Of a DNA stretch of 64,000 bases, positions 1 through 64,000 are shown one piece after another. Location of the stretch: contig CAIIXF020000011.1 of NCBI GenBank assembly GCA_903813345.2, forward strand, positions 36,552,166 through 36,616,165, read 5' to 3'. Made by a program: the position numbers and the translations under genes. How positions within the stretch are numbered: position 1 is the stretch's first letter; every line of letters starts with the position of its first letter. This DNA is from Owenia fusiformis (lineage: Eukaryota > Annelida > Polychaeta > Sabellida > Oweniidae). The notes beneath the pieces were generated by a model that saw only the letters and a list, made by a program, of their open reading frames with translations, searched no databases and was not told the DNA's origin.

Positions 1-43
1 AATATTTCACTATATTGCCCTTAGAAATGACATTATTGTACTA
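1..43. mobile_element. MITE family A, right-end fragment
   Basis: aatatttcactatattg and attgtactatt match the right end of the copy at 19770-19810. The element is cut by the window edge. Confidence 0.65.
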
Positions 44-925
44 TTCTGAAGTCAATACAAATGTAAGGTCCACCATTGCATAACGGAACACATCAACATT
101 ATCACAACCCAAGTAAACAACACCAATGGACATTCTGAAGTCAATACAAATGTAAGGTCCACCATTGCATAACGGAACACGTCAACATTATCACAACCCA
201 ATTCAAACATGACCGTGCTCTATTCGAATTTCTCAACCAATCAGAATGCAGCATACCCAATATAGAACGTTCTCTAATTCTCCATAGATGCACGACCATG
301 CTCTATTCAATCTGCAATTTGCATTGTTTTGAGTGACGTCACATCTCAGCTGCACATCTGGGGCTCTGTCCGCGGATAGCTGTTCTTTTTACTCCCTCCG
401 AATATTGTAACTATTTAACTATGGCTGACTTCAAGTTATACACCGTATAAAATCTAAAACGGGGAAGAACAGCCCAAACAAATTCTAAAATTTTTCCGGC
501 CGACTTCAGAATCTTGACAGCATGCGTATTCTTCCTCCATGCCCGCTCCACAGACACGGCTTTTACTAATTTTTATGTTTGAATCGGAATAAATAATGAT
601 AGGCCATTCAATATGGTGAAATTCAGCACGAGTTGGACATAATGTTGTACAAAGCACGAACCGAATGTGAGTGCATTTGTACTAACATTCTGTCCTTATT
701 CCTTAAGTAAACAACACCAATAGACATTCTGAAGTTAATACAAATGTAAGGTCCACTATTGCATAACGGAACACATCAACATTATCACAACCCAAGTAAA
801 CAACACCAATGGACATTCTGAAGTCAATACAAATGTAAGGTCCACCATTGCATAACGGAACACATCAACATTATCACAACCCAAGTAAACAACACCAATG
901 GACATTCTGAAGTCAATACAACAAA
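44..925. repeat. 89-bp tandem repeat, two blocks (44-210 and 716-925)
   Basis: Units begin with ttctgaagtcaatacaaatg at 44, 133, 727, 816 and 905, giving an exact 89-bp spacing inside each block. About 500 bp of unrelated AT-rich DNA separates the blocks, in which I see no gene. Confidence 0.85.
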
Positions 926-1408
926 TCAATGGAACAAATGGAACGGTCCAGCTATATTGTAACAGAACACAAAAACATTTCCACGTTGACGAGTAGATCA
1001 TAATCTATAAGTCAAGAAGTGATTCTAGTAAATAGCAATCAATTAATGCAGCCCACATGCGTCATTCAGTGAATTGCTAGCATTTTGCGCACACGTTAGA
1101 ATGCAGATCTAGAATTATATCTTTCAGTTTTCAATTTGTGAAACATTTTCTGTACAGTGCGAGTAAGATTAAAACTATAGTTTTATTTCAATCACACTAG
1201 CTCAGAGGCGCATACCTTTATCATTATGTTGAACAAGGTTAAATAAAGTTCTTTTTTACCTTGTACGTTTTGTCAAGAAAATGGTCCAAATGTTATGTTT
1301 ACTATCTTATAATTAAACATTCTTCAAAATCATTTACAAATTGCAAAGAGTTCATATCAAACCTGAAGAGTAAAACTGGGGGTCAACGGTCATATAAGAT
1401 CACAAAAG
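926..1408. other. Intronic or upstream DNA, nothing recognised
   Basis: AT-rich sequence with short ORFs only. I see no exon with splice sites and no recognisable repeat. Confidence 0.5.
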
Positions 1409-1455
1409 ACACCTGACAAAGATCTTCGAATTCGTGGAAGGTTATGACGTATTTT
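1409..1455 (+). repeat. Ninth, interrupted copy of the 108-bp unit
   Basis: cacctgacaaagatcttcg and gtggaaggttatgacgta repeat the exon 1 start, with a few inserted bases. The copy is cut by a MITE at about 1456-1738 and resumes at 1741 with tatacacatatc. The array is therefore older than the MITE insertion. Confidence 0.82.
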
Positions 1456-1738
1456 TACCACCTTGCCGGGCCAGTTCTAGGGGTTTTAGTGCTAGTTTAG
1501 AAGGCGTTCATTTTACTATATCGACCTGAGCAATATGTGACGTCATAGTGGCGGTCAAGAAGGCATTTCAGACCTGTCGAGAATGGATTTAACGACCGGC
1601 AATTTTCTAGATATCGTTCAGATGCGTAAGGTTTTCTTTCTGTTTCATTCCTGGTCGTTAACGGTGGTAATAAAACTAATAACGTCATTTCTGCGCATAA
1701 ATGACGTCATTTCTGCACAGAAATGACGTTATTGTACT
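1456..1738. mobile_element. MITE family A, full copy
   Basis: Starts near accaccttgccgggccag and ends near aatgacgttattgtacta. Related copies lie at 19519-19810 and 38803-38932, and an end fragment at 1-43. It is short, has no coding capacity and carries repeated aatgacgtcatttctgc motifs. Superfamily unassigned. Confidence 0.75.
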
Positions 1739-1740
1739 AT

Positions 1741-2585
1741 TATACACATATCTAATGGGTGACAGCCAGAAGAATGAACTGTACATTACTAAGCTTAATT
1801 TACCTTTCAGGCACCTGACAAAGAACTTGGTGGAAGGCTATGACGTATTATACACATATCTAATGGGTGACAGCCAGAAGAATGAACTGTACATTACTAA
1901 GCTTAATTTACCTTTCAGGCACCTGACAAAGAACTTGGTGGAAGGCTATGACGTATTTTACACATATCTAATGGGTGACAGCCAGAAGAATGAACTGTAC
2001 ATTCCTAAGCTTAATTTACCTTTCAGGCACCTGACAAAGAACTTGGTGGAAGGCTATGACGTATTATACACATATCTAATGGGTGACAGCCAGAAGAATG
2101 AACTGTACATTACTAAGCTTAATTTACCTTTCAGGCACCTGACAAAGATCTTCGTGGAAGGCTATGACGTATTATACACATATCTAATGGGTGACAGCCA
2201 GAAGAATGAACTGTACATTACTAAGCTTAATTTACCTTTCAGGCACCTGACAAAGAACTTGGTGGAAGGCTATGACGTATTATACACATATCTAATGGGT
2301 GACAGCCAGAAGAATGAACTGTACATTACTAAGCTTAATTTACCTTTCAGGCACCTGACAAAGATCTTCGTGGAAGGCTATGACGTATTATACACATATC
2401 TAATGGGTGACAGCCAGAAGAATGAACTGTACATTACTAAGCTTAATTTACCTTTCAGGCACCTGACAAAGATCTTCGTGGAAGGCTATGACGTATTATA
2501 CACATATCTAATGGGTGACAGCAGGAAGAATGAATTGTACATCGCTAAACATATTGAGTTCTTCCAATCCCAGATATCGTACGAG
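1741..2585 (+). repeat. 108-bp tandem array made from the acceptor and body of exon 1, open reading frame throughout
   Basis: Eight copies of a 108-bp unit begin at 1741, 1849, 1957, 2065, 2173, 2281, 2389 and 2497; the last copy is the true exon 1. Each unit joins about 91 nt of exon to about 17 nt of intron end (cttaatttacctttcag). Complete acceptors precede 1811, 1919, 2027, 2135, 2243, 2351 and 2459. The frame of exon 1 is open from 1701 to 2618, so each copy reads GDSQKNELYITKLNLPFR plus HLTKNLVEGYDVLYTYL. Any acceptor would therefore give an in-frame product differing by 36 residues. Confidence 0.93.
2459..2585 (+). CDS. ITPR-like: Exon 1 in window: RIH domain, RKNELYIAKHIEFF block
   Basis: 127 nt, enters in phase 2 and ends in phase 0. 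The acceptor is cctttcag and the donor is gtaaat. It encodes HLTKIFVEGYDVL followed by GDSRKNELYIAKHIEFFQSQ, which aligns with the YRKNQEYIAKQ block of IP3R1 and runs straight into exon 2. This exon is also the last copy of the 108-bp array described separately, so the true 5' end depends on which of seven identical acceptors is used. Confidence 0.88.
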
Positions 2586-5500
2586 GTAAATTTTGAACTA
2601 AATGTCATTCTGAAATAATCCATTGGTCACTTACGCATCACAGCATGTATTCTTTATTTATGATTATGTATAATGTCATAGCATGTCATTTTATATCCTT
2701 TTTTGATTTCTTAACTTCTAAATGTTATACAATAAGTATGTATTCTTATATTCGGAAAGCTTTTCTGGAATGAATTGTTTTCATGTTTTAATACGTTTTT
2801 CCTTTAAATAGAAACAGACTACGCGCATTAATATCATTGTAAGTGTAACATTTGTACCTGGTGTTAATCTTCTCCCTACTTTTCTGGTTATAACTATTTG
2901 ACTGGAATCTCTTGCTAAAATTCAGCATTTCTCTACAATATGTTTGCAATGTGCAGATGTATTTGTATTATCCTAAAAATATTTTCTTTTTTTAGTTTAC
3001 TCTAAAACTATATTTTAGTCTATAGCATGACTGTCTACTTGTATCATTCTGAAATTGACAAACTATTCTCTTATGCTAGTTTATGCTATTATATCTTCAC
3101 TCTTCTTTTCACTCTTCTGTATAAGTTGGGAAAGAGGAAGTCCCTGATGATTACTGATTGAAGCCTGTTTATGTTTTTGGCGTTTGGAATCAAATTATAT
3201 TGCATGTAAGTCCAAACTATTATAATCCAGAAAGACAATTAATATATAAACATCGACAGGATTCGATATGCTATCCAATGCTAGCTCTCCATTGCCAAAC
3301 TTATGGTGGAGAGTATAACTTGTTTCATCATGTTAACGATTCTATTCTTATAATAAAGGCTCTGGATAACTCTTGGAGGAAACAACCATCTGATCCAGAT
3401 TCCCTCAATCCGGTATTTATCATACGTAGGAAAACTTTTTGTTCCAATCAAGGCAAATAGTTAATTTAGAACAAATTGGCTGTAGCAAAGATATGCGACT
3501 AGTGATCGCTATTGAAACGCTGCCACACGGAAATCATGAACGCGTTTGCCATGGTCGGTACAATATATAATTGTTGGTAGATAGTGTGTCCCGTGGTTGA
3601 TACAATGTATCGCTGATGATAAATGCTTATACATATATTGCTATTGTCACTACATCAAGCAATGCTTTCACCTGTATTGTTATACCTGTATGGTAGATAG
3701 CTTGTTAACACACTGTACCATTCCGCTTATTTGATACATATTATGTATAAAGATATAAATTCATGCTTATACATATTGGTAGATAGCGTGTGAACATACT
3801 TACCATTCTGTTTATTTGATACATATTATGTATAAAGACGTAAATTCATGCCTATTATACATATTGGTAGATAGCGTGTGAACATACTTACCATTCTGTT
3901 TATTTGATACATGTTATGTATAAAGACATAAATTCATGCTTATACATATTTGTAGATAGCGTGTGAACATACTTACCATTCCGCTTATTTGATACATATT
4001 ATGTATAAAGACATAAATTCATGCTTATACATATTGGTAGATAGCGTGTGAACATACTTACCATTCTGTTTATTTGATACATATTATGTATAAAGACATA
4101 AATTCATGCCTATTATACATATTGGTAGATAGCGTATGAACATACTTACCATTCCGCTTATTTGATACATATTATGTATAAAGACATAAATTCATGCCTA
4201 TTATACATATTGGTAGATAGCGTGTGAACATACTTACCATTCTGTTTATTTGATACATATTATGTATAAAGATATAAATTCATGCTTATACATATTGGTA
4301 GATAGCGTGTGAACATACTTACCATTCTGTTTATTTGATACATATTATGTATAAATACGTAAATTCATGCCTATTATACATATTGGTAGATAGCGTGTGA
4401 ACATACTTACCATTCCGCTTATTTGATACATATTATGTATAAAGACATAAATTCATGCTTATACATATTGGTAGCGTGTGAACATACTTACCATTCTGTT
4501 TATTTGATACATATTATGTATAAAGACATAAATTCATGCCTATTATACATATTGGTAGATAGCGTGTGAACATACTTACCATTCTGTTTATTTGATACAT
4601 ATTATGTATAAAGATATAAATTCATGCTTATACATATTGGTAGATAGCGTGTGAACATACTTACCATTCTGTTTATTTGATACATATTATGTATAAAGAC
4701 ATAAATTCATGCCTATTATACATATTGGTAGATAGCGTGTGAACATACTTACCATTCATTTTATTTGATACATTTTATGTATAAGACATAAATTCATGCC
4801 TATTATACATATTGGTAGATAGCGTATGAATATACTTACCATTCATTTTATTTGATACATTTTATGTATAAAGACATAAATTCATGCCTATTATACATAT
4901 TGGTAGATAGCGTGTGAACATACTTACCATTCATTTTATTTGATACATGTTATGTATAAAGACGAAAATTCATGCTTATACATATTGGTAGATAGCGTGT
5001 GAACATACTTACCATTCTGTTTATTTGATACATGTTTGTAAAAAGGCATGACGCAATGCTTATACATTTATTGCTATTAGTAGATAGCGTGTGAACATAT
5101 TGTACCATTCTGCTTATTTGATACATGTTTGTATAAAGACATAAATTCATCCTTATACATATTGGTAGATAGCGTGTGAACATACTTTACCATTCTGCTT
5201 ATTTGATACATGTTTGTATAAAGACATAAATTCATGCTTATACATATTGGTAGATAGCGTGTGAACATACAGGGTGTTAAAAAAACCGCAATATACTGGT
5301 TCAATTATTTTCGTATTTTCAGGAAATAAAGAAGAGACTGTGTATTTACAACTCCTGTAAATGGTTAGTTGTAAAACATGATGCCTTGGACAATTGCTCA
5401 AAAGACAGTTGTACTAGGAAAATACGAAAAACACAGTCAGGGGTGACCGAAACCGCAAAAAAATTAAATAACTTCCCAACCATAGTGTTTTGGCTCTTCA

Positions 5501-8500
5501 AATTTGGCACAAATCATCTTCATTCATGGTAAATCTGTAGAGTGAAATCAAAATCACTCCAGGGACTTTACAGTTATGGTTGAAATGCTTTCAAATCGCA
5601 GTCAAACGCCCTGGTTCAGGGAGACTGAAGAAGCCATTTTGACCATGCCTGTAAAGTCCCTGAAGTGATTTTGATGAAACTCCACAAATTCATCAAACAT
5701 TGAATGAGGATAATGGTTACCCATGGTTAGAAAGTTATTTGGTTTTATTGCTGAGGCAGTCACCTCTGACTGCATTTCCATATTTCCCTAGTACATCTGT
5801 CATTTGAGCAGGTGTCCAAGACATCATGTTTTACAACTTACTGACAACAAGAGCTATACATACACAGTCTCTTCTTTCTTTTCCTGAAAAAATGAACATA
5901 ATTGAATTAGTATTTTCCAAGATATAGTGATTTTCCATTCATGGTTTTCGTATTTTGCTAGTATAATTGTCTTTTTAGCAAGTGTCCAAGATATCATGTT
6001 TTACAACTAACTAACAACAGAGGCTATACATACACAGTCTCTTCTTTCTTTCCTGAAAATATGAACATAATTGGATTAGTATTTTCCAAGATATAGTGAT
6101 TTCTTTGGGTTGCGTTTTTTTGAACACCCTGTACTTACCATTCTGTTTGTTTGATACATGTTTGTAAAAAGGCATGAAGCAATGCTCATACATTTATTGC
6201 TATTAGTGGATAGCGTGTGAACATACTGTACCATTCTGCTTGATACATGTATAAAGACATAAATTCATGCTTATACATATTTGTAGATAGCGTGTGAATA
6301 TACATGCACTGGACAATTCTGCCCGTAAGATACTTGTTTGTAAAAAGGCGTAAAGCAATACATATATTGCTCTTGGTAGATAGCGTGTGAACATACTGTA
6401 CCATTCTGGTTGTCCGATATGTGTTTGTAAAGGGGCGTAAAGCAATGCTTACGCATGTATTGCTATTTGTAGAAAGCGTGTCGATGTACATTTACTGTAC
6501 GATTCTGCTTATTTAGATACATGTTTTAAAAGGCATGAATTCATGCTTTTACATTTATTTCTATTGGTAGAAAGCGTGTCAACACACTGTACCATTCTGC
6601 TTATTTGGATACATGTTTGTAAAAAGGCATAAAATCATGCTTTTACGTTTATTGCTATTGGTAGAAGAGTAATATACACCATTAACCATTTATTCTTTGA
6701 TAAGGTGCCTTAAACCAATTCATAAATGTTTTGGTGCCTAAATCAGTTTGATATAACAGTCAATGTTATATTTACCATGTTTTATGTTGATATTTTATTA
6801 GTAAAGATACATTCTAGAGTTGCAATACATTCTACAATTCACGCTTATTGCATTTAGAGTTGCAATACAGAGAGTTTTTGTTTTGTTTTACTGTTTAGGG
6901 CGATATTGGTCTCAATGCAGCCCATATGGTGATGGAACTGGTAAAGGATAACAGAAAGATAGTTGATCGAATAACACATGCTCACATCGACAGCTTTGTA
7001 GAACTTCTTCAAAGAAACAAGGTGAATAATTTCCTCTATTGCTCCATATATGCTTTATAGTTTGTTTTGTTCATAATTGATTCACAGTCCCATATTGTTC
7101 ATGTTAGACTTGTAGTCCCACTTTGTTCATATGTGATTCAAAGTCCCACACTGTTCATATGTGATTCACAGTCCCACATTGTTCATATGTTACATTGTTC
7201 ATATGTGATTCATAGTCCAACGTTGTTCATATGTGATTCATAGTCCCAAATTGTTCATATGTGATTCATACTCCCACATTGTCCATATGTTACATTGTTC
7301 ATATGTGACTCATATTAACATCAAAAAGGTATCCAATCAGAAATGTTTTATGAAATTAAAAAATGGTCTTCGTGTCCCTGTATGACTTATAATATTACCA
7401 TGTCTATGTGATTTTATTGTAGAATTTCCGATACCTCGATTTGCTGAGCGTGCTCTGTGTATGTGATGGTGTCTCAATTCCAGACAATCAGAAATATATT
7501 GTGGAAATATGGCTCACAAAAGGACAGCGGGTATGTTGCAATAGTAATATGCAAAACATACAAACATACATAAAAAACAAACTATTTCATTACCTTCTTG
7601 AATGCTAGTTCTTTTTGCAAATCTCAATTTTTAATGCAAAATCCTCGCAAACTTCATAGTTTTTAAATTGCAAAATCCACAATCTTTCTTGAAAATGTTT
7701 AAGGAAATGTAAATCTATAAGGGGTAAAATAGTATGTATTATGCATGTGACATGATGAGTACAAACCAAAGAACATGTCTGTACACTTTAACACACTGTA
7801 CACTGTACACATGAATAGCTTCTAGTATTATAAGTCATTAGTGTGCAAACTTTACTTAACGCTATACAAGGGGCGATCCAATTTCAATTTTCTATTTTTT
7901 CTATCTGGCCTTTTTATAGCTCGACAGCTTTAAGCATGGATAATACAAATGAGCATTTCTTAATATGGTCATGGACTGAAATTACCAACATATACAAGGG
8001 GCGATCCATATATTCTGATAAAAATGCTCTCATTTTGCTATTTTTTCACATATCCATATCATATTTTCAGAAAATGTAGATTATGTAATTACACATACAA
8101 TGCTCAAATATTATAGCTACATCTTAAATTGATTAAGAGATAGGGTTACCATGGTAACCTGTATTAAGGGTAGGCAGGTCAATTAAATTATAACGTATAA
8201 AATATCATAATACAACTTGTTATTTTAATTATTTTAAAGCATGCGAAAATCATACATTTTTAAAAAAAATTGGTTTTGTTTCTTGTTGTTTGTTGCTAAA
8301 CAAATGTTTATTTGTGATCACTATAACATCACAACAACTCACAATAGCAATGTATGACAGGATGGGCAAATTGGAATTACATGTCATGAGACACACCAAA
8401 TATTCAAAATGACAGATCAGATGAGGTTAGTGCGGCTGTTGCAGAGTGTGACATTAACAGATACATTAGGAGTACCATTAGATTTTATGTACTATCAAGA

Positions 8501-11500
8501 ATAAGTAAGAGGACACTGCCAGAGACATACATGGACTCGTATAGTGTATGTCAACAAGGTGTTATATCTGCTCTAAGGATCTCTAGGTAGTATTGTAAAT
8601 TTGAGGAAGGCTAGTCACTGTTGAATATCATTCCCAATCTGGTTGTAAGAAGAGCTTGCGGACAGAGAATAACACTACGATAATTTGAGATGCAATTTAT
8701 GAAAAAAGAACTACTCCACTGTGGAAATAGCAAACAAGGGCAACAGGGGTATACAGCAGTTCAAGGAATAGTTGGCAATGACCTGGATATGCGTTTGATC
8801 TGCTTGAAATAGGTACCGAGGAATGATTAAATTAACAAATTTATCTATTTTATACGTTATAATTTAACTGACCTGCCTACCCTAAATACAAGTTACCATG
8901 GCAACCTTATCTTAAAAATAAGATATAGCTATAATATTTTAGCATTGTATGTGTAATTACATAATCTTCAAGTTCTGAAAAAATGAGAGGGATATGTGAA
9001 AAAAATCACAAAATGAGAGCATTTTTATCAGAATATATGGATCGCCCCTTGTATATGTTGGTAATTTCAGTCCATGACCATATTAAGAAATGCTCATTTG
9101 TATTATCCATGCTTAAAGCTGTCGAGCTATAAAAAGGCCAGATAGAAAAAATAGAAAATTGAAACTGACATTAAGTTTTTTAAAAGATATTTTGAATGTT
9201 GTAGAACTGCGTATTTTACACTGAACTAGGCCAAGCTATAGAGAAGGATTCAAATGTTGTGTACGTCTCATGTGACAACAAGAGAACATGGATTGCCTTA
9301 CACGACTTTGTCCATCAGGTAATTATCCACTTTATATCTTTATATGGTGTTTTTTTAAACCGTTAATGCCTGGATTGAAGCAATAAAAGCCACTTGTTCC
9401 AATCATTAACACAAATGTTTAAACATACATGTATTTCGGAAAAGTTGGTTTTAGATAACAAATAATTGTTAAATGATAGCTCTTAATCATTAGCATATCC
9501 TTTAATATCCAAATAATAGTTTTTATATAATGTCGACGATGCTTATACCACTGAAATTAAAAGTTAATAAATAATCATGTACAATGACAAACTGTATTCC
9601 CATCCTTCTGTCAACCGTTAGTGCTGTAGCGTTTGAGCCCATTATCTTACATAGTTTAATGTGTTGTTTGGCGTGACCCTCTCATGCTGCGTTTAGCTGA
9701 TCCACCTTAAATTAAAAGTCAACGGAGAAACAGCCGAGTTGGATTTATCACGAGCGTACTTTGTTTTCCCCAATGGTATTTTCTTGTCATTAACGATTTT
9801 ACTTTATAATTTGTATAATTACGTTGCAGTATTAAATTGTTTATATTTATAGAATTTCTCCTAATTTTTTCATTATTTCTCCTTTGGTGGAATCAGGTTA
9901 TGACATTAGTGATTGAGAAATACGGATCGAAACCTGCCATACTTTTCTCCTGATGACCATGGTGAAATAATATTGTTTTTCTAAATGAAATATGACGTCG
10001 GCTTTGGGAACAGATGTTTAACCTCGATAAGTGTATGAACTTCGTGACTGGATTTTGTCTATCACGCAATATTAGACACCTAATGCCGTATATCGTATGA
10101 ATAGTTGTATCTTCAACTACTTTACATGTCATTAGTATCGGTTTATCAATTAAAATTTATTCGTCAACATATTTTGGAATGTCCTCTGTATGAATGATAT
10201 ATCCCTTGGTTATGCCTGGGTCACATTTGCTCCGATCCATCGGCCGGCGCTCGGCCGATTGAGTATTTTGTTCGATATTGTATTCAATTTTGATCAAAAT
10301 ACTCAATCGGTCGGGCGCCGTAATGAAAATCGGAGCAAATGTGACCAAGGCATTATATGGTCCTGGATGTTATAATGGAACAATTGAATGGCGGGGATGG
10401 AGGGTATAAGACATTGTTTCTCTTCACGTTGGATTATGGTTAGGGATACGTGTGGTTTGTTTTCCTTATGACCTGTGTTCACTTAGATGTTTTCTTTTTT
10501 GCTGAAGAACATTGTAATATTAATAACATTAGTTGCACTTATATGAACGCATTGATTTTTTACCAACACCATTCAATTTGACAAAGTATGGTTCACACGT
10601 CATTCAATTATTTCAAACACGTTTTCAATTATTGCTTCCGTGCAGTATGAAGTGTTCAAGAGGGGACTAACTGAAGAGAAAGCGGATACTAAAACTGATC
10701 AAAAGATGACGAAGAAAAATCAACTACCTCCTCTGACTGTATGCATCCAGTTGCTATCATAGATAAGGCCTTATGTCTCCAAGTAGTCAGCCTTACAGCA
10801 AATACAAATGGATTTCACAATACATTTTGATGAATTTATTTATATACCTACTATTCCATGTTTTAAGCAAGATGAAAATCGTCAACATCTGTATCATAGC
10901 CCGATATATTTTGGAAATAAGAAAATAAAACGTTTTATCCCCTGGTATTGTGAAATCCTTTGTAAATATTGCTTTTCCTTTTGATGTTTTATTTTCTTCT
11001 GTTGTAATGCAATGTTACATATTTTCAATCTTAGAATAGTCTTTCCTCTCAATTCCCATCACACTATTCATACCAGACAATGGTGTAAAACACGTGTAAA
11101 TAGTCTTGTCAATCACAACGTTCGTTGATCAACAATGAGTGTACGTGTATGTTGATTTTCGTTCTGCAATGACAGGGTAAGAGAGGATATCAATTATCCA
11201 TGTTATCCGATTTGCATTTTAAGTTTGTAAACGTTCATGTTTTCATTTCATTTTATCTACATATATAAATAATATATATGTATATTATTGTATACAATAT
11301 GTTGACTATTTTCATTTCTCCACGCATAGAAACAAAGGACTGCCTGGAGAAGAATAATAACAAAAGTAAAAGCATGACAATAAAACAAATAAAATTCAGT
11401 AAATGCGTTGCTATATAGATTTTGTATGTCACGTTTGATTCAGTTTTGCATCTTTAACCACCCAGGACTTACGATAAAACAAACTGTATTTAATTATCTT

Positions 11501-14500
11501 CATTTGAACTCACATCGCTCTCCACCAAGCTTATTTACATATACATACGTAGACGTGTTTTCAAACGTACTCAGACTAGGATTTGCAATCTATTATAATA
11601 TATGTATGTGCGTGTATAATGTATATATTCATTTCATCTATAAGGCAATTATAAGTTCTTGTTTTGATTAGGGTTTAGCACACATATGTAACATGTACAC
11701 AAGAATAAATTAAACTCCCTCCATTCACTTGGCAATTATTTTTATGTTCGGTGATTTAAAAAGATTTTTTTTGTAACACAATTGCCGAAATATTGTAAAT
11801 TAAGAAATCGATTAAGATCCAAACAATGTCATGCTTCGATTTGGTATCAAATGGAGAATTCCAGTTGCCAATCATATGAATTGGAATGAACCTTGTATAT
11901 ATAATTAAGTTGATGAAATGTGATGATCAGTGATGAGGAATGGTGTGTGCTTTGTCCCTCAGTAGTATATCACCATCAATTATATCTTATTTAAATGTTG
12001 TTATTTATTGCATTTTGATGACATTTCGTAACAATAAGCACATTAACATTCATAGCAATTTGAATTTATATACTATTTATTCAATAAAATTGATGTTACA
12101 ATACACTACAATCAAGTCGAGATGATAAGTTAAAATTTTGATTTAAATCATTTCGTACATGTATATATTTTCACTGTGCATACTAACAAATATATTATAT
12201 AAACTAATATCTTTTTATATTTTTTAGAAAAAGTTGGAAATAGATGAGGAGTTCCTCTTTCTTGATCATCAGTTGGACCTCTTTGGAAAACTCTGCTATG
12301 TAAGTAATTGCATGTTAAAACTTTGGATCCGATGATCATCAAATATTAAAGCATAAATGAGTTATTGCATCATGTTGACCACAAAGTAGATCAAAATATG
12401 CGTATAACTATATCTATACCTAGACTCTTATAAATGTTCCATAGTTCAACATGTATATATATGTACGGTCACATAAAAATGGAACACTCACATATGTTTT
12501 AGTTATTTTAGCATAACACAAGACATAAGATATGTGACCGCCAAAATCAGCTATTGCAATTGTAAAGAATTTGTGTTTTTTTATAATTTTAGGTAAAATT
12601 AATTCTTTATTTTTCATTATTTGGACATAATTTTTCTCAATTCTCACCAGTATATCATTGTTTGTTATTGGTAACCTCGGTAGTCTTATGAAACTTAGAA
12701 CAACATTTTATTATTATTGCGACTTTTAGATATGTTTTTGTACCATTTACTTGAGGAATCATTACAACTTTGAAAAAAGTCTGAAAATCAAGGGTTCTAG
12801 GCTAAACTGGAACTACGTTATGACAAAAAGCCAAGCCAAATCAACTTTCAGATAAAATGTGCATATATAGTAGTTAGAGGCTAAGAATGACATATCAGTG
12901 GTTTTATTGATGGCAGTAAATGTATTTCGATTGTTAAGCAAATTTTAATTCCAGGGACGCAATGAATTTGCCATCAATGTAATAACACAGGAACTTGGCT
13001 ATCTGACATGGCAAGAGGCATTCCTCTGTCTAACCAATAAGCAGCTACCAGATCAACTCAGGGCAAAGTATTGCCATCTCATCATCAGTAGGTGTCATCA
13101 ACCCATTTCTCATATATTGTCCACGTTATTTACTAGATAGTTTGATTTTGTATCTTTAAAGTTTATATTTAATTAAACGATTGTATTTAGATTCGTAAAA
13201 TACATATATGGTTTGTAGTTACAATACCAGGTACGAATACTTAATTGCAGGTGAAACTTATGATCAAACTCTATTGATACGAATTTGTAATTAAGATGCA
13301 ATTGAGATGCAAATATATGTTATTGTTTGCTACTTGTGGTTAAATTAACCGTCGTTCTTTTCTACTCAGGTCTCTTTGTTGACGTTGGTGAGAACACATC
13401 TGTATTGGATCGTATTAACCTCACCTTTGTCTATGATGACATAGGTTTGGGTAACTCTGACACGATTAAAGAAAACAAAGACAAGGAAGGGGTAGGTGCA
13501 ATTTGCAAAATAATTAAAACTCGTGATATACTATATATACTCAAAACATGTCAAACGTTTTTCCTCCTCAAATGAGTTTGCCCTTTTGAAACTCGTTTAA
13601 GAGTATGCATGTAAAAAATAGACAAATTAAGTAAAACGCATATAATCCATACATTTTCAATTATAGATGACACCAAGATCATCAGCAACCACTAAATATT
13701 TCCCACAACTTCGTGATTGGATCGAGGTGTTCTTAGAAGAGAACAAGGATATGACGGCATCTCTGATTGGTCACAACATGCTCGTCGAACAGGTATGTAT
13801 GCCTCAAAAATAAAAAGGAATAAATACAACATAATTTATAGATGACCATATATAGAGGTTTGTCTTTTTATGGAAATGTTTCCCTTCTCTTTAATAATTC
13901 ACAAATTTAAAGTGCATTTTGCAAAGCCTTCACATAATATTAAAACCTTTTGACTGTTATTCTTTGATACAATTACTAAGTTGTTACCTTTTTATAGCAA
14001 TTACAAGGCTTTCCTGAATATAGAACACACTGTTGGCTATGTGGTAATTAGATATCACAGCATATTATACAGACCCAGGGACAACAATTATATATTTTCA
14101 GGTATTGCGGCTGGTTCATTACCTCGTAAAGTATGGTTACTATGGCCAGACTGATGATATTAAGAAACTACTCGGACCTTTACTCAGCCTACTTGATGGT
14201 CGTAACGACAAACCATACCCTGTCGTTTCAGGTACACGGATACATTAATTTAACAATAAAAATACTGATACAAATACTATTATATACTAAACATAGTGTT
14301 ACTGTGGTACTAATACATATATCTTATAATACATATTGGTAAATATTACTCCCCAGTAAGACATATTGTTATTAATGCAAATGTATAAGATTGTTCATAC
14401 TTACAGGTGTCTCGGAAAATGTCCTTTCTCACTACAGAAAGGTTGGAAGATTTAGGCAGAGTCCCGAAACAAAGGCAATTGTAGATGCAAAGCATCAGTA

Positions 14501-17500
14501 GGTTGAATATTCCTAATACAATATATGGAGCTCAGTATTAATTCCCAACATGACGAGAACTTAAATGAAAAATGTCACGTGCCTTGTGAAATTGTTGATT
14601 TTTTGAATTAATATTTATAAACATATTTAGCAATGTATAAAAGGCAGTTACATAGAAACACAAACTTTGATTTAGAATTTAAGATTCCTCAATTCACTGA
14701 TCTGAAATAGCATAATTGTTGAGCCTTCGATAATACTTGTTGCCTTTTTCAAGATGTCTGAACTTGGCAGGATACTGGTAGATTTGACATTGACAATACA
14801 ATACAAAACTTGATCTTTGACCTTGCAACCGCCAACCCCGGGGAAACCAAATGTAACATATGTCTCTGTTGAATTCAGGTTTGACTTTATGAATATGGAT
14901 AGCTTCCTTGATCTTCCTATCAAAACATTCCGACTGAGTCAATGATTTTGTAATCCCATAGTAACTTATGTGTTTCATCAAATGAATGTTTAGCGATTGC
15001 AGACTTGTCTCGGTTAATTCTTGAGTTTGTAATCTCAGTATATTTTATGTACTTCATCATTTTTGTACTTCTTCTTCCTTGATCTTTCTATCAAAACATT
15101 CGGACTGAGTCAATGATTTTGTAATCTCAGTATATCTTATGTGCTTCATCAAACGAATGTTGAGCGATTGCAGACTTGTCTTAGGTTTATTCTTAAGGTA
15201 TCCCTATGTTCTCTTATTCTACTTCCCTTAGCTCTACCTGTCTTTCCTATGTAAAGTATTGGCAATTCCTTTCTTTGTTGAAAGATACACTGGGATTACA
15301 AAATCATTGACTCAGAGTCCAAATAATTAGGAAGATTAAGGAAGCTAACCATATTCGTAAAGTCAAACCTGAACTAAATAGAGACGTAAGACACACTGTT
15401 TCCCCAGGTCTGCTTGAGGTTGCTAGGTCAAGATCAAGTCAAGGTCAAATATAACAGTTTCTCACCAAATTCAGGCATCTTGAAAAACGTATTGTCGAAA
15501 GCTCGATAAGCTATTTCAGGTTAGTAAATTGAGATATTTTAGCGCTAAATGATCATATATCTATACAAGGAACACTTTTGAAACATAATATTTCATATTA
15601 ATTTCATTTCGCATAGGGCAATGGAAGTGCTTGACTTGTTCTTTAACTTTCGGTTCAATACGCGATTGGAGAGATTTGTCAGTGAATTCAAATCCATTCA
15701 CCAAATGAGTACAAGTCCATACACCAAGTCATCTCATGGATCAGAGTTAGGATCACTTCTCTACGAAACGTTCCAGCTAGAGGAAAGCAGCAGGTATAAT
15801 GTGTACTGCCAGTATGATAATATTTAGAAAATGTCATGAATTAACCATAGCTAAAGATGAAATATCATAATATCCTAAGAATCATTGTATATTACAACTT
15901 TTCAAACATAGCCAATAAAACCATATCCATGTTCTTGTTTTTTAGCGTCAATAGTTGCGCAATGAGAGTTTTAAATGAGATGTTCACGGAGTCATCCTAT
16001 TTCAAAGGCTTCGCTTTGGTGGACATATTACTAGACCTGTCGCATTATGAATATGATAAGATGGTCACCCAGTCAATGCAGCTTCTTAATCGCTACTACT
16101 CGGCTCATGACTATTTATTCAAGAGAGCCGTGCAAGCTGAGGTAAAACTAGAGATTCACTCAGTATAAAGCTTTGGTAAAACAACTGTCACATTCCATGA
16201 TTAAAAGAATGTTCATTGATTATTACATAATCATTTTTGGAATCATTTTCATATACAGTTTCAAATTTAAAAACAAAAAACTCAGAGGGATAAAATATTA
16301 GAATTGCTACAATATATATTGTTATATTTCAGATTCTGATAACTGACAAATCGTGTGAGGTTCTTCACAAATTGCGTGCAATGCTGCCAGGTATGAGGAG
16401 ACTCGCTACATCTAAGATGAACCAAGAACAGACGAATATGATGAGTAACATTCTCGATAAGATGATAGGGTAAGATACAACACGCAGAGCACAACAGAGT
16501 TTTGAGTAGCTCGATAAGGTGCCAAAAATAAGTCAAAATAGATTACTGACGTCCCAGAAACTTAAACGTAGCGGTATGTTCAACAGTACGCAGACTTAAA
16601 GGGCATCCTTTGCCATTGATTGAATAAATATTTCACACATTATATTTGCGTTCTTCCCATTCATGTTCCAGATTTTGTCACTTGGAAAACGAGCCAGAAG
16701 AGAGACACCCAATGAATCAGAATATCCTATACAATCATGAAGTCGTCGCAGATTGCTTTAACATTCTGTCACAAGAAATAGACGTGAGACTCCTGGTACG
16801 TAGTCAAGTTATTTGATTTTGAAAAAGCAGTATAATTGGTTTAATGTATAGTGTAAAAATTACTGAGCCTCTATCTGTGAATGTTCGTATAGTACAATCA
16901 TGTAGCATGCAGTTTAGCATGGATAATATTGTTTGTTTCACTAGTCACATGGACAAAAGGCTAATATATTCCTGAAACTGTCTAAATGTACCTAGATTTG
17001 TCTGAAGTTCCATCACATTTATGTTTCTAACTAAGACCATTTCGCTTAAATAGTTATAAACATATATAAAAACATTAATACAGTTTCGTTTTTTTTAAAT
17101 TCCATAACATTTCAGTTTGGTAAAGTCAGATAGTTTAGGCTTTAATATAATACATACTATTGAATTCTGTATATCTTTATTGTAAATGTGTATTTGGATC
17201 TTCTTATATTGATAAAAATATACCAAGATCAACAATTTTTTTTGATTGATATATCCGATGCAGATAACACTAATCTGGTATACATTGTAGTCATTCTAGT
17301 ATACTTGTTTAACATTTAATTCATTTAGCCTATCACTTTGCATTGATCTATTTGATCTTCTTACTCATGTAGCAAATCCTCTTGCATCGAACTAATTGAT
17401 TTTATCAACATTCAACTTATGTACCGAATTACTTTGCATCGATCTTTTTAAGTTTCATAACATCCAATTCATGTAGAATCACATTGACTTGTTTAACATT

Positions 17501-20500
17501 CAACTAATGTTGTCAATGACTTTGAATTGTTTACATTCAACTCACGTAGCCAATGACTTTGACACATTTAACATTCAACTCACGTAGCCGATGACTTTGA
17601 AATGTTTAACATTCAACTCATGTTGCCAATGACTTTGACACATTTAACATTCAATTCACGTAGCCAATGACTTTGACTTGTTTAACAATCAACTTATGTT
17701 GCCATTACATTAACTTGTTTAAAATTCAACTCATGTTGCCAATGATTTTGACTTGTTTAACATTCAACTCACGTAGCCAATGACTTTGAATTGTTTACAT
17801 TCAACTCACGTAGCCAATGACTTTGACTTGTTTACATTCAACTCACGTAGCCAATGACTTTGACTTGTTTACATTCAACTCACGTAGCCATTGACTTTGA
17901 CTTGTTTACATTCAACTCACGTAGCCAATGACTTTGACTTGTTTAAAATTCAACTCACGTAGCCAATGAATTTGAATTGTTTACATTCAACTCACGTAGC
18001 CAATGACTTTGACTTGTTTACATTCAACTCACGTGGCCAATGACTTTGACTTGTTTAAAATTCAACTCACGTAGCCAATGACTTTGACTTGTTTAAAATT
18101 CAACTCACGTAGCCAATGAATTTGAATAGTTTACATTCAACTCACGTATCCAATGACTTTGACACATTTAACATTCAACTTATGTTGCCAATGACTTTGA
18201 CACATTTAACATTCAACTCCAATGACTTTGACTTGTTTAACAATCAACTTATGTTGTCATTACATTAACTTGTTTAAAATTCAACTCATGTAGCCAATGA
18301 CTTTAACTTGTTTTACATTCAACTAATGTAGCCAATGATTTGCTAATCTGACCTATATAATATTAATCTTATTAATCTTAACATAGGATACGGTAAGAGC
18401 CAAAGTGTGCAATTAGAGCAGATTATACTTTATTATATTGTTTACAACATATATAGGACACTGTAGCTTTAACATGTATTGTAATAACTTCCGTATGATT
18501 GACTCGTGATTCTTTGGTTGTGATAATGATTATGTATGTTAAGCACGCCCGGTGATCGTACAAAATGGATGGAGGGGGGGGGGGGACGAAGCGATTTCTG
18601 CAAGAAAACTCAACAAATATGGAAGATTTATTTTTCAAGAGAAAATTTACAACTGAATTGCCAAATGAATAGGCGCAGTGCATGGCAAAATATGTTAGGT
18701 CATCTAGTATTTTTTGAACTAATAAATAGGTACACGTTATTATCACAATACTAATGACATTGCTCACTTTTTAAAGTTAGTTTCCATGCATTATACAAAA
18801 AATAATCGAAAAAAATTAATATTGGATGGAGGGGGGATAACGTGTATATAAGACATGATAAGACATGCTACTTGAATTTATTTTTATGACTCCAAATTTT
18901 CCAATTTTTCATTCTCAAGAGATATATGTCCAGTTTCTTACTGGGGTACTGAGTTTAGATTTTTAAATACACGAGTTCTTGTGAATTTGTTCTATCGTAA
19001 AGACATATAAATCCCCCCTCCATCCACTCCCCCCTCCATCCAATATTAGCAAAAACATTGACTTTTGCACGTTGGTGATGATGCGCCATTTTTAATTGAT
19101 CTCATATCTTAGAAGGGTATCAGTTCAAAAAATACTAGATGACCAACATATTTTGCGATGCACTGCGCCTATTCATTTGGCAATTTAGCTGTACATTTTC
19201 TCTTGAAAAACTAAATCTTCCAAATTTGTTGAGTTTTCTTGCAGAAATTGCCTAATCCGCCCCTCCATCCATTTTGTACGATCACCGTGCGTGTTAAGGG
19301 TTAGAAGGGATGTTGGACAGTGCATTAGAATAACGATGATTTTTAACATCATGACAGTTGAACTTTCCAATCTAATAGTGGTTATACGTTTTTCTTATTT
19401 ACCATTATAGAACATTCATGTTTTGTAGTTACCATTCTAATAATTTCTAGAGCTGTGTTGGAATATATATTCAATATTGAACATAGTGTGTTTCCAAACC
19501 TTGGGTATTTACTATTATTACCAACTTGCCGGGCCAGTTCTAGGGGTTTTAATGCTAGTTTAGAAGGCATTAATTTTACTATATCGACCTGAGCAATATT
19601 TGACGTCATAGTGGCGGTCAATATAGCCGGTTAATAACCGGCAATTTTCCCCGGGAAATTAGATATCGTTCAGTGCGTAAGATTTTCTTGCGGTTTCAGT
19701 CCTGGTCATTAACGGTGGTAATAATACTAATAACGTCATTTCTGCGGGCAATATAGCCCTCGGTCCAATATTTCACTATATTGACCGCAGAAATGACGTT
19801 ATTGTACTATCGGTACACGCGTTTTCATCTTTTTATGCAATTATTTTCTCATTACCCTTAGAATTGTAATTTTCTTTTAGATTACATCTCTCACGTGCCT
19901 ATTGTTTATAGTTTGATTTTTATTATTTGCCCTTTCCACTCGATATGTTTTCATGTAATATTGCCATTAGTGTATTATAATAAGATACACATGGCAGTGA
20001 AGAAATTCAAAAAGTTCATAATAATCATTTCAGACGGCGCTTTTATATGGGTATGTCAGAATGTGATCTGTGTGTGCCTTTGCTTTGAACTTTTATTGTT
20101 TGATATATCAACAATGTCAAATTAATATATATTCATAGACAATCAACCATTAATCTTCACCACATTTCTCAACGTCATGTGTATTTTCTGAATGCCATTA
20201 AATTTAATCATAACTTTTATATCAATAATAAGTGTTTCATTACATTATCACTGGAGTTTGTTTTTCCTTTTCAACCTTACAAATCGTTCACTCTTGCCGT
20301 ACCAAAATATTTCGAATAATTATGTTGTATTTTTTAGGACCAATATGCTGGCTTGAAAAATATCTTCAAAAAGACGTTTAAGTTGATGAAAATGCTATCC
20401 AGGGGGAACTGTGTAGTGCAACATAGACTGTTCAACAGACTCGACAAGCTACTTGGTGTAAAGGGTGCCGAGTCAGAAATGGCCGAGTGCCTAACAGAGG

Positions 20501-23500
20501 TAAACATGAATACTCCTTTTATTCTATTTTTCATTTGTACTTAAAAGCAATGCACGGTAATCTGGAAATATTGGGATAATACTAGAACAGTTTAACCAAA
20601 GCCTTTTGATGGTGCAAGTAAATATCTAAGCACAAGTGCCGAAGGGAAAGGACCAAAGTTGTAATGGAACAAAGCAAAAAAGCAAATTTATTTTGAGGAA
20701 CACAAATTAGAGACGATGGGTTTTTGACAATCAGAATTATAGACTCTGTTCTTGTTTACAGTTCTAACTGCAATAAGACACCAATTCCTTAATTGTAGTC
20801 TTACATATGAAACGTATATATGGTATATATTAGGTCATGTCTCCACTTCTAGGTTTTCACAGGAAACAAGTCTACGTGTTTGAAGATACTTGCTCACCAG
20901 GTCCAGAAGATAATGTCCATTGCGGCAGCTAATGTGAAATCATCACCCGAATTCCTTGACCTCCTAAACGCTATTGTAAAGGTAGAAGAACTCAATCTGC
21001 CACTTAAGAGGAATCAGGGCTATGTAATGAAATATTTCATGCAGTATAGGAGCGAAGTGGCTTATATGATTGATCAGGGAACTACTGAGCGCATGCGCAT
21101 TCTCACTGGAGGAAATTCGAAAGATCTGAGCGCCTTGATATCCCTTGTTGATTTACTTGCTACATGTGCAGAGGTAAATATAACAATATAACAGGGAGTT
21201 TAAGCTTGCAATGTTTTTCACAACCTAAACGTGAACAGAAAATATTTAAGCGATGCATTTGTATGGTCGATTGGTCATATGTATAGGTTGGCGTTTCGAT
21301 TTTATATGTAAGCTTAAACTCCCTATTATTTACTTTAGTCAACTTGTTTTTTTCTGGATTGGCTTAAAAGGCGTCAGTTTAGTATTTCATGCATTTCCAT
21401 CTCTAATCAGCTTAAGGCTAGTTAGTATAGTTAGATCTGAACATTAGAAACGTAAAAATATGTTTCATAAATCACCAGGTCCTTATTTTGTTGTTAAGTT
21501 GTGTATTTCTATTGTTCCTTTATATGTGCTACTTACATTGTTTAAATTAAACGCATTTTATGTCCCGACCGCAAAGTGTGGGGCCATATTGTCGGCCTGG
21601 GCGCATCCTGGGCTTTCAATAGCAGGGGGCGAGCGCCCTAAATCGCCGTTTGTTTTCGATAATTCGCCGTTTGTCAGAAGTCAAATATTGTCAAAGTTTT
21701 GGGGAAATTAAAAGTCTTCTATAGACTATCCTTTATAATATTAACCTGGTTAGACAGTCAACATTGGTTTATTTTTTAGTTTAGCATAGAAAAAGATAGA
21801 CATGGAGAAATGTTGCCGCCTAAATGATGTCACGATGAGGTCACTAGGGTTGCAAAATATTTTCGATATGCTAAAACATTGGATTGGCACATCAGATATG
21901 ACATTTTATTATTGAAATAGTGTGTCATTTGTTCAATCTTTACATTGCTGTAAGAAGATAATACTTTCTTGCACGGTATAGTAAAATATTTGATGATTAA
22001 AAAAGTTCAACTTTATTTGAAAAATGGCTGGAAACTTGGAATTTAAGACATGAAAAGCTGACAACTTTTATTTCAAAAACATCTTTTCAAAAATTTCTTT
22101 ATTCATTTTTTAAGTCATGATTAATAGTAAATATATGAAAAGAACATGTTTCTAAACTCTACATTGGGACTGTAAAGTCAGCAGATACCTTAAACTTTCG
22201 ATGTAAATTATATATATACACAGGACTGTACCTTTTATGAGGTGAGTTATCTCATTAAAGGTAAATGACATTTTATATAAGTTGGCATAGTCATTCCACA
22301 GTTCAAGGTGTCATTTGTGTAGTTCATGTTTTGTGGTCAATCCAATTGACCCAATATCACATGCGGAAATGACTTTGACAAACCTGCAAAAAGTAAAATC
22401 CTGGAAAACTTTAAATCACCTCTTAATAGGATTCAAAGTGTGAAACTTTTTATTAATTTCAAAAATGTTTTTTTTGAAGAACCGTTTGTTCAAAATATCG
22501 TGAATTTATTAAAAACTAACTTTAAGAGGTTACACTAACACATAAGTAACACCGATACATAGCATTCATCTTCACTTGTTTTTTGCCGACAAAAATTAAG
22601 AAAATTGGTTGATAAATAAGCAAACAATAAACTCATTCATGGATGAAAGTGGTTCAGGGCAAATGCATTTCGAAATTTTAGTTCTCACAGAGACCAATGG
22701 TAATAATATTAAAACTTTGATTGACTGTACAATAAAATTGTATTTCAGATACATTGTCTTTAAAATATAATGCACATCAGAATTTTATATCATTTTTGGC
22801 AAAGCCTGTCCATGCCCTTGTTCATTTGTCCACTTTCTGTCCATGGAAAAGAATTGGCATTTCCGGGAGTGTAAAATTGGTTGTTTTGAATGGCGCTTCT
22901 TGTTTTTTTCATCTGCCCCTTGTGCAGAAAGTTACTGAAACCACTGGCATCTGTCTATGTAGCCCCGTACGCTCGGCAGTTTTTTCTTTTTGTCCTGTAT
23001 TGTAAAAGCGTATATCACTGTTTACACTAGTTGTATGTGACAACTTTTTTAAAATATAGGCAAGAACTTGTATCTTTTCTTTTATTTTCAGACAGTTTCA
23101 TATTTTCAATCTACAAATCTTGGCTCTAAAGTCTTGTCTATGTATTTCTAGGCGAACCATTTGGCGGATCTATTCCAGGGATCTAGCGAGCAGCCAAAAA
23201 AAATTGTTCTGGTTTTAGATTTTACAATCGTTCTGCTTATGTCATTCCTTTTCATGTTCATTTTCTAAAAAGTGCACACTTTGGTTCTTTGTTTGCAATT
23301 CTTGAACTGAATAGTTTTTTGACATTCTGAATAAATGTTAAAGCGGCAATTTTGGATTTTTCAGTCCTAAACTCTTGAAGATTTTATAGATGCATCACGA
23401 CAGTGAGCTACCTGTAGACAAAAGACTTGTGCATATTTGTTTAACAAAATTCATGAAGTAATGTCTTGAGTCAGAGAGGTACACATACTGAAGAACTCGT

Positions 23501-26500
23501 GATAACATATAACGAATATTTAACTAAAAGTGTTTCAAGACAGAGAGCCACACACTAGACTCGTGATTATTAAAATTGAATTCATAAGTATCAGTATCCT
23601 AGGACAGAAAGGTACACACTTTTTATCATTATGAAACAATAAAATTGCGTTCCAGGACATACCGTCAACAGGGAAAACGAATGGTGCAAGTTATACAAAA
23701 TCAGTGAGTTTTGGATTTTGAGATGGCGTTCATCATAATACCTTGTTGACCTGCATGTTAATTGTTTAACTCTCAGACAAGCGCTGATTTGAATATTCAT
23801 CTGAACACCCTATACAAAAAGATCGCACCATTCCTATTTAAATACTGTAACGGACGACAAACGGTGACAAAAATTAAATAAAAATACTGCCACAATCGTT
23901 CTAAGTTGTACAGTACTTGATGGTACTCCATTTTAAGTTTAAATCGTGTTGGTTTATATCGTGGTATTGCACACTGTTATCAGAATGTGATATGTGAAAC
24001 TTGAATTTCATAAAATGTTTCCTCGAAGGATTTTTTGTTAGAAAAATCTTAAATTTATTTAAAACAGTCATCCATGACAGCTACAAAGTACCATTTGATG
24101 GAGGACAAACTAGGCATTTTACTGCTATTTTAGTATTTTTAAAACATTGCTCAGCATTCTTGTATCCTGGATTTGAAGTTGGGTATACTTTTTTTGTGGA
24201 CGCCTTGTATATATATAGCCTTTAAGTACAATTATTGTCAAATGTCAGCCGATCAATGATGCATGTAGAGGTATGTGTACACTAATTTTGAAAAATTATA
24301 AACAGGTTGTCCCTTTGTCTTCCGGTCTTGGATTGTGATATTGGTTCTTAAATGGTCGGGGGAAAGGGCTATTCGACATTGTTTCTTTTCACGTTAGATA
24401 ATGTTTTTGGGGGAAGTGTGGGGAAGCACATGTGCCAAGGGAAAGGACCAAAAGTTGTAATGGAACGTAGCAAGAAAATGCAAACTCTAAGTGCATACCA
24501 GTTAAGAAAAACAAACCCCATATGTCCCAAAACCATGATCTAACGTGAAAAGAAACAATGTCCAATACCCCCTTTCTCCCCACCATTCAAGAACCGATAT
24601 CACAATCCAAGACCAGAACACCAAGGGACATTTTATTCATACTGAAGTCATTACAATACATGTTGAAGAAAAAATTAGAAATTGATAGCCAATACTCATA
24701 ACATCAAAAATAGTTGTAGATACAAGTACTCATACAAGATAGAGCATTCAGTCTCAAATGATGTGGGATAGATAAAAGCCAGTCTCCAAGTCCATAGGCG
24801 TTCCAAAGGGTCAACATCCATTCACAAAAGCCATCGCCATAATCCATAAAACACAATAATTCACAATGGCCATCAGGAGAAAACTATGTCTGATTTCGAT
24901 ATCTATTTCTCAACCATTAATGCCATAGCCGGGATCCACCTCGAAAGGTGCCAAGTGAAAAAAATTGTGAGTTCAGCGCCAATGTCTTAAAAAATAATAA
25001 AATATATATAGAATATAGAAATAAAAAAATTCTGGAATGAGGAAAACGAATATACTTCCCAGTAAAACCATTACCTGGTATACATATTTCAGAGTTCTTT
25101 TGGGGACATTTCTGAGACATCCTGCCTGTATACGAGCTCCAAACATGTTGGGTGATTAGTTCATAAAAAACAACATAAATTGCAATAGGGAATTTTGTGC
25201 AAAGAATAATTCTATTGAAATAATTTAAAAGAAAACAAGTGGTCTTTAACATTTTTCATTTCACTTCGTATCTGTTATTTTAAGCAGCAAGATACAAGAC
25301 AGTTCGAATAGAATAAAGTGTATAACTTCCAAAAATAAACTCATAGCTGATCCGACGTTGTCAATTATTGCCATCGTTTCTCGTCCTTTTACCGTTTCCA
25401 TTTGAAAATGGTGCGATCTCTTCGTTTAGGGTGAATGAATTGTAGAGTGATATCTTATTTGCATTGCATATTGGCACAGCGCATCGCACACTAAAACAAA
25501 GCCACCAGAGCTTGTATCCACTCGTGTGTGGTTGATTATAACATAACCATTAGGATGTGTTAGTTTAAAGCATGTAATGTGTACTGTTTAATTATATATT
25601 CATCAGGTATTTAACGTACGCATATTGGAATATAGCTTTACATCTCGACCTATCGTAAGAATGCATGTTTTTCATATACTTATACTTCTATTGATAATGA
25701 ATTGAACGTACCAACTGTTTTTTAGTTTCAGCCACAAAGAAAAACAAAGAACAGGTCTCGGTCTGGAGAACAATCTCCCGGGCTAATAATTTTTTTTATG
25801 AAAGATATAGAAATATCACCCAAATAAAATTATGAATATTCAAAAGAGGACATTCAAATCTACAAGATGTAAAAATATCAAAAGACGTAGCGTGCAGTAG
25901 ACCGATTCAATAAAAGACACGTCTCGATTTGGAGAAAGAAGTTTATCATTGTACTGCGCTAAAACTTTTTATGAAAATATATCAATATCACCCAAATTAA
26001 ATTATGCGTATTCAAAAGAGACATTTAAATCTATAATATGTAAAAGTTTCAAAATTGTCCAAAGCAGGCGGAACGTGAACTTCGTTCTACAAACCGAGAA
26101 TGGTCTTTTGAGATATCTTGAGTTTTTACAACGTTATTTGAATGATGCCAGTTCCCCGAATACCTTTTTCAAAAACCTGGTGTCTGTCATGTTTCATTAT
26201 CCTATCAAACGAAGTGTCCGTCATTTTGTTGAAATTTTACATGTGCCTACTTAAAGCATATAACACTTTCAAATGACAACTTGGCCAGTAAGTGGCCATA
26301 TTTGTGTGCATTATTTTACGATTTTGGCTACAACAGAAAAACGTTTTGTAAGATTTTGTAAAAACGACAGCTATAGCGTAAATTGGATGGCTATTGATTC
26401 ATCAGGAGCAACAAACAAATTTGATTGGAAACATCTAAATCAGAATGTTTAACATTATATGATTATTCACATTATTAATGAAGACCTAAATTTCCTTATC

Positions 26501-29500
26501 AAATGGATAATTGTACGTGTTCGTATAGAACACTATACACCACCAGCACAATACGTAACACTTGATAACACTCTAATATGTACACTCCTCAATATATAAA
26601 CAAGTTACAAAAATACGTGGAATGGAATGCACACTATTTTTTCATTTATTGTGAAGATTGTATGATTATGTTTAGATACGACGTTTCTTTTGCTGTCAAT
26701 TGAACTAGAGCAGGAATTGCTATGCAAATGGAAAATCACATGGTGATGAGATATTGAACTTTTTTTTATAAAATCTAGGGTGAAAATCGATTCATCGAGT
26801 CCATATGCCAGACAATATTCAGTGTAGATGAACTACTGGATGTGATCAACCACAAGGATATATCCAACAACTTGAAAAGACCATACCTGCGCTTTCTCCT
26901 CTGGGTTTACTTAAACACTGCTGGAGGGATGATCGAGAGTGGATCCGGAGATATGCCCCATGACAGGTGACTTAGAATTTAATATATATTTGAAGAAGAA
27001 TAGGGGAGGAAGGGGAATAACAGAAAAGGTATCAGGAGACATGTACCATGCCGAGAACATTTATAACTTAACTTAAACTTAAACGCCCAAGTTTTGATTT
27101 TGACATACCTTTTTGGAAATACATGGATTTCGCTAAAACGAATTGCTGGGGATTTAGGAAACATTTAACCTAAATCATTGTAAAGTTGCAAAAATAATTC
27201 ATGCATTTCCATCAAAGGTTTTTAAAATCAATGCATTTACATAATTTTGTACATAAATTTGCGATATACATCGAAATTGATTTTTCGTTTTTGTCACCAG
27301 GCATATGATTGAAACAGGCGAGGATATTATTGGGAATGTATCGGGAAATATATATTTCGCAGAATGCGTTTCGAAATTTGATATATAAGGTGACCCAAAA
27401 GCAATCCAAATCACTCCCAGTTTGATGTTACACTATGGTATGTTGTTTAATTATTTAAAATATGTCACTGCACACCCCACTAACTACTCATGAAGATTAT
27501 TCAATTTGTTGTTTTCTAGCCGTGTGTGGGCATACATAGAGAGCCTAGTTGCAGAGCTGAAGCAGCTGACTGTTTACACAGCAAAGAACATAGAAACTGT
27601 GAAACAACTCCTCAAAAAACAACCAGACAAATGGTATAGTCAAGTATTTATGTTATTTGATTTTAATATTTGTGTTGGTATATTAGAGAGCTTTTGATAT
27701 ACGTTTTCAACCAAACTTTTACTGCAACTTTAGCTTTTAAATAATATACTGGGGAGGATGGTTTTTCAAACAAACCAGGAATGTATATTTCATTCAAAAA
27801 CTTTTTCTCATTTTCTAATCTAATCTAATTGATTTGTGAATATTCCAACAATGGCATAATTTCTATGTTGTAATCATATTTTGAAACCGGAACTCATGAT
27901 TTACACACTTGCCAAATGCTTCGTTCTGATTTAAAGGATGAAAGCACCCCATCTTCGTTTCCAGAAGTCCTCCCAAGTGCTATACTTGACTTGTACAAGT
28001 GCAAGTTTGCGTGTACCTATTCAAAATAACTTCGAAAGCTCTCTATTATCTAAATGGTCAATTAGATAATACACCTAAATACACTTTGTTTATTGAAAAT
28101 CATATCATTTTTAAGCAAAAATCCCACTAACTTTTTCTTCACATGGTTTTCAACAGATTTATCATTATATGATGTATTAATTAAGTGTAGACATAGAGGT
28201 TTTTACTGGGGTGCATTGCATATTGGTCATATCTCTATACCTCAAGAGTGACAGGTTGCAGAACAGTGAATGACTAAAACCTCTCCATCATGATTATAAC
28301 CTCTCTTCCATGATGCAATTTAACATATTGTTTGCACGCACTTCATGCGCAGGGATGGATACATTAAATAATTTTAGGATTACTTTGTTTTTCAGTGGTT
28401 ATGGAAAGATGGAGATATCTATACCACTTGATAACCCAGAGAAGTTGGACCAGCTAATGAGGTGTTTTTAGTTTTACTTCTAAACTATTTTGAAATAGTA
28501 TTTTCCATTGTTTGCACTGATAAGTATCAAGCGATGGCTACGGCCGTCTTCTTTGCATTTAACAAGGCGGACGAGAAGTGTTAATTTTGATATTTTCATA
28601 GTTCTTATTAAACTACTTTATAGTTGACTAAATCAGACTTATATGACATGGGAACTCTAGACTATTATCATTTGATCGTATATCGAAGTCGGACACCACA
28701 TTTCAACCTCTTAACCAACCAATCGTCCACCGCTTCTTGGAAGGTAACTGCAAATGTATGATAGGGAAATGTCACGAAACCAAAATCCCAGTAACCTTCC
28801 CTTAAGCGGCGGAAGATATCGTTGAATTGTGACGCCTGAGTATAATATATGATCAATCACACTCCAGAGTTTTCATGTCATATAATCCTGGTTTAGTTTA
28901 ATTATGCATTACGTCATCTATCACGATTTTTAATTTGATAAAAACTAGAAATATCGAAATTGACACTTACTGTCCGCCATCTTAAATGCGAAGATGACGG
29001 TCGTAACCTTCATTTGATACTGATCTGTGGTTTGGGAGCCATATCTCTGTTAAGTTATAATCAAAACATTATTTTGCTTAATGTGAATAGATCTGTATGC
29101 TATAAGTACACACAGATTATTTTTATAAACTTCAACTGTACATTTTTATTAAAGATCGCCACATCAATATGTGTAATATATGTGTTATTACAGTGAACAA
29201 GGGAGCACTGACCGGGATTTACACCATGGCGGCCTACACTACATCTTTGATGCAGTCATGCCATTCCTACAGGTATTTGGACTATTTATTTTGATATGCA
29301 GAGTAGGCCAGGAATTAGAACAACATATAAGTACATGTATTTATTGGCCCACCCTATATGCTACTGAAATAGAATACAAAAAACTGAAGTCACACAAATA
29401 GACAATTGAATGCAACATGAATATGTATATGATACTAGTTATTCTAAAATATGCAGGATCGCGAGCTAGCTGCTGTGGTATTATGACAATAATTTGCTTA

Positions 29501-32500
29501 TAATAAAAATAGACGCCACTTTTGCAAATAATCTTATGTTGGCCCCGAAGGCTTTTTAGATATCAGTTAATAGGCAAGTTAGTGAGTAAGCAAGTTACCA
29601 AGAAAGAAAATAAGTTGCTCGATGAACAAAGAATTACTTAGCTACTTCATGACTGAAGTTAAACTCATCAGATAACTAATAGACTAGAATCAAATGATGA
29701 TAAAAGCCTCTAGAAAGTGAAGGTACTTATATTTTAATGAGCCGGCAAGAGACCTGTATCAAAATACTCCTTTATATATAACGATATATAAAAAAGATAT
29801 GTGAGATTTAACATGGCGAACGAGGTGTCAAAAGGCACTAATTTGACAATTAATTAAAAGAGTATTCCTCATTTTTTAACTAGTTCAACATATACAATCA
29901 GTGTTGATCACCACATAAATAAATGTTGTCAATGTGCCAGGCTGGAGCCCTGCCAACCAATCAGTGTTTTGGAAATTGCACACTGGTTTCATACAGACTG
30001 TACGTTATCTGGTTTGATTAGCTTTATTGAACTAGTACCAATAATCACCATGCACAATCATCTCCCTATCAAAACAGATTTGTTAGTCATTGGTTCAGTT
30101 AACGGGATCTATCATTACTCTCATCTCAATTGCAACCTATTGTATGAAACAGAGAAAACAGGATGTGTCTTCTGTCCACAACATGGTTTAACTTTATGAA
30201 ATGCTCAACACAAACAACAATGTATACAATACAGGGAACGATAAAAAGATGATTGATGCATAACACCAAAACAGAAAAGATAACAGATAAATATTATGAC
30301 ATTTTCAGCAATGGGAAAGGTATAACTCCAGAACAGTTAAAATGTCACAATACACTTGCAATGTTAGAGTACATACAAATCAGTAATTTAATTCTCAATG
30401 CGGTACATCCATCATAGGGTGTAAGACTAGATAATGGAGAGGTTAAGCTTTGCATATATAATCGAAACTGAACCTGTACGTATCACTCGACCATATACAA
30501 ATTCATGTAGCCTTCTCATATAAATAGCCGTTCAAATCCAGTGTTTGTTTAGACTACACCATAGCGTGTAATGATTCTATAGTATGTCATTGATGCGGTT
30601 TTATAGCTGGTTCTCTAATACATATTTTAAACGAGCTCGTTTCGTAAGATTTTTGGCGCTAAATCATGCATGACATACATCATCGTGTTCAGCAAGAATT
30701 CAACTGTGCATCGAAATCAAAATTGACAGCAGAGTGTTCAATAGACACGAGTAAAATGGTTCCCGTTGACCCAACGTCAAATTTCAAATCTCCCGTTCTG
30801 AACCCGAAACTCTGAAGCTGAAAGAGTATCTGAAGTAGACTAAGCGCGCATAAAACTATGAGCGCTCGATACATTCCTTTGTTAATTTTTGTACTTTGCG
30901 TTCACGGTTACGTTGTGAAAAACATCGTTAGCTTAACCTCTCCAATATGAATGAACTAACGTCAAAGAAATGTAGAGATCACTAAGACTGTTTTTCCAAA
31001 TTTAAAAGTGATATTTAGAAGTCTTCCAATAGCATCAGTAATTATTTGACATGCAGCATTCTCTCACAAGTGAGCTCCATGTATCTTCTACTGCTAAAGA
31101 GGAACATGTTCCAAAGTTGTCAGATGTGACAAAAATATACTATGCATTAGATGGTGATTCTAAACAAAAAGCATTAGAGCTGCACATAAAAGAGTTCTAC
31201 AAGTTAATTGTCTCATTACAAGGTATATGCTGTATGGCTTAAACTGTTATTTTACCCATAAATTATGCTGATCAAGACTATGGATTATCCTGCTATATCA
31301 TTGGAGCAGCAAAATACGATTATCAGGAGATGGTGCATACAGCACTGCGACTTAAAAGATATATTTTGATGCACCAAACTACCAAGCCACTTGATATTGA
31401 CTACATGGCTCATGTGCTAAGGCTGTCCAAAAGGATTTTATTGCTCCACCCCCATTGCTTGCTCTGCCTCATTGTTCATATTTTTTAATCAAATAAAAGA
31501 AGGCATAATTGTTTGAAGCAAAAATTTATTCAAACTCTATACAGACTATTATTCAAGATAGTAAACAGAAGCCTCCGCTAAAACGTTAAAATTAATAATG
31601 GAAACTGATCGTTTTGAGTAGAGGATGTTCACGCCTTTGTCATTAACTTCGTATTCAGTCATTAAATGTTTCTCCCAAATGTCTTGCAGAAGTATGATTG
31701 ACAATTGTCACTGCTTGCGCTGGTTCATTTTATCTGAGAATAAAAAGTAGTTTTCAGTTAAATATCAAATTGTGTGGAAACATTGAAACTTGTAAAAATG
31801 ACATGCTCCACCTCATTGTTCAAAATAGTCGATGACAGGCTGTGATGATGATACTGACACTTATGTTTCCACATAACAGTATATGTTTTAATATCCATTT
31901 TAGATTAATAGTAAATCAACCATCGTGTCTGCAAATGTTTTGAGGATATATTAAAGTATACATTGGAGACATGCACTACCTTTGAATTCTTTACTTCTAT
32001 GAACATTTGGGTAATGTAACATATGAACTGGAATATAACACAATGTAGTACGAAATAAAATTTAATTAAAATATATTATTTTCTTGGTGAAGTGCTAATT
32101 CGAGTAGTAAACCTTAATAATATCTCTATTATTAATGCATATAAATAGTACATTGACAATTTATTTCACTTGTTGGCCAACCACAAGCAATTTCCCTAAA
32201 AGCTCCCAAAAATCTCCAAAAACAATCAAATATAGTTTATTTTCACTCACTTTTTGTAGTTAATCAGACTGTTTGGACTAAAACAAATTTTCAATTTTTT
32301 TAATTTCAAATTTTTTTTCTGCAAAAAACACATTTTTTACCCAAAAACACATTTTGAAACCTATTTCTTCTTGTTAAATCTCGGTACCAATTTAGAAAAC
32401 CTTTACCTTTCAATTGGTAAACATGAATTGCCGGCTCGTCAAAATATAAATATATAAAAATATATAAAAATATAATATAAGATGTCATGATATTTTCAAC

Positions 32501-35500
32501 CCTCTGATTCTAGCCTATAAGGCATTACGTTATTTTAACAACTTAATACGTTAGTAGCATTAGTTGGTACTTTACTAAATAGGTACGACATTGTCATCAT
32601 CTCGGCAGACAGGCGCCATCTCAGATATTGGATCATTAACTGTGTGTCAAAACGCAACATATTGATGCAACAAAAATTGAAAACGCAGGGATGGAAGGGG
32701 TTGAAAATCAGGACAACATTTCAGAAAAAGACATGTGGATGGGTTATTTGCGCCTTTCCTGTCTCAAAGTCGAAATTATTTTATTCCCTCTATAAGTACT
32801 TTTCCTGAAAGAAATTTATTGGCCTATGCGCCTGTTCAATTCCACAGAAAATAGCCAAATCTAACATATGACTGTACACAATCCATCTTCCATTGACTGT
32901 TCTAGTTTATGAACGTCAATATCTAAAAGCTGGTATAGTCAACTACCGTATGTGTTTAAACCTTTAGAGAAATGAATGAGCTGACATCTGTTAGTCAAAA
33001 CAATATAGTGTGTTGTCTCAAACGAGAACCATTTGTGACCTGTTATGATGATATTGACCTTTGGCCTTACTTTCAGACCTCATTAGGGTATCTGAATTCA
33101 AATAGAAAATTCTAAAATATTCGTTTTCCCTTTCAATGATCACTTAGGTCAAAAATTTGAATCTCAAATATACGGTAAATCTTGTAAATGATTTAAAGAT
33201 GGTCAACTTGAAGTTAAAAATGACTGTTTTCAACCCCTTATATCTGATCTTCATGTCTATCTCCATTATTAATCTCTGGCAAAATATTGAAACGTATCAT
33301 TTGGATTTGTGATACTTTAAAAACGTTGACAGGACCTTGATATTGACATTTTCAGTAACAAGTAGATGTATAGGTTTGTGTAAGGTGAATGAAATAATGT
33401 GAGAATAAGGAGAATCTAACAATAAAACAATCTTTTGTATATTATTGTCTGAAATATCACTCTCATTATGCTTATTAGGTCTTCTTTCGTACTTACTATT
33501 CCCCTAACAGAGAAAGTAATCCCCAAGAGGCGGATTGTGTTGATACATTAGCAAAATCTCTTGTGGTAAGTAATACTGACTTCAATCTGTAAATGTATCA
33601 ATGTACAGTTGCGTAATCATAAAATAGATAATAATAATAATAACGATTTATAAGAATAAGATGCGTATCAACGATATTTACTTTATTCTTTAAATGTATC
33701 ATGTGCAATTATGTAGTAGTGAATAATAAGATTAAGATGCACGTCATCAATATATTTACTTTATTCTGTAAATTTATTAATGTGCAGTTGTGTAATAATG
33801 AACTAATAATGAACGATTTATTAGATTAAGAAAATTTTAAATTCGATGTAATGTTTTATTGTATTCAACGTAACAGGTGTCCAAAAAAAACAGGACCGTA
33901 AGAAAGTTGAATAACTCTGTCAATTTTGAATATTTTGCCTTGAAATTTAAGAATTCTTTAGTTCATTTAATGTGAATTTTGTTCTGAAAGTTTGATGATA
34001 ATCTGTTCATTGTGTCAAAAACTACATTTCTTTACAAAACATGCTCAAAGTGGGCACTTCTCCTCTCTATGCACAAACGAATCCTGCGAACAAAGTTGTT
34101 AATGACCCTTACCTACACACATTAATGTGGATGGTAAATATTGGGGTAGTTATTGCCCTCTTAAGATTGCTAGGGGCCTGTAAGTATACGCATGGGCTTT
34201 GAGGAATCCTCAAAGATACAAATTTGGGGGATTTAGATCTGGCAAATGAGCTGCCCATATGGTTTGCGTTCTGCAACTGATGAGCTGACCACCAAAGCAT
34301 TGCCTAAACCATTTCCAGTGTTGGGGTGGTATTGACTTGTTGAAACCACTGCTTAATTATCTCCTTAGATGTCCCTTCTGGTGCTTAGTGACCTCCAAAA
34401 CTTGGTGAGAACTTACTGTTCCTTGTTCATGGTGATAGCAAGTCCCACGTCACCTCCGAACCAAAAGGGACTGATGATTCCATGTTTCCTCATTGCCACC
34501 CAGGGAGTGCATTGTTCAGAATGCAATGGATGCTGTAACACTTCATCAGGAGGATGTAAGCCCCAGTAGCAATTGTTCTTGGAACAAACTTGTCCATTCA
34601 GAAAGACATGTGTGTAGGAGGATCATCAACAGCTTTGTTCGCCGGATTGAATTGTGCATAGAGATGAGATTTACACATTTGGGGCATGTTTTGTAAGGAG
34701 CTGTAGTTTTTGACTCAATTGGTAGATTATTATCAAACTTTCACAACAAAATTCACATTGAAAGAACTAAATAATTCTGAAATTTCAAGGCAAAATATGC
34801 AAAATTGACCGAGTTATTCAACTTTCTTACGGTCCTGTTTTTTTGGACACCCTGTAAGTTGCCTAACAAGGAATGTGTAGTGCAATATTCAACGTGAGTT
34901 GCCTAACAAGGAATATGTAGTGCTATTTTTCTATTCCATTATGACTTAGTTGTGACTAAGTTTGGTTAATACCGTATACCATTGTTTAGTGATCATGTGT
35001 ATGTCTTACTTTAAATACAGGACTTTGTCGATTGCTGTGGACCTTTGTTAAGTGACACCACACATGTGAAGACAATGACAAGCTGCATGAGTAGTGTCCT
35101 TTCGGCCTCCACTCTCCCTGTTAAGGTAATCTATTTTGACCATCCAATGTCAATCTAAAATAGAATCACTAACTGCATTATTTTTTTTGATTAATAATCA
35201 CATTAATGATATCTCTAGATTTCACCAATAACAGGTTTTTAGGTATTACTGGTCACAACATTTGCTAATATTTTCCATGGTTGTGCCATACCAAATGTTT
35301 CTCTTTACTTTTAAGCTATTTGCTTTTGGACACCATCGTGGCAATATTTATGTATATACTATATTGCATGTACATGTTCAGATCTAACATTATTGTATTT
35401 AGGTTGTACGCCTTAAAGTGGCAAAGCTTAGTCAACAGGTAGTCAACATTACAAATGCATGGCGAATTTTTCATATCTACATAGTAATGATAATACTTTT

Positions 35501-38500
35501 TAACTTTATACAGTTAAATCAATGAAATATACTGAGCATGTCATCATCAAATTGTATGATTTAGACTAGTTATGTTTTTACTCTACATCGTTCGATCTTT
35601 ATCCGACAGTTCATGCATGCAAAGCCAGACTTGGAACTGTACTTCTATTTCATATGTATATGAGTATATTTACATATATAGGTATATACACTCCCCTCCA
35701 TATGTTTGACAACCTTAGCTCCCCCATTGAACTACGTGTAAAAGCCCTTTTACTTTTGAATTTTTATTTACTTAACCTGCGATGGAAATACTTATACTAT
35801 TGATTGAAACGTAATTTGCCCTTATTTCCAATACCTCCAAATTTTAACTTTGAAGCTCTGTAACTTTAGTATTCATTAAGTAAGCTAAACACTTAGTGTA
35901 CAAAAAAGTTACACAATTCAATTTTCGATATATATTTCTATATGCTGAATCTTTTACTGAAGAGATATCCTGATTTCTGATTTCCTCCGAACCCACCTTT
36001 TCCCATTGGTTTACATGGGAATGACGATTTTCAAAAATTCATCAAATTTATCATCAATTTTCGACGTATTTGTAATCGAGGAAAAAGATTGGCAAAATTA
36101 GAGGGTATTGGAAATGAAATCAAGATACGTGTCCATCAATATTATAAGTTATTATATATTATTGCAGGTTAAGTGAATAAAAATTCAAACGTAGAGAGGC
36201 TTTAACACGTATGTCAATGGGGGGGGGGAGCTAAGGTTGCCAAACATATGGAGGGGAGTGTATATGTGTGTGAGACATGAGTTATTTCTAAAGCTGTATG
36301 TGACTAAGTAAAATCTTATTAACTAGACAAGATCCGTGTGTTAATTGCAATTTTGTTACTTCTGATGTAACGAAATGAAACAATATACTAACAAAGGCTA
36401 CTGAAACATTATATTATTTCTTTCAGTTTTTCTATTTTGGTATTTTTCTATTTTAAAAGACCATTTGCATGTGTGCGTCTTCATATTAATTATACAAATG
36501 CATACAAGTTGATTGCCACATTATTATAAGATGAGAGATGTTTATTATACGCATATAGCTGTTCTATATATTCATTTTGTTATGCGACATTATGTTGACA
36601 GCAAAATGAAATAGTATAAGAGCGGTTATTGTTGTTATCTGTCAATATATTCATACAAATGAGTATTATACTTCATAGAATACTCTACTAACTATTTATT
36701 AAGCACTTTAACAACTTTTACTTACCTACAAAATAGGTGTATTATACTTCATATTTACATGTGTTTGAGCTGTTATATTGTTATATGCCATTATATTTAA
36801 TGAAGAAGTGATATATTTTACGTTTACAGGTGATGGAACAGTTCCAAGAGAAGTACGGGGCTGGTTCTGAACAACTTGACATCAGAAGTGATGCCAGGAA
36901 GGTGAATATATAGAATGATTAGTACTAGATTCCAAATACGTGACACTAAGCCTAATTGATCCAAACACAGTCAGGTGTCATAGATACTTGATGAATACTT
37001 TTAATAGAACTTCAAATGTTTGAATAAAATGACCCAAATCTTCCCGCTGGCCAGAAATTCTTTTAAAATCATGCAGTTTTTTTCACCATGCTGTGCATTT
37101 TTCGCATGCTTTTTTCCAAAACTGTCAAAAAAGGCCCCCTTGGCAGCTCTCCTTAGCAAAAACACTCACCCCAGGTAAATCCTGGCTCCGGGCCTGAAAC
37201 ATACGAAGTCTGCAACAAATTATTGATAAATAATGTTTAAATAACTTCATATATTTGAATAAAATGAACTTACTCATAGGCATATGAGGAATACTACCAA
37301 GCAGAAGAAGAACTAAATGTGCAGTTGAACATCTACTCAGTCAACTTCAGTGTTATCTATGGAGGGCCAAATGATGTAAAGACACAGATTTCTTTCCCTA
37401 ATGATATAGGTATGTGATAACTTAACTACTTCATTGTCAATTGTGAGGTGGCGCCATGAGTAATTTTGAAATAAGTTACATTCAATATACTTATAAAATT
37501 CAAACTTCTAATCAATCCCATCATCTATGCTATTTAATTTAATGGAAATATGGAATCAATTTTATTTCACCACCTTGTAGAGTACACTGATGTTAACGGA
37601 AATGAGAAATCAATTTCATTGCCGTTGTTGTTCAGTTTAATGTGATATTTCACTACCTTGTAGAGGGCACTGATGTTTATGAAAATAAGAAATCAATTTC
37701 ATGGCCGTTGCTGTTCAGTTTAATGTGATATTTTACTACCTTGTAGAGGACACTGATGTTAACGGAAATAAGATATTAATTTCATTGCCGTTTTCTGTTC
37801 AGTTAAATGAGATATTGTACTACCTTGTAGAGAACACTGATGTTTATGAAAATAAGGAATCAATTTCTTCCTCTTTGCTGTTCAGTTTAATGTAATATTC
37901 CACTGTCTCATAGCGTACACTAATGTTACTGGAAATTAGGAATCAATTTCATCGCCGTTGCTGTTCAATAAAATGAGATATTGTACTACCTTGTAGAGTG
38001 CACTGATGTTAATGGAAATGTGAAATCAATTTCATGACCGTTGCTGTTCAATAAAATGAGATATTGTACTACCTTGTAGAGTGCACTGATGTTAATGGAA
38101 ATTAAGAATCGATTTCATTATATTTTCTGTTCAGTTTAATGTGGTATTGTACTGCCTTGTAGAGTACACTGATATTGGCGGAAATGAGGAACTCCCATTA
38201 GGACAAGAGTTTCAAGAACACATAAAGTGCTTTGTGAATGATGATAAGACCCCATCACAAAGATACCAACTTGCTGGAAAGCTAGTGGAACAACTCCAGT
38301 AAGTTAGGTTTTTCTTATTCGCCATATAGACTAGCACATTTCCTTCAGTCTAAGTATATAGGACATGTATCAGTGTTTGTTACAAAGAATGACACATATT
38401 ATCTCTTGTTTTAGAATATCAGCTTCCCACACCCAATTGACAGAAAGGGATCGATTAGAACAGCAGATGCTTGACATCAAATCTTTACAGTTGTTGAGAG

Positions 38501-41500
38501 CTTCAATCCACAATGAAATAGTGAGACTACCAGATGACTGGGAGAATGATATCACAAATAACAAAAAGTAGGGAAAATGTAAACCATAATACAACTTCCG
38601 CTGAATAACACAATGGAATATATTACTTGACATTAAAAAATCACCTTGCCATCTCATATTGATACTGGCCACATAGTTAATCTCTCCCAGTTAATAAACT
38701 TTAGAGGTTATTTACCGGGTTGTATCAACTATGGGTTTTATTCCAATGAACAATATGATATTTCGCTAGGGCCCGGAGGGGGAGAGTGAAATATCACATA
38801 TTATTACCACCTTGCCGGGCCACTTCTAGGGGTCTTAGTGCTAGTTTAGAAGGCATTCATTTTAAGTTATAGACCTGAGCAATATGTGAAGTCATAGTGG
38901 TGGTCCATATTGCCGGTCAAGAATGCAATTAATGTCACTATGTTTGAGACAGACCTTCCATACTGAACTGGACTTGAGACTGAGTAACTCTCTTATGAAA
39001 ACAGGGCTGACAAATATCTTAACTTGCTCTAAAATAGGCCTGCAAAAATAGTTCAACTGACACTTGAGCAGTAGAGCCAACAAAAATTTCTAAAAAGCAA
39101 GTCCAATGTACTGTTTATAGAACCCCTATTCTTACTATTGAAATGGATTCTAGTTATACTGTTCCACATAAATCTACTTGTTAAGACTCAATAAATTGAG
39201 TTCTACTGAAAAAAGGGAATTTCAGCAATGGTTAATGACTTTACTTGGGGATACAATTGACTTCAAACATGCATATCATCAAGTAAAGGTTCCATTGCTG
39301 ATCAGGAGGCTCTTCGGATCCAAGAACATGAAACAAGTCTGAATTTGAACATTAATAATGTTTTGAACACAAAAAATCATTCACTGTGTCATTCCTACTT
39401 GAATGCTGACTTGGTACGTTGTTGATTTTACCACCTTTCATAATGGTCATGATTGCTCAGTCATCCGTGGCAGTTACATAATGATCTAAGTACCATTTGA
39501 TTGAAGACAGAATAGGCCTTTTACTGCTAGCACTGCTATCTTCGTATTTTTAAAGCATTGCTCAGAATTGTAGTTGGGTATACTTTTTGTGTCACGCTAT
39601 ACCGACCAAACTGAACGAAATATAAATACTTTGGCTCCCACCCGGAAGCTGAAGGTGTGAGGTTTCATATCCATCCGCCAAAAGGCATGACCCCTATATA
39701 GTCCATTTAAAAATGTGTGACTTCGTTCTAAAAAAACGCCATAGTTGGCTTCTATGGTACCTAATATGCCTTTTTGGTTTCAAAATGAAGAAGAGTTCAA
39801 CTTTCATTTTAATTACGAAAATAGCGATGTAGGTCAAAATAGTTCCAACGTGAGCATGCTAACTACGCGTGCGCCCGTCATCTCAACCAGACTCCCTATA
39901 ATTTGATGTAGATCGATCGAACCCCTATATGAACAAGTACATTTTGATATATAAAACTATGGTGGGGGTAAGCGTTTCATAGTTGGTCACGAACGCCATA
40001 TGTGCAAAGAAGTGTACATAATTTTCGAATTTCGTTTTGGATTACGGTACTCACACCTGAATACAAAATTTGTAAGAGGAATTGAGATGTGAATACGATT
40101 TTAGTGAGAGGGATTAGGAGGAGGGACAATATCACTTGGTTCAATATCAAAAATATTCCACAGTGATATTCACAAGGAAGAAGTAGTATCATACGATATG
40201 TATATATTATTTATATTATAGTTGTGTATTTTATCATACTTAATCGATTGTATCCGAAGCTGTATTTAATTTTGCATTGAAATGGTGTTGAATATTTCAT
40301 TCGCATATTTTACTATGACTACTATTCTATGAATAATTTTTATTGGTCATTTAGGAAACTCAAGAGGATAGAAGAAGCACAGAACGCTCTCAATGAGCAT
40401 GATGCGATATTGAAAGTTCTTCCCCACCTGTCAAAACCAGGGGATGACATCATAAGAGAGGTCCTGGCATTCGTTGCCTGTATGCTGTTTGGTGGAAACA
40501 AAAACGTTCAGGTGAAATATAAGATATCATGTATAGTATTTTTCATATTTTGGAATGCATGCAAAAATGATTATTATTATTAAGGATTTAAGCACTGAAC
40601 TCAATGCTTAGTTTGTAAATATATAACATATCGATTGTTACTCTCTAAAATTATTACCAAGATATTTAAGGAAGGAACGATCCACAAATACCTTTTACTA
40701 ACTAAGCATTGGGTTTGTTGCTTATATCCAATTCACACATGGCAGAATAGTTTTATGAAATAAAATAGATTTCAACTACAGAGGTAGGCCATTTCCATCC
40801 AGTGTCTTGATGGCTGTGTGCATCCTCCCTCTGAGTGATCTAATATTAACTTGTAAGTGCCTAGATATTCAATTTTTAGAACGAAAACAATGAATCAGTT
40901 GAATATACAAATAGGTAGAGTGAACAAGACTGTCAACTTGAAATTATGAAATTGATGATATCTAAAAATAGAGTTTAAGAACTACTAGAAAACTAAAAAT
41001 TAGCCATTATTGGTTGTACATATTATTTGAATTATGATCGACTGAAATTTGATATATGATGTCTGATTATGTGTGGAATATTATTGTATTATGAAACTTC
41101 AGACCCATTTTAAAATAACGCAGACATTTTTATTGTAAAATTGTTAATGCATTAGCTTATAATTTTATTCCAACTATATTTTAATAGTTCTCTATTTTAT
41201 AATGTCAGTCCGCTATATGCTTTCATGAATGTTTTGCTATGAAATGTTTAGTATTTGTGTGCATGGTTAATTGCATTGCTAGGCAAGCATGTGTGACTAT
41301 TTCTATGGAACAAGAGAGGAGAGATTCTTTGCCGCAGTTAAAAATCGTATGAACTTATCTGCAATTGCAACCAAAGAAAAGTAAGTTAACCCAGAAAACT
41401 TTAGTTAGAGGACATTCACTTGTACACAGCATTGTACACACTCAACCTTGCACAGTTCAATCCTTTATTTTTTATAAAACATTTTGCAAGTTGGTGATTT

Positions 41501-44500
41501 TCGGCTATTTTAGAGAGAAATTGTTTCAAAATGGATGTATACACTGCTGTGACGTGGGTGTTCCTGATAACATACCGTTGATGTTGTTCATGATTATGTA
41601 ATAATGTTTTATTCTAGACGAGTATGGTGAATTATTTCTATGGCACTAGAGAGGAGCGATTTTTTGGAGCAGTTAAGAATCGCATTATGTTATCAACGAT
41701 AACAATGAAAGAGAAGTAAAAACATGATTTATACGATGTATATGCTTTCACTTACACATGTCTATTGCCCGTACACGCTCGTTTGATGAGCTACACGTGT
41801 AAAACATGTCCATACGCACTAAAGTACTTGAAAGAGCTTCTCACAATCCAGCTCACAATTTGCCAGTCTTGTTACATGAAAGTTGTTCTATATTCACTAT
41901 GTAATAATTGGTTTCTCTCTAATGTACTTAGCATCTCATATGTTCCTCTTTTGTTTACTTGTATGTATCTCTTGGGGATCAAATATGAAGGGAATGTTTC
42001 GGTCATGTTAAGTGTTCAATTTTAACGCATCAAATAGTGTCATTGTGATGTCGTTTGGCATGTTATCATTCCGTCTCCACTTTTGTTAACTGTTTCAAAT
42101 CATGTGAGGTGTTCGAACTAGCACTTGTCCGTTGATGTGATGTGTTATGTTGGTGCCAATTGTCAAATGTTTCTGCCTCCAGTGGGAGTACTTACACAAG
42201 TTCATATGTCAAGGGAATTATTGAAATCTTCAAGTGTGAACATTTGTTCTGCTATATTTGTTTTTAATAACCGAATGTATTTTAAAATATTCCTGCCTTA
42301 TATCACTAACATACAAGTCAGAGAGCATTATATATAGGACTTTAATATCTCTGAATTAAAAGGTGCAATATATATTCGAAACATGCTACTGTAGAAAAAA
42401 TGTTTGACAAACGATAAGACTAAAAAGTAAAGCAACACAGTGAAATACACTTCCATAGGTTTGTCAACCCCCTTTTCACTTATCAAAGTCATTTTATATT
42501 TGGTAATATTAAAGAGTGTTAAAAAATTAATGTTTTATGGCCACTCAATAGGTTTGTTAGCTAAGATATGATCATTACTGTAAACTCTCATTTACTGGCC
42601 ACTTAATCCTAATGTCTGTTCAATCAGGCCCCCTTTTTGCAAAACTATTTTTTGCAAAATCATTTAGCGTGTCTGTTATTTTTAAAACACGAGCCATAGA
42701 TATACGGCACATGTTGGCGTAAAAACCAAGTGATAAGGGGTAGAGGGGCAAAGTTGATGCCAATGAAATTGAAATTTATAAATTATTGATTGTAACCTTG
42801 CTCTTTAAAATACAAAAAGATGATTATTGTTCTGTTTGAAAGATCAGCATTTAGCATATTGAATTCTAAAAACAGTAAATCGCCAAGTATTCACTAATCG
42901 CGTTCTCTCACGGATTTTAGAGAAAAACATTTTTTCAAGAACTACCCAATAAATATATTCGAATTTTTTGCGTATTTTTTGAATGTCAATACAAACTGTT
43001 GTAATATAAATTATGATGATACCATTTTCCTAATTTTAGATATGATTTTTCATTCTCCCCTACCCCCAATTTTTCAATTTCACTATTTTGATATTCATGC
43101 CGTTGCTAGGTGGTTGCTAGGCAATATCATGGACCGAAATTATATTGGAACAATACCAAGTCATACATTCATTCATCTGTATACCAAATTACTGATTGGT
43201 ATTTGTTTAATATCTTGAAATATGAATGCTAAAGACAAATACAGGTTGAACTTGAAAATGCGGACTATTCAATGTCACGGAAATATCTAAAATGTACACT
43301 CCCTAGGTCACGTTGACCTCGATTTGACCTTTGTTTACCTTCATTTCTTGTAAACCAATAACTCTCCGTAGAGGTAATTGGATAAGGTTTACAACAACAT
43401 TATTACCAACAATATTAAAATCAAAAAAGTAACAATCGCAAGGGGGGTGTTGCGACTCAGTGTTATATAAAAGGTTGAGAACATTTGGGTTAAACTGAAG
43501 GCAGTAAATATCAAATATTTCTTATTGGATGTATTATGATGTCTCTAATGAATCACAACATTCTGTTTGTCATTCCTACACCAACTATACCAGTGTATTA
43601 CTGAAGGAATACATTGGTTTAACAGTATGTTTTTTGTGCCATGCAATAATAAAATCAATTTGCAAACAAAAACATTAAAGATTGAGTGTACATCTATATC
43701 AGAGAGTAAAGAACACAACATACATATTTTCCAGACGGTCACTCATGGCTCAACATCAGGCAAAGATAGACGAGGCAATGGAGCAAGCAAAGGCTTTGAG
43801 GAAAGCTATGAAATCTGGCCAGATAGCAGCACAGGTACTCGCTTAAATAAATATTTCGTGGTTGTAGATTTTTTGGAAAGAAATTGAATTTCTTAACAAA
43901 TACATTTATAGTGCATGGCGGAACTCAAATGTTGTTGAACATTATTTGGGATACTATTGTGTAAATTGTCAAACCATTTGCCAAATTAATATTTGAAATT
44001 AACAGGATACAAAATAAAAACAAAATAACATTAGTCATGACACTGAAACATCGACAGATTTTAAATTTAGAAAAGTACATTTCTTAACATATTTTTCAAC
44101 ACTAAGGCTGTCAAAGAACGATTGGTGAGTCAGTTAAAGTAGAAATTAGTCCAGCTTTAGTTTGTGTCATTCAATGTCCTCCAATTGATACACACTCCTT
44201 AGTGCCATATCATGTGCTTTGTCTTTACATATAATTATAAATAAATGTTAGGTCGTTGCTATTGTAATGAATTGTTTGGTTGGTACATTCCCCTCTATAG
44301 GTTTGGCAACTAGAATTTGATAACATGTTAAAGCTTGTTAATGATTACTTCTTACTCGACTATAGTTCGGAGATTTATGATAAAGTTAATTATGTTTTAA
44401 GCATCATGCATAAGCAAACGATTCAGAAATGGTCATATTGTTGCCAGACTGGAATCAGCATAAAGATAAATAGGTATATAGTGTAAATACACATAGTGCT

Positions 44501-47500
44501 ATACGTGTATGCTCATCATCGTTTGTAACATTCACCGTCTAATAAACCAGACAGAAAGAGGAAATGCATGTAATTATGTTAAACCGATGCTGATGCGAAA
44601 ATTTCACTCAATAGTCAATATATTGTAAAGTTTACCCTGTAACTGAAGATTTGGACCAGAGAAAGGTGACTTAATTTAGACCAGCTTAATAGTTCAGTTC
44701 GCACATGCTACTAATTGATGTAATTTAACTTAAATTACCATCTTGTGAAATCACCTAGAATTGACATCCCTCATAAGATCAAGTACAAAATTTTGTAAAT
44801 GTCCACACATTTAATTATGCTCTCATGTTTAATTAAATATTTATATATACTGTTATAGGAGATATTGGCTGCAAATAAAACTCTAGGCTCTACAATGATA
44901 GGCTCCCGAATGTCAATTGGGAAGCGAAAGGGTGGACTACTTAAACCAGGGACTGTAAGTCGACTACTTATAGTAATATAGTATTTAAAAACAATTATAT
45001 CCTTTCAATTTGCAACAATGCTCTTTTACTCCTTAACTTTTCAAAACAATAAATATATTATAAATTATTCCCAAATACTTCTTTCGTATTTCGTTGTTCT
45101 GTCCTAATAATTTTTCTGCATATATTGCATGTATATACGAGTCTCGTACATACAGTTTAAATGTTGATATTGTGTAGCTCGCAAAAGAATCATATCAATC
45201 AATGTAAGGTGAACGTCAAACTAAACAGAGAAGTATAAGAAAGGATTGTGCAACCCCGTATTGGTTTATATGTGCAAGGCCATAAAGTGGGTATTTGCAA
45301 ATCATGTTTTTCATACACTCTAAATACAATAATTATAATAGTATACAAATCATACATGGTGTTCCAAAAGTAACAGGACTGGTGCTGGCATTTTGTTAAA
45401 TATGCACAAATCGTCTTCAAAATTTTATACAATGTACTTTTATGTATCGTTACTGACACTGCAAAGTTTCAACAAAATATATGAAACCCGGGTAGAGTTA
45501 TGGTTGCTATAGTAATGTGACATATCATTTTGTCCATGCCATATCAAAGTTGAAATGCAACAACTGGTTGGAATTACATTTGTTTTACATCATTTGATAT
45601 TCCTATGTATCCTCTACTTTGAAAAATAGGCACCTCTTTGGTCAGTACAAGAGTAGTTCTCTGTATTCATGACCCAAACACATGAGTGAATCCATTTGAG
45701 GACATGTCACGCAGGGTCAATTGGACAATTTTGAGAAGGTCATTCTCATCTTTAAATGTCTTACAGCACTGATTAGCATTCCGTCCTCAATATGAGTAAA
45801 AATTAGATATTGCATGATCAGAAGAGTATGGTGCATGGGTTTTAGACCTCAAGACCTAGCTCCTCTATAGCTGCATGGTCTTTAAGTGAGACCTGTGCGC
45901 AGGCGTGCTATCTAGATGGATGACTTGCTTCGAATTGGGCCTTTTCAAAAACTCAACCGTGAATTGTTCAGACTGTTATACATTCCAGGAAATTGAATAA
46001 ATATTATGATCATTATGAACTTATACTTGGATCTGAGTTGTATAGCTACATCTTTACAACAAAGCAACTAATGAAATAAACAAGAAATGTTGTATTATAA
46101 TAGGTCAATTAGATACTTTCTTCAGTAATACAAAAATGTTAGATATCACATTTTCAGGAAAAGAATTGCTCCGGGTATTCGGATGTCATGTTACTATAGT
46201 AACCGTAACTCCTACCGCATTTCATCATTTTTTCTGAAACTTAACAATTTCAATTATAATCTTTAAAGGTACAATTTGTGAAAATTTGAAGACACTAGGT
46301 GCAAAATTGACAAAATGCAAGCACCAGTCCTGTTACTTTTGGAACACCTTGTATATGTCATTCTGGAACTAACGAGACTAAGTGAGCTTTAGATATATGA
46401 AGCAAATATTTCTTATGTGAAGGCAACGAAAAAAACATATCCTTGAAGATTCTCGAATATCTAATTATTGCAGTTACAAGACCGATCGGGTAGTAGGTGG
46501 ACTTATAACGTCCTTTGGGATTCTCGAATATCTAAATATTGCAGTCCCAATGCCGATCTGGGAGTAGACTGTCTTATTATTGATAATATCCTTGAAGATT
46601 CTCAAATATCTAATTATTGCAGTTCCAACGCCGATCTGGTTCTAGACGGTCTATTAAATTACTTGAGGATTCTCGAATATCTAATAATTACAGTACCAAG
46701 GCCGATCTGGTAGTAGACTGTCTTATAATAGTCTTGAAGGTTCTAGAGAAATCAAATTATTGCAGTCTCAACGCAGATCTGGGGGTAGACCGTATTATTC
46801 AAAATCATCGAAGATTCTCGAATACCTAATCAACATCTTGTAGTAGACTGTCTTATGATATCCTTGAAGATTCTGGAATATATAATTATTGCAGTCCAAA
46901 GGCCGATGTGGTAGTAGATGATCTTATTATAATATCCTTGAAGATTCTCGAATATCTATTTATTGCAGTCCCAATGCCGGTGTGGTAGTAGATGATCTTA
47001 TTATAATTTCCTTGAAGATTCCCGAATATCTAATTAGTGCAGTCCCAATGCTGATCTTGTAGTAGACAATCTTATTATAATTTCCTTGAAGATTCTCGAA
47101 AAATCAAATTATTGCAATTCCGAGGGCGATCTGGAAGTAGACTGTCTTATTATAATTTCCTTGAAGATTCTCGAATATCTATTTTTTGAGGTAGACTCTC
47201 TTATGATATCCGTTTCTCGAAAATCAAATTATTGCAGTTCCTTGGCCGATCAGGGAGTAGACTGTCTTATTCAAATATCCTTGAAGATTCTCGAATCTAA
47301 AATTATTGCAGTCCCAAGGAAGACGATCTGGTAGTAGACTCTCTTCTCGTGATCCACGAAAACACCTGGGTGGAACTTCTAATATGTTACCCGACATGCC
47401 ATCTATGACAAAAGGTCATATCAGAGGTCACACTCCAATGAGTAAACAATCGCCACGTATTGATAGGCCCCAAAGCGTATTTGCTACGCCAGGGTTATGT

Positions 47501-50500
47501 GTCACAGAAGCAGATGAATCAGACATGATTGGTTTTGTTCAGGAGGACGCGACCATTACGGTCAGAATATATTTTTGTTATTATAGTGAGAGTGATGGCA
47601 CTAGGGGACTGTATACTTCCACTTATGTAGGTGTGTTTTAAATGCGTGTTTCATTGAAGTTGAATTGACAAAGTGGGGGTATATGCATCCATGGATTGAA
47701 TTCACATTAACAGTACTTTGGTTATTCCAGCTAACAGATACAACTTAAATATTAATTATTAGGGCCATTGTCGTGTCTTACAGGGTGTCACAAAAGTAAC
47801 AAGGCACGTGCTGTGTTTCGTCTCTAATGCACTGATCGTGTCCATACGTTCACAGAGTGTACTTTCCTGCAGAAATACCGGAAATGCACTTTGATATAGA
47901 ATATTTTCAAAACTGTTTTATTGTTACTGTAACATGTCACAATAGTAGCCAAAACGACCCAATTAAGCACATATGAGTGTGAGAACATTTTGATATTTGG
48001 TCTCATTAGTTTCATATTGAACAAACAAACGTGACCGTATATTTGTTTCATATATGTTACTATCCATGCAGTACTCCATATTTTGAAATACGTGTTTAGG
48101 CCAGCACTGATATAGTGCAAGTGTGTTTGTTTGGCCAACATGCCGTCTTCAATAAGGGGCAATATAATGAAAGTAAAGTCAAACAGATTATATCTTAAGC
48201 TGTCATGCCATCATAACCAATTTTCCTTAATAATGAGCCAATTTTATTCAAAAGTGCAGATTTTATTCCAATTTTTACAACTAAATTGAAATGTATTATG
48301 AGTCATGATTTACCTCTAAAAGGAAAATTGAGTCCCGTTGGGATTAGGATAATCCGAAACCAATACAAAAGTCATTGACAAATAGCTGGCGTAAAAGCAA
48401 CATTTTTTGATATGGTTAATGTGCAAAAAGATTGGGGGATATAACATAATTGATCTCCAAAAAAGAAAAATAACAAAATAAAATGGATTATGAGATAATC
48501 TAGAATCGCTTGCAAATCAAATCGAAATGTTGAGTTTAAAGCACAAATTCTTACTTTTTTGGGCCAAGTCATCGAAGACATGGATTCATATCTATTTATA
48601 TATCGTCAAGAAATGTTTAAACTATTTTTTTCTGACACGTTATGAAAATATGAAAGATCGATAACATAACTGATCAAAGCCCCTGGCATGAGAAAACGAA
48701 TAATTTAGATTTTCCAAAGTAACCTGACTTCTATTTATTTATTTAGATATTATATAGATGGTGATGACTGTGCTCAATACTATTGCCAGTGACCAAAGTC
48801 TGGCAATATGAACAAGCGTCAACACGTCAACAAGCAATTAAGCTACAACTAGGCTTTGTTATGTATTTTTAATATTGCCTTCTAGTCTTCTACATACAGG
48901 CTTATTGTGACAAAATGAACATTATTGATGCAGACTCATCAATTGCTAGATATATTTGTGTGAGATACAAGGGCACATTTTCAGTGACACACAGAACGTT
49001 ATATTATGCACATACGTATATTATAGCAAAAATGTGAACATGGGTTTCTAATCGTATCAACGATGTTCACAATTATAGGGAAAACAAAATGAAGGCAGAA
49101 GTTTCAAGTATGCACTGTTTACTGATGTAAGGACATGTGTGTGACAAGTTTGTGTGATTTACTTTAACATAATTGATTACTTATTTATTTTGCACGTTGT
49201 TTTATTAGCTTGGTCCTGTAAACCAATGAGTGTAGAATTGTGAAAATATGGTACTTGGGCTATAAGTTTTGATTATAGACGTGTTTTACACTATGCACAT
49301 CCGAGTATAATAATGTGAAATGCATGTCTATCTTTATTTGACATCTTCTTGCACTTTCTGTGGATAATATTCTTATATCATGGGCGTCATATTCCTCTAA
49401 TTTCTGGTCTGAAACAATTGTCCTACATGCATCTTAGCTAAAATACTCGTAAGTGTTCTACTTTAGATATGTCATTTTTAATCTTAATGAAATTCATCGA
49501 TCTTTTCCAGTATTGTTTTATATATGTTAGTTGTATTTTACAGGTTCTAAGTCCTATACATCGTAATGTAATTGTTGAATTATAGGGTTACTATTTCCAG
49601 AGTGTAATGCAAGTTATTGGTTTGTTGAATTATAGAATGGATCATCTAGCAAGCTGAAAGGAAGATACGGAAGGCTAAGGGCGAGTAATACAAGTCTGAA
49701 CTCAAACAATGCTAATGGAAGCCAGTTGTTGGTCAGCCAGCTCAATACTCTGTCTCAACCAGCCAAAGGTAAAACTGAACTTTTCATGCTGTATACATTA
49801 TTATGACTGTATTCATGCCCTCTATTAATTGTGAACTAAGTCAATTTGTCTCCCGGGGTATATTCATCAACAATTCCCCGGGTAATATGAGTAATGTGTA
49901 ACGTCATTACTTTGGTAATGGTGGGCCATAATGAATATTCGAAATCGTTTTGAGGAGTTTTCATGTTCGAATCGTATAGACCTCAGACCGGGCGTTATCT
50001 CGACGTATAACCCCCATAGGGCTAGGCACAAAAACTTTCGAACCCTCACTTTTTTCAGTCGTTCTGGGTACAGAATACGTTTGTGCCGAGCCCTGCGGGG
50101 TTTATTCGTCGATAAAACATCTGATCTTTGGTCTACATTTCTAGAATAGATAATCGAGGAAATTGAAACCCGACTGCTCTACTACTTCACGAGATCCGAC
50201 GATTTTATCATTATAAAACAATTCAGTGAAGAATAAATTGAGTTTTCACACTTCAATTGTTCATTGCACCGTGGAAAGTTTTCTAATTAAAATGTTGCAT
50301 TGTTTTAAAACGAGTAACTATTGAACATTTTGTGGACATTTGATTATTCAAATACTTTAAATGGCTCGTAAACATTTTGAAATGTCACAAATTTTTAAAG
50401 TTAAAGTATACAACATTTCACAAATCAAATAGTTTTTATATGTTTCTCAAGTAAGTCAAAGTTAGCAACAAAATCATCTAATTCTATTATTTTCTTTCTA

Positions 50501-53500
50501 AATTACGACATGAAACATGTTTACCTCAATAGATGCCGAGACGCCAAGTGGCATCGAACTGGTTCCCATTCAGAAACAAGAGAGGACTCTTTCCAAAAAC
50601 AAAGTAGGACCGATGAGTGAGGTAGACTTGAAAGAAGATGATGACGACGATGCTGAGCTACAACAGTTAGCATCAATGCTGGTTGGTGAGATGGATGATC
50701 TTGATTATAAGGACGAGGGATATATAGAACTTGTTCTCAGAGTGCTGGCGTTTATGTGTGATGGTCAAAACGCGGAGATCCAAGTAAGAGCATGCTAGTT
50801 GTTAAATTCTGGAAAACTCAATCACAGAAAGCATGGTTATTTTGTAAAATATGTCGTATATCTTGCTATTCAATTTGAAATCTTATTTTAGAACTATCTC
50901 AGGGAACAGCCAGACAACATTAAGTCGTTCAATCTTGTGGCTGAGACTGCCCGGTTCTTAAGTCTCCTTTATTCCAACATCAATGCCAATACAATAGGCC
51001 TTGTGACTCAGCTCTTCAATACACTTGTGGAATTCACATCGGTGAGTTATTTTAATGATCTTTTTCACTGTGCCAGTATATCAAATAATAACGCGTTTGT
51101 CACCAGCTGTGTAGCCTTGCCCAAGACGGTCTCTTTTACTTATCTTGATTTCTATTATGACCGCCTTGTACCAAAGAGAAAGCCACGTGCTTTACCGACA
51201 GTTTGTTGATGTCGGTAAAATTTGACCAATCAACGACGGCCCTGTAGCGTTAGCTCATTATTATGCACGGTCAAAAACAAGTACACTTTTCACCGGGACT
51301 TTTCACGAACAAATCTTGCACGAATCTGAGCACGAATTCATCATGAAAATACAAATATTTTATCAGATAAATATCAATGAGAGTTTAGTGGATGCCCGGG
51401 CATCGATCGGATAACCAAAGGTGAGAAGATTTCAACAATAAACGTTGAAACGATCGCTGAACATGTAGACTGAGATTCAATCACCGATCGACGACAACAT
51501 GACCCGCTACATTCAGCCTGAAGTCACACGTCGTGTCCACGCGATATCTGTCAATCAATAAGGTTTCGTGATACCCCTGATAGCGTAGGTATTATGCGGA
51601 AATCTCGAAACCGTTGAATATTTCAGCATAATAACAGCGGAGATGTATTGGATTGTACAAGGCGGTAATAATTCAAGATCAGATAAGTAAAAAATACCGA
51701 CTTGGGCAAGGCTACCAGCTGTGAAGAACATGTACATACAGATGCGAGCAATAATGAAACTTTCCGTCTCAACTGATATTACACGGACTCAGAATCACTA
51801 AATTGGCATTCCTGAGACTAGAGACCCGATTATGTCTGGATTCTTCAAAAGTGTTAATGATCATTCGATATATGTATATAAATTCCGAGCAAGAAAATCA
51901 TACTCTAAGTGTAAACCCGTAATAAGAAGAATAGACCACCTTACCCCCAACCATGATCTAAGTTGAAAATAAACAATGCCTAATACAACCCCTCCCCTAA
52001 TCGTACTCAAAACTCAAAAAGTAATAGAGCGATTTTGTTGATATTTGATATGTTAATTATCATAAGCATGGGACACTGTCTTATGACACTCAGTCTATTG
52101 AGTACCATGTACGTGTGTGCGAATTTGTGGAAATTTTATCTGTGCCTACTTAGAAGCATATTACACTTTCTTACAATTTGGCTAGTAGTGATTGACCATT
52201 TTGAAAATGATGGCCATATTATTTTAGTTATTTTCAATTTTACAAGCTGAAAGGGTAGTAAAAGGATTATTTTAAAATGGCAGTAATTGTTGTTCTGTAT
52301 GATTGGCTACGCCTTGGCATTGCTGCTATCTAGTTTCATCATTCAATCTACATGAAATTCATTCTAATCCTCAATTAATTCATTCCTTTCAGATAAAACA
52401 AACCAGATATAAATTACTTGATAAGTTTTTGTGCTTCCTGAGGTAAAAGAACATCACTATCAACATAACGTATTCAATTAACAATATATATTTTAATTAG
52501 ATAACCTCGTTAAAACTGAAATCAGTAAGCCGTGTCTGGTTGCAGATTTATTGCAAAATATGTATCTTCGGTCAAAATGGACCCCAAAAACTCTAGAAGG
52601 TGTAAAAATTAAAAAAACGATGAAGAAAATAAAGTAGTTTTTTTCTTTTTTCAGGGCAATATCTACAATCAGGCGATTGTGTTCGATAATAAAGTTTGTG
52701 ATTATATAAATTTTATATTGCGAAGCTCTTCTTTCCAAGGATGCACTGCTGGAGAGGTGAGGACTGTTTCATGATTTACATGTTAATAGTACAAGCATTT
52801 GATAGAATGAATGTTGTAGTAAGTCGGTGCTATATGTAGCTAAGCAAAACATCACAAAACATAACTGAACATTTAACGATAGCTAGTTTTTAATTATGTT
52901 ATAGATATTAGAGCTTAAACAAGCTATTGTGACACTTATCAAATCTCTAACAGAGGAAAATACAAAGATATCAAAGGATGTGCCAGCTAAATCACCAACA
53001 CAGAAAGTAAGTGAAATATTATATATTTATTTAAGTGTATATGTGGATTTCTTTGTGTATGAAATAAGCTAAAGATACACATAAGTAAAATACATATCAA
53101 GTATATATACATGCAGTATACATCATTTTGTAAAAAAATAGTTTCATGTGAAACAATCTAAACATGTATGCACATTTCAATTTAACTGAAATATATTTAA
53201 GAGAAAAATAGTATTTATTTTATATAAGTATTGTGCAATATCTTGATGAAATATGCTTGTGACACATTTGCTTAATTATTATTCATGACAACTAAAGGAC
53301 TTTACAACATTTATAAGTATATCCATGATCATAGTTTACATCACAAAGCTTTTGATAAAAAAAACTACATTTGAATTTATATTACTCTACCAGGACATGC
53401 AACACCTCTCTATCGATGCTAAGGTAGAACTTTATTTGCTTAACTTATGACTCCTTTCATATCACCGTGGTCTTGGGACAGATATATAACGGTTACATTA

Positions 53501-56500
53501 GATCATTAGAGAGGTTAAGCTACACGTATTTAACAAAACTTGAACGTGAACTTCAATGCGCGCGCAGATAAATGACGTCAGATTTGTTTATTTCCTGTGG
53601 GCCAGCGTGAAGTTTACAGGTTTTTACATGAAATTATCATATTCGTGCAATTTACAGACGCGTATTCAACAAAGCATGAACGTGTACTTCTATGCGTGCG
53701 CAGGAAAATGACGTCAGATTAGTCTTCTTTCTTCAGGTAAGCGTGAAAGTTCCAGGTTTTTACGTGTAGATGAGTGATTACACATCGCTCATTACGTGAT
53801 TGATTTTAGCTATGTTCTAGGATGGCCCTGGAGCCCATATTTGACACAGACAATCTTACTTGTTATATTGGTAAACCCCAATCCTTAATTGGAAATAAGA
53901 ATAAATTTTAATTGGTAAATGACAACTTCAAATGTGATCGCTTGTTCATTCCGTACAATATAAATTAGCAAGACCAATTTGATGCCCGGGGCTTAGTACA
54001 ATATGTAAACTAAACGAAATGAAATGACAACCAGGGCAAGAAAGGATCTAGTGTGCTATGATCTCCCCATGAACAAAAATAAATTCATCTGATTTTTCAA
54101 AAAAATATACTGCTTTTATTATTTCATTTATATATACACTAGAATTCAGCACTGTATTGATGAATGGGCCACTTATTAGGGCCAATATTCAATCATAAAG
54201 TGTACAGGGGTTGAGATGCCAAACCATGAAGCCTTTTTGTGTCTGCCAAAATCCATTTGAATCCTACACATCCCTACATCTTATCCAAATATGATATTCA
54301 TTAATGAAACATAACAGTATAATCTTTGTATTTACAAAGTTGTATGGGATTTCGTAAGTGTAAAAGTTGCTTTTGAAGCATTTTTCTATAGCCATTTTGT
54401 AGGAAAAAATGATGAAAAATGATGAAAAAATGTATTATCTTTTAATTTGAAGTTTGACCTGAATCGATTGCAAACTTTATATTTGCACATCTGATGTGAT
54501 ATACCATTTGTGTCATATTGTGAAATTATTTAATTTGCAATTAATTCAGGTCATAGTGTATTTTTGGGAAAATCAATAGAAACCAATGGCCTCCATCGGA
54601 ATCTGATGGTATCAACATGTTAAGTCAATAGAACACATCCAATGCCAAGTCAATATACCCTTGCAGAACTTAATGACCTCAACCTCAGCCAATGTGGGTC
54701 TAAACGCTTAAATATTTTTCAAAGTATTATGTGACATTGTATTCTTTATGATATACATTTAAAAATGAATCATTTTATTCATTGGGAAATCATAATGGAA
54801 AGTGCACTAGACCCTTATTGTGGTTGAATATGAAATAAATAAAAAATAAAAAACAAAATGTTTTATTGCGACAAGATTCGAACCCAGGCCTAACGGACAA
54901 ACGTGAAGTGCTAGATTGCCGGAGTGCTATCCATTACACCATAGAGACATGACCTTTAGACACAGTCGCCACATAAATATAGCTCCGCGTCCACTGACAT
55001 GGTTTCAGACGTGTAGCTTAACTGAAAATTTTCTTTAACGTGTACTTGAGCGTGGACTTACGCGTTCAGGTTCACGGTTTGCATTTATACGTGTAGCTTA
55101 ACCTCTCTAATAAAATAGCAGTGAAATAAATTTATTTTAATGAACAAGTAGCTCAACGTGTTATAGCTAATAGCGTACATGTAATTCTTTAAACCTCTCC
55201 AGTGTATGGTCAGGGATGTATATGTAATAATATAGATGTGGCATATAAAGAACTAATGTTGTCCTTATGGTTTATTTATACATGTTACCTAAGATTTGTT
55301 TCATAGAGTAAGCGTTTTAACTGTCCTGGAGTCCGTTTTGTACCGTTCGTAAGCAAACGTTCACAATTCGTAAATATTTAAAAAGTTACGAATGAGATAC
55401 GAATTTGTAAAGTTGCGAATGAACCATTTTGGTACACTTTCGTAAGTCATTCGTTATTTTTCAATTGTTTAGAGCTCGATTCACGAATGGGTTGACGTCA
55501 TATTCCACCATTGGCAAGACAGATAGTACATCAAACAGGGTTTATAAAAATAATAAAACCAAAGTATACAATAAGAACCTTATAAAAATAAAGAATCCAT
55601 GAACAATACTAAAAAATAGAGTAAAAGGGCTGATAATAAGTTGATCACGATGTTGCCCTTTGTGATCCCTGATTTAGAATGACAAAACGTCACAAATCAC
55701 AATATAAATGAATAAATATGAAGCCGTTCGCAAAGTTACGGAAGGGTCAGAAGTGCTATTAAATCTACGAGCAAGCATGACGCCAATATTTCGTAATTTT
55801 ACGAATCTTTCGTAGCTTTACGAATCTTACGAAAATGCAACTTTATGAAATTCGCAAAATATACAATGGACGTACGATCATTCGTAACTACGAACGGTAC
55901 AAAAACAAACCTCTGGTTATTATTTTTTTTTTTGGAAACATTTGGAGTATTTTATGCTTTAACATTTTATAAATCGAAATTTGACATTTAACTTTTAATA
56001 AGCATGCAGTAATTTTCAAGAATTGTTTCCATATAAGCATAGATATTTACAATACCTAAGCTAAAATGCCAAATTAAAAGGTAAAAAGAATGTAATCGAA
56101 CCTAGTAAGAAAAAGCAAACTTTTAAGTGTATAGCAGTCATGGGGAAAAGAAACCCTATATATTCTCAAACCATGATGTAACGTGAAAAGAAACAATGTC
56201 TAATAACCCTTTTATCTCATATTCAATATCCAATGTCACGATCCAAGATCAGAACTCCAAGGCATTTTATCAATACTGAAGTTATTACAAGAATAAAGTA
56301 TTTGTCTTTATTGTTTTTAATTTCAACAAGGATTGCCGTGTAAATTCATTACCAAATTCTAAAGTAAGACGCCAGATCAAGTTTACAGTTTATTTTCATT
56401 CATGGTATATATTTGTATTTGTTTTTGTGCATGTAATTTATTTATATGATTTATCATAACTTACTGCTTGTTACATTAAGTTCACATCCTCCACAATATT

Positions 56501-59500
56501 TTTACACTTCAGTATAGACTACAAGATTTATACGAACTACAGGTATAGAAACATAGATAGACTATGTAAAGTACTTTAAGTAACCAAAAATCCCCCACAT
56601 TCTGCTACATTTGATATCCTTAATGTCATTTTGTATAACTCCCATCCCCCACCTTATCTAAACTGACTGGAAAGACTAGACTGTGTAAAACATTGGAAAC
56701 ATTTGAATATATTTTTATAACTATTTTTGTTAACATTTTTTTTGATTTTTGGTGCAATTGTTTTTTGTTCCTTTCTTCCAGTTCTTTCCAAACCTTGTTG
56801 GAACAAAATAGCATATACAACATTTAACAAAACGTATTTAGAAAAATTAAATTATTGCCATTCAAAAGTTGATCACTAGATTGACGATGTGTAAAACTTT
56901 CTGGTTTAAGAGAAGCATGTGTTCAATTTAGTTCGCCATATCGATACCAATCCCTTCACGAAGTTTTCAAGAATCATTAGGTTGAAATGTCTTATCCTTT
57001 ATAAAAGGATTGGTATCGATATGGTTTCTCTTGAACCAGTCATCAAAAAATTCTGTGAATTTTACACATCGTCAATTTTTGAATGGTTACAATATAAATT
57101 GAAAAATATATTTACACTTTTTTCTATATTGTTTTAGAAAAAACATCAGACACTTATTTTGTTCTTGGTATTGTATGTTCGGAATGAAATGAAACATCTA
57201 TCCGAGCCCCATTGGAACAGAACGTCAAACACAATGAGATTAGGTCTCTCAATATTGTAATTGTTCAATTGAAAGTTTCGTTGATTTAAAAAGTATATTG
57301 TCAATGAAAGGGTTTTCTTAATTTTCATCTATTTGGGAGGTTTTGTTTTAATTTTTTTAATAATAATATAATATTGTATATGCTATTTTGTTCCAACAAG
57401 GTTCGGAAATACATTTTATTTCATATTTCCCATTGCCACAAATTGATTATAAGTTACAAACGTTTAACCTTAATGCCTGCACATTATTTAGAACATTAAA
57501 TCACAGGGGGAGGTGGCCCTTTCCCCTTTCACACTCTGTAATGTTATATTACTTCTGTACAATAATGTTGGTATTGTTGTACACCGAGGTTGTAAATCTT
57601 TGACATTTTGTGATAAATTTTAAAGTAAATATTGAAGTATATTTGCACACTTTAAGTATGAAATTAAGGAGACTACAGAATTGTACTGCGCCTCAAGCTA
57701 GAAAAATAATGAAGGCACAAAAAATGTTGCAAAATGTACAAACGATCGATGGGGAGAGTCAATTTAACCCACTCCCCCTGTAGACATTAGAGTTATTTGA
57801 ATTGAAATACTTCTTTTTACTATTCAATGCACTCTTATTTTCCGCAGCAATGACTTTTTTACGATAATTATAATCACAATGAGCAGCCGTCACGATAATT
57901 GTAAATCCCATTATTTAGATAAATATTTACCAAAAGAGGTCTACCTTCCTTTTACAAATGAGGACTATGGGGAATTTAATTACACAATTGTGAGACATCT
58001 TATAGAAAAAGATATGTTTTCGACTATCTCTAAACATTGTCTTAATGTTACAAAACTAGAATTATCAAAACGGTTGAAATGTATATTATGCCTAGGTCAC
58101 ATTTGTTCTGGGTGCGGGCTGATTTGGAGGAAGTGGCTGATTTATCTATATATTAGAAGCTGTTGACATTTCTCTGATTTCTCGATTTTGCATTGCGCCA
58201 GTAATGACGTGGTCTCATTTGCTCCCATCTTTAACCTCAGGGCATGGTGGATGAGTATTTTGTTAAAACTTGGATTCAATTTCTCATAGGACCAAGCGGA
58301 TGAGTATTTGTACGGAATCGCAAAATACTCTTTGGCCAGGCCCCGGTATTAAAATCAAAGCAAGACTATCACATGAGTATTGCAAGGCTGTCTGACAGTG
58401 AATTGTGGGGTTGAAAAAAAGGTTGTTTTGTCAGTCGATCTGACTAGAGGAGGTAGAGAGACAAACTGAACACGTTTATTTGATTTTGTTAGTAATTAAA
58501 ATTAAGATATAAATTAAAGGCAGAAATGGCATATTGCATGCAATATGTACAAATGACCAATGCATTATTAATAAGTTCGAATATAATATATCCCAAAAGA
58601 TCCGTGATATGGTATCAATTGGTGAAGTTATTTAAGATTCAAATTGCAAAATTCGGGGGATGTTTAATTTCTCCCGAATAAAAGAAATAGTAACCATATA
58701 ATGGAAAATGAATGTAGTTTTGCAAAATCTTTTGTTTTCCTAAAATGAGGTTTGGGTATTTTGGAATAAACACATGACAAGGGATGACATGAACATATTA
58801 AAGTTCAGGATGATGATGATGGCGAGTACTTGTAATCATAATTTTTGCTACATGTCAGTTAGAATAGTGACACCGTACATCTAAAGTGTACGACAGTATA
58901 TTTTGTCACTGACGCTGTCGATGGTTAGGCGTGTAAACCCTCAACATTTAAAAAGATTATGAACGAACTCCTGTGCAGTGATATATCACTGCGGCGGGCA
59001 GGTATCTCACCGTAAGCATGGTAACTTCGTAATAAACAATTGACGTGATTGGTTCTAGTCCCATGCTCGGGTCGCGTGATTGTAAAATTTAGACAATTTC
59101 ATTGGGTGAATTGCGCGTATTAACTAGTAAACAACACTTGCGGTAAACTATTATCAACACAACTTTTACTCAGAATTCCTTCCGCGGTGATTTCTTCTCA
59201 TATTTCAATAATTTTGAAATAGTTTGACAAAATAATGTTTGGGGAACATTCAGGAACACATATTTTATAAGTTGTGTGAAAATTAACCACATATATGATG
59301 AAAAGGGGAACTATTTTCCCCAAATTTTGGGGATTTTCTTCATCTGCCCGCCGCAGTGTCTATACCGAGACACTGCATGGGAGTTCGGATTATGAAATGC
59401 AGGTTTAGTTATGCTTACTATAGAAACGTGACATCGCAATACCCCGTGCAAATTTTCCAAGAAAATGTGAAATCTACAACAACAGTTGAACAACAGTTCT

Positions 59501-62500
59501 TGTTTTTTATGTTTTGTTGTAATAGGGTTGCTTAACGACTCGAGTTTGAGTGTTCGTGCTTTCATAGTAATACTATTTATTTAATTTCCTGGAATATCAC
59601 TGTCTAAAACAATCTGCACAATTCAGGTTAGACTATGAAAATACCTAATTTGTAACGGATTCAATTCGATAACATGCCTGCCCGTGGAGGTTTTGAGGTC
59701 GAAGACAATGCACCATATTCTTTTGATCATGCAATATTTAGATTTTACCCGTATGGAGAATGAAAAGCTGATCAACGTGGTAAGACCTTTGTAGATAAAA
59801 ATGATCTTCTCCAAGTAGTCCAATTGACCCAGCGTTACATGTTCTAAAATCGGTTCACTCATGTGTTTGAGACGTCGATTCAGCGTCACTACATTTGTAC
59901 TGATTAATGAGGAGCCGATATCACAAAAATATAGGATACAAAGGGATATTAAATGATGTAAAGCAAATATAATTCCCACCAGGTATTGCATTTCAACGTT
60001 GACAAATGGGATGTACAAAATGCTTACAGTCTGCAACTTTCTTGTATAGAATGTTGACCCGGGTATTGTGATATTATGTCACCATAGCAACCCAACTCTA
60101 CCCGATTTTTATAATTTTTGTGGAAACCCAAAAGTCCTAGTCCCAATACTTGAAAGTACATTTTGTTGACAAATGGTGCATATTTAACAAAATGCCTATA
60201 CCAGTCCTGTTACTTCTAGAACAACCTGTATATGTGATGTGTATTAAAACGATAGAATTCATAGGTAAACCTATCATTGAATTATGTAGGGCCCTGTATA
60301 AAATGTCAAGTGATTTTAAAAACTTGCGATTGTTATTAGGGAGATCAACTACAAAGAGAGCCGTTTGAAGAGATGCAATTACCGCATGAGAAGGACAAGA
60401 AAAGCAATGCAATGCTTAAAGCTTTGCCATTCATTAACCCGTTACGAAAGGTGGAATGATGCTTGATTTTGCAGATTTACCTAATCTAATATTATTGTGT
60501 CACTATGAGTTTCATCCCTTGAACATAATGGGAATCTGAGACCATCATATGTTAGTCTCAGATGGGAATGTAAAGAATAAATAAGTTCAAGTGGTGTTTC
60601 GTTTTGGTTTATTACATTTTGATTACATCTAACATTGCTGTTGAATTCAAGTAACGCGATCAATGTATGATACGGTATGATTCGCCAGTGATACACTTTA
60701 TATAGGGTGTCTCAAAAAAATGTACCCAAAAGTATATCAACACCATAGACAAACCAATCAATATTTTCAGATATTTTTTGCATGGTCTTGTAGATAAAAG
60801 ATGAAAGTTTTTTCCCCTATACACAGTTTTTAATTCAGTTTTGCCTTTTTAATACTTTAACCTGTTACCTTTTGCACCACATATTCAATGTAACCTCATA
60901 TTTCGATGACAGTCTGCATCCTTACTACTACATTGTTCATCACATTTGATATTTCTGGTGGAATGTTTTAATTTCTGTTCGGATGCTGGTCTTAAGTTGT
61001 TCTAGGTCTCTTAGCTTGGGTTTAGCATAAAAATGGTCCTTCAAATAGCCTCAGAGAAAAAAGTATGGGCCGTTAAATATGGTTAATAGGGAGGCCCCCA
61101 CAATGTTTTATAGCCCCCTTATACAGAGAGGTCAGAGGATCAAGAAACTGCATTGGTTGGGATTCTAGAGTAGCTTTTGTTGTGTGTATCAATTTGGGAC
61201 CACTGTGTTTTCATTTGGATATCATTTGGTCTCCATGCTAGCCTGCATAACTCTGGAAGGTAACTCCTGAATCATTTGCCGATAATTGACCAGATTATCT
61301 GTGTTTGTTCTGCCATAGTCATCCTCGAACATCTTTCTCTGTGGCTACTTGAGGGAGTGTTTTAATGCTCATTCCAAGCAAAAAGACCTAGAACAACTTA
61401 AGGGCAACATCCAAAGAGAAATCCAAAACATTCCAACGGAATTATTATCAAATATGATGAACAATGTAGCAGTAAAGATAAAGGCTGTCATCGAAATATG
61501 AGGTTACATCGATTATGTGGTGTAAAAGGTAAAGGGTTAAAGCATCAAGAAGACAAGACTGAAATAAAAACGGTGTATTGGGGAGAAAACTTTCAAGTTT
61601 TGGCAACATGACTATGCAAAAAATGTCTGAAAATATTGATTGGTTTATCTGTGCTCTTGATATACTTTTGGGTACATTTTTTTGAGACACCCTGTATACA
61701 TGGACTGTCTATGCTGTGGCTAACACGTTTCATTTAGATTTTGGCGATACATTTTGTTGCCATATCTTGTATGGCGTGTACCTCCCTTTATACGTATGTG
61801 TATAATTTAGATAATAGCATGAATAGGGAGTTTAAGCTTGCTTGCATATAAATCGAAACGCCAACTTATACATATGACCAATCGCCTATACAAATGTATC
61901 GCTTAAATATTTTCCGTTCACGTTTAGGTTATGAAAAACATTGCAAGCTTAAACTCCCAATTAGAGCTTTTGTTATCAATTATTTGGAAAACGTATAAGC
62001 AAACCTGTAGTTGTACAAGTCAGGTATAGCACTGGGGGGTGGGGGCGAAGATGCTTTCATCCTTTATCCTTCAAATCACAGCAAATATTTGGCAAGTATG
62101 TAGTTCGTGAACTCCGGTTTCTAAATTTGATTACAACTAAGAAATTAAGTCTGCCATTGCTGTGATATTCACAAATCAATTTCCTCGATTTATTGGAAAC
62201 GAGGAAAATTTTTCTAACGAAATGTACTTTCCTGGTTTCCTTGAGAAACCTTCCTCCCCAGTGGTGTTAACGTCATTTAAAGCGTATAACGAAAGCTCAC
62301 CCATAGCACAATTGCGTTTTATTATGTGTCTTTAACATATTCTTTTATGAGCATGTTGTGTTTATATTTGTCTTGCTCATGTTTATAATTCGTTCCACTA
62401 AATCTAATAAGTCTTTTTCGCATGTTTTGTTCCTTACATGTTTAATTTAGTTTCATTAGTGTTCAATGCATATAATATCAAATAATGCAGAAGTATGTGA

Positions 62501-62735
62501 CACGATAAATTGTTTTCACTTCATTTATCCACTCATTTCACAAAACAAATTTAAAATCAGGTCCATATTTTAAACCAGCTTACTATTAAATGTTTGACGC
62601 ATGTTTTGTATGATAGCAAGGTGTAATAAAATGATATAATAAATGTTATTCTAATATTTTATTTAGGATGTGACTGAGTCCTTGGACACTGACAGCATAC
62701 ACCAGGTGATGATAGATTGCTTCAAACTTATACAG
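2459..62735 (+). CDS. ITPR-like: Divergent IP3 receptor/ryanodine receptor-family Ca2+ release channel, middle part of gene (spliced, partial)
   Basis: Gene-level entry; the coding exons are listed separately below. Joined exons give about 1,770 codons with no stop, starting in phase 2 and ending in phase 0. The order of conserved blocks matches vertebrate IP3R1 as I remember it: RKNELYIAKHIEFFQSQI (IP3R1 YRKNQEYIAKQFGFMQKQI), NFRYLDLLSVLCV (PRFLDYLSDLCV), FLDHQLDLFGKLCYGRNEFAI, LPDQLRAKYCHLI ([13 protein letters not shown]), then SLVDLLATCAEGEN and NYLREQPDNIKSFNLVAETA ([19 protein letters not shown]). These are RIH, central modulatory and RIH-associated domains, which couple ligand binding to pore opening in a tetrameric ER channel. 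The similarity looks clearly lower than that of an orthologous animal IP3R1, so this may be a divergent paralogue. The ligand-binding N-terminus and the channel pore lie outside the window, so ion conduction and IP3 binding cannot be judged. RyR is the alternative family, but block spacing fits IP3R better. Confidence 0.92.
3560..6670. repeat. ~88-bp tandem array, over 20 copies, split by a mariner-like element
   Basis: The unit is built around attggtagatagcgtgtgaac, cttaccattctgtttatttg and gtataaagacataaattcat. Two length variants alternate (gcttatacat or gcctattatacat). Copies are regular from 3730 to 5267 and more diverged from 6132 to 6670. It fills the intron between exons 1 and 2. The frames on the minus strand are repeat shadows, not genes. 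2586-3559 holds nothing I recognise. Confidence 0.92.
5270..6131. mobile_element. Mariner-like foldback MITE with TA target duplication
   Basis: The ends are cagggtgttaaaaaaaccgc and gcgtttttttgaacaccctg, flanked by TA at 5268-5269 and 6132-6133. Removing it restores the gaacatacttaccattctg unit of the host array. The interior is two inverted halves with no transposase, and the right end contains a local duplication (5820-5910, 5980-6080). Confidence 0.88.
6899..7021 (+). CDS. ITPR-like: Exon 2: RIH domain
   Basis: 41 codons, phase 0 to 0, acceptor tactgtttag, donor gtgaat. It contains HMVMELVKDNRKIVDRITHA and HIDSFVELLQRNK, matching LLHNNRKLLEKHIT and IDTFVSLVRKN of IP3R1. Together with exons 1 and 3 it forms the best-conserved part of the first RIH domain. 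Confidence 0.93.
7080..7320. repeat. ~29-bp minisatellite
   Basis: Irregular copies of cacattgttcatatgtgatt and catagtccc follow the donor of exon 2. Purely intronic. Confidence 0.8.
7423..7530 (+). CDS. ITPR-like: Exon 3: RIH domain, LDLLSVLCVCDGVSIPDNQ block
   Basis: 36 codons, phase 0 to 0, acceptor ttattgtag, donor gtatgt. NFRYLDLLSVLCVCDGVSIP corresponds to PRFLDYLSDLCVSMNKSIP of IP3R1; the CVC(D/N)GV form also resembles RyR (SLCVCNGVAV). This is the single most diagnostic peptide in the window. Confidence 0.95.
7866..9165. mobile_element. Foldback element with ~330-bp inverted arms
   Basis: The left arm (about 7866-8210) carries caatttcaattttctatttt, caaggggcgatccatatatt and aagggtaggcaggtcaatta; the right arm (about 8845-9165) carries their reverse complements. 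The centre (8220-8840) has no open frame but reads like decayed coding DNA. It lies between exons 3 and 4. Superfamily not determined. Confidence 0.8.
9205..9318 (+). CDS. ITPR-like: Exon 4: IP3R-like, after first RIH core
   Basis: 38 codons, phase 0 to 0, acceptor atgttgtag, donor gtaatt. The peptide includes ELGQAIEKDSNVVYVSC and KRTWIALHDFVHQ, occupying the place of the VWLFWRDSNKEIRSKSV segment of IP3R1. Conservation is weak, but phase and reading frame fit both neighbours. Confidence 0.85.
10213..10352. mobile_element. Palindromic ~140-bp MITE
   Basis: tgcctgggtcacatttgctc at the left is mirrored by gagcaaatgtgaccaaggca at the right, and the arms run almost to the centre (aaaatactcaatcgg). 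The two opposed small frames here are its shadows. A related end is visible near 58093. Confidence 0.85.
10646..10738 (+). CDS. ITPR-like: Exon 5: charged linker
   Basis: 31 codons, phase 0 to 0, acceptor ccgtgcag, donor gtatgc. It encodes a Lys/Glu/Thr-rich linker (YEVFKRGLTEEKADTKTDQK, then MTKKNQLPPLT). It takes the position of the ELAQDAKEGQKEDRD linker of IP3R1. No domain by itself; supported by frame and order. Confidence 0.8.
10739..12227. other. Intron 5, nothing recognised
   Basis: AT-rich DNA with a TA-rich stretch near 11260-11320. No repeat family or exon candidate seen. Confidence 0.5.
12228..12299 (+). CDS. ITPR-like: Exon 6: QLDLFGKLCY block
   Basis: 24 codons, phase 0 to 0, acceptor atattttttag, donor gtaagt. 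FLFLDHQLDLFGKLCY aligns with [21 protein letters not shown] of IP3R1, with the following residues supplied by exon 7. Confidence 0.92.
12955..13087 (+). CDS. ITPR-like: Exon 7: GRNEFAI and LPDQLRAKYCHLI blocks
   Basis: 133 nt, phase 0 to 1, acceptor taattccag, donor gtaggt. GRNEFAINVITQELGY and NKQLPDQLRAKYCHLI match DRQYLAINEISGQL and [21 protein letters not shown] of IP3R1. Confidence 0.94.
13370..13491 (+). CDS. ITPR-like: Exon 8: IP3R-like
   Basis: 122 nt, phase 1 to 0, acceptor ctactcag, donor gtaggt. It begins SLFVDVGENTSVLDRINLTF, continuing the LMLHMHVDRDPQEQ stretch of IP3R1, and ends in a charged linker (GNSDTIKENKDKEG). Confidence 0.92.
13667..13792 (+). CDS. ITPR-like: Exon 9: FLEENKDMTASLIGHNMLVEQ
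   Basis: 42 codons, phase 0 to 0, acceptor caattatag, donor gtatgt. KYFPQLRDWIEVFLEENKDM occupies the place of FAQTMEFVEEYLRDVVC of IP3R1. Confidence 0.92.
14102..14231 (+). CDS. ITPR-like: Exon 10: VRLVHYLVKYGYYGQTDDIKKLL
   Basis: 130 nt, phase 0 to 1, acceptor tatattttcag, donor gtacac after cag. LRLVHYLVKYGYYGQTDDIK and LLGPLLSLLDG match [20 protein letters not shown] and KILLAILDC of IP3R1 closely. Confidence 0.94.
14407..14497 (+). CDS. ITPR-like: Exon 11: start of central modulatory region
   Basis: 91 nt, phase 1 to 2, acceptor acttacag, donor gtaggt. It encodes VSENVLSHYRKVGRFRQSPE and TKAIVDAKH; the end aligns with the MDTKLKIIEIL block and is completed by exon 12. Confidence 0.88.
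14690..15290 (-). pseudogene. Decayed GIY-YIG nuclease fragment of a retroelement (Penelope-like?)
   Basis: The minus strand encodes, near 15200-15280, LPILYIGKTGRAKGSRIREH, a clear GIY-YIG-type motif (YIGKTGR...RIREH). Near 14840-14960 it encodes FDRKIKEAIHIHKVKPEFNR, the usual end of this domain (EAIxIxxxKPxxNR). Frames are broken between the parts and a segment is duplicated (14900-15010, 15070-15185). GIY-YIG joined to a reverse transcriptase is typical of Penelope-like elements, but no RT is visible, so the class is inferred. Confidence 0.65.
15285..15520 (+). pseudogene. Inverted second copy of the GIY-YIG fragment
   Basis: tgggattacaaaatcattga, then gtaaagtcaaacctgaacta, repeat the 14690-14960 segment in the opposite orientation. 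Head-to-head remnants of one family. Confidence 0.6.
15617..15793 (+). CDS. ITPR-like: Exon 12: MEVLDLFFNFRFNTRLERF block
   Basis: 177 nt, phase 2 to 2, acceptor cgcatag, donor gtataa. QAMEVLDLFFNFRFNTRLER matches [20 protein letters not shown] of IP3R1. The Ser-rich tail (MSTSPYTKSSHGSELGSLLY) corresponds to the variable linker following it. Confidence 0.93.
15946..16141 (+). CDS. ITPR-like: Exon 13: armadillo-like helices
   Basis: 196 nt, phase 2 to 0, acceptor tgttttttag, donor gtaaaa. ALVDILLDLSHYEYDKMVTQ and SMQLLNRYYSAHDYLFKRAV match [20 protein letters not shown] and LQLLFRHFSQRQEVLQAF of IP3R1. Confidence 0.94.
16333..16469 (+). CDS. ITPR-like: Exon 14: IP3R-like helical segment
   Basis: 137 nt, phase 0 to 2, acceptor atatttcag, donor gtaaga. 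It encodes ILITDKSCEVLHKLRAMLPG and LATSKMNQEQTNMMSNILDK. It sits where IP3R1 has [20 protein letters not shown]. Confidence 0.92.
16672..16795 (+). CDS. ITPR-like: Exon 15: start of second RIH domain
   Basis: 124 nt, phase 2 to 0, acceptor atgttccag, donor gtacgt. QNILYNHEVVADCFNILSQE corresponds to [20 protein letters not shown] of IP3R1, the beginning of the second RIH domain. Confidence 0.93.
17330..18340. repeat. 36-bp minisatellite, about 27 copies
   Basis: The unit core is ttcaactcacgtagccaatg followed by actttgacttgttta. Copies vary in acgtag/atgttg and in the short spacer. Lies between exons 15 and 16; 16796-17330 holds nothing recognised. Confidence 0.92.
18543..19293. mobile_element. 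piggyBac-like foldback element with TTAA target duplication
   Basis: The ends gcacgcccggtgatcgtac and gtacgatcaccgtgcgtg are flanked by TTAA at 18539-18542 and 19294-19297. The inverted arms are about 195 bp. The interior is non-coding and has several G-runs and ctccatcc repeats. TTAA duplication suggests mobilisation by a piggyBac-type transposase. Confidence 0.78.
19519..19810. mobile_element. MITE family A, second full copy
   Basis: Runs from ccaacttgccgggccagttc to aaatgacgttattgtactat, collinear with the copy at 1456-1738 with small indels. Confidence 0.75.
20338..20499 (+). CDS. ITPR-like: Exon 16: second RIH domain
   Basis: 54 codons, phase 0 to 0, acceptor gtattttttag, donor gtaaac. 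MLSRGNCVVQHRLFNRLDKL occupies the position of [20 protein letters not shown] in IP3R1, and MAECLTE continues into exon 17. Confidence 0.93.
20853..21173 (+). CDS. ITPR-like: Exon 17 (largest coding exon seen): second RIH domain
   Basis: 107 codons, phase 0 to 0, acceptor tccacttctag, donor gtaaat. FLDLLNAIVKVEELNLPLKR matches [20 protein letters not shown], and LISLVDLLATCAE matches [20 protein letters not shown] of IP3R1. A continuous helical-repeat protein with no low-complexity interruption. Confidence 0.95.
21193..21325. mobile_element. ~133-bp MITE family B
   Basis: The inverted ends are gggagtttaagcttgcaatg and atgtaagcttaaactccct. A second copy in reverse orientation lies at 61825-61958. 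It sits 20 bp after the donor of exon 17. Confidence 0.85.
21326..24000. other. Intron 17, first part, nothing recognised
   Basis: AT-rich DNA. A GC-richer patch at 21560-21700 contains two close copies of aattcgccgtttgt/aatcgccgtttgt. No exon with compatible phase was found. Confidence 0.45.
24001..24235. repeat. Dispersed repeat, partner at 39455-39605
   Basis: agtaccatttgatggaggac, tttttaaaacattgctcag and agttgggtatactttttttg recur with small changes at 39455-39605. Probably a decayed mobile element. Confidence 0.65.
24303..24631. mobile_element. Foldback element, member of a dispersed family
   Basis: gtcttggattgtgatattgg at the left and atatcacaatccaagaccag at the right are inverted; inner arms are cattgtttcttttcacgtta and its complement. 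Related pieces occur at 10390-10450, 20630-20700, 51935-52010 and 56085-56300. Confidence 0.75.
25735..26060. repeat. Diverged tandem duplication of ~180 bp
   Basis: aatatcacccaaataaaatt and tattcaaaagaggacattca in the first half reappear near 25985-26020 with substitutions. No coding sense. Confidence 0.6.
26225..26310. repeat. Dispersed repeat fragment, partner at 52115-52230
   Basis: gtgcctacttaaagcatata and ggccatattt recur at 52140-52220. Function unknown. Confidence 0.5.
26779..26966 (+). CDS. ITPR-like: Exon 18: VDELLDVINHKDISNNLKRPYLRFL block
   Basis: 188 nt, phase 0 to 2, acceptor aaaatctag, donor gtgact. GENRFIESICQTIFSVDELL and NNLKRPYLRFLLWVYLNT match [20 protein letters not shown] and PEVKIAYINFLNHCYVDT of IP3R1. 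It lies after a 5.6-kb repeat-rich intron. Confidence 0.95.
27520..27633 (+). CDS. ITPR-like: Exon 19: end of second RIH domain
   Basis: 114 nt, phase 2 to 2, acceptor gttttctag, donor gtatag. RVWAYIESLVAELKQLTVYT matches HMWKLFENFLVDICRACN of IP3R1; the Lys-rich end is LLKKQPDK. Confidence 0.93.
27725..28045. repeat. Dispersed repeat, inverted partner at 62000-62275
   Basis: actggggaggatggtttttc, cattcaaaaac and ttgaaaccggaactcatgat match the reverse complement of 62000-62275. Separate insertions of one element in the two introns. Confidence 0.7.
28396..28461 (+). CDS. ITPR-like: Exon 20: short linker exon
   Basis: 66 nt, phase 2 to 2, acceptor tttttcag, donor gtgttt. It encodes GYGKMEISIPLDNPEKLDQL. 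No clear match, but both junction phases fit neighbours 19 and 21. Confidence 0.82.
28634..28895. mobile_element. Small inverted-repeat element
   Basis: The ends ttatatgacatgggaactct and gagttttcatgtcatataat are near-perfect inverted repeats around 220 bp of non-repeated DNA. The interior carries a 62-codon minus-strand frame with no recognised domain. Confidence 0.55.
29194..29272 (+). CDS. ITPR-like: Exon 21: GGLHYIFDAVMPFLQ
   Basis: 79 nt, phase 2 to 0, acceptor gttattacag, donor gtattt. GGLHYIFDAVMPFLQ sits where IP3R1 has YVTEIVMSIVTTFFSSPF, just before the next conserved helix. Confidence 0.9.
30435..30943. mobile_element. MITE family C, 0.5 kb
   Basis: The ends tggagaggttaagct and agcttaacctctcca are inverted. 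The same terminal motif bounds the 1.6-kb element at 53509-55107. Lies between exons 21 and 22. Confidence 0.75.
31057..31222 (+). CDS. ITPR-like: Exon 22: FYKLIVSLQ helix
   Basis: 166 nt, phase 0 to 1, acceptor gacatgcag, donor gtatat after caag. It encodes LSDVTKIYYALDGDSKQKAL and ELHIKEFYKLIVSLQ; the end aligns with [16 protein letters not shown] of IP3R1, which continues in exons 23 and 24. The acceptor has a weak pyrimidine tract. Its exit phase is incompatible with exon 24 unless the 11-nt exon 23 is used. Confidence 0.72.
31223..33076. other. Intron 22, no repeat family recognised
   Basis: AT-rich DNA; the stretch at 32280-32360 has poly(T) and repeated aaaaacacatttt. No exon seen apart from the microexon at 33077. 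Confidence 0.45.
33077..33087 (+). CDS. ITPR-like: Exon 23: candidate 11-nt microexon
   Basis: 11 nt between a strong acceptor (ccttactttcag) and donor gtatct. Entering in phase 1 and leaving in phase 0, it encodes DLIR and turns the join into SLQ-DLIR-VFFRTYY, which resembles [13 protein letters not shown] of IP3R1. Without it exons 22 and 24 are out of frame and a stop follows. Supported by phase and homology only. Confidence 0.5.
33479..33565 (+). CDS. ITPR-like: Exon 24: VFFRTYYSPNRESNPQ
   Basis: 29 codons, phase 0 to 0, acceptor gcttattag, donor gtaagt. VFFRTYYSPNRESNPQEADC matches [20 protein letters not shown] of IP3R1. Confidence 0.9.
33580..33840. repeat. Three-copy ~90-bp tandem repeat
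   Basis: ctgtaaatgtatcaatgtac, atttactttattct and gattaagatgc recur at about 33590, 33690 and 33766, just after the donor of exon 24. Confidence 0.7.
33874..34854 (-). mobile_element. Mariner-like element with decayed transposase
   Basis: The ends caggtgtccaaaaaaaacag and ctgtttttttggacaccctg are inverted, next to TA on the right. The minus strand encodes, in a broken frame near 34140-34250, AHLPDLNPPNLYL then GFLKAHAYTYRP, the PDLNPxD...GxLK segment of Tc1/mariner (IS630-like) transposases. Frameshifts and stops make it inactive. Confidence 0.82.
35021..35125 (+). CDS. ITPR-like: Exon 25: IP3R-like
   Basis: 35 codons, phase 0 to 0, acceptor aaatacag, donor gtaatc. DFVDCCGPLLSDTTHVKTMT continues the helix of exon 24 (SCIRVLSDVAKSRAI in IP3R1). 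Confidence 0.9.
35403..35438 (+). CDS. ITPR-like: Exon 26: candidate 36-nt microexon
   Basis: 12 codons (VVRLKVAKLSQQ), phase 0 to 0, acceptor gtatttag, donor gtagtc. It keeps frame whether included or skipped, so it could be a cassette exon. No homology can be judged at this length. Confidence 0.5.
35686..36263. mobile_element. Foldback element, ~110-bp arms
   Basis: tacactcccctccatatgtt at the left and aacatatggaggggagtgta at the right are inverted, as are ttacttaacctgc and gcaggttaagtga further in. Non-coding, with a G-run near 36220. Confidence 0.8.
36830..36901 (+). CDS. ITPR-like: Exon 27: VMEQFQEKYGAGSEQLDIRS
   Basis: 24 codons, phase 0 to 0, acceptor cgtttacag, donor gtgaat. A charged helical segment ending SDARK; it lies where IP3R1 has HSIVQKTAMNWRLSARNAAR. 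Confidence 0.88.
37280..37409 (+). CDS. ITPR-like: Exon 28: AYEEYYQAEEELN
   Basis: 130 nt, phase 0 to 1, acceptor tactcatag, donor gtatgt. It encodes AYEEYYQAEEELNVQLNIYS and VNFSVIYGGPNDVKTQISFP, in the place of [20 protein letters not shown] of IP3R1. Confidence 0.88.
37580..38162 (+). repeat. 83-bp tandem array of decayed copies of the exon 29 acceptor and start
   Basis: AG dinucleotides in ccttgtag (or close variants) end at 37580, 37663, 37746, 37830, 37913, 37996 and 38079, then the true acceptor at 38162: a spacing of 83 bp (once 84). Each is followed by a copy of the exon start (agtacactgatgttaacgg). The period is not a multiple of three. At least some copies run into stops (for example after 37996), so their use would truncate the protein. 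Confidence 0.92.
38163..38298 (+). CDS. ITPR-like: Exon 29: YTDIGGNEELPLGQEF
   Basis: 136 nt, phase 1 to 2, acceptor ccttgtag, donor gtaagt. EFQEHIKCFVNDDKTPSQRY and QLAGKLVEQLQ correspond to the helical region before the IP3R1 linker. Seven decayed copies of its acceptor and first ~26 nt lie directly upstream (see the 83-bp array). Confidence 0.9.
38415..38567 (+). CDS. ITPR-like: Exon 30: RDRLEQQMLDIKSLQLLRAS
   Basis: 153 nt, phase 2 to 2, acceptor cttgttttag, donor gtaggg. Charged, probably coiled-coil helix (LTERDRLEQQMLDIKSLQLL) followed by IVRLPDDWENDITNNK. Confidence 0.9.
38803..38932. mobile_element. MITE family A, truncated copy
   Basis: accaccttgccgggccactt through cctgagcaatatgtgaagtc matches the left half of the family; the right half is missing. 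Confidence 0.7.
39455..39605. repeat. Dispersed repeat, partner of 24001-24235
   Basis: agtaccatttgattgaagac and agttgggtatacttttt match 24085-24200. No further content is clear in 39610-40354. Confidence 0.6.
40355..40511 (+). CDS. ITPR-like: Exon 31: FGGNKNVQ block
   Basis: 157 nt, phase 2 to 0, acceptor gtcatttag, donor gtgaaa. IIREVLAFVACMLFGGNKNV matches [20 protein letters not shown] of IP3R1, a well-conserved block. It is followed by the alternative exon pair 32a/32b. Confidence 0.95.
41283..41380 (+). CDS. ITPR-like: Exon 32a: alternative copy 1 (MCDYFYGTREERFFAAVKNR)
   Basis: 98 nt, phase 0 to 2, acceptor attgctag, donor gtaagt. MCDYFYGTREERFFAAVKNR matches [20 protein letters not shown] of IP3R1 in position. 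Exon 32b encodes a homologous peptide (23 of 32 residues identical) with the same length and phases, so one replaces the other. Confidence 0.9.
41618..41715 (+). CDS. ITPR-like: Exon 32b: alternative copy 2 (MVNYFYGTREERFFGAVKNR)
   Basis: 98 nt, phase 0 to 2, acceptor tattctag, donor gtaaaa. It lies 237 nt after exon 32a. Including both or neither shifts the frame (98 is 2 mod 3), so mutually exclusive use is expected. The donor is weaker than that of 32a. The differences are at the ends and at residues 4, 5, 17, 23, 24 and 27-30. Confidence 0.88.
41716..43734. other. Intron after exon 32b, nothing recognised
   Basis: 2-kb AT-rich intron. I see no third copy of the 98-nt exon, no array and no inverted-repeat element. 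Confidence 0.5.
43735..43834 (+). CDS. ITPR-like: Exon 33: AKIDEAMEQAKALRKAMKSG helix
   Basis: 100 nt, phase 2 to 0, acceptor attttccag, donor gtactc. HQAKIDEAMEQAKALRKAMK is a charged helix in the place of the YDRMKVAQQEIKATV stretch of IP3R1. Confidence 0.92.
44107..44124 (+). CDS. ITPR-like: Exon 34: candidate 18-nt microexon
   Basis: Six codons (AVKERL), phase 0 to 0, acceptor caacactaag, donor gtgagt. It would give IAAQ-AVKERL-EILAANK, similar in style to EEVRDQLLEASAATRKA of IP3R1. Frame-neutral, so it cannot be confirmed without transcripts. Confidence 0.35.
44859..44954 (+). CDS. ITPR-like: Exon 35: EILAANKTLGSTMIGSRMS
   Basis: 32 codons, phase 0 to 0, acceptor tgttatag, donor gtaagt. 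EILAANKTLGSTMIGSRMSI is followed by a basic stretch (GKRKGGLLKPGT). Linker region, not conserved between family members. Confidence 0.88.
45355..46351 (-). mobile_element. Mariner-like element with 42-bp terminal inverted repeats
   Basis: The ends catggtgttccaaaagtaac and gttacttttggaacaccttg are flanked by TA at 45353-45354 and 46352-46353. The minus strand contains VIHLDSTPAHRSHLKTMQ near 45870-45930, like the HDNAPAHRS motif of mariner transposases, but no intact frame remains. A truncated relative lies at 59610-60231. Confidence 0.82.
46440..47311 (+). repeat. ~74-bp tandem array of decayed copies of the exon 36 acceptor and start
   Basis: attattgcag-type acceptors end at 46473, 46544, 46622, 46693, 46765, 46894, 46968, 47042, 47237 and finally 47311 (the true one), spaced 71-78 bp where intact. 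Two copies have lost the AG (about 46830 and 47116). Each acceptor is followed by a version of the exon start (tcccaaggaagacgatctgg) and then by gtagtagact and ccttgaagattctcgaata. Confidence 0.92.
47312..47626 (+). CDS. ITPR-like: Exon 36: basic/Ser-rich linker
   Basis: Starts after acceptor attattgcag in phase 0. It encodes SQGRRSGSRLSSRDPRKHLG and SPRIDRPQSVFATPGLCVTE, a basic, probably disordered linker. The 3' end is uncertain: the donor gtaggt at 47627 (used here) and the poorer gtcaga at 47561 both leave phase 0, which exon 37 requires. About 11 decayed copies of this exon's acceptor and start precede it (see the ~74-bp array). Confidence 0.82.
47783..48180. mobile_element. Mariner-like end fragment
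   Basis: cagggtgtcacaaaagtaac resembles the terminal repeats of the elements at 45355 and 60703. I could not find a matching right end. The rest of the intron to 49635 shows nothing recognisable. Confidence 0.45.
49636..49768 (+). CDS. ITPR-like: Exon 37: Ser/Asn-rich linker
   Basis: 133 nt, phase 0 to 1, acceptor gaattatag, donor gtaaaa. It encodes GSSSKLKGRYGRLRASNTSL and NSNNANGSQLLVSQLNTLSQ. Only the phase-0 entry is free of stops. Confidence 0.88.
49998..50117. repeat. Imperfect palindrome
   Basis: tcgacgtataacccccatag and ggctaggcacaaa are mirrored by tttgtgccgagcc and cggggtttattcgtcgata. Probably the body of a small foldback element between exons 37 and 38. Confidence 0.6.
50533..50783 (+). 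CDS. ITPR-like: Exon 38: acidic stretch, then start of RIH-associated domain
   Basis: 251 nt, phase 1 to 0, acceptor cctcaatag, donor gtaaga. An acidic run (KEDDDDDAE) precedes EGYIELVLRVLAFMCDGQNA, which matches [20 protein letters not shown] of IP3R1 at the start of the RIH-associated domain (PF08454 family). Confidence 0.94.
50892..51041 (+). CDS. ITPR-like: Exon 39: RIH-associated domain
   Basis: 50 codons, phase 0 to 0, acceptor cttattttag, donor gtgagt. NYLREQPDNIKSFNLVAETA matches [20 protein letters not shown], and GLVTQLFNTLVEFTS matches ALINQTLESLTEYCQGPC of IP3R1. Confidence 0.96.
51102..51724. mobile_element. Foldback element, ~75-bp arms
   Basis: accagctgtgtagccttgcc and tgaccgccttgtac at the left are inverted as gtacaaggcggta and ggcaaggctaccagctgtg at the right. 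The interior is GC-richer (gatcgacgacaacatgaccc). Located just after exon 39. Confidence 0.8.
52655..52756 (+). CDS. ITPR-like: Exon 40: RIH-associated domain
   Basis: 34 codons, phase 0 to 0, acceptor ttttttcag, donor gtgagg. GNIYNQAIVFDNKVCDYINF and ILRSSSFQGCTAGE match [20 protein letters not shown] and ITALILNDINPLGK of IP3R1. Confidence 0.94.
52905..53006 (+). CDS. ITPR-like: Exon 41: RIH-associated domain
   Basis: 34 codons, phase 0 to 0, acceptor tgttatag, donor gtaagt. ILELKQAIVTLIKSLTEENT matches [20 protein letters not shown] of IP3R1. Confidence 0.95.
53394..53423 (+). CDS. ITPR-like: Exon 42: candidate 30-nt microexon
   Basis: Ten codons (DMQHLSIDAK), phase 0 to 0, acceptor actctaccag, donor gtagaa. 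It lies in the variable part between exons 41 and 43. Frame-neutral, so it could be a cassette exon or chance. Confidence 0.4.
53509..55107. mobile_element. 1.6-kb family C foldback element carrying a tRNA-like sequence
   Basis: The ends gagaggttaagctacacgta and tacgtgtagcttaacctctc are inverted and share the terminal motif of 30435-30943. The left arm holds two tandem copies of cgtgaacttc...aaatgacgtcagatt about 140 bp apart. No transposase frame is visible. Confidence 0.78.
54868..54950 (-). ncRNA. tRNA-like (tRNA-derived SINE head or degenerate tRNA)
   Basis: The minus strand reads atggtgtaatggatagcac (A-box-like) and, about 45 nt on, ggttcgaatc (B-box). Box spacing and 83-nt length fit a tRNA or tRNA-derived SINE, but I could not fold a standard anticodon arm, so a functional tRNA is unlikely. 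It sits inside the family C element. Confidence 0.5.
55333..55909. mobile_element. Foldback element
   Basis: ccgttttgtaccgttcgtaa at the left is mirrored by tacgaacggtacaaaaac at the right, with further mirrored aattcgtaa and ttacgaat motifs inside. Non-coding. Confidence 0.75.
56085..56300. repeat. Dispersed repeat, member of the 24303 family
   Basis: accatgatgtaacgtgaaaa, gaaacaatgtctaataaccc and atccaagatcagaactccaa match the right half of 24303-24631. Confidence 0.65.
56787..57408. mobile_element. Nested foldback: long palindrome inside a palindrome
   Basis: The outer arms are ccttgttggaacaaaatagc and gctattttgttccaacaagg. The inner arms (56861-57087) are ttgacgatgtgtaaaa...gatatcgataccaatcc-type sequence and its complement ggattggtatcgatatgg...ttttacacatcgtcaa. 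Non-coding. Confidence 0.8.
57409..58975. other. Intron 42, middle part, unassigned
   Basis: A 95-codon frame begins at 57879, but no domain is recognisable, the codons look unselected, and its 3' part runs into a sequence resembling the MITE end at 10213 (taggtcacatttg at 58093). I do not call it a gene. Confidence 0.4.
58976..59365. repeat. Inverted-repeat element
   Basis: tatatcactgcggcgggcag and ctgcccgccgcagtgtctat are inverted across about 350 bp. Interior unassigned. Confidence 0.6.
59610..60231. mobile_element. Truncated relative of the 45355 mariner-like element, opposite orientation
   Basis: accagtcctgttacttctag at the right end matches the terminal repeat of 45355-46351. agtccaattgacccagcg with ttcactcatgtgtttgag matches its internal part in reverse. 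No left end found. Confidence 0.65.
60703..61694 (-). mobile_element. Mariner-like element with decayed transposase
   Basis: The ends tagggtgtctcaaaaaaatg and catttttttgagacaccctg are flanked by TA. On the minus strand, near 60945-61070, a frame encodes FFL(stop)GYLKDHFYAKPKL then RDLEQLKTSIRTEIKTFHQK, the FFLWGYLK...LKxxI segment of mariner transposases with Trp changed to a stop. Inactive. Confidence 0.87.
61825..61958. mobile_element. ~133-bp MITE family B, reverse copy
   Basis: agggagtttaagcttgcttg and ttgcaagcttaaactccc bound a copy of 21193-21325 in reverse complement (cgaaacgccaacttatacat). Confidence 0.85.
62000..62275. repeat. Dispersed repeat, inverted partner of 27725-28045
   Basis: gatgctttcatcctttatcc, gtgaactccggtttctaaat and ctggtttccttgagaaacct are reverse-complement matches to 27725-28045. 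Confidence 0.7.
62667..62735 (+). CDS. ITPR-like: Exon 43: last exon in window, RIH-associated domain
   Basis: 23 codons, phase 0 to 0, acceptor atttag, donor gtatgt. DVTESLDTDSIHQVMIDCFK corresponds to [20 protein letters not shown] of IP3R1. It follows a 9.2-kb intron packed with transposable elements. The following exons and the pore lie beyond position 64000. Confidence 0.92.
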
Positions 62736-62769
62736 GTATGTACAATAAGTAATATTCTCTATCACTCAT

Positions 62770-63440
62770 TGTAACTGTGTGTCTGGTTGCTACATGTAAG
62801 TAGCATTAATTGCATGATGTTATTATGCCACCACCAACAAATGATGACACATTGCTACATGTAAGTAGCATTAATTGCATGATGTTATTATGCCACCACC
62901 AACAAATGATGACACATTGCTACGTAAGTAGCATTAATTGCATGATGTTATTATGCCACCACCAACAAATGATGACACATTGCTACATGTAAGTAGCATT
63001 AATTGCATGATGTTATTATGCCACCACCAACAAATGATGACACATTGCTACATGTACGTAGCATTAATTGCATGATGTTATTATGCCACCACCAACAAAT
63101 GGTGGCACATTGCTACATGTAAGTAGCATTAATTGCATGATGTTATTATGCCACCACCAACAAATGAAGACACATTGCTACATGTAAGTAGCATTTATTG
63201 CATGATGTTATTATGCCACCACCAACAAATGATGACACATTGCTACATGTACGTAGCATTAATTGCATGATGTTATTATGCCACCACCAACAAATGGTGG
63301 CACATTGCTACATGTAAGTAGCATTAATTGCATGATGATATTATGCCACCACCAACAAATGAAGACACATTGCTACATGTAAGTAGCATTAATTGCATGA
63401 TGTTATTATGCCACCACCAACAAATGATGACACATTGCTA
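62770..63440. repeat. 65-bp tandem array, 10 copies with a three-unit higher-order repeat
   Basis: The unit is tgctacatgtaagtagcatt, aattgcatgatgttattatg, ccaccaccaacaaatgatga, cacat. Copies 5-7 and 8-10 share the same order of variants (gtacgt with ggtggc, then gaagac, then gatgac), so a 195-bp block was duplicated. It follows the donor of exon 43. The 60-codon frame here is a repeat shadow. Confidence 0.92.
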
Positions 63441-64000
63441 TGATCTCTCCGTTTTTGTGACGATGTGACTTCCAATAACCTAACAAATACTGTTTAGACG
63501 GACTTCAATTTTTTCTAAATTTTTTTCTGATTTAAGATTGGAGATATGATATGATGTTTAATCCTGTGACACGTTAGGTTTCTGCAGGTACATTACAGAG
63601 GAATATAGAATTGTTATCTTGGGAAGCATTGAGACTATCCAAGAAGATACATTGCTAAAACAAAACTGTCAAAATTGACACAGCAAACGAAAGGGGTTTT
63701 CTTGACCAAACTTTGGTGGATATTTAGAAAATAGTGAGGATTGGAACACGTTAAAGAAAACAGACCAAGACATAGGTGTCCTGAAAACTTCACTTGTGAA
63801 ACCTCACTTTTCAAAGGATAAATTAGTAATGTGATGCTCGGTTTTGAATTTTGGGCATATAGGTAAATATGTGGCATATTGGGGAATATTGGGTATATCA
63901 GGAAATATAGATATCTTACCGAGCATTTAGATATCTATATTTCCCTATGCATATACCCCATATTTAAAACATCACATAACCGAACCCTCGTATGTTTCAT
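63441..64000. other. Intron after exon 43, nothing coding recognised
   Basis: AT-rich. A hairpin (aaatatagatatct and agatatctatattt) lies at about 63903-63945, and gggtatat/catataccc motifs surround it. No exon with a phase-0 acceptor is evident. Confidence 0.45.

Follow-up and report, generated by a model that had tools for sequence, protein, structure and literature searches.

An exon-boundary minisatellite with seven identical splice acceptors in an IP3 receptor-like gene of the annelid Owenia fusiformis

In an IP3 receptor (IP3R)-like gene of O. fusiformis, a segment spanning the junction between an intron and the exon that follows it was found to be repeated in tandem with a period of 108 bp. 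This array is best read as a mirage, a class of exon-boundary minisatellite known from amphioxus, which on this sequence comparison would extend beyond the cephalochordates to an annelid. We consider it probable that the feature is a mirage minisatellite seeded at the exon boundary, of which the last copy, at 2459, is the one most likely to be spliced. Positions refer to the window, i.e., the whole stretch of 64,000 nt that was analysed (C11:36552166-36616165 of a 498-Mb genome, single haplotype), unless another sequence is named, and a slash within a sequence marks a splice site.

Tandem-repeat detection showed the array to consist of 7.5 copies with 98% matches and no indels (Table 1). Its copies fall into eight registers with a spacing of exactly 108 bp, and this regularity is far beyond chance. 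An identical acceptor, ctaagcttaatttacctttcag/g, was found seven times, with last bases at 1810, 1918, 2026, 2134, 2242, 2350, and 2458 and with acceptor-exon junctions at 1811, 1919, 2027, 2135, 2243, 2351, and 2459. The intron end of approximately 18 nt within the unit reads cttaatttacctttcag and is followed by the first base of the exon, and a candidate branch point, ttactaag, is present in every copy. Comparison with the adjoining authentic exon showed that the unit spans the exon boundary (alignment score 170 vs. 44 for the best shuffle). The tandem amplification of an exon with its 3′ splice site, as described in the original prediction, was confirmed with regard to the array, but the unit is not a whole exon: it contains neither the 3′ end of the exon nor a donor, and the full 127-nt exon and its donor are reached by the last copy only. 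Besides, of the eight acceptor-bearing copies that had been proposed, only seven bear an acceptor, the fragment at 1409-1452 being without one. The dispersed repeat that splits this outermost copy has a second copy upstream (L023:9708-9954). The array thus shows the features by which mirages are recognized: a tandem cluster, high internal identity, a diverged copy at the edge, and splice signals that are kept.

Table 1. Features of the 108-bp array and of related exon-boundary arrays (window positions unless a sequence is named).
Feature	Position	Strand	Gene or location	Remarks
108-bp tandem array (exon-boundary minisatellite, "mirage")	1738-2542	+	Window gene	Last copy continues into the real exon
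Six complete 108-bp units	1811-2458	+	Window gene	Each ~90 nt of exon start and ~18 nt of intron end, acceptor 3′-terminal
Open frame spanning array and exon	1701-2618	+	Window gene	305 codons
Left half of outermost array copy	1409-1452	+	Window gene	44-nt exon-start fragment; 6-bp insertion; acceptor absent in front
Dispersed repeat, ~280 bp	1453-1736	+	Window gene	Splits outermost array copy; about 40 further copies detected in the genome, most of them 85-91% alike
Authentic RIH-domain exon, HLTKIFVEGYDVLYTYLMGDSRKNELYIAKHIEFFQSQISYE	2459-2585	+	Window gene	Phase 2 start; donor GAG/gtaaat at 2586; from alignment to paralogues and PDB IP3R and open spliced frame
Second array, 83-bp acceptor and exon-start unit, x7.2	37572-38173	+	Window gene	Before exon 38163-38298
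Probable third array, ~74-bp unit, attattgcag acceptor and exon start	46437-47188	+	Window gene	Before presumed exon ~47311; by eye
93-bp arrays from MIR exon start, 24.3 and 10.4 copies	C11:36539523-36541774; 36542769-36543734		Intron before MIR exon
56-bp acceptor array, x5			P11
73-bp acceptor (x2.7) and 40-bp donor (x4.9) arrays	C11:36761797-36762302	-	P36	Flank one exon and derive from its own boundaries
21-bp donor array, x18.9, CTCAAAG/GTAAGC...	C11:3199556-3199950		P3	Open, divisible by three
32-bp donor array			P11
106-bp acceptor and exon-start unit, x11.9	C8:32139923-32141183		Conserved RyR gene	98% alike
33-bp donor array at C5:7151623-7151863			Canonical IP3R

The IP3R-like nature of the window gene was borne out by a domain search, which detected RIH (E = 9.8e-30), MIR (2e-11), and RIH-associated (4e-12) domains, and by the best matches among solved structures in the PDB, which were IP3 receptors (IP3R1, E = 5.7e-32). 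Three paralogues were found, all on C11 (P11 at ~11.82 Mb, P3 at ~3.20 Mb, and P36 at ~36.77 Mb on the minus strand), and this C11 family is separate from canonical IP3R (C5, L008) and RyR (C8). Approximately 38 exons of the window gene, almost all of them open, were shown to be conserved with the paralogues over ~69 kb; they were followed over a span that begins 16 kb upstream of the first window position and reaches position 52762. Since conserved exons are present on both sides, the exon at 2459-2585 is internal, and the earlier view that it is exon 1 was mistaken, at least eight conserved exons lying further upstream, beyond the window. Judged from its sequence, the window gene looks alive. 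Two near-identical tandem exons were also observed in the window (41286-41381, SMCDYFYGTREERFFAAVKNRMNLSAIATKEK; 41618-41716, TSMVNYFYGTREERFFGAVKNRIMLSTITMKEK), and these may form a mutually exclusive pair.

The 5′ half of the interrupted exon was located as a 59-nt mini-exon at C11:36550697-36550755, 3.9 kb upstream of 2459 (ttatttcag/ATCGTGGAGC...GATCAAAC/gtaagc; translation IVELLVKLLQIPYRHSPDQ plus two bases). Its donor, AAAC/gtaagc, is in phase 2 and is an exact fit to the acceptor cag/G CAC CTG, and the junction with 2459 yields ...SPDQT-HLTKIF..., which aligns with the paralogues and with IP3R1. Because of this phase 2 donor, all seven acceptors give an in-phase, open protein, with an exon of 127, 235, 343, 451, 559, 667, or 775 nt. 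Thus, the original prediction was right that zero to six blocks of 36 residues could be added without a frameshift and that the frame is open from 1701 to 2618, and its idea survived the check on the phase of the upstream exon, which suits all seven acceptors and not just one. Two other readings of the sequence around the exon were considered. Reading tttacctttcag as ordinary coding sequence, with a phase-0 donor before the exon and with reference to the paralogues that have no intron there, was ruled out by the 59-nt phase 2 half-exon. When the 83 nt before the 1409 fragment (1330-1412) were compared with the 5′ half-exon, of which they might be a decayed copy, the similarity was not significant, since 324 of 1000 shuffles scored as well.

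In P11, P3, and P36, the exon was found to be unbroken at the site of the array-bearing intron (IIDLLVKLLKTDLRTAHDQG-HLTRVFKEGYDV..., phase 0 start), and the canonical IP3R exon on C5 is likewise continuous through this site. In this comparison within one genome, the intron is present in only one of the four C11 paralogues. As the site is uninterrupted in the three paralogues and in canonical IP3R, the intron is most simply explained as gained, and it is probably a recent gain in the window-gene paralogue. The array is located at the 3′ end of this intron, in agreement with the mirage model, under which new introns should contain mirage repeats. Under intron gain by tandem duplication (the Rogers and mirage models), both splice sites of the new intron would come from duplicated exon sequence; such sequence was seen at the 3′ end, as the array, whereas the 83 nt before the 1409 fragment gave no significant match. 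The same intron contains a 727-bp foldback element (L023 8671-9397), of which about 40 other copies with 97-99% identity were found; this element looks recently active.

We propose that the array was seeded by a segment that began ~18 nt before the end of the intron, where it took in the pyrimidine tract and AG, closely preceded by the candidate branch point, and that reached ~90 nt into the exon. After a tandem duplication of this segment, unequal exchange would have amplified and homogenised the copies. The mini-exon is most likely spliced to 2459, and the remaining copies would stay intronic; 2459 is favoured because a normal 127-nt exon adjoining its donor results. The acceptor sequence is essentially alike in all seven copies, and 2459 is distinct only by its position and by the 3′ part of the exon, which differs from all copies at columns 65, 66, 77, 85, 86, and 91. 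If one of the upstream acceptors were chosen by error, in-frame blocks of 36 residues would be added and the mRNA would not be killed, a matter of luck in that 108 equals 3 x 36 and that the intron tail happens to be free of stops.

Four columns of the array were shown to be variable, and all four changes are non-synonymous (P = 0.37 without constraint). Stop codons are absent from the copies, but such an absence is expected when no more than four sites vary (P about 0.79), so that the openness of the array is uninformative on its use. At positions where the real exon and the paralogues agree, the array copies depart from SRKN to SQKN and, in four out of six copies, from IF to NL. An AlphaFold model of the open frame, a low-confidence beta-solenoid obtained from a single repetitive sequence, contradicts the all-helical RIH fold and was set aside as uninformative.

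About 11 exon-boundary arrays were found in all, across the window gene, its paralogues, RyR, and IP3R (Table 1). Among the acceptor arrays with units of 93, 56, 106, 83, and 73 bp, all upstream acceptors that were tested led to a premature stop in the frame of the exon, and only the last one was open. The unit length is a multiple of three in 4 out of 11 arrays, which matches chance, and the in-frame length of 108 bp is therefore unremarkable. The variable protein length that had been suggested for the window gene is unsupported. Late donor use in the 21-bp array of P3 would insert 7-residue repeats. When units were matched to homology-defined exon boundaries in the four C11 genes, 9 out of 35 arrays scored far above shuffles compared to 3.0 expected for random seeds, the nine including a doubtful dispersed repeat (P11 29193), a mostly intronic 16-bp repeat (P36 16730), and two arrays sharing a unit; three further boundary arrays were identified by eye. 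The excess over random seeds is mild at most. When the positions of whole arrays were permuted relative to the exons, no excess was seen (12 observed vs. 13.4 expected), in a poor test, as its null allows long arrays to lie over exons. The mild excess would fit a repeat-rich genome in which minisatellites arise at any place and those at splice sites are tolerated.

These data bear on a different reading, in which the exon begins at 1811-2351 in a substantial share of the mRNAs and the first RIH domain of the resulting isoforms is longer by one to six 36-residue blocks. We find this unlikely, since common upstream use in the sister arrays of the same family would truncate their products and since the variable sites of the array are all non-synonymous and fall at conserved residues, although the seven identical acceptors match the phase of the upstream donor, are open to the exon end, and are each provided with a candidate branch point of their own. 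Exons of 235-775 nt would also mostly exceed the others of the family seen here (roughly 60-325 nt). Among known cases, human exon-boundary repeats commonly give transcripts that retain the repeat (PMC2812944), whereas the amphioxus mirages are spliced normally. It is highly improbable that the array is always translated as one long constitutive exon with an acceptor in or before the 1811 copy: splicing of the mini-exon to 2459 reproduces the paralogues' junction with HLT exactly, ~216 extra residues would fall inside a compact helical domain, and there is no signal of selection. In favour of such an exon are the openness of the whole array and an acceptor-like cacag at ~1718-1722, ahead of the open frame. 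That the window gene is a decaying pseudogene in which the array is of no consequence is hardly credible given its conserved, almost entirely open exons and its RIH, MIR, and RIH-associated domain scores, even if copies and introns are filled with repeats and the protein is only distantly IP3R-like.

The boundary-seeded mirage that we favour has its closest counterparts in amphioxus, where minisatellite-like duplications across an intron-exon boundary were described in Adh3, the globins BflGb6 and BflGb9, PGBD5, and TnC (PMC3087553, PMC3902484). Regular splicing was reported to be undisturbed by the Adh3, globin, and TnC mirages (PMC3087553, PMC3902484), and no aberrant mRNAs were found for the PGBD5 mirages of 60 and 108 bp and another one in TnC (PMC3902484). 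The O. fusiformis arrays share with these the duplication of an acceptor- or donor-side boundary, a retained AG or GT, and a unit size between tens of bp and ~160 bp (PGBD5 having one of 108 bp), as well as high identity within the cluster and an odd copy at its edge; a link to newly gained introns has been proposed in amphioxus. They differ in the annelid host, whose genome has 12 large scaffolds of 32-62 Mb, fewer than the chromosomes of amphioxus, and encodes the erythrocruorin-linker domains typical of annelids, and in that the unit of the window array is open and in phase, making all its acceptors translatable. Furthermore, the gained intron of the window array is large and contains a foldback element. 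Among human segmental-duplication paralogues, a tandem repeat at an exon boundary accompanied by a novel intron was found in one paralogue, and two thirds of such repeat-driven intron changes also show a transcript that retains the repeat (PMC2812944). The window array resembles these in combining a boundary repeat with a probably novel intron in one paralogue, but the human repeats sit within exons and have transcripts. A 1995 minisatellite study of human IFI6 (6-16/G1P3) reportedly described multiple splice donor sites, several of which are actually used. In both genes, the edge of an exon bears a short tandem repeat with several splice sites that are equivalent, but these are on the donor side in IFI6, where use of multiple sites is said to have been shown, and on the acceptor side in the window array. 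The window gene shares MIR, RIH, and RIH-associated domains with the IP3R/RyR family, but unlike canonical IP3R (C5) and RyR (C8) it belongs to a divergent C11 paralogue family. The literature searched yielded no report of exon-boundary arrays from an annelid.

It seems rather doubtful, on sequence grounds, that the array serves as a ladder of in-phase 3′ splice sites by which individuals or tissues would vary by zero to six blocks, and that its newly gained intron would at the same time exemplify intron birth in annelids via boundary minisatellites. The presence of about 11 arrays in one gene family as well as in RyR and IP3R of an annelid suggests that boundary minisatellites may be a general by-product of minisatellite birth. 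Such arrays would constitute natural tests of how the spliceosome chooses among identical acceptors and of the origin of new introns from arrays.

Follow-up and report, generated by a model that had tools for sequence, protein, structure and literature searches.

The window, a stretch of 64,000 nucleotides from the annelid Owenia fusiformis, is located within an inositol 1,4,5-trisphosphate receptor gene, which encodes a calcium channel, and both the start and the end of the gene lie beyond it. The Owenia fusiformis protein P0001 (2743 aa) maps exactly onto the DNA by splicing, with 67 of 67 exons being of the GT-AG type. The part of the gene in the window (2459..62735, plus strand) contains 38 of these exons, fewer than the about 43 that a sequence-only reading had assumed. 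A Pfam family was found for one of the nine reading frames searched, and a comparison of one of these frames with the PDB yielded no match. The gene also contains a tandem exon duplication (41283-41380 and 41618-41715). Tandem exon duplication (mutually exclusive exons) shares with the arrays described below that DNA close to an exon has been duplicated locally, within one gene; however, it copies the whole exon and both splice sites, whereas the arrays copy only the border.

Three tandem arrays on the plus strand with units of 108, 83 and about 74 bp, which had been noticed in the sequence-only reading, were all present. Array A1 (1738..2542) comprises about 7.5 copies of a 108-bp unit with 98% matches, and the unit consists of the final 23 nt of the intron, the acceptor and the initial 85 nt of the exon. 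A degraded outlying copy of the exon-start sequence, devoid of the intron end, is found at 1407..1453 (plus strand). The real exon (2459..2585, plus strand) starts in the last copy and is coding from P0001 residue 515. Here P0001 has SRKNELYIAK, the residues of the last copy, in place of which the other copies encode SQKNELYITK or SQKNELYIPK. Array A2 (37572..38191) has about seven copies of an 83-bp unit, which are 82% alike and contain about 54 nt of intron end and about 29 nt derived from the exon. The real exon (38163..38298, plus strand) codes for P0001 residues 1565 to 1610, approximately. In array A3 (about 46437..47343) 13 copies of a unit of about 74 bp are recognisable, including the real one; they are 72–85% alike, and the unit has about 45 nt of intron end and about 29 nt derived from the exon (47312..47560, plus strand, coding from P0001 residue 1812). 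It was verified that the unit is composed of intron end, acceptor and exon start in all three cases, and that the exons of the gene model start inside the most 3' copy. Since the unit holds the splice site together with exon sequence, A1, A2 and A3 can be classed as minisatellites that span a splice junction. Each of them sits at the 3' end of an intron, and the donor that is used lies outside the array. Intron gain by tandem genomic duplication was rejected, as the units supply the acceptor only.

Further arrays at splice junctions were found in the same gene and in other genes. The inositol-trisphosphate-receptor gene has two additional acceptor arrays, one with a 77-bp unit (ext 22676-23313) and one with a 93-bp unit upstream of ext 51625. 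The latter unit scored 15 on the acceptor at ext 51625, while the next best of 66 scored 7 (shuffle z 7.9). Two acceptor arrays are present in the neighbouring paralogue (units of 73 and 31 bp), one in the ryanodine receptor (RyR) gene (114 bp x 1.9) and two in a third, WD-like gene (units of 31 and 81 bp). The recurrence of acceptor arrays was thus borne out, with five in the gene, two in the paralogue, one in the ryanodine receptor gene and two in the third gene. Two more arrays adjoin acceptors (ext 39151-41305 and par 17396-17499), and a 63-bp array in an SLC22-like gene adjoins a donor and includes about 4 nt of exon. A mobile element or motif shared by the units could be ruled out, because the arrays differ in both the sequence and the breakpoints of their units.

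The proposed specificity for acceptors did not hold. Donor arrays with a mirror-image architecture, the most 5' copy being the real exon, were found at exon 4 of the inositol-trisphosphate-receptor gene (ext 25369-27377, 41-bp unit, about 49 copies), at the exon of this gene that ends at ext 132997 (ext 132974-133085, 42-bp unit) and in the neighbouring paralogue (par 14174-14369, 40-bp unit, about five copies). The presence of donor arrays alongside acceptor arrays in the same gene and its paralogue rules out an acceptor-exclusive rule. In the three mapped genes, eight acceptor-straddling arrays compare with three donor-straddling arrays, a ratio that does not differ significantly from 1:1 (two-sided p 0.23). 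The WD-like and the SLC22-like gene were met via their arrays, outside the survey, and enter no enrichment test; the WD-like gene contributes only to the 10:3 figure for acceptor and donor arrays. Likewise, the position of the real exon as the most 3' copy is no separate regularity, since by geometry a unit that straddles an acceptor places the intact exon 3' of all other copies, and one that straddles a donor places it 5' of them. At 7/7 straddled junctions of the inositol-trisphosphate-receptor gene the P0001 gene model uses the intact-exon copy. Altogether, the junction arrays look like tolerated repeat growth rather than the outcome of a rule that applies to acceptors or donors alone.

Selection might maintain several acceptors at one exon, either for variable protein insertions, which would be multiples of 36 codons in A1, or for more reliable splicing. 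The reading frame of A1 is open through all copies with 36 codons per unit, and its seven full acceptors are identical in the final 22 intron bases, with TACTAAG preceding the AG in all except one (TCCTAAG). In seven acceptor arrays the AG is intact in 43 of 44 decoy copies, compared to about 39 expected from the mean conservation of the other dinucleotides (a hand sum). The decoy conservation was tabulated in 12 rows, from which the 31-bp and 40-bp rows of the paralogue, off by a few bases, and the decoy-less 93-bp row were not used. These features are in accordance with selection, but several others argue against it. An open 108-bp unit is not improbable, and it is no proof of function, because a stop could occur only in the 23 nt of intron, the part that is newly read as coding sequence; nor is the preservation of the frame, as a third of all lengths are divisible by three. 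None of the units of 83, about 74, 77 and 31 bp has such a length. In A2 and A3 the acceptor end of the decoys is conserved no better than the rest of the intron part (0.88 vs. 0.88 and 0.92 vs. 0.93, respectively), and only the last copy is used in the protein model. Moreover, donor arrays also exist. GT is retained in 41/46 and 1/1 decoys of two of them; the 40-bp donor array of the paralogue, which was excluded from this count, has lost GT in three of four extra copies, as judged by eye. Taken together, selection for multiple acceptors is very unlikely.

The view that chance placement over acceptors is hard to accept was only partly upheld, as the outcome depended on the way of counting. 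In a coverage test with 60-bp windows scoring at least 60, a local copy was present at 3/38 acceptors, 0/38 donors and 2/38 exon middles; among 1500 random intron positions, arrays included, the share was 11.1%. Hence, simple coverage gave no excess, and 19 array families were found in the 121 kb of the gene, both of which would fit pure chance in a minisatellite-rich genome with zero excess at junctions. However, simple coverage overcounts long arrays. When every array was counted once and its unit was taken into account, the numbers exceeded uniform placement. For this count, TRF families with a period of at least 20 and a span of more than 80 bp were used, related blocks were merged by hand and straddling was judged by eye on the sequences. 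In the window, which is a post hoc discovery set, three acceptor arrays were seen versus about 0.37 expected (p 0.0065; acceptors and donors together p 0.04). For the whole gene there were seven straddling arrays versus 1.24 expected (p 0.0003), and for the held-out DNA outside the window eight versus 1.98 (p 0.001), or seven if the 31-bp array of the paralogue is excluded, whose exon-side match has only about 12 bases with mismatches. Held-out acceptors (five vs. 0.98, p 0.0034) and donors (three vs. 1.0, p 0.08) were also counted separately. The paralogue was taken to have about 40 exons (39 tblastn clusters) and the RyR gene about 38 (37 clusters, one of them a decoy copy), and RyR arrays spanning less than 80 bp or lying beyond 37 kb were excluded. 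In view of these counts, pure chance with zero excess is regarded as unlikely.

It is tempting to speculate that exon edges, and above all acceptors, are hot spots of tandem duplication in Owenia fusiformis, at which seeding is commoner than in intron interiors, e.g., due to R-loops, nucleosome edges or replication slippage at the pyrimidine tract. The held-out excess and the two arrays that adjoin acceptors are in line with this possibility. In addition, wholly intronic arrays showed no significant clustering near exons (4/12 families at most 60 bp from exons vs. 2.23 expected, p 0.10), which makes it doubtful that an age effect alone is responsible. In contrast, dispersed repeats make up 27% of bases at a large distance from exons but 1.6% in the nearest 50 bp, indicating that intron interiors are younger. 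After discounting 43% of the intron for turnover, which is a paper's genome-wide repeat share applied to introns by assumption, the excess fell to p 0.007 for the whole gene and p 0.026 for the held-out DNA (acceptors alone p 0.031, donors alone p 0.26). Furthermore, the ratio of acceptor to donor arrays is not acceptor-specific, and the enrichment tests cover three genes, with approximate family merging and approximate exon counts for two of them. Hot spots at exon edges remain a doubtful explanation. We are equally hesitant about the more far-reaching version that duplications are preferentially seeded across junctions, acceptors more than donors, and that introns lengthen as their own splice-site borders are duplicated. 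If it were true, many genes should carry ladders of intact decoy acceptors, and the rule of choice would be the copy that is attached to the full exon.

A1, A2 and A3 are probably ordinary minisatellites that were seeded by short duplications across exon edges and were tolerated since splicing uses the complete exon. They would have started with tandem duplications of about 70–115 bp that by chance had one end in the intron and the other in the exon, and the arrays could then have grown by slippage or unequal exchange. By exon definition, the splicing machinery would pair the donor or acceptor that belongs to an exon with the copy nearest to it and the extra copies would become intron, so that the gene would stay functional. 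Some observations stand against tolerance of ordinary minisatellites: uniform placement explains the numbers of straddling arrays only in part, wholly intronic arrays do not cluster significantly near exons, and more decoy AGs are intact than expected. The excess over uniform placement is modest; the older sequence beside exons than in the repeat-filled intron interiors may be one partial cause, and a real mutational preference for exon edges may be another.

The minisatellite of IFI6 (G1P3, 6-16) has a unit of about 12 bp. It is reported to supply more than one splice donor (Turri et al., 1995, via PMC4526556), and it resembles the Owenia fusiformis arrays in that a tandem array overlaps a splice junction and thereby multiplies the splice site. 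However, donors are concerned in IFI6 and mostly acceptors in Owenia fusiformis, and downstream copies are said to be used in the IFI6 mRNA (PMC4526556), whereas P0001 has the last copy only. De Grassi and Ciccarelli (2009, PMC2812944) have also described internal tandem repeats at exon-intron boundaries in duplicated genes of humans. These are likewise minisatellite units, some longer than 60 bp, at exon-intron borders, and they shift exon/intron identity; they concern recent human paralogues with variable copy number and transcript support, in contrast to invertebrate channel genes in one assembly, characterized by genomic sequence and a protein model. The assertion that no such system had been described was thus too strong, as boundary repeats that alter splicing are known from human genes and multiple donors from IFI6. 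Introns are also reported to arise from tandem arrays (Zhuo et al., 2007), and tandem genomic duplication has been proposed as a route of intron gain (PMC4974935). Both routes would involve tandem duplication with splice-site sequence, as in Owenia fusiformis, but yielding a new intron with both splice sites, while the Owenia fusiformis unit contains one splice site and lengthens an existing intron. No report of acceptor-straddling arrays in annelids was found in the open-access literature searched, which does not prove their absence in print.

A1 offers a natural test of how the spliceosome chooses among seven near-identical acceptors that differ mainly in their distance to the donor. Should the excess at exon edges be confirmed across the genome, it would show that introns can lengthen via copying of their own borders, and the mutational bias would be measurable. 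If it fails genome-wide, the arrays would be a clean case of a striking "rule" that is produced by geometry and tolerance.

A protein search with one translated exon region of the window matched the inositol 1,4,5-trisphosphate (IP3) receptor P0001 of Owenia fusiformis (2743 aa), which aligned exon by exon along the window with tblastn. GT-AG splicing of the DNA reproduced P0001 exactly: the window contains 38 of its exons, and the whole gene, mapped on the window plus 200 kb of fetched flanks, contains 67. The P0001 junctions are those of a gene model; among the statistics of the Owenia genome paper are an assembly of 505.8 Mb, a repeat content of 43.02% and RNA-seq evidence behind 99.29% of transcripts (PMC9977687), and the assembly used here (498.3 Mb) may differ from it in version. 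Two similar 98-bp exons, 41283-41380 and 41618-41715, read ASMCDYFYGTREERFFAAVKNRMNLSAIATKE and TSMVNYFYGTREERFFGAVKNRIMLSTITMKE, each with its own acceptor and donor and in the same frame; P0001 uses the first, and they are likely a mutually exclusive pair of the receptor.

The three arrays of the sequence-only reading, A1 (1738-2542, 108-bp unit), A2 (37572-38191, 83 bp) and A3 (about 46437-47343, about 74 bp), were all found as described, each unit comprising intron end, acceptor and exon start, and in all of them the annotated exon begins inside the last copy. The copies are 98% alike in A1, 82% in A2 and 72-85% in A3; judged by this likeness, A1 is young and A2 and A3 are older. The A1 unit has a reading frame open throughout, and of the seven full acceptors in A1 all except one have TACTAAG, a putative branch point, about 20 nt upstream of the AG. 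An eroded A1 copy at 1407-1453 is about 285 bp apart from the array. The intervening, unrelated sequence (1480-1737, about 260-285 bp), in which ATGACGTCATTTCTGC-like motifs recur, is possibly an insertion into the array. Large purely intronic minisatellites are located at 3691-5270 (88-bp unit), 17458-18342 (38 bp) and 62787-63440 (65 bp).

Elsewhere in the same gene (extended coordinates, ext, window + 60000), further acceptor arrays were found at ext 22676-23313 (77 bp, 8 copies, exon start at 23282) and, in two blocks before the exon at 51625, at ext 47358-49609 and 50604-51569 (93 bp). The 93-bp unit scored 15 with the acceptor of that exon versus at most 7 with any other of the 66 (shuffle z 7.9). 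A 31-bp array (ext 39151-41305) reaches up to the acceptor at 41341. Two arrays straddle donors, one of 41 bp (ext 25369-27377, about 49 copies, donor after 25391) and one of 42 bp (ext 132974-133085, 2.6 copies, donor after 132997), each with the real exon as its 5'-most copy. For a unit that spans an acceptor, only the 3'-most copy can be the intact exon; for one that spans a donor, only the 5'-most. Both orientations occur, and thus the shared architecture, for which a special duplication mechanism had been proposed, follows from geometry. What is to be explained is the frequency of junction-straddling units rather than their architecture.

The RyR/IP3R-associated domain had 8 matches listed, including the window's own; further genes with it lie at C11:36740501 (minus strand), C11:11854117, C11:3226203, C5:7267051-7267727 and C8:32193313, a ryanodine receptor (RyR). 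One of these genes is an IP3-receptor paralogue, convergent with the window's gene and about 83 kb downstream. It carries two acceptor arrays (73 and 31 bp), a 40-bp donor array and a further short array that borders an acceptor; a single exon (paralogue coordinates 13864-14369, minus strand of C11) separates the 73-bp array from the donor array. The RyR gene has a 114-bp acceptor duplication of about two copies. Two genes between both IP3-receptor genes, outside the systematic survey, are named from their sequence letters and are presumably WD-like and SLC22-like. In the former, two arrays (31 and 81 bp) straddle the acceptors of exons that end in GT donors (ext 200174-200530 and 205291-205932), while a 63-bp array abuts the real donor of a transporter-like exon of the latter (ext 158972-159222, minus strand), in which the donor CAG/GTAATATTTC is present four times in all. 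Long reading frames at ext 182805-188541 (minus strand) we take, from the sequence letters, to be a Ty3/gypsy-like retrotransposon.

In seven correctly registered acceptor arrays the AG was intact in 43 of the 44 decoys (extra copies beside the real junction) that cover it: 7/7 in the 77-bp array, 6/6 in A1, 7/7 in A2, 9/10 in A3, 2/2 in the paralogue 73-bp array and 6/6 in each WD-like array. The GT was kept in 41/46 decoys of the 41-bp donor array; in the paralogue donor array, inspected by eye, it was kept in 1/4 extra copies, the other three reading CAG/CTAGGT instead of CAG/GTAGGT. Conservation of the acceptor end was not higher than that of the rest of the intron part in A2 (0.88 versus 0.88) and A3 (0.92 versus 0.93). 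The arrays compared gave no sign of removal of decoy acceptors and no convincing sign of their selective keeping.

By coverage (60-bp windows, score at least 60), junction copies were nearby at 3/38 acceptors, 0/38 donors and 2/38 exon middles in the window, versus 11.1% of random intron positions (n = 1500, array bases included), so that the excess at acceptors expected from the sequence-only reading was absent. This measure is biased against junctions, since every base of a long array is counted but its real junction only once; each array family was therefore also counted once by unit length. The whole gene (19 families, 66 acceptors, 66 donors, 0.62 straddling arrays expected per side) had 5 acceptor arrays (p = 0.00046) and 2 donor arrays (p = 0.13; together p = 0.0003). 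In held-out DNA (the gene outside the window, the paralogue and the RyR gene) 5 acceptor arrays were observed versus 0.98 expected (p = 0.0034), 3 donor arrays versus 1.0 (p = 0.08), and 8 versus 1.98 on both sides (p = 0.001); all figures are Poisson estimates; they rest on three genes at two places in the genome, on families merged by hand and, for two of the genes, on approximate exon counts. The straddling excess is moderate. It is larger at acceptors, but not significantly so: donor arrays exist, and the acceptor-to-donor ratio was 8:3 (p = 0.23, two-sided) or, when the WD-like gene is added, 10:3 (p = 0.09). A blast search limited to the gene itself and 222 kb of other sequence found dispersed copies for 19.6% of non-array intron bases; the share was 1.6% within 50 bp of exons and increased to 27% at distances above 800 bp. 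Some discount of the intron is therefore reasonable; discounting 43% as recent repeats gave p = 0.026 for held-out DNA and p = 0.007 for the whole gene. Wholly intronic arrays were not significantly near exons (of 12 families, 4 lay within 60 bp where 2.23 were expected; p = 0.10), which counts against age as the sole cause; mutation may also favor exon edges.

Related cases are described for human IFI6, where a minisatellite supplies multiple splice donors (Turri 1995), and, by De Grassi and Ciccarelli (PMC2812944), for human duplicated genes whose exon-intron boundaries carry tandem repeats; the same authors also cite introns born from tandem arrays. Tandem duplication as a source of intron gain is reported for potato and flies. 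Unlike these, the Owenia units are mostly acceptor-bearing, and the arrays make existing introns longer and turn up repeatedly in channel genes present across animals. Taken together, we favor the explanation that ordinary tandem duplication would produce the arrays, that exon definition would allow them to be tolerated, and that older sequence near exons may contribute part of the straddling excess.
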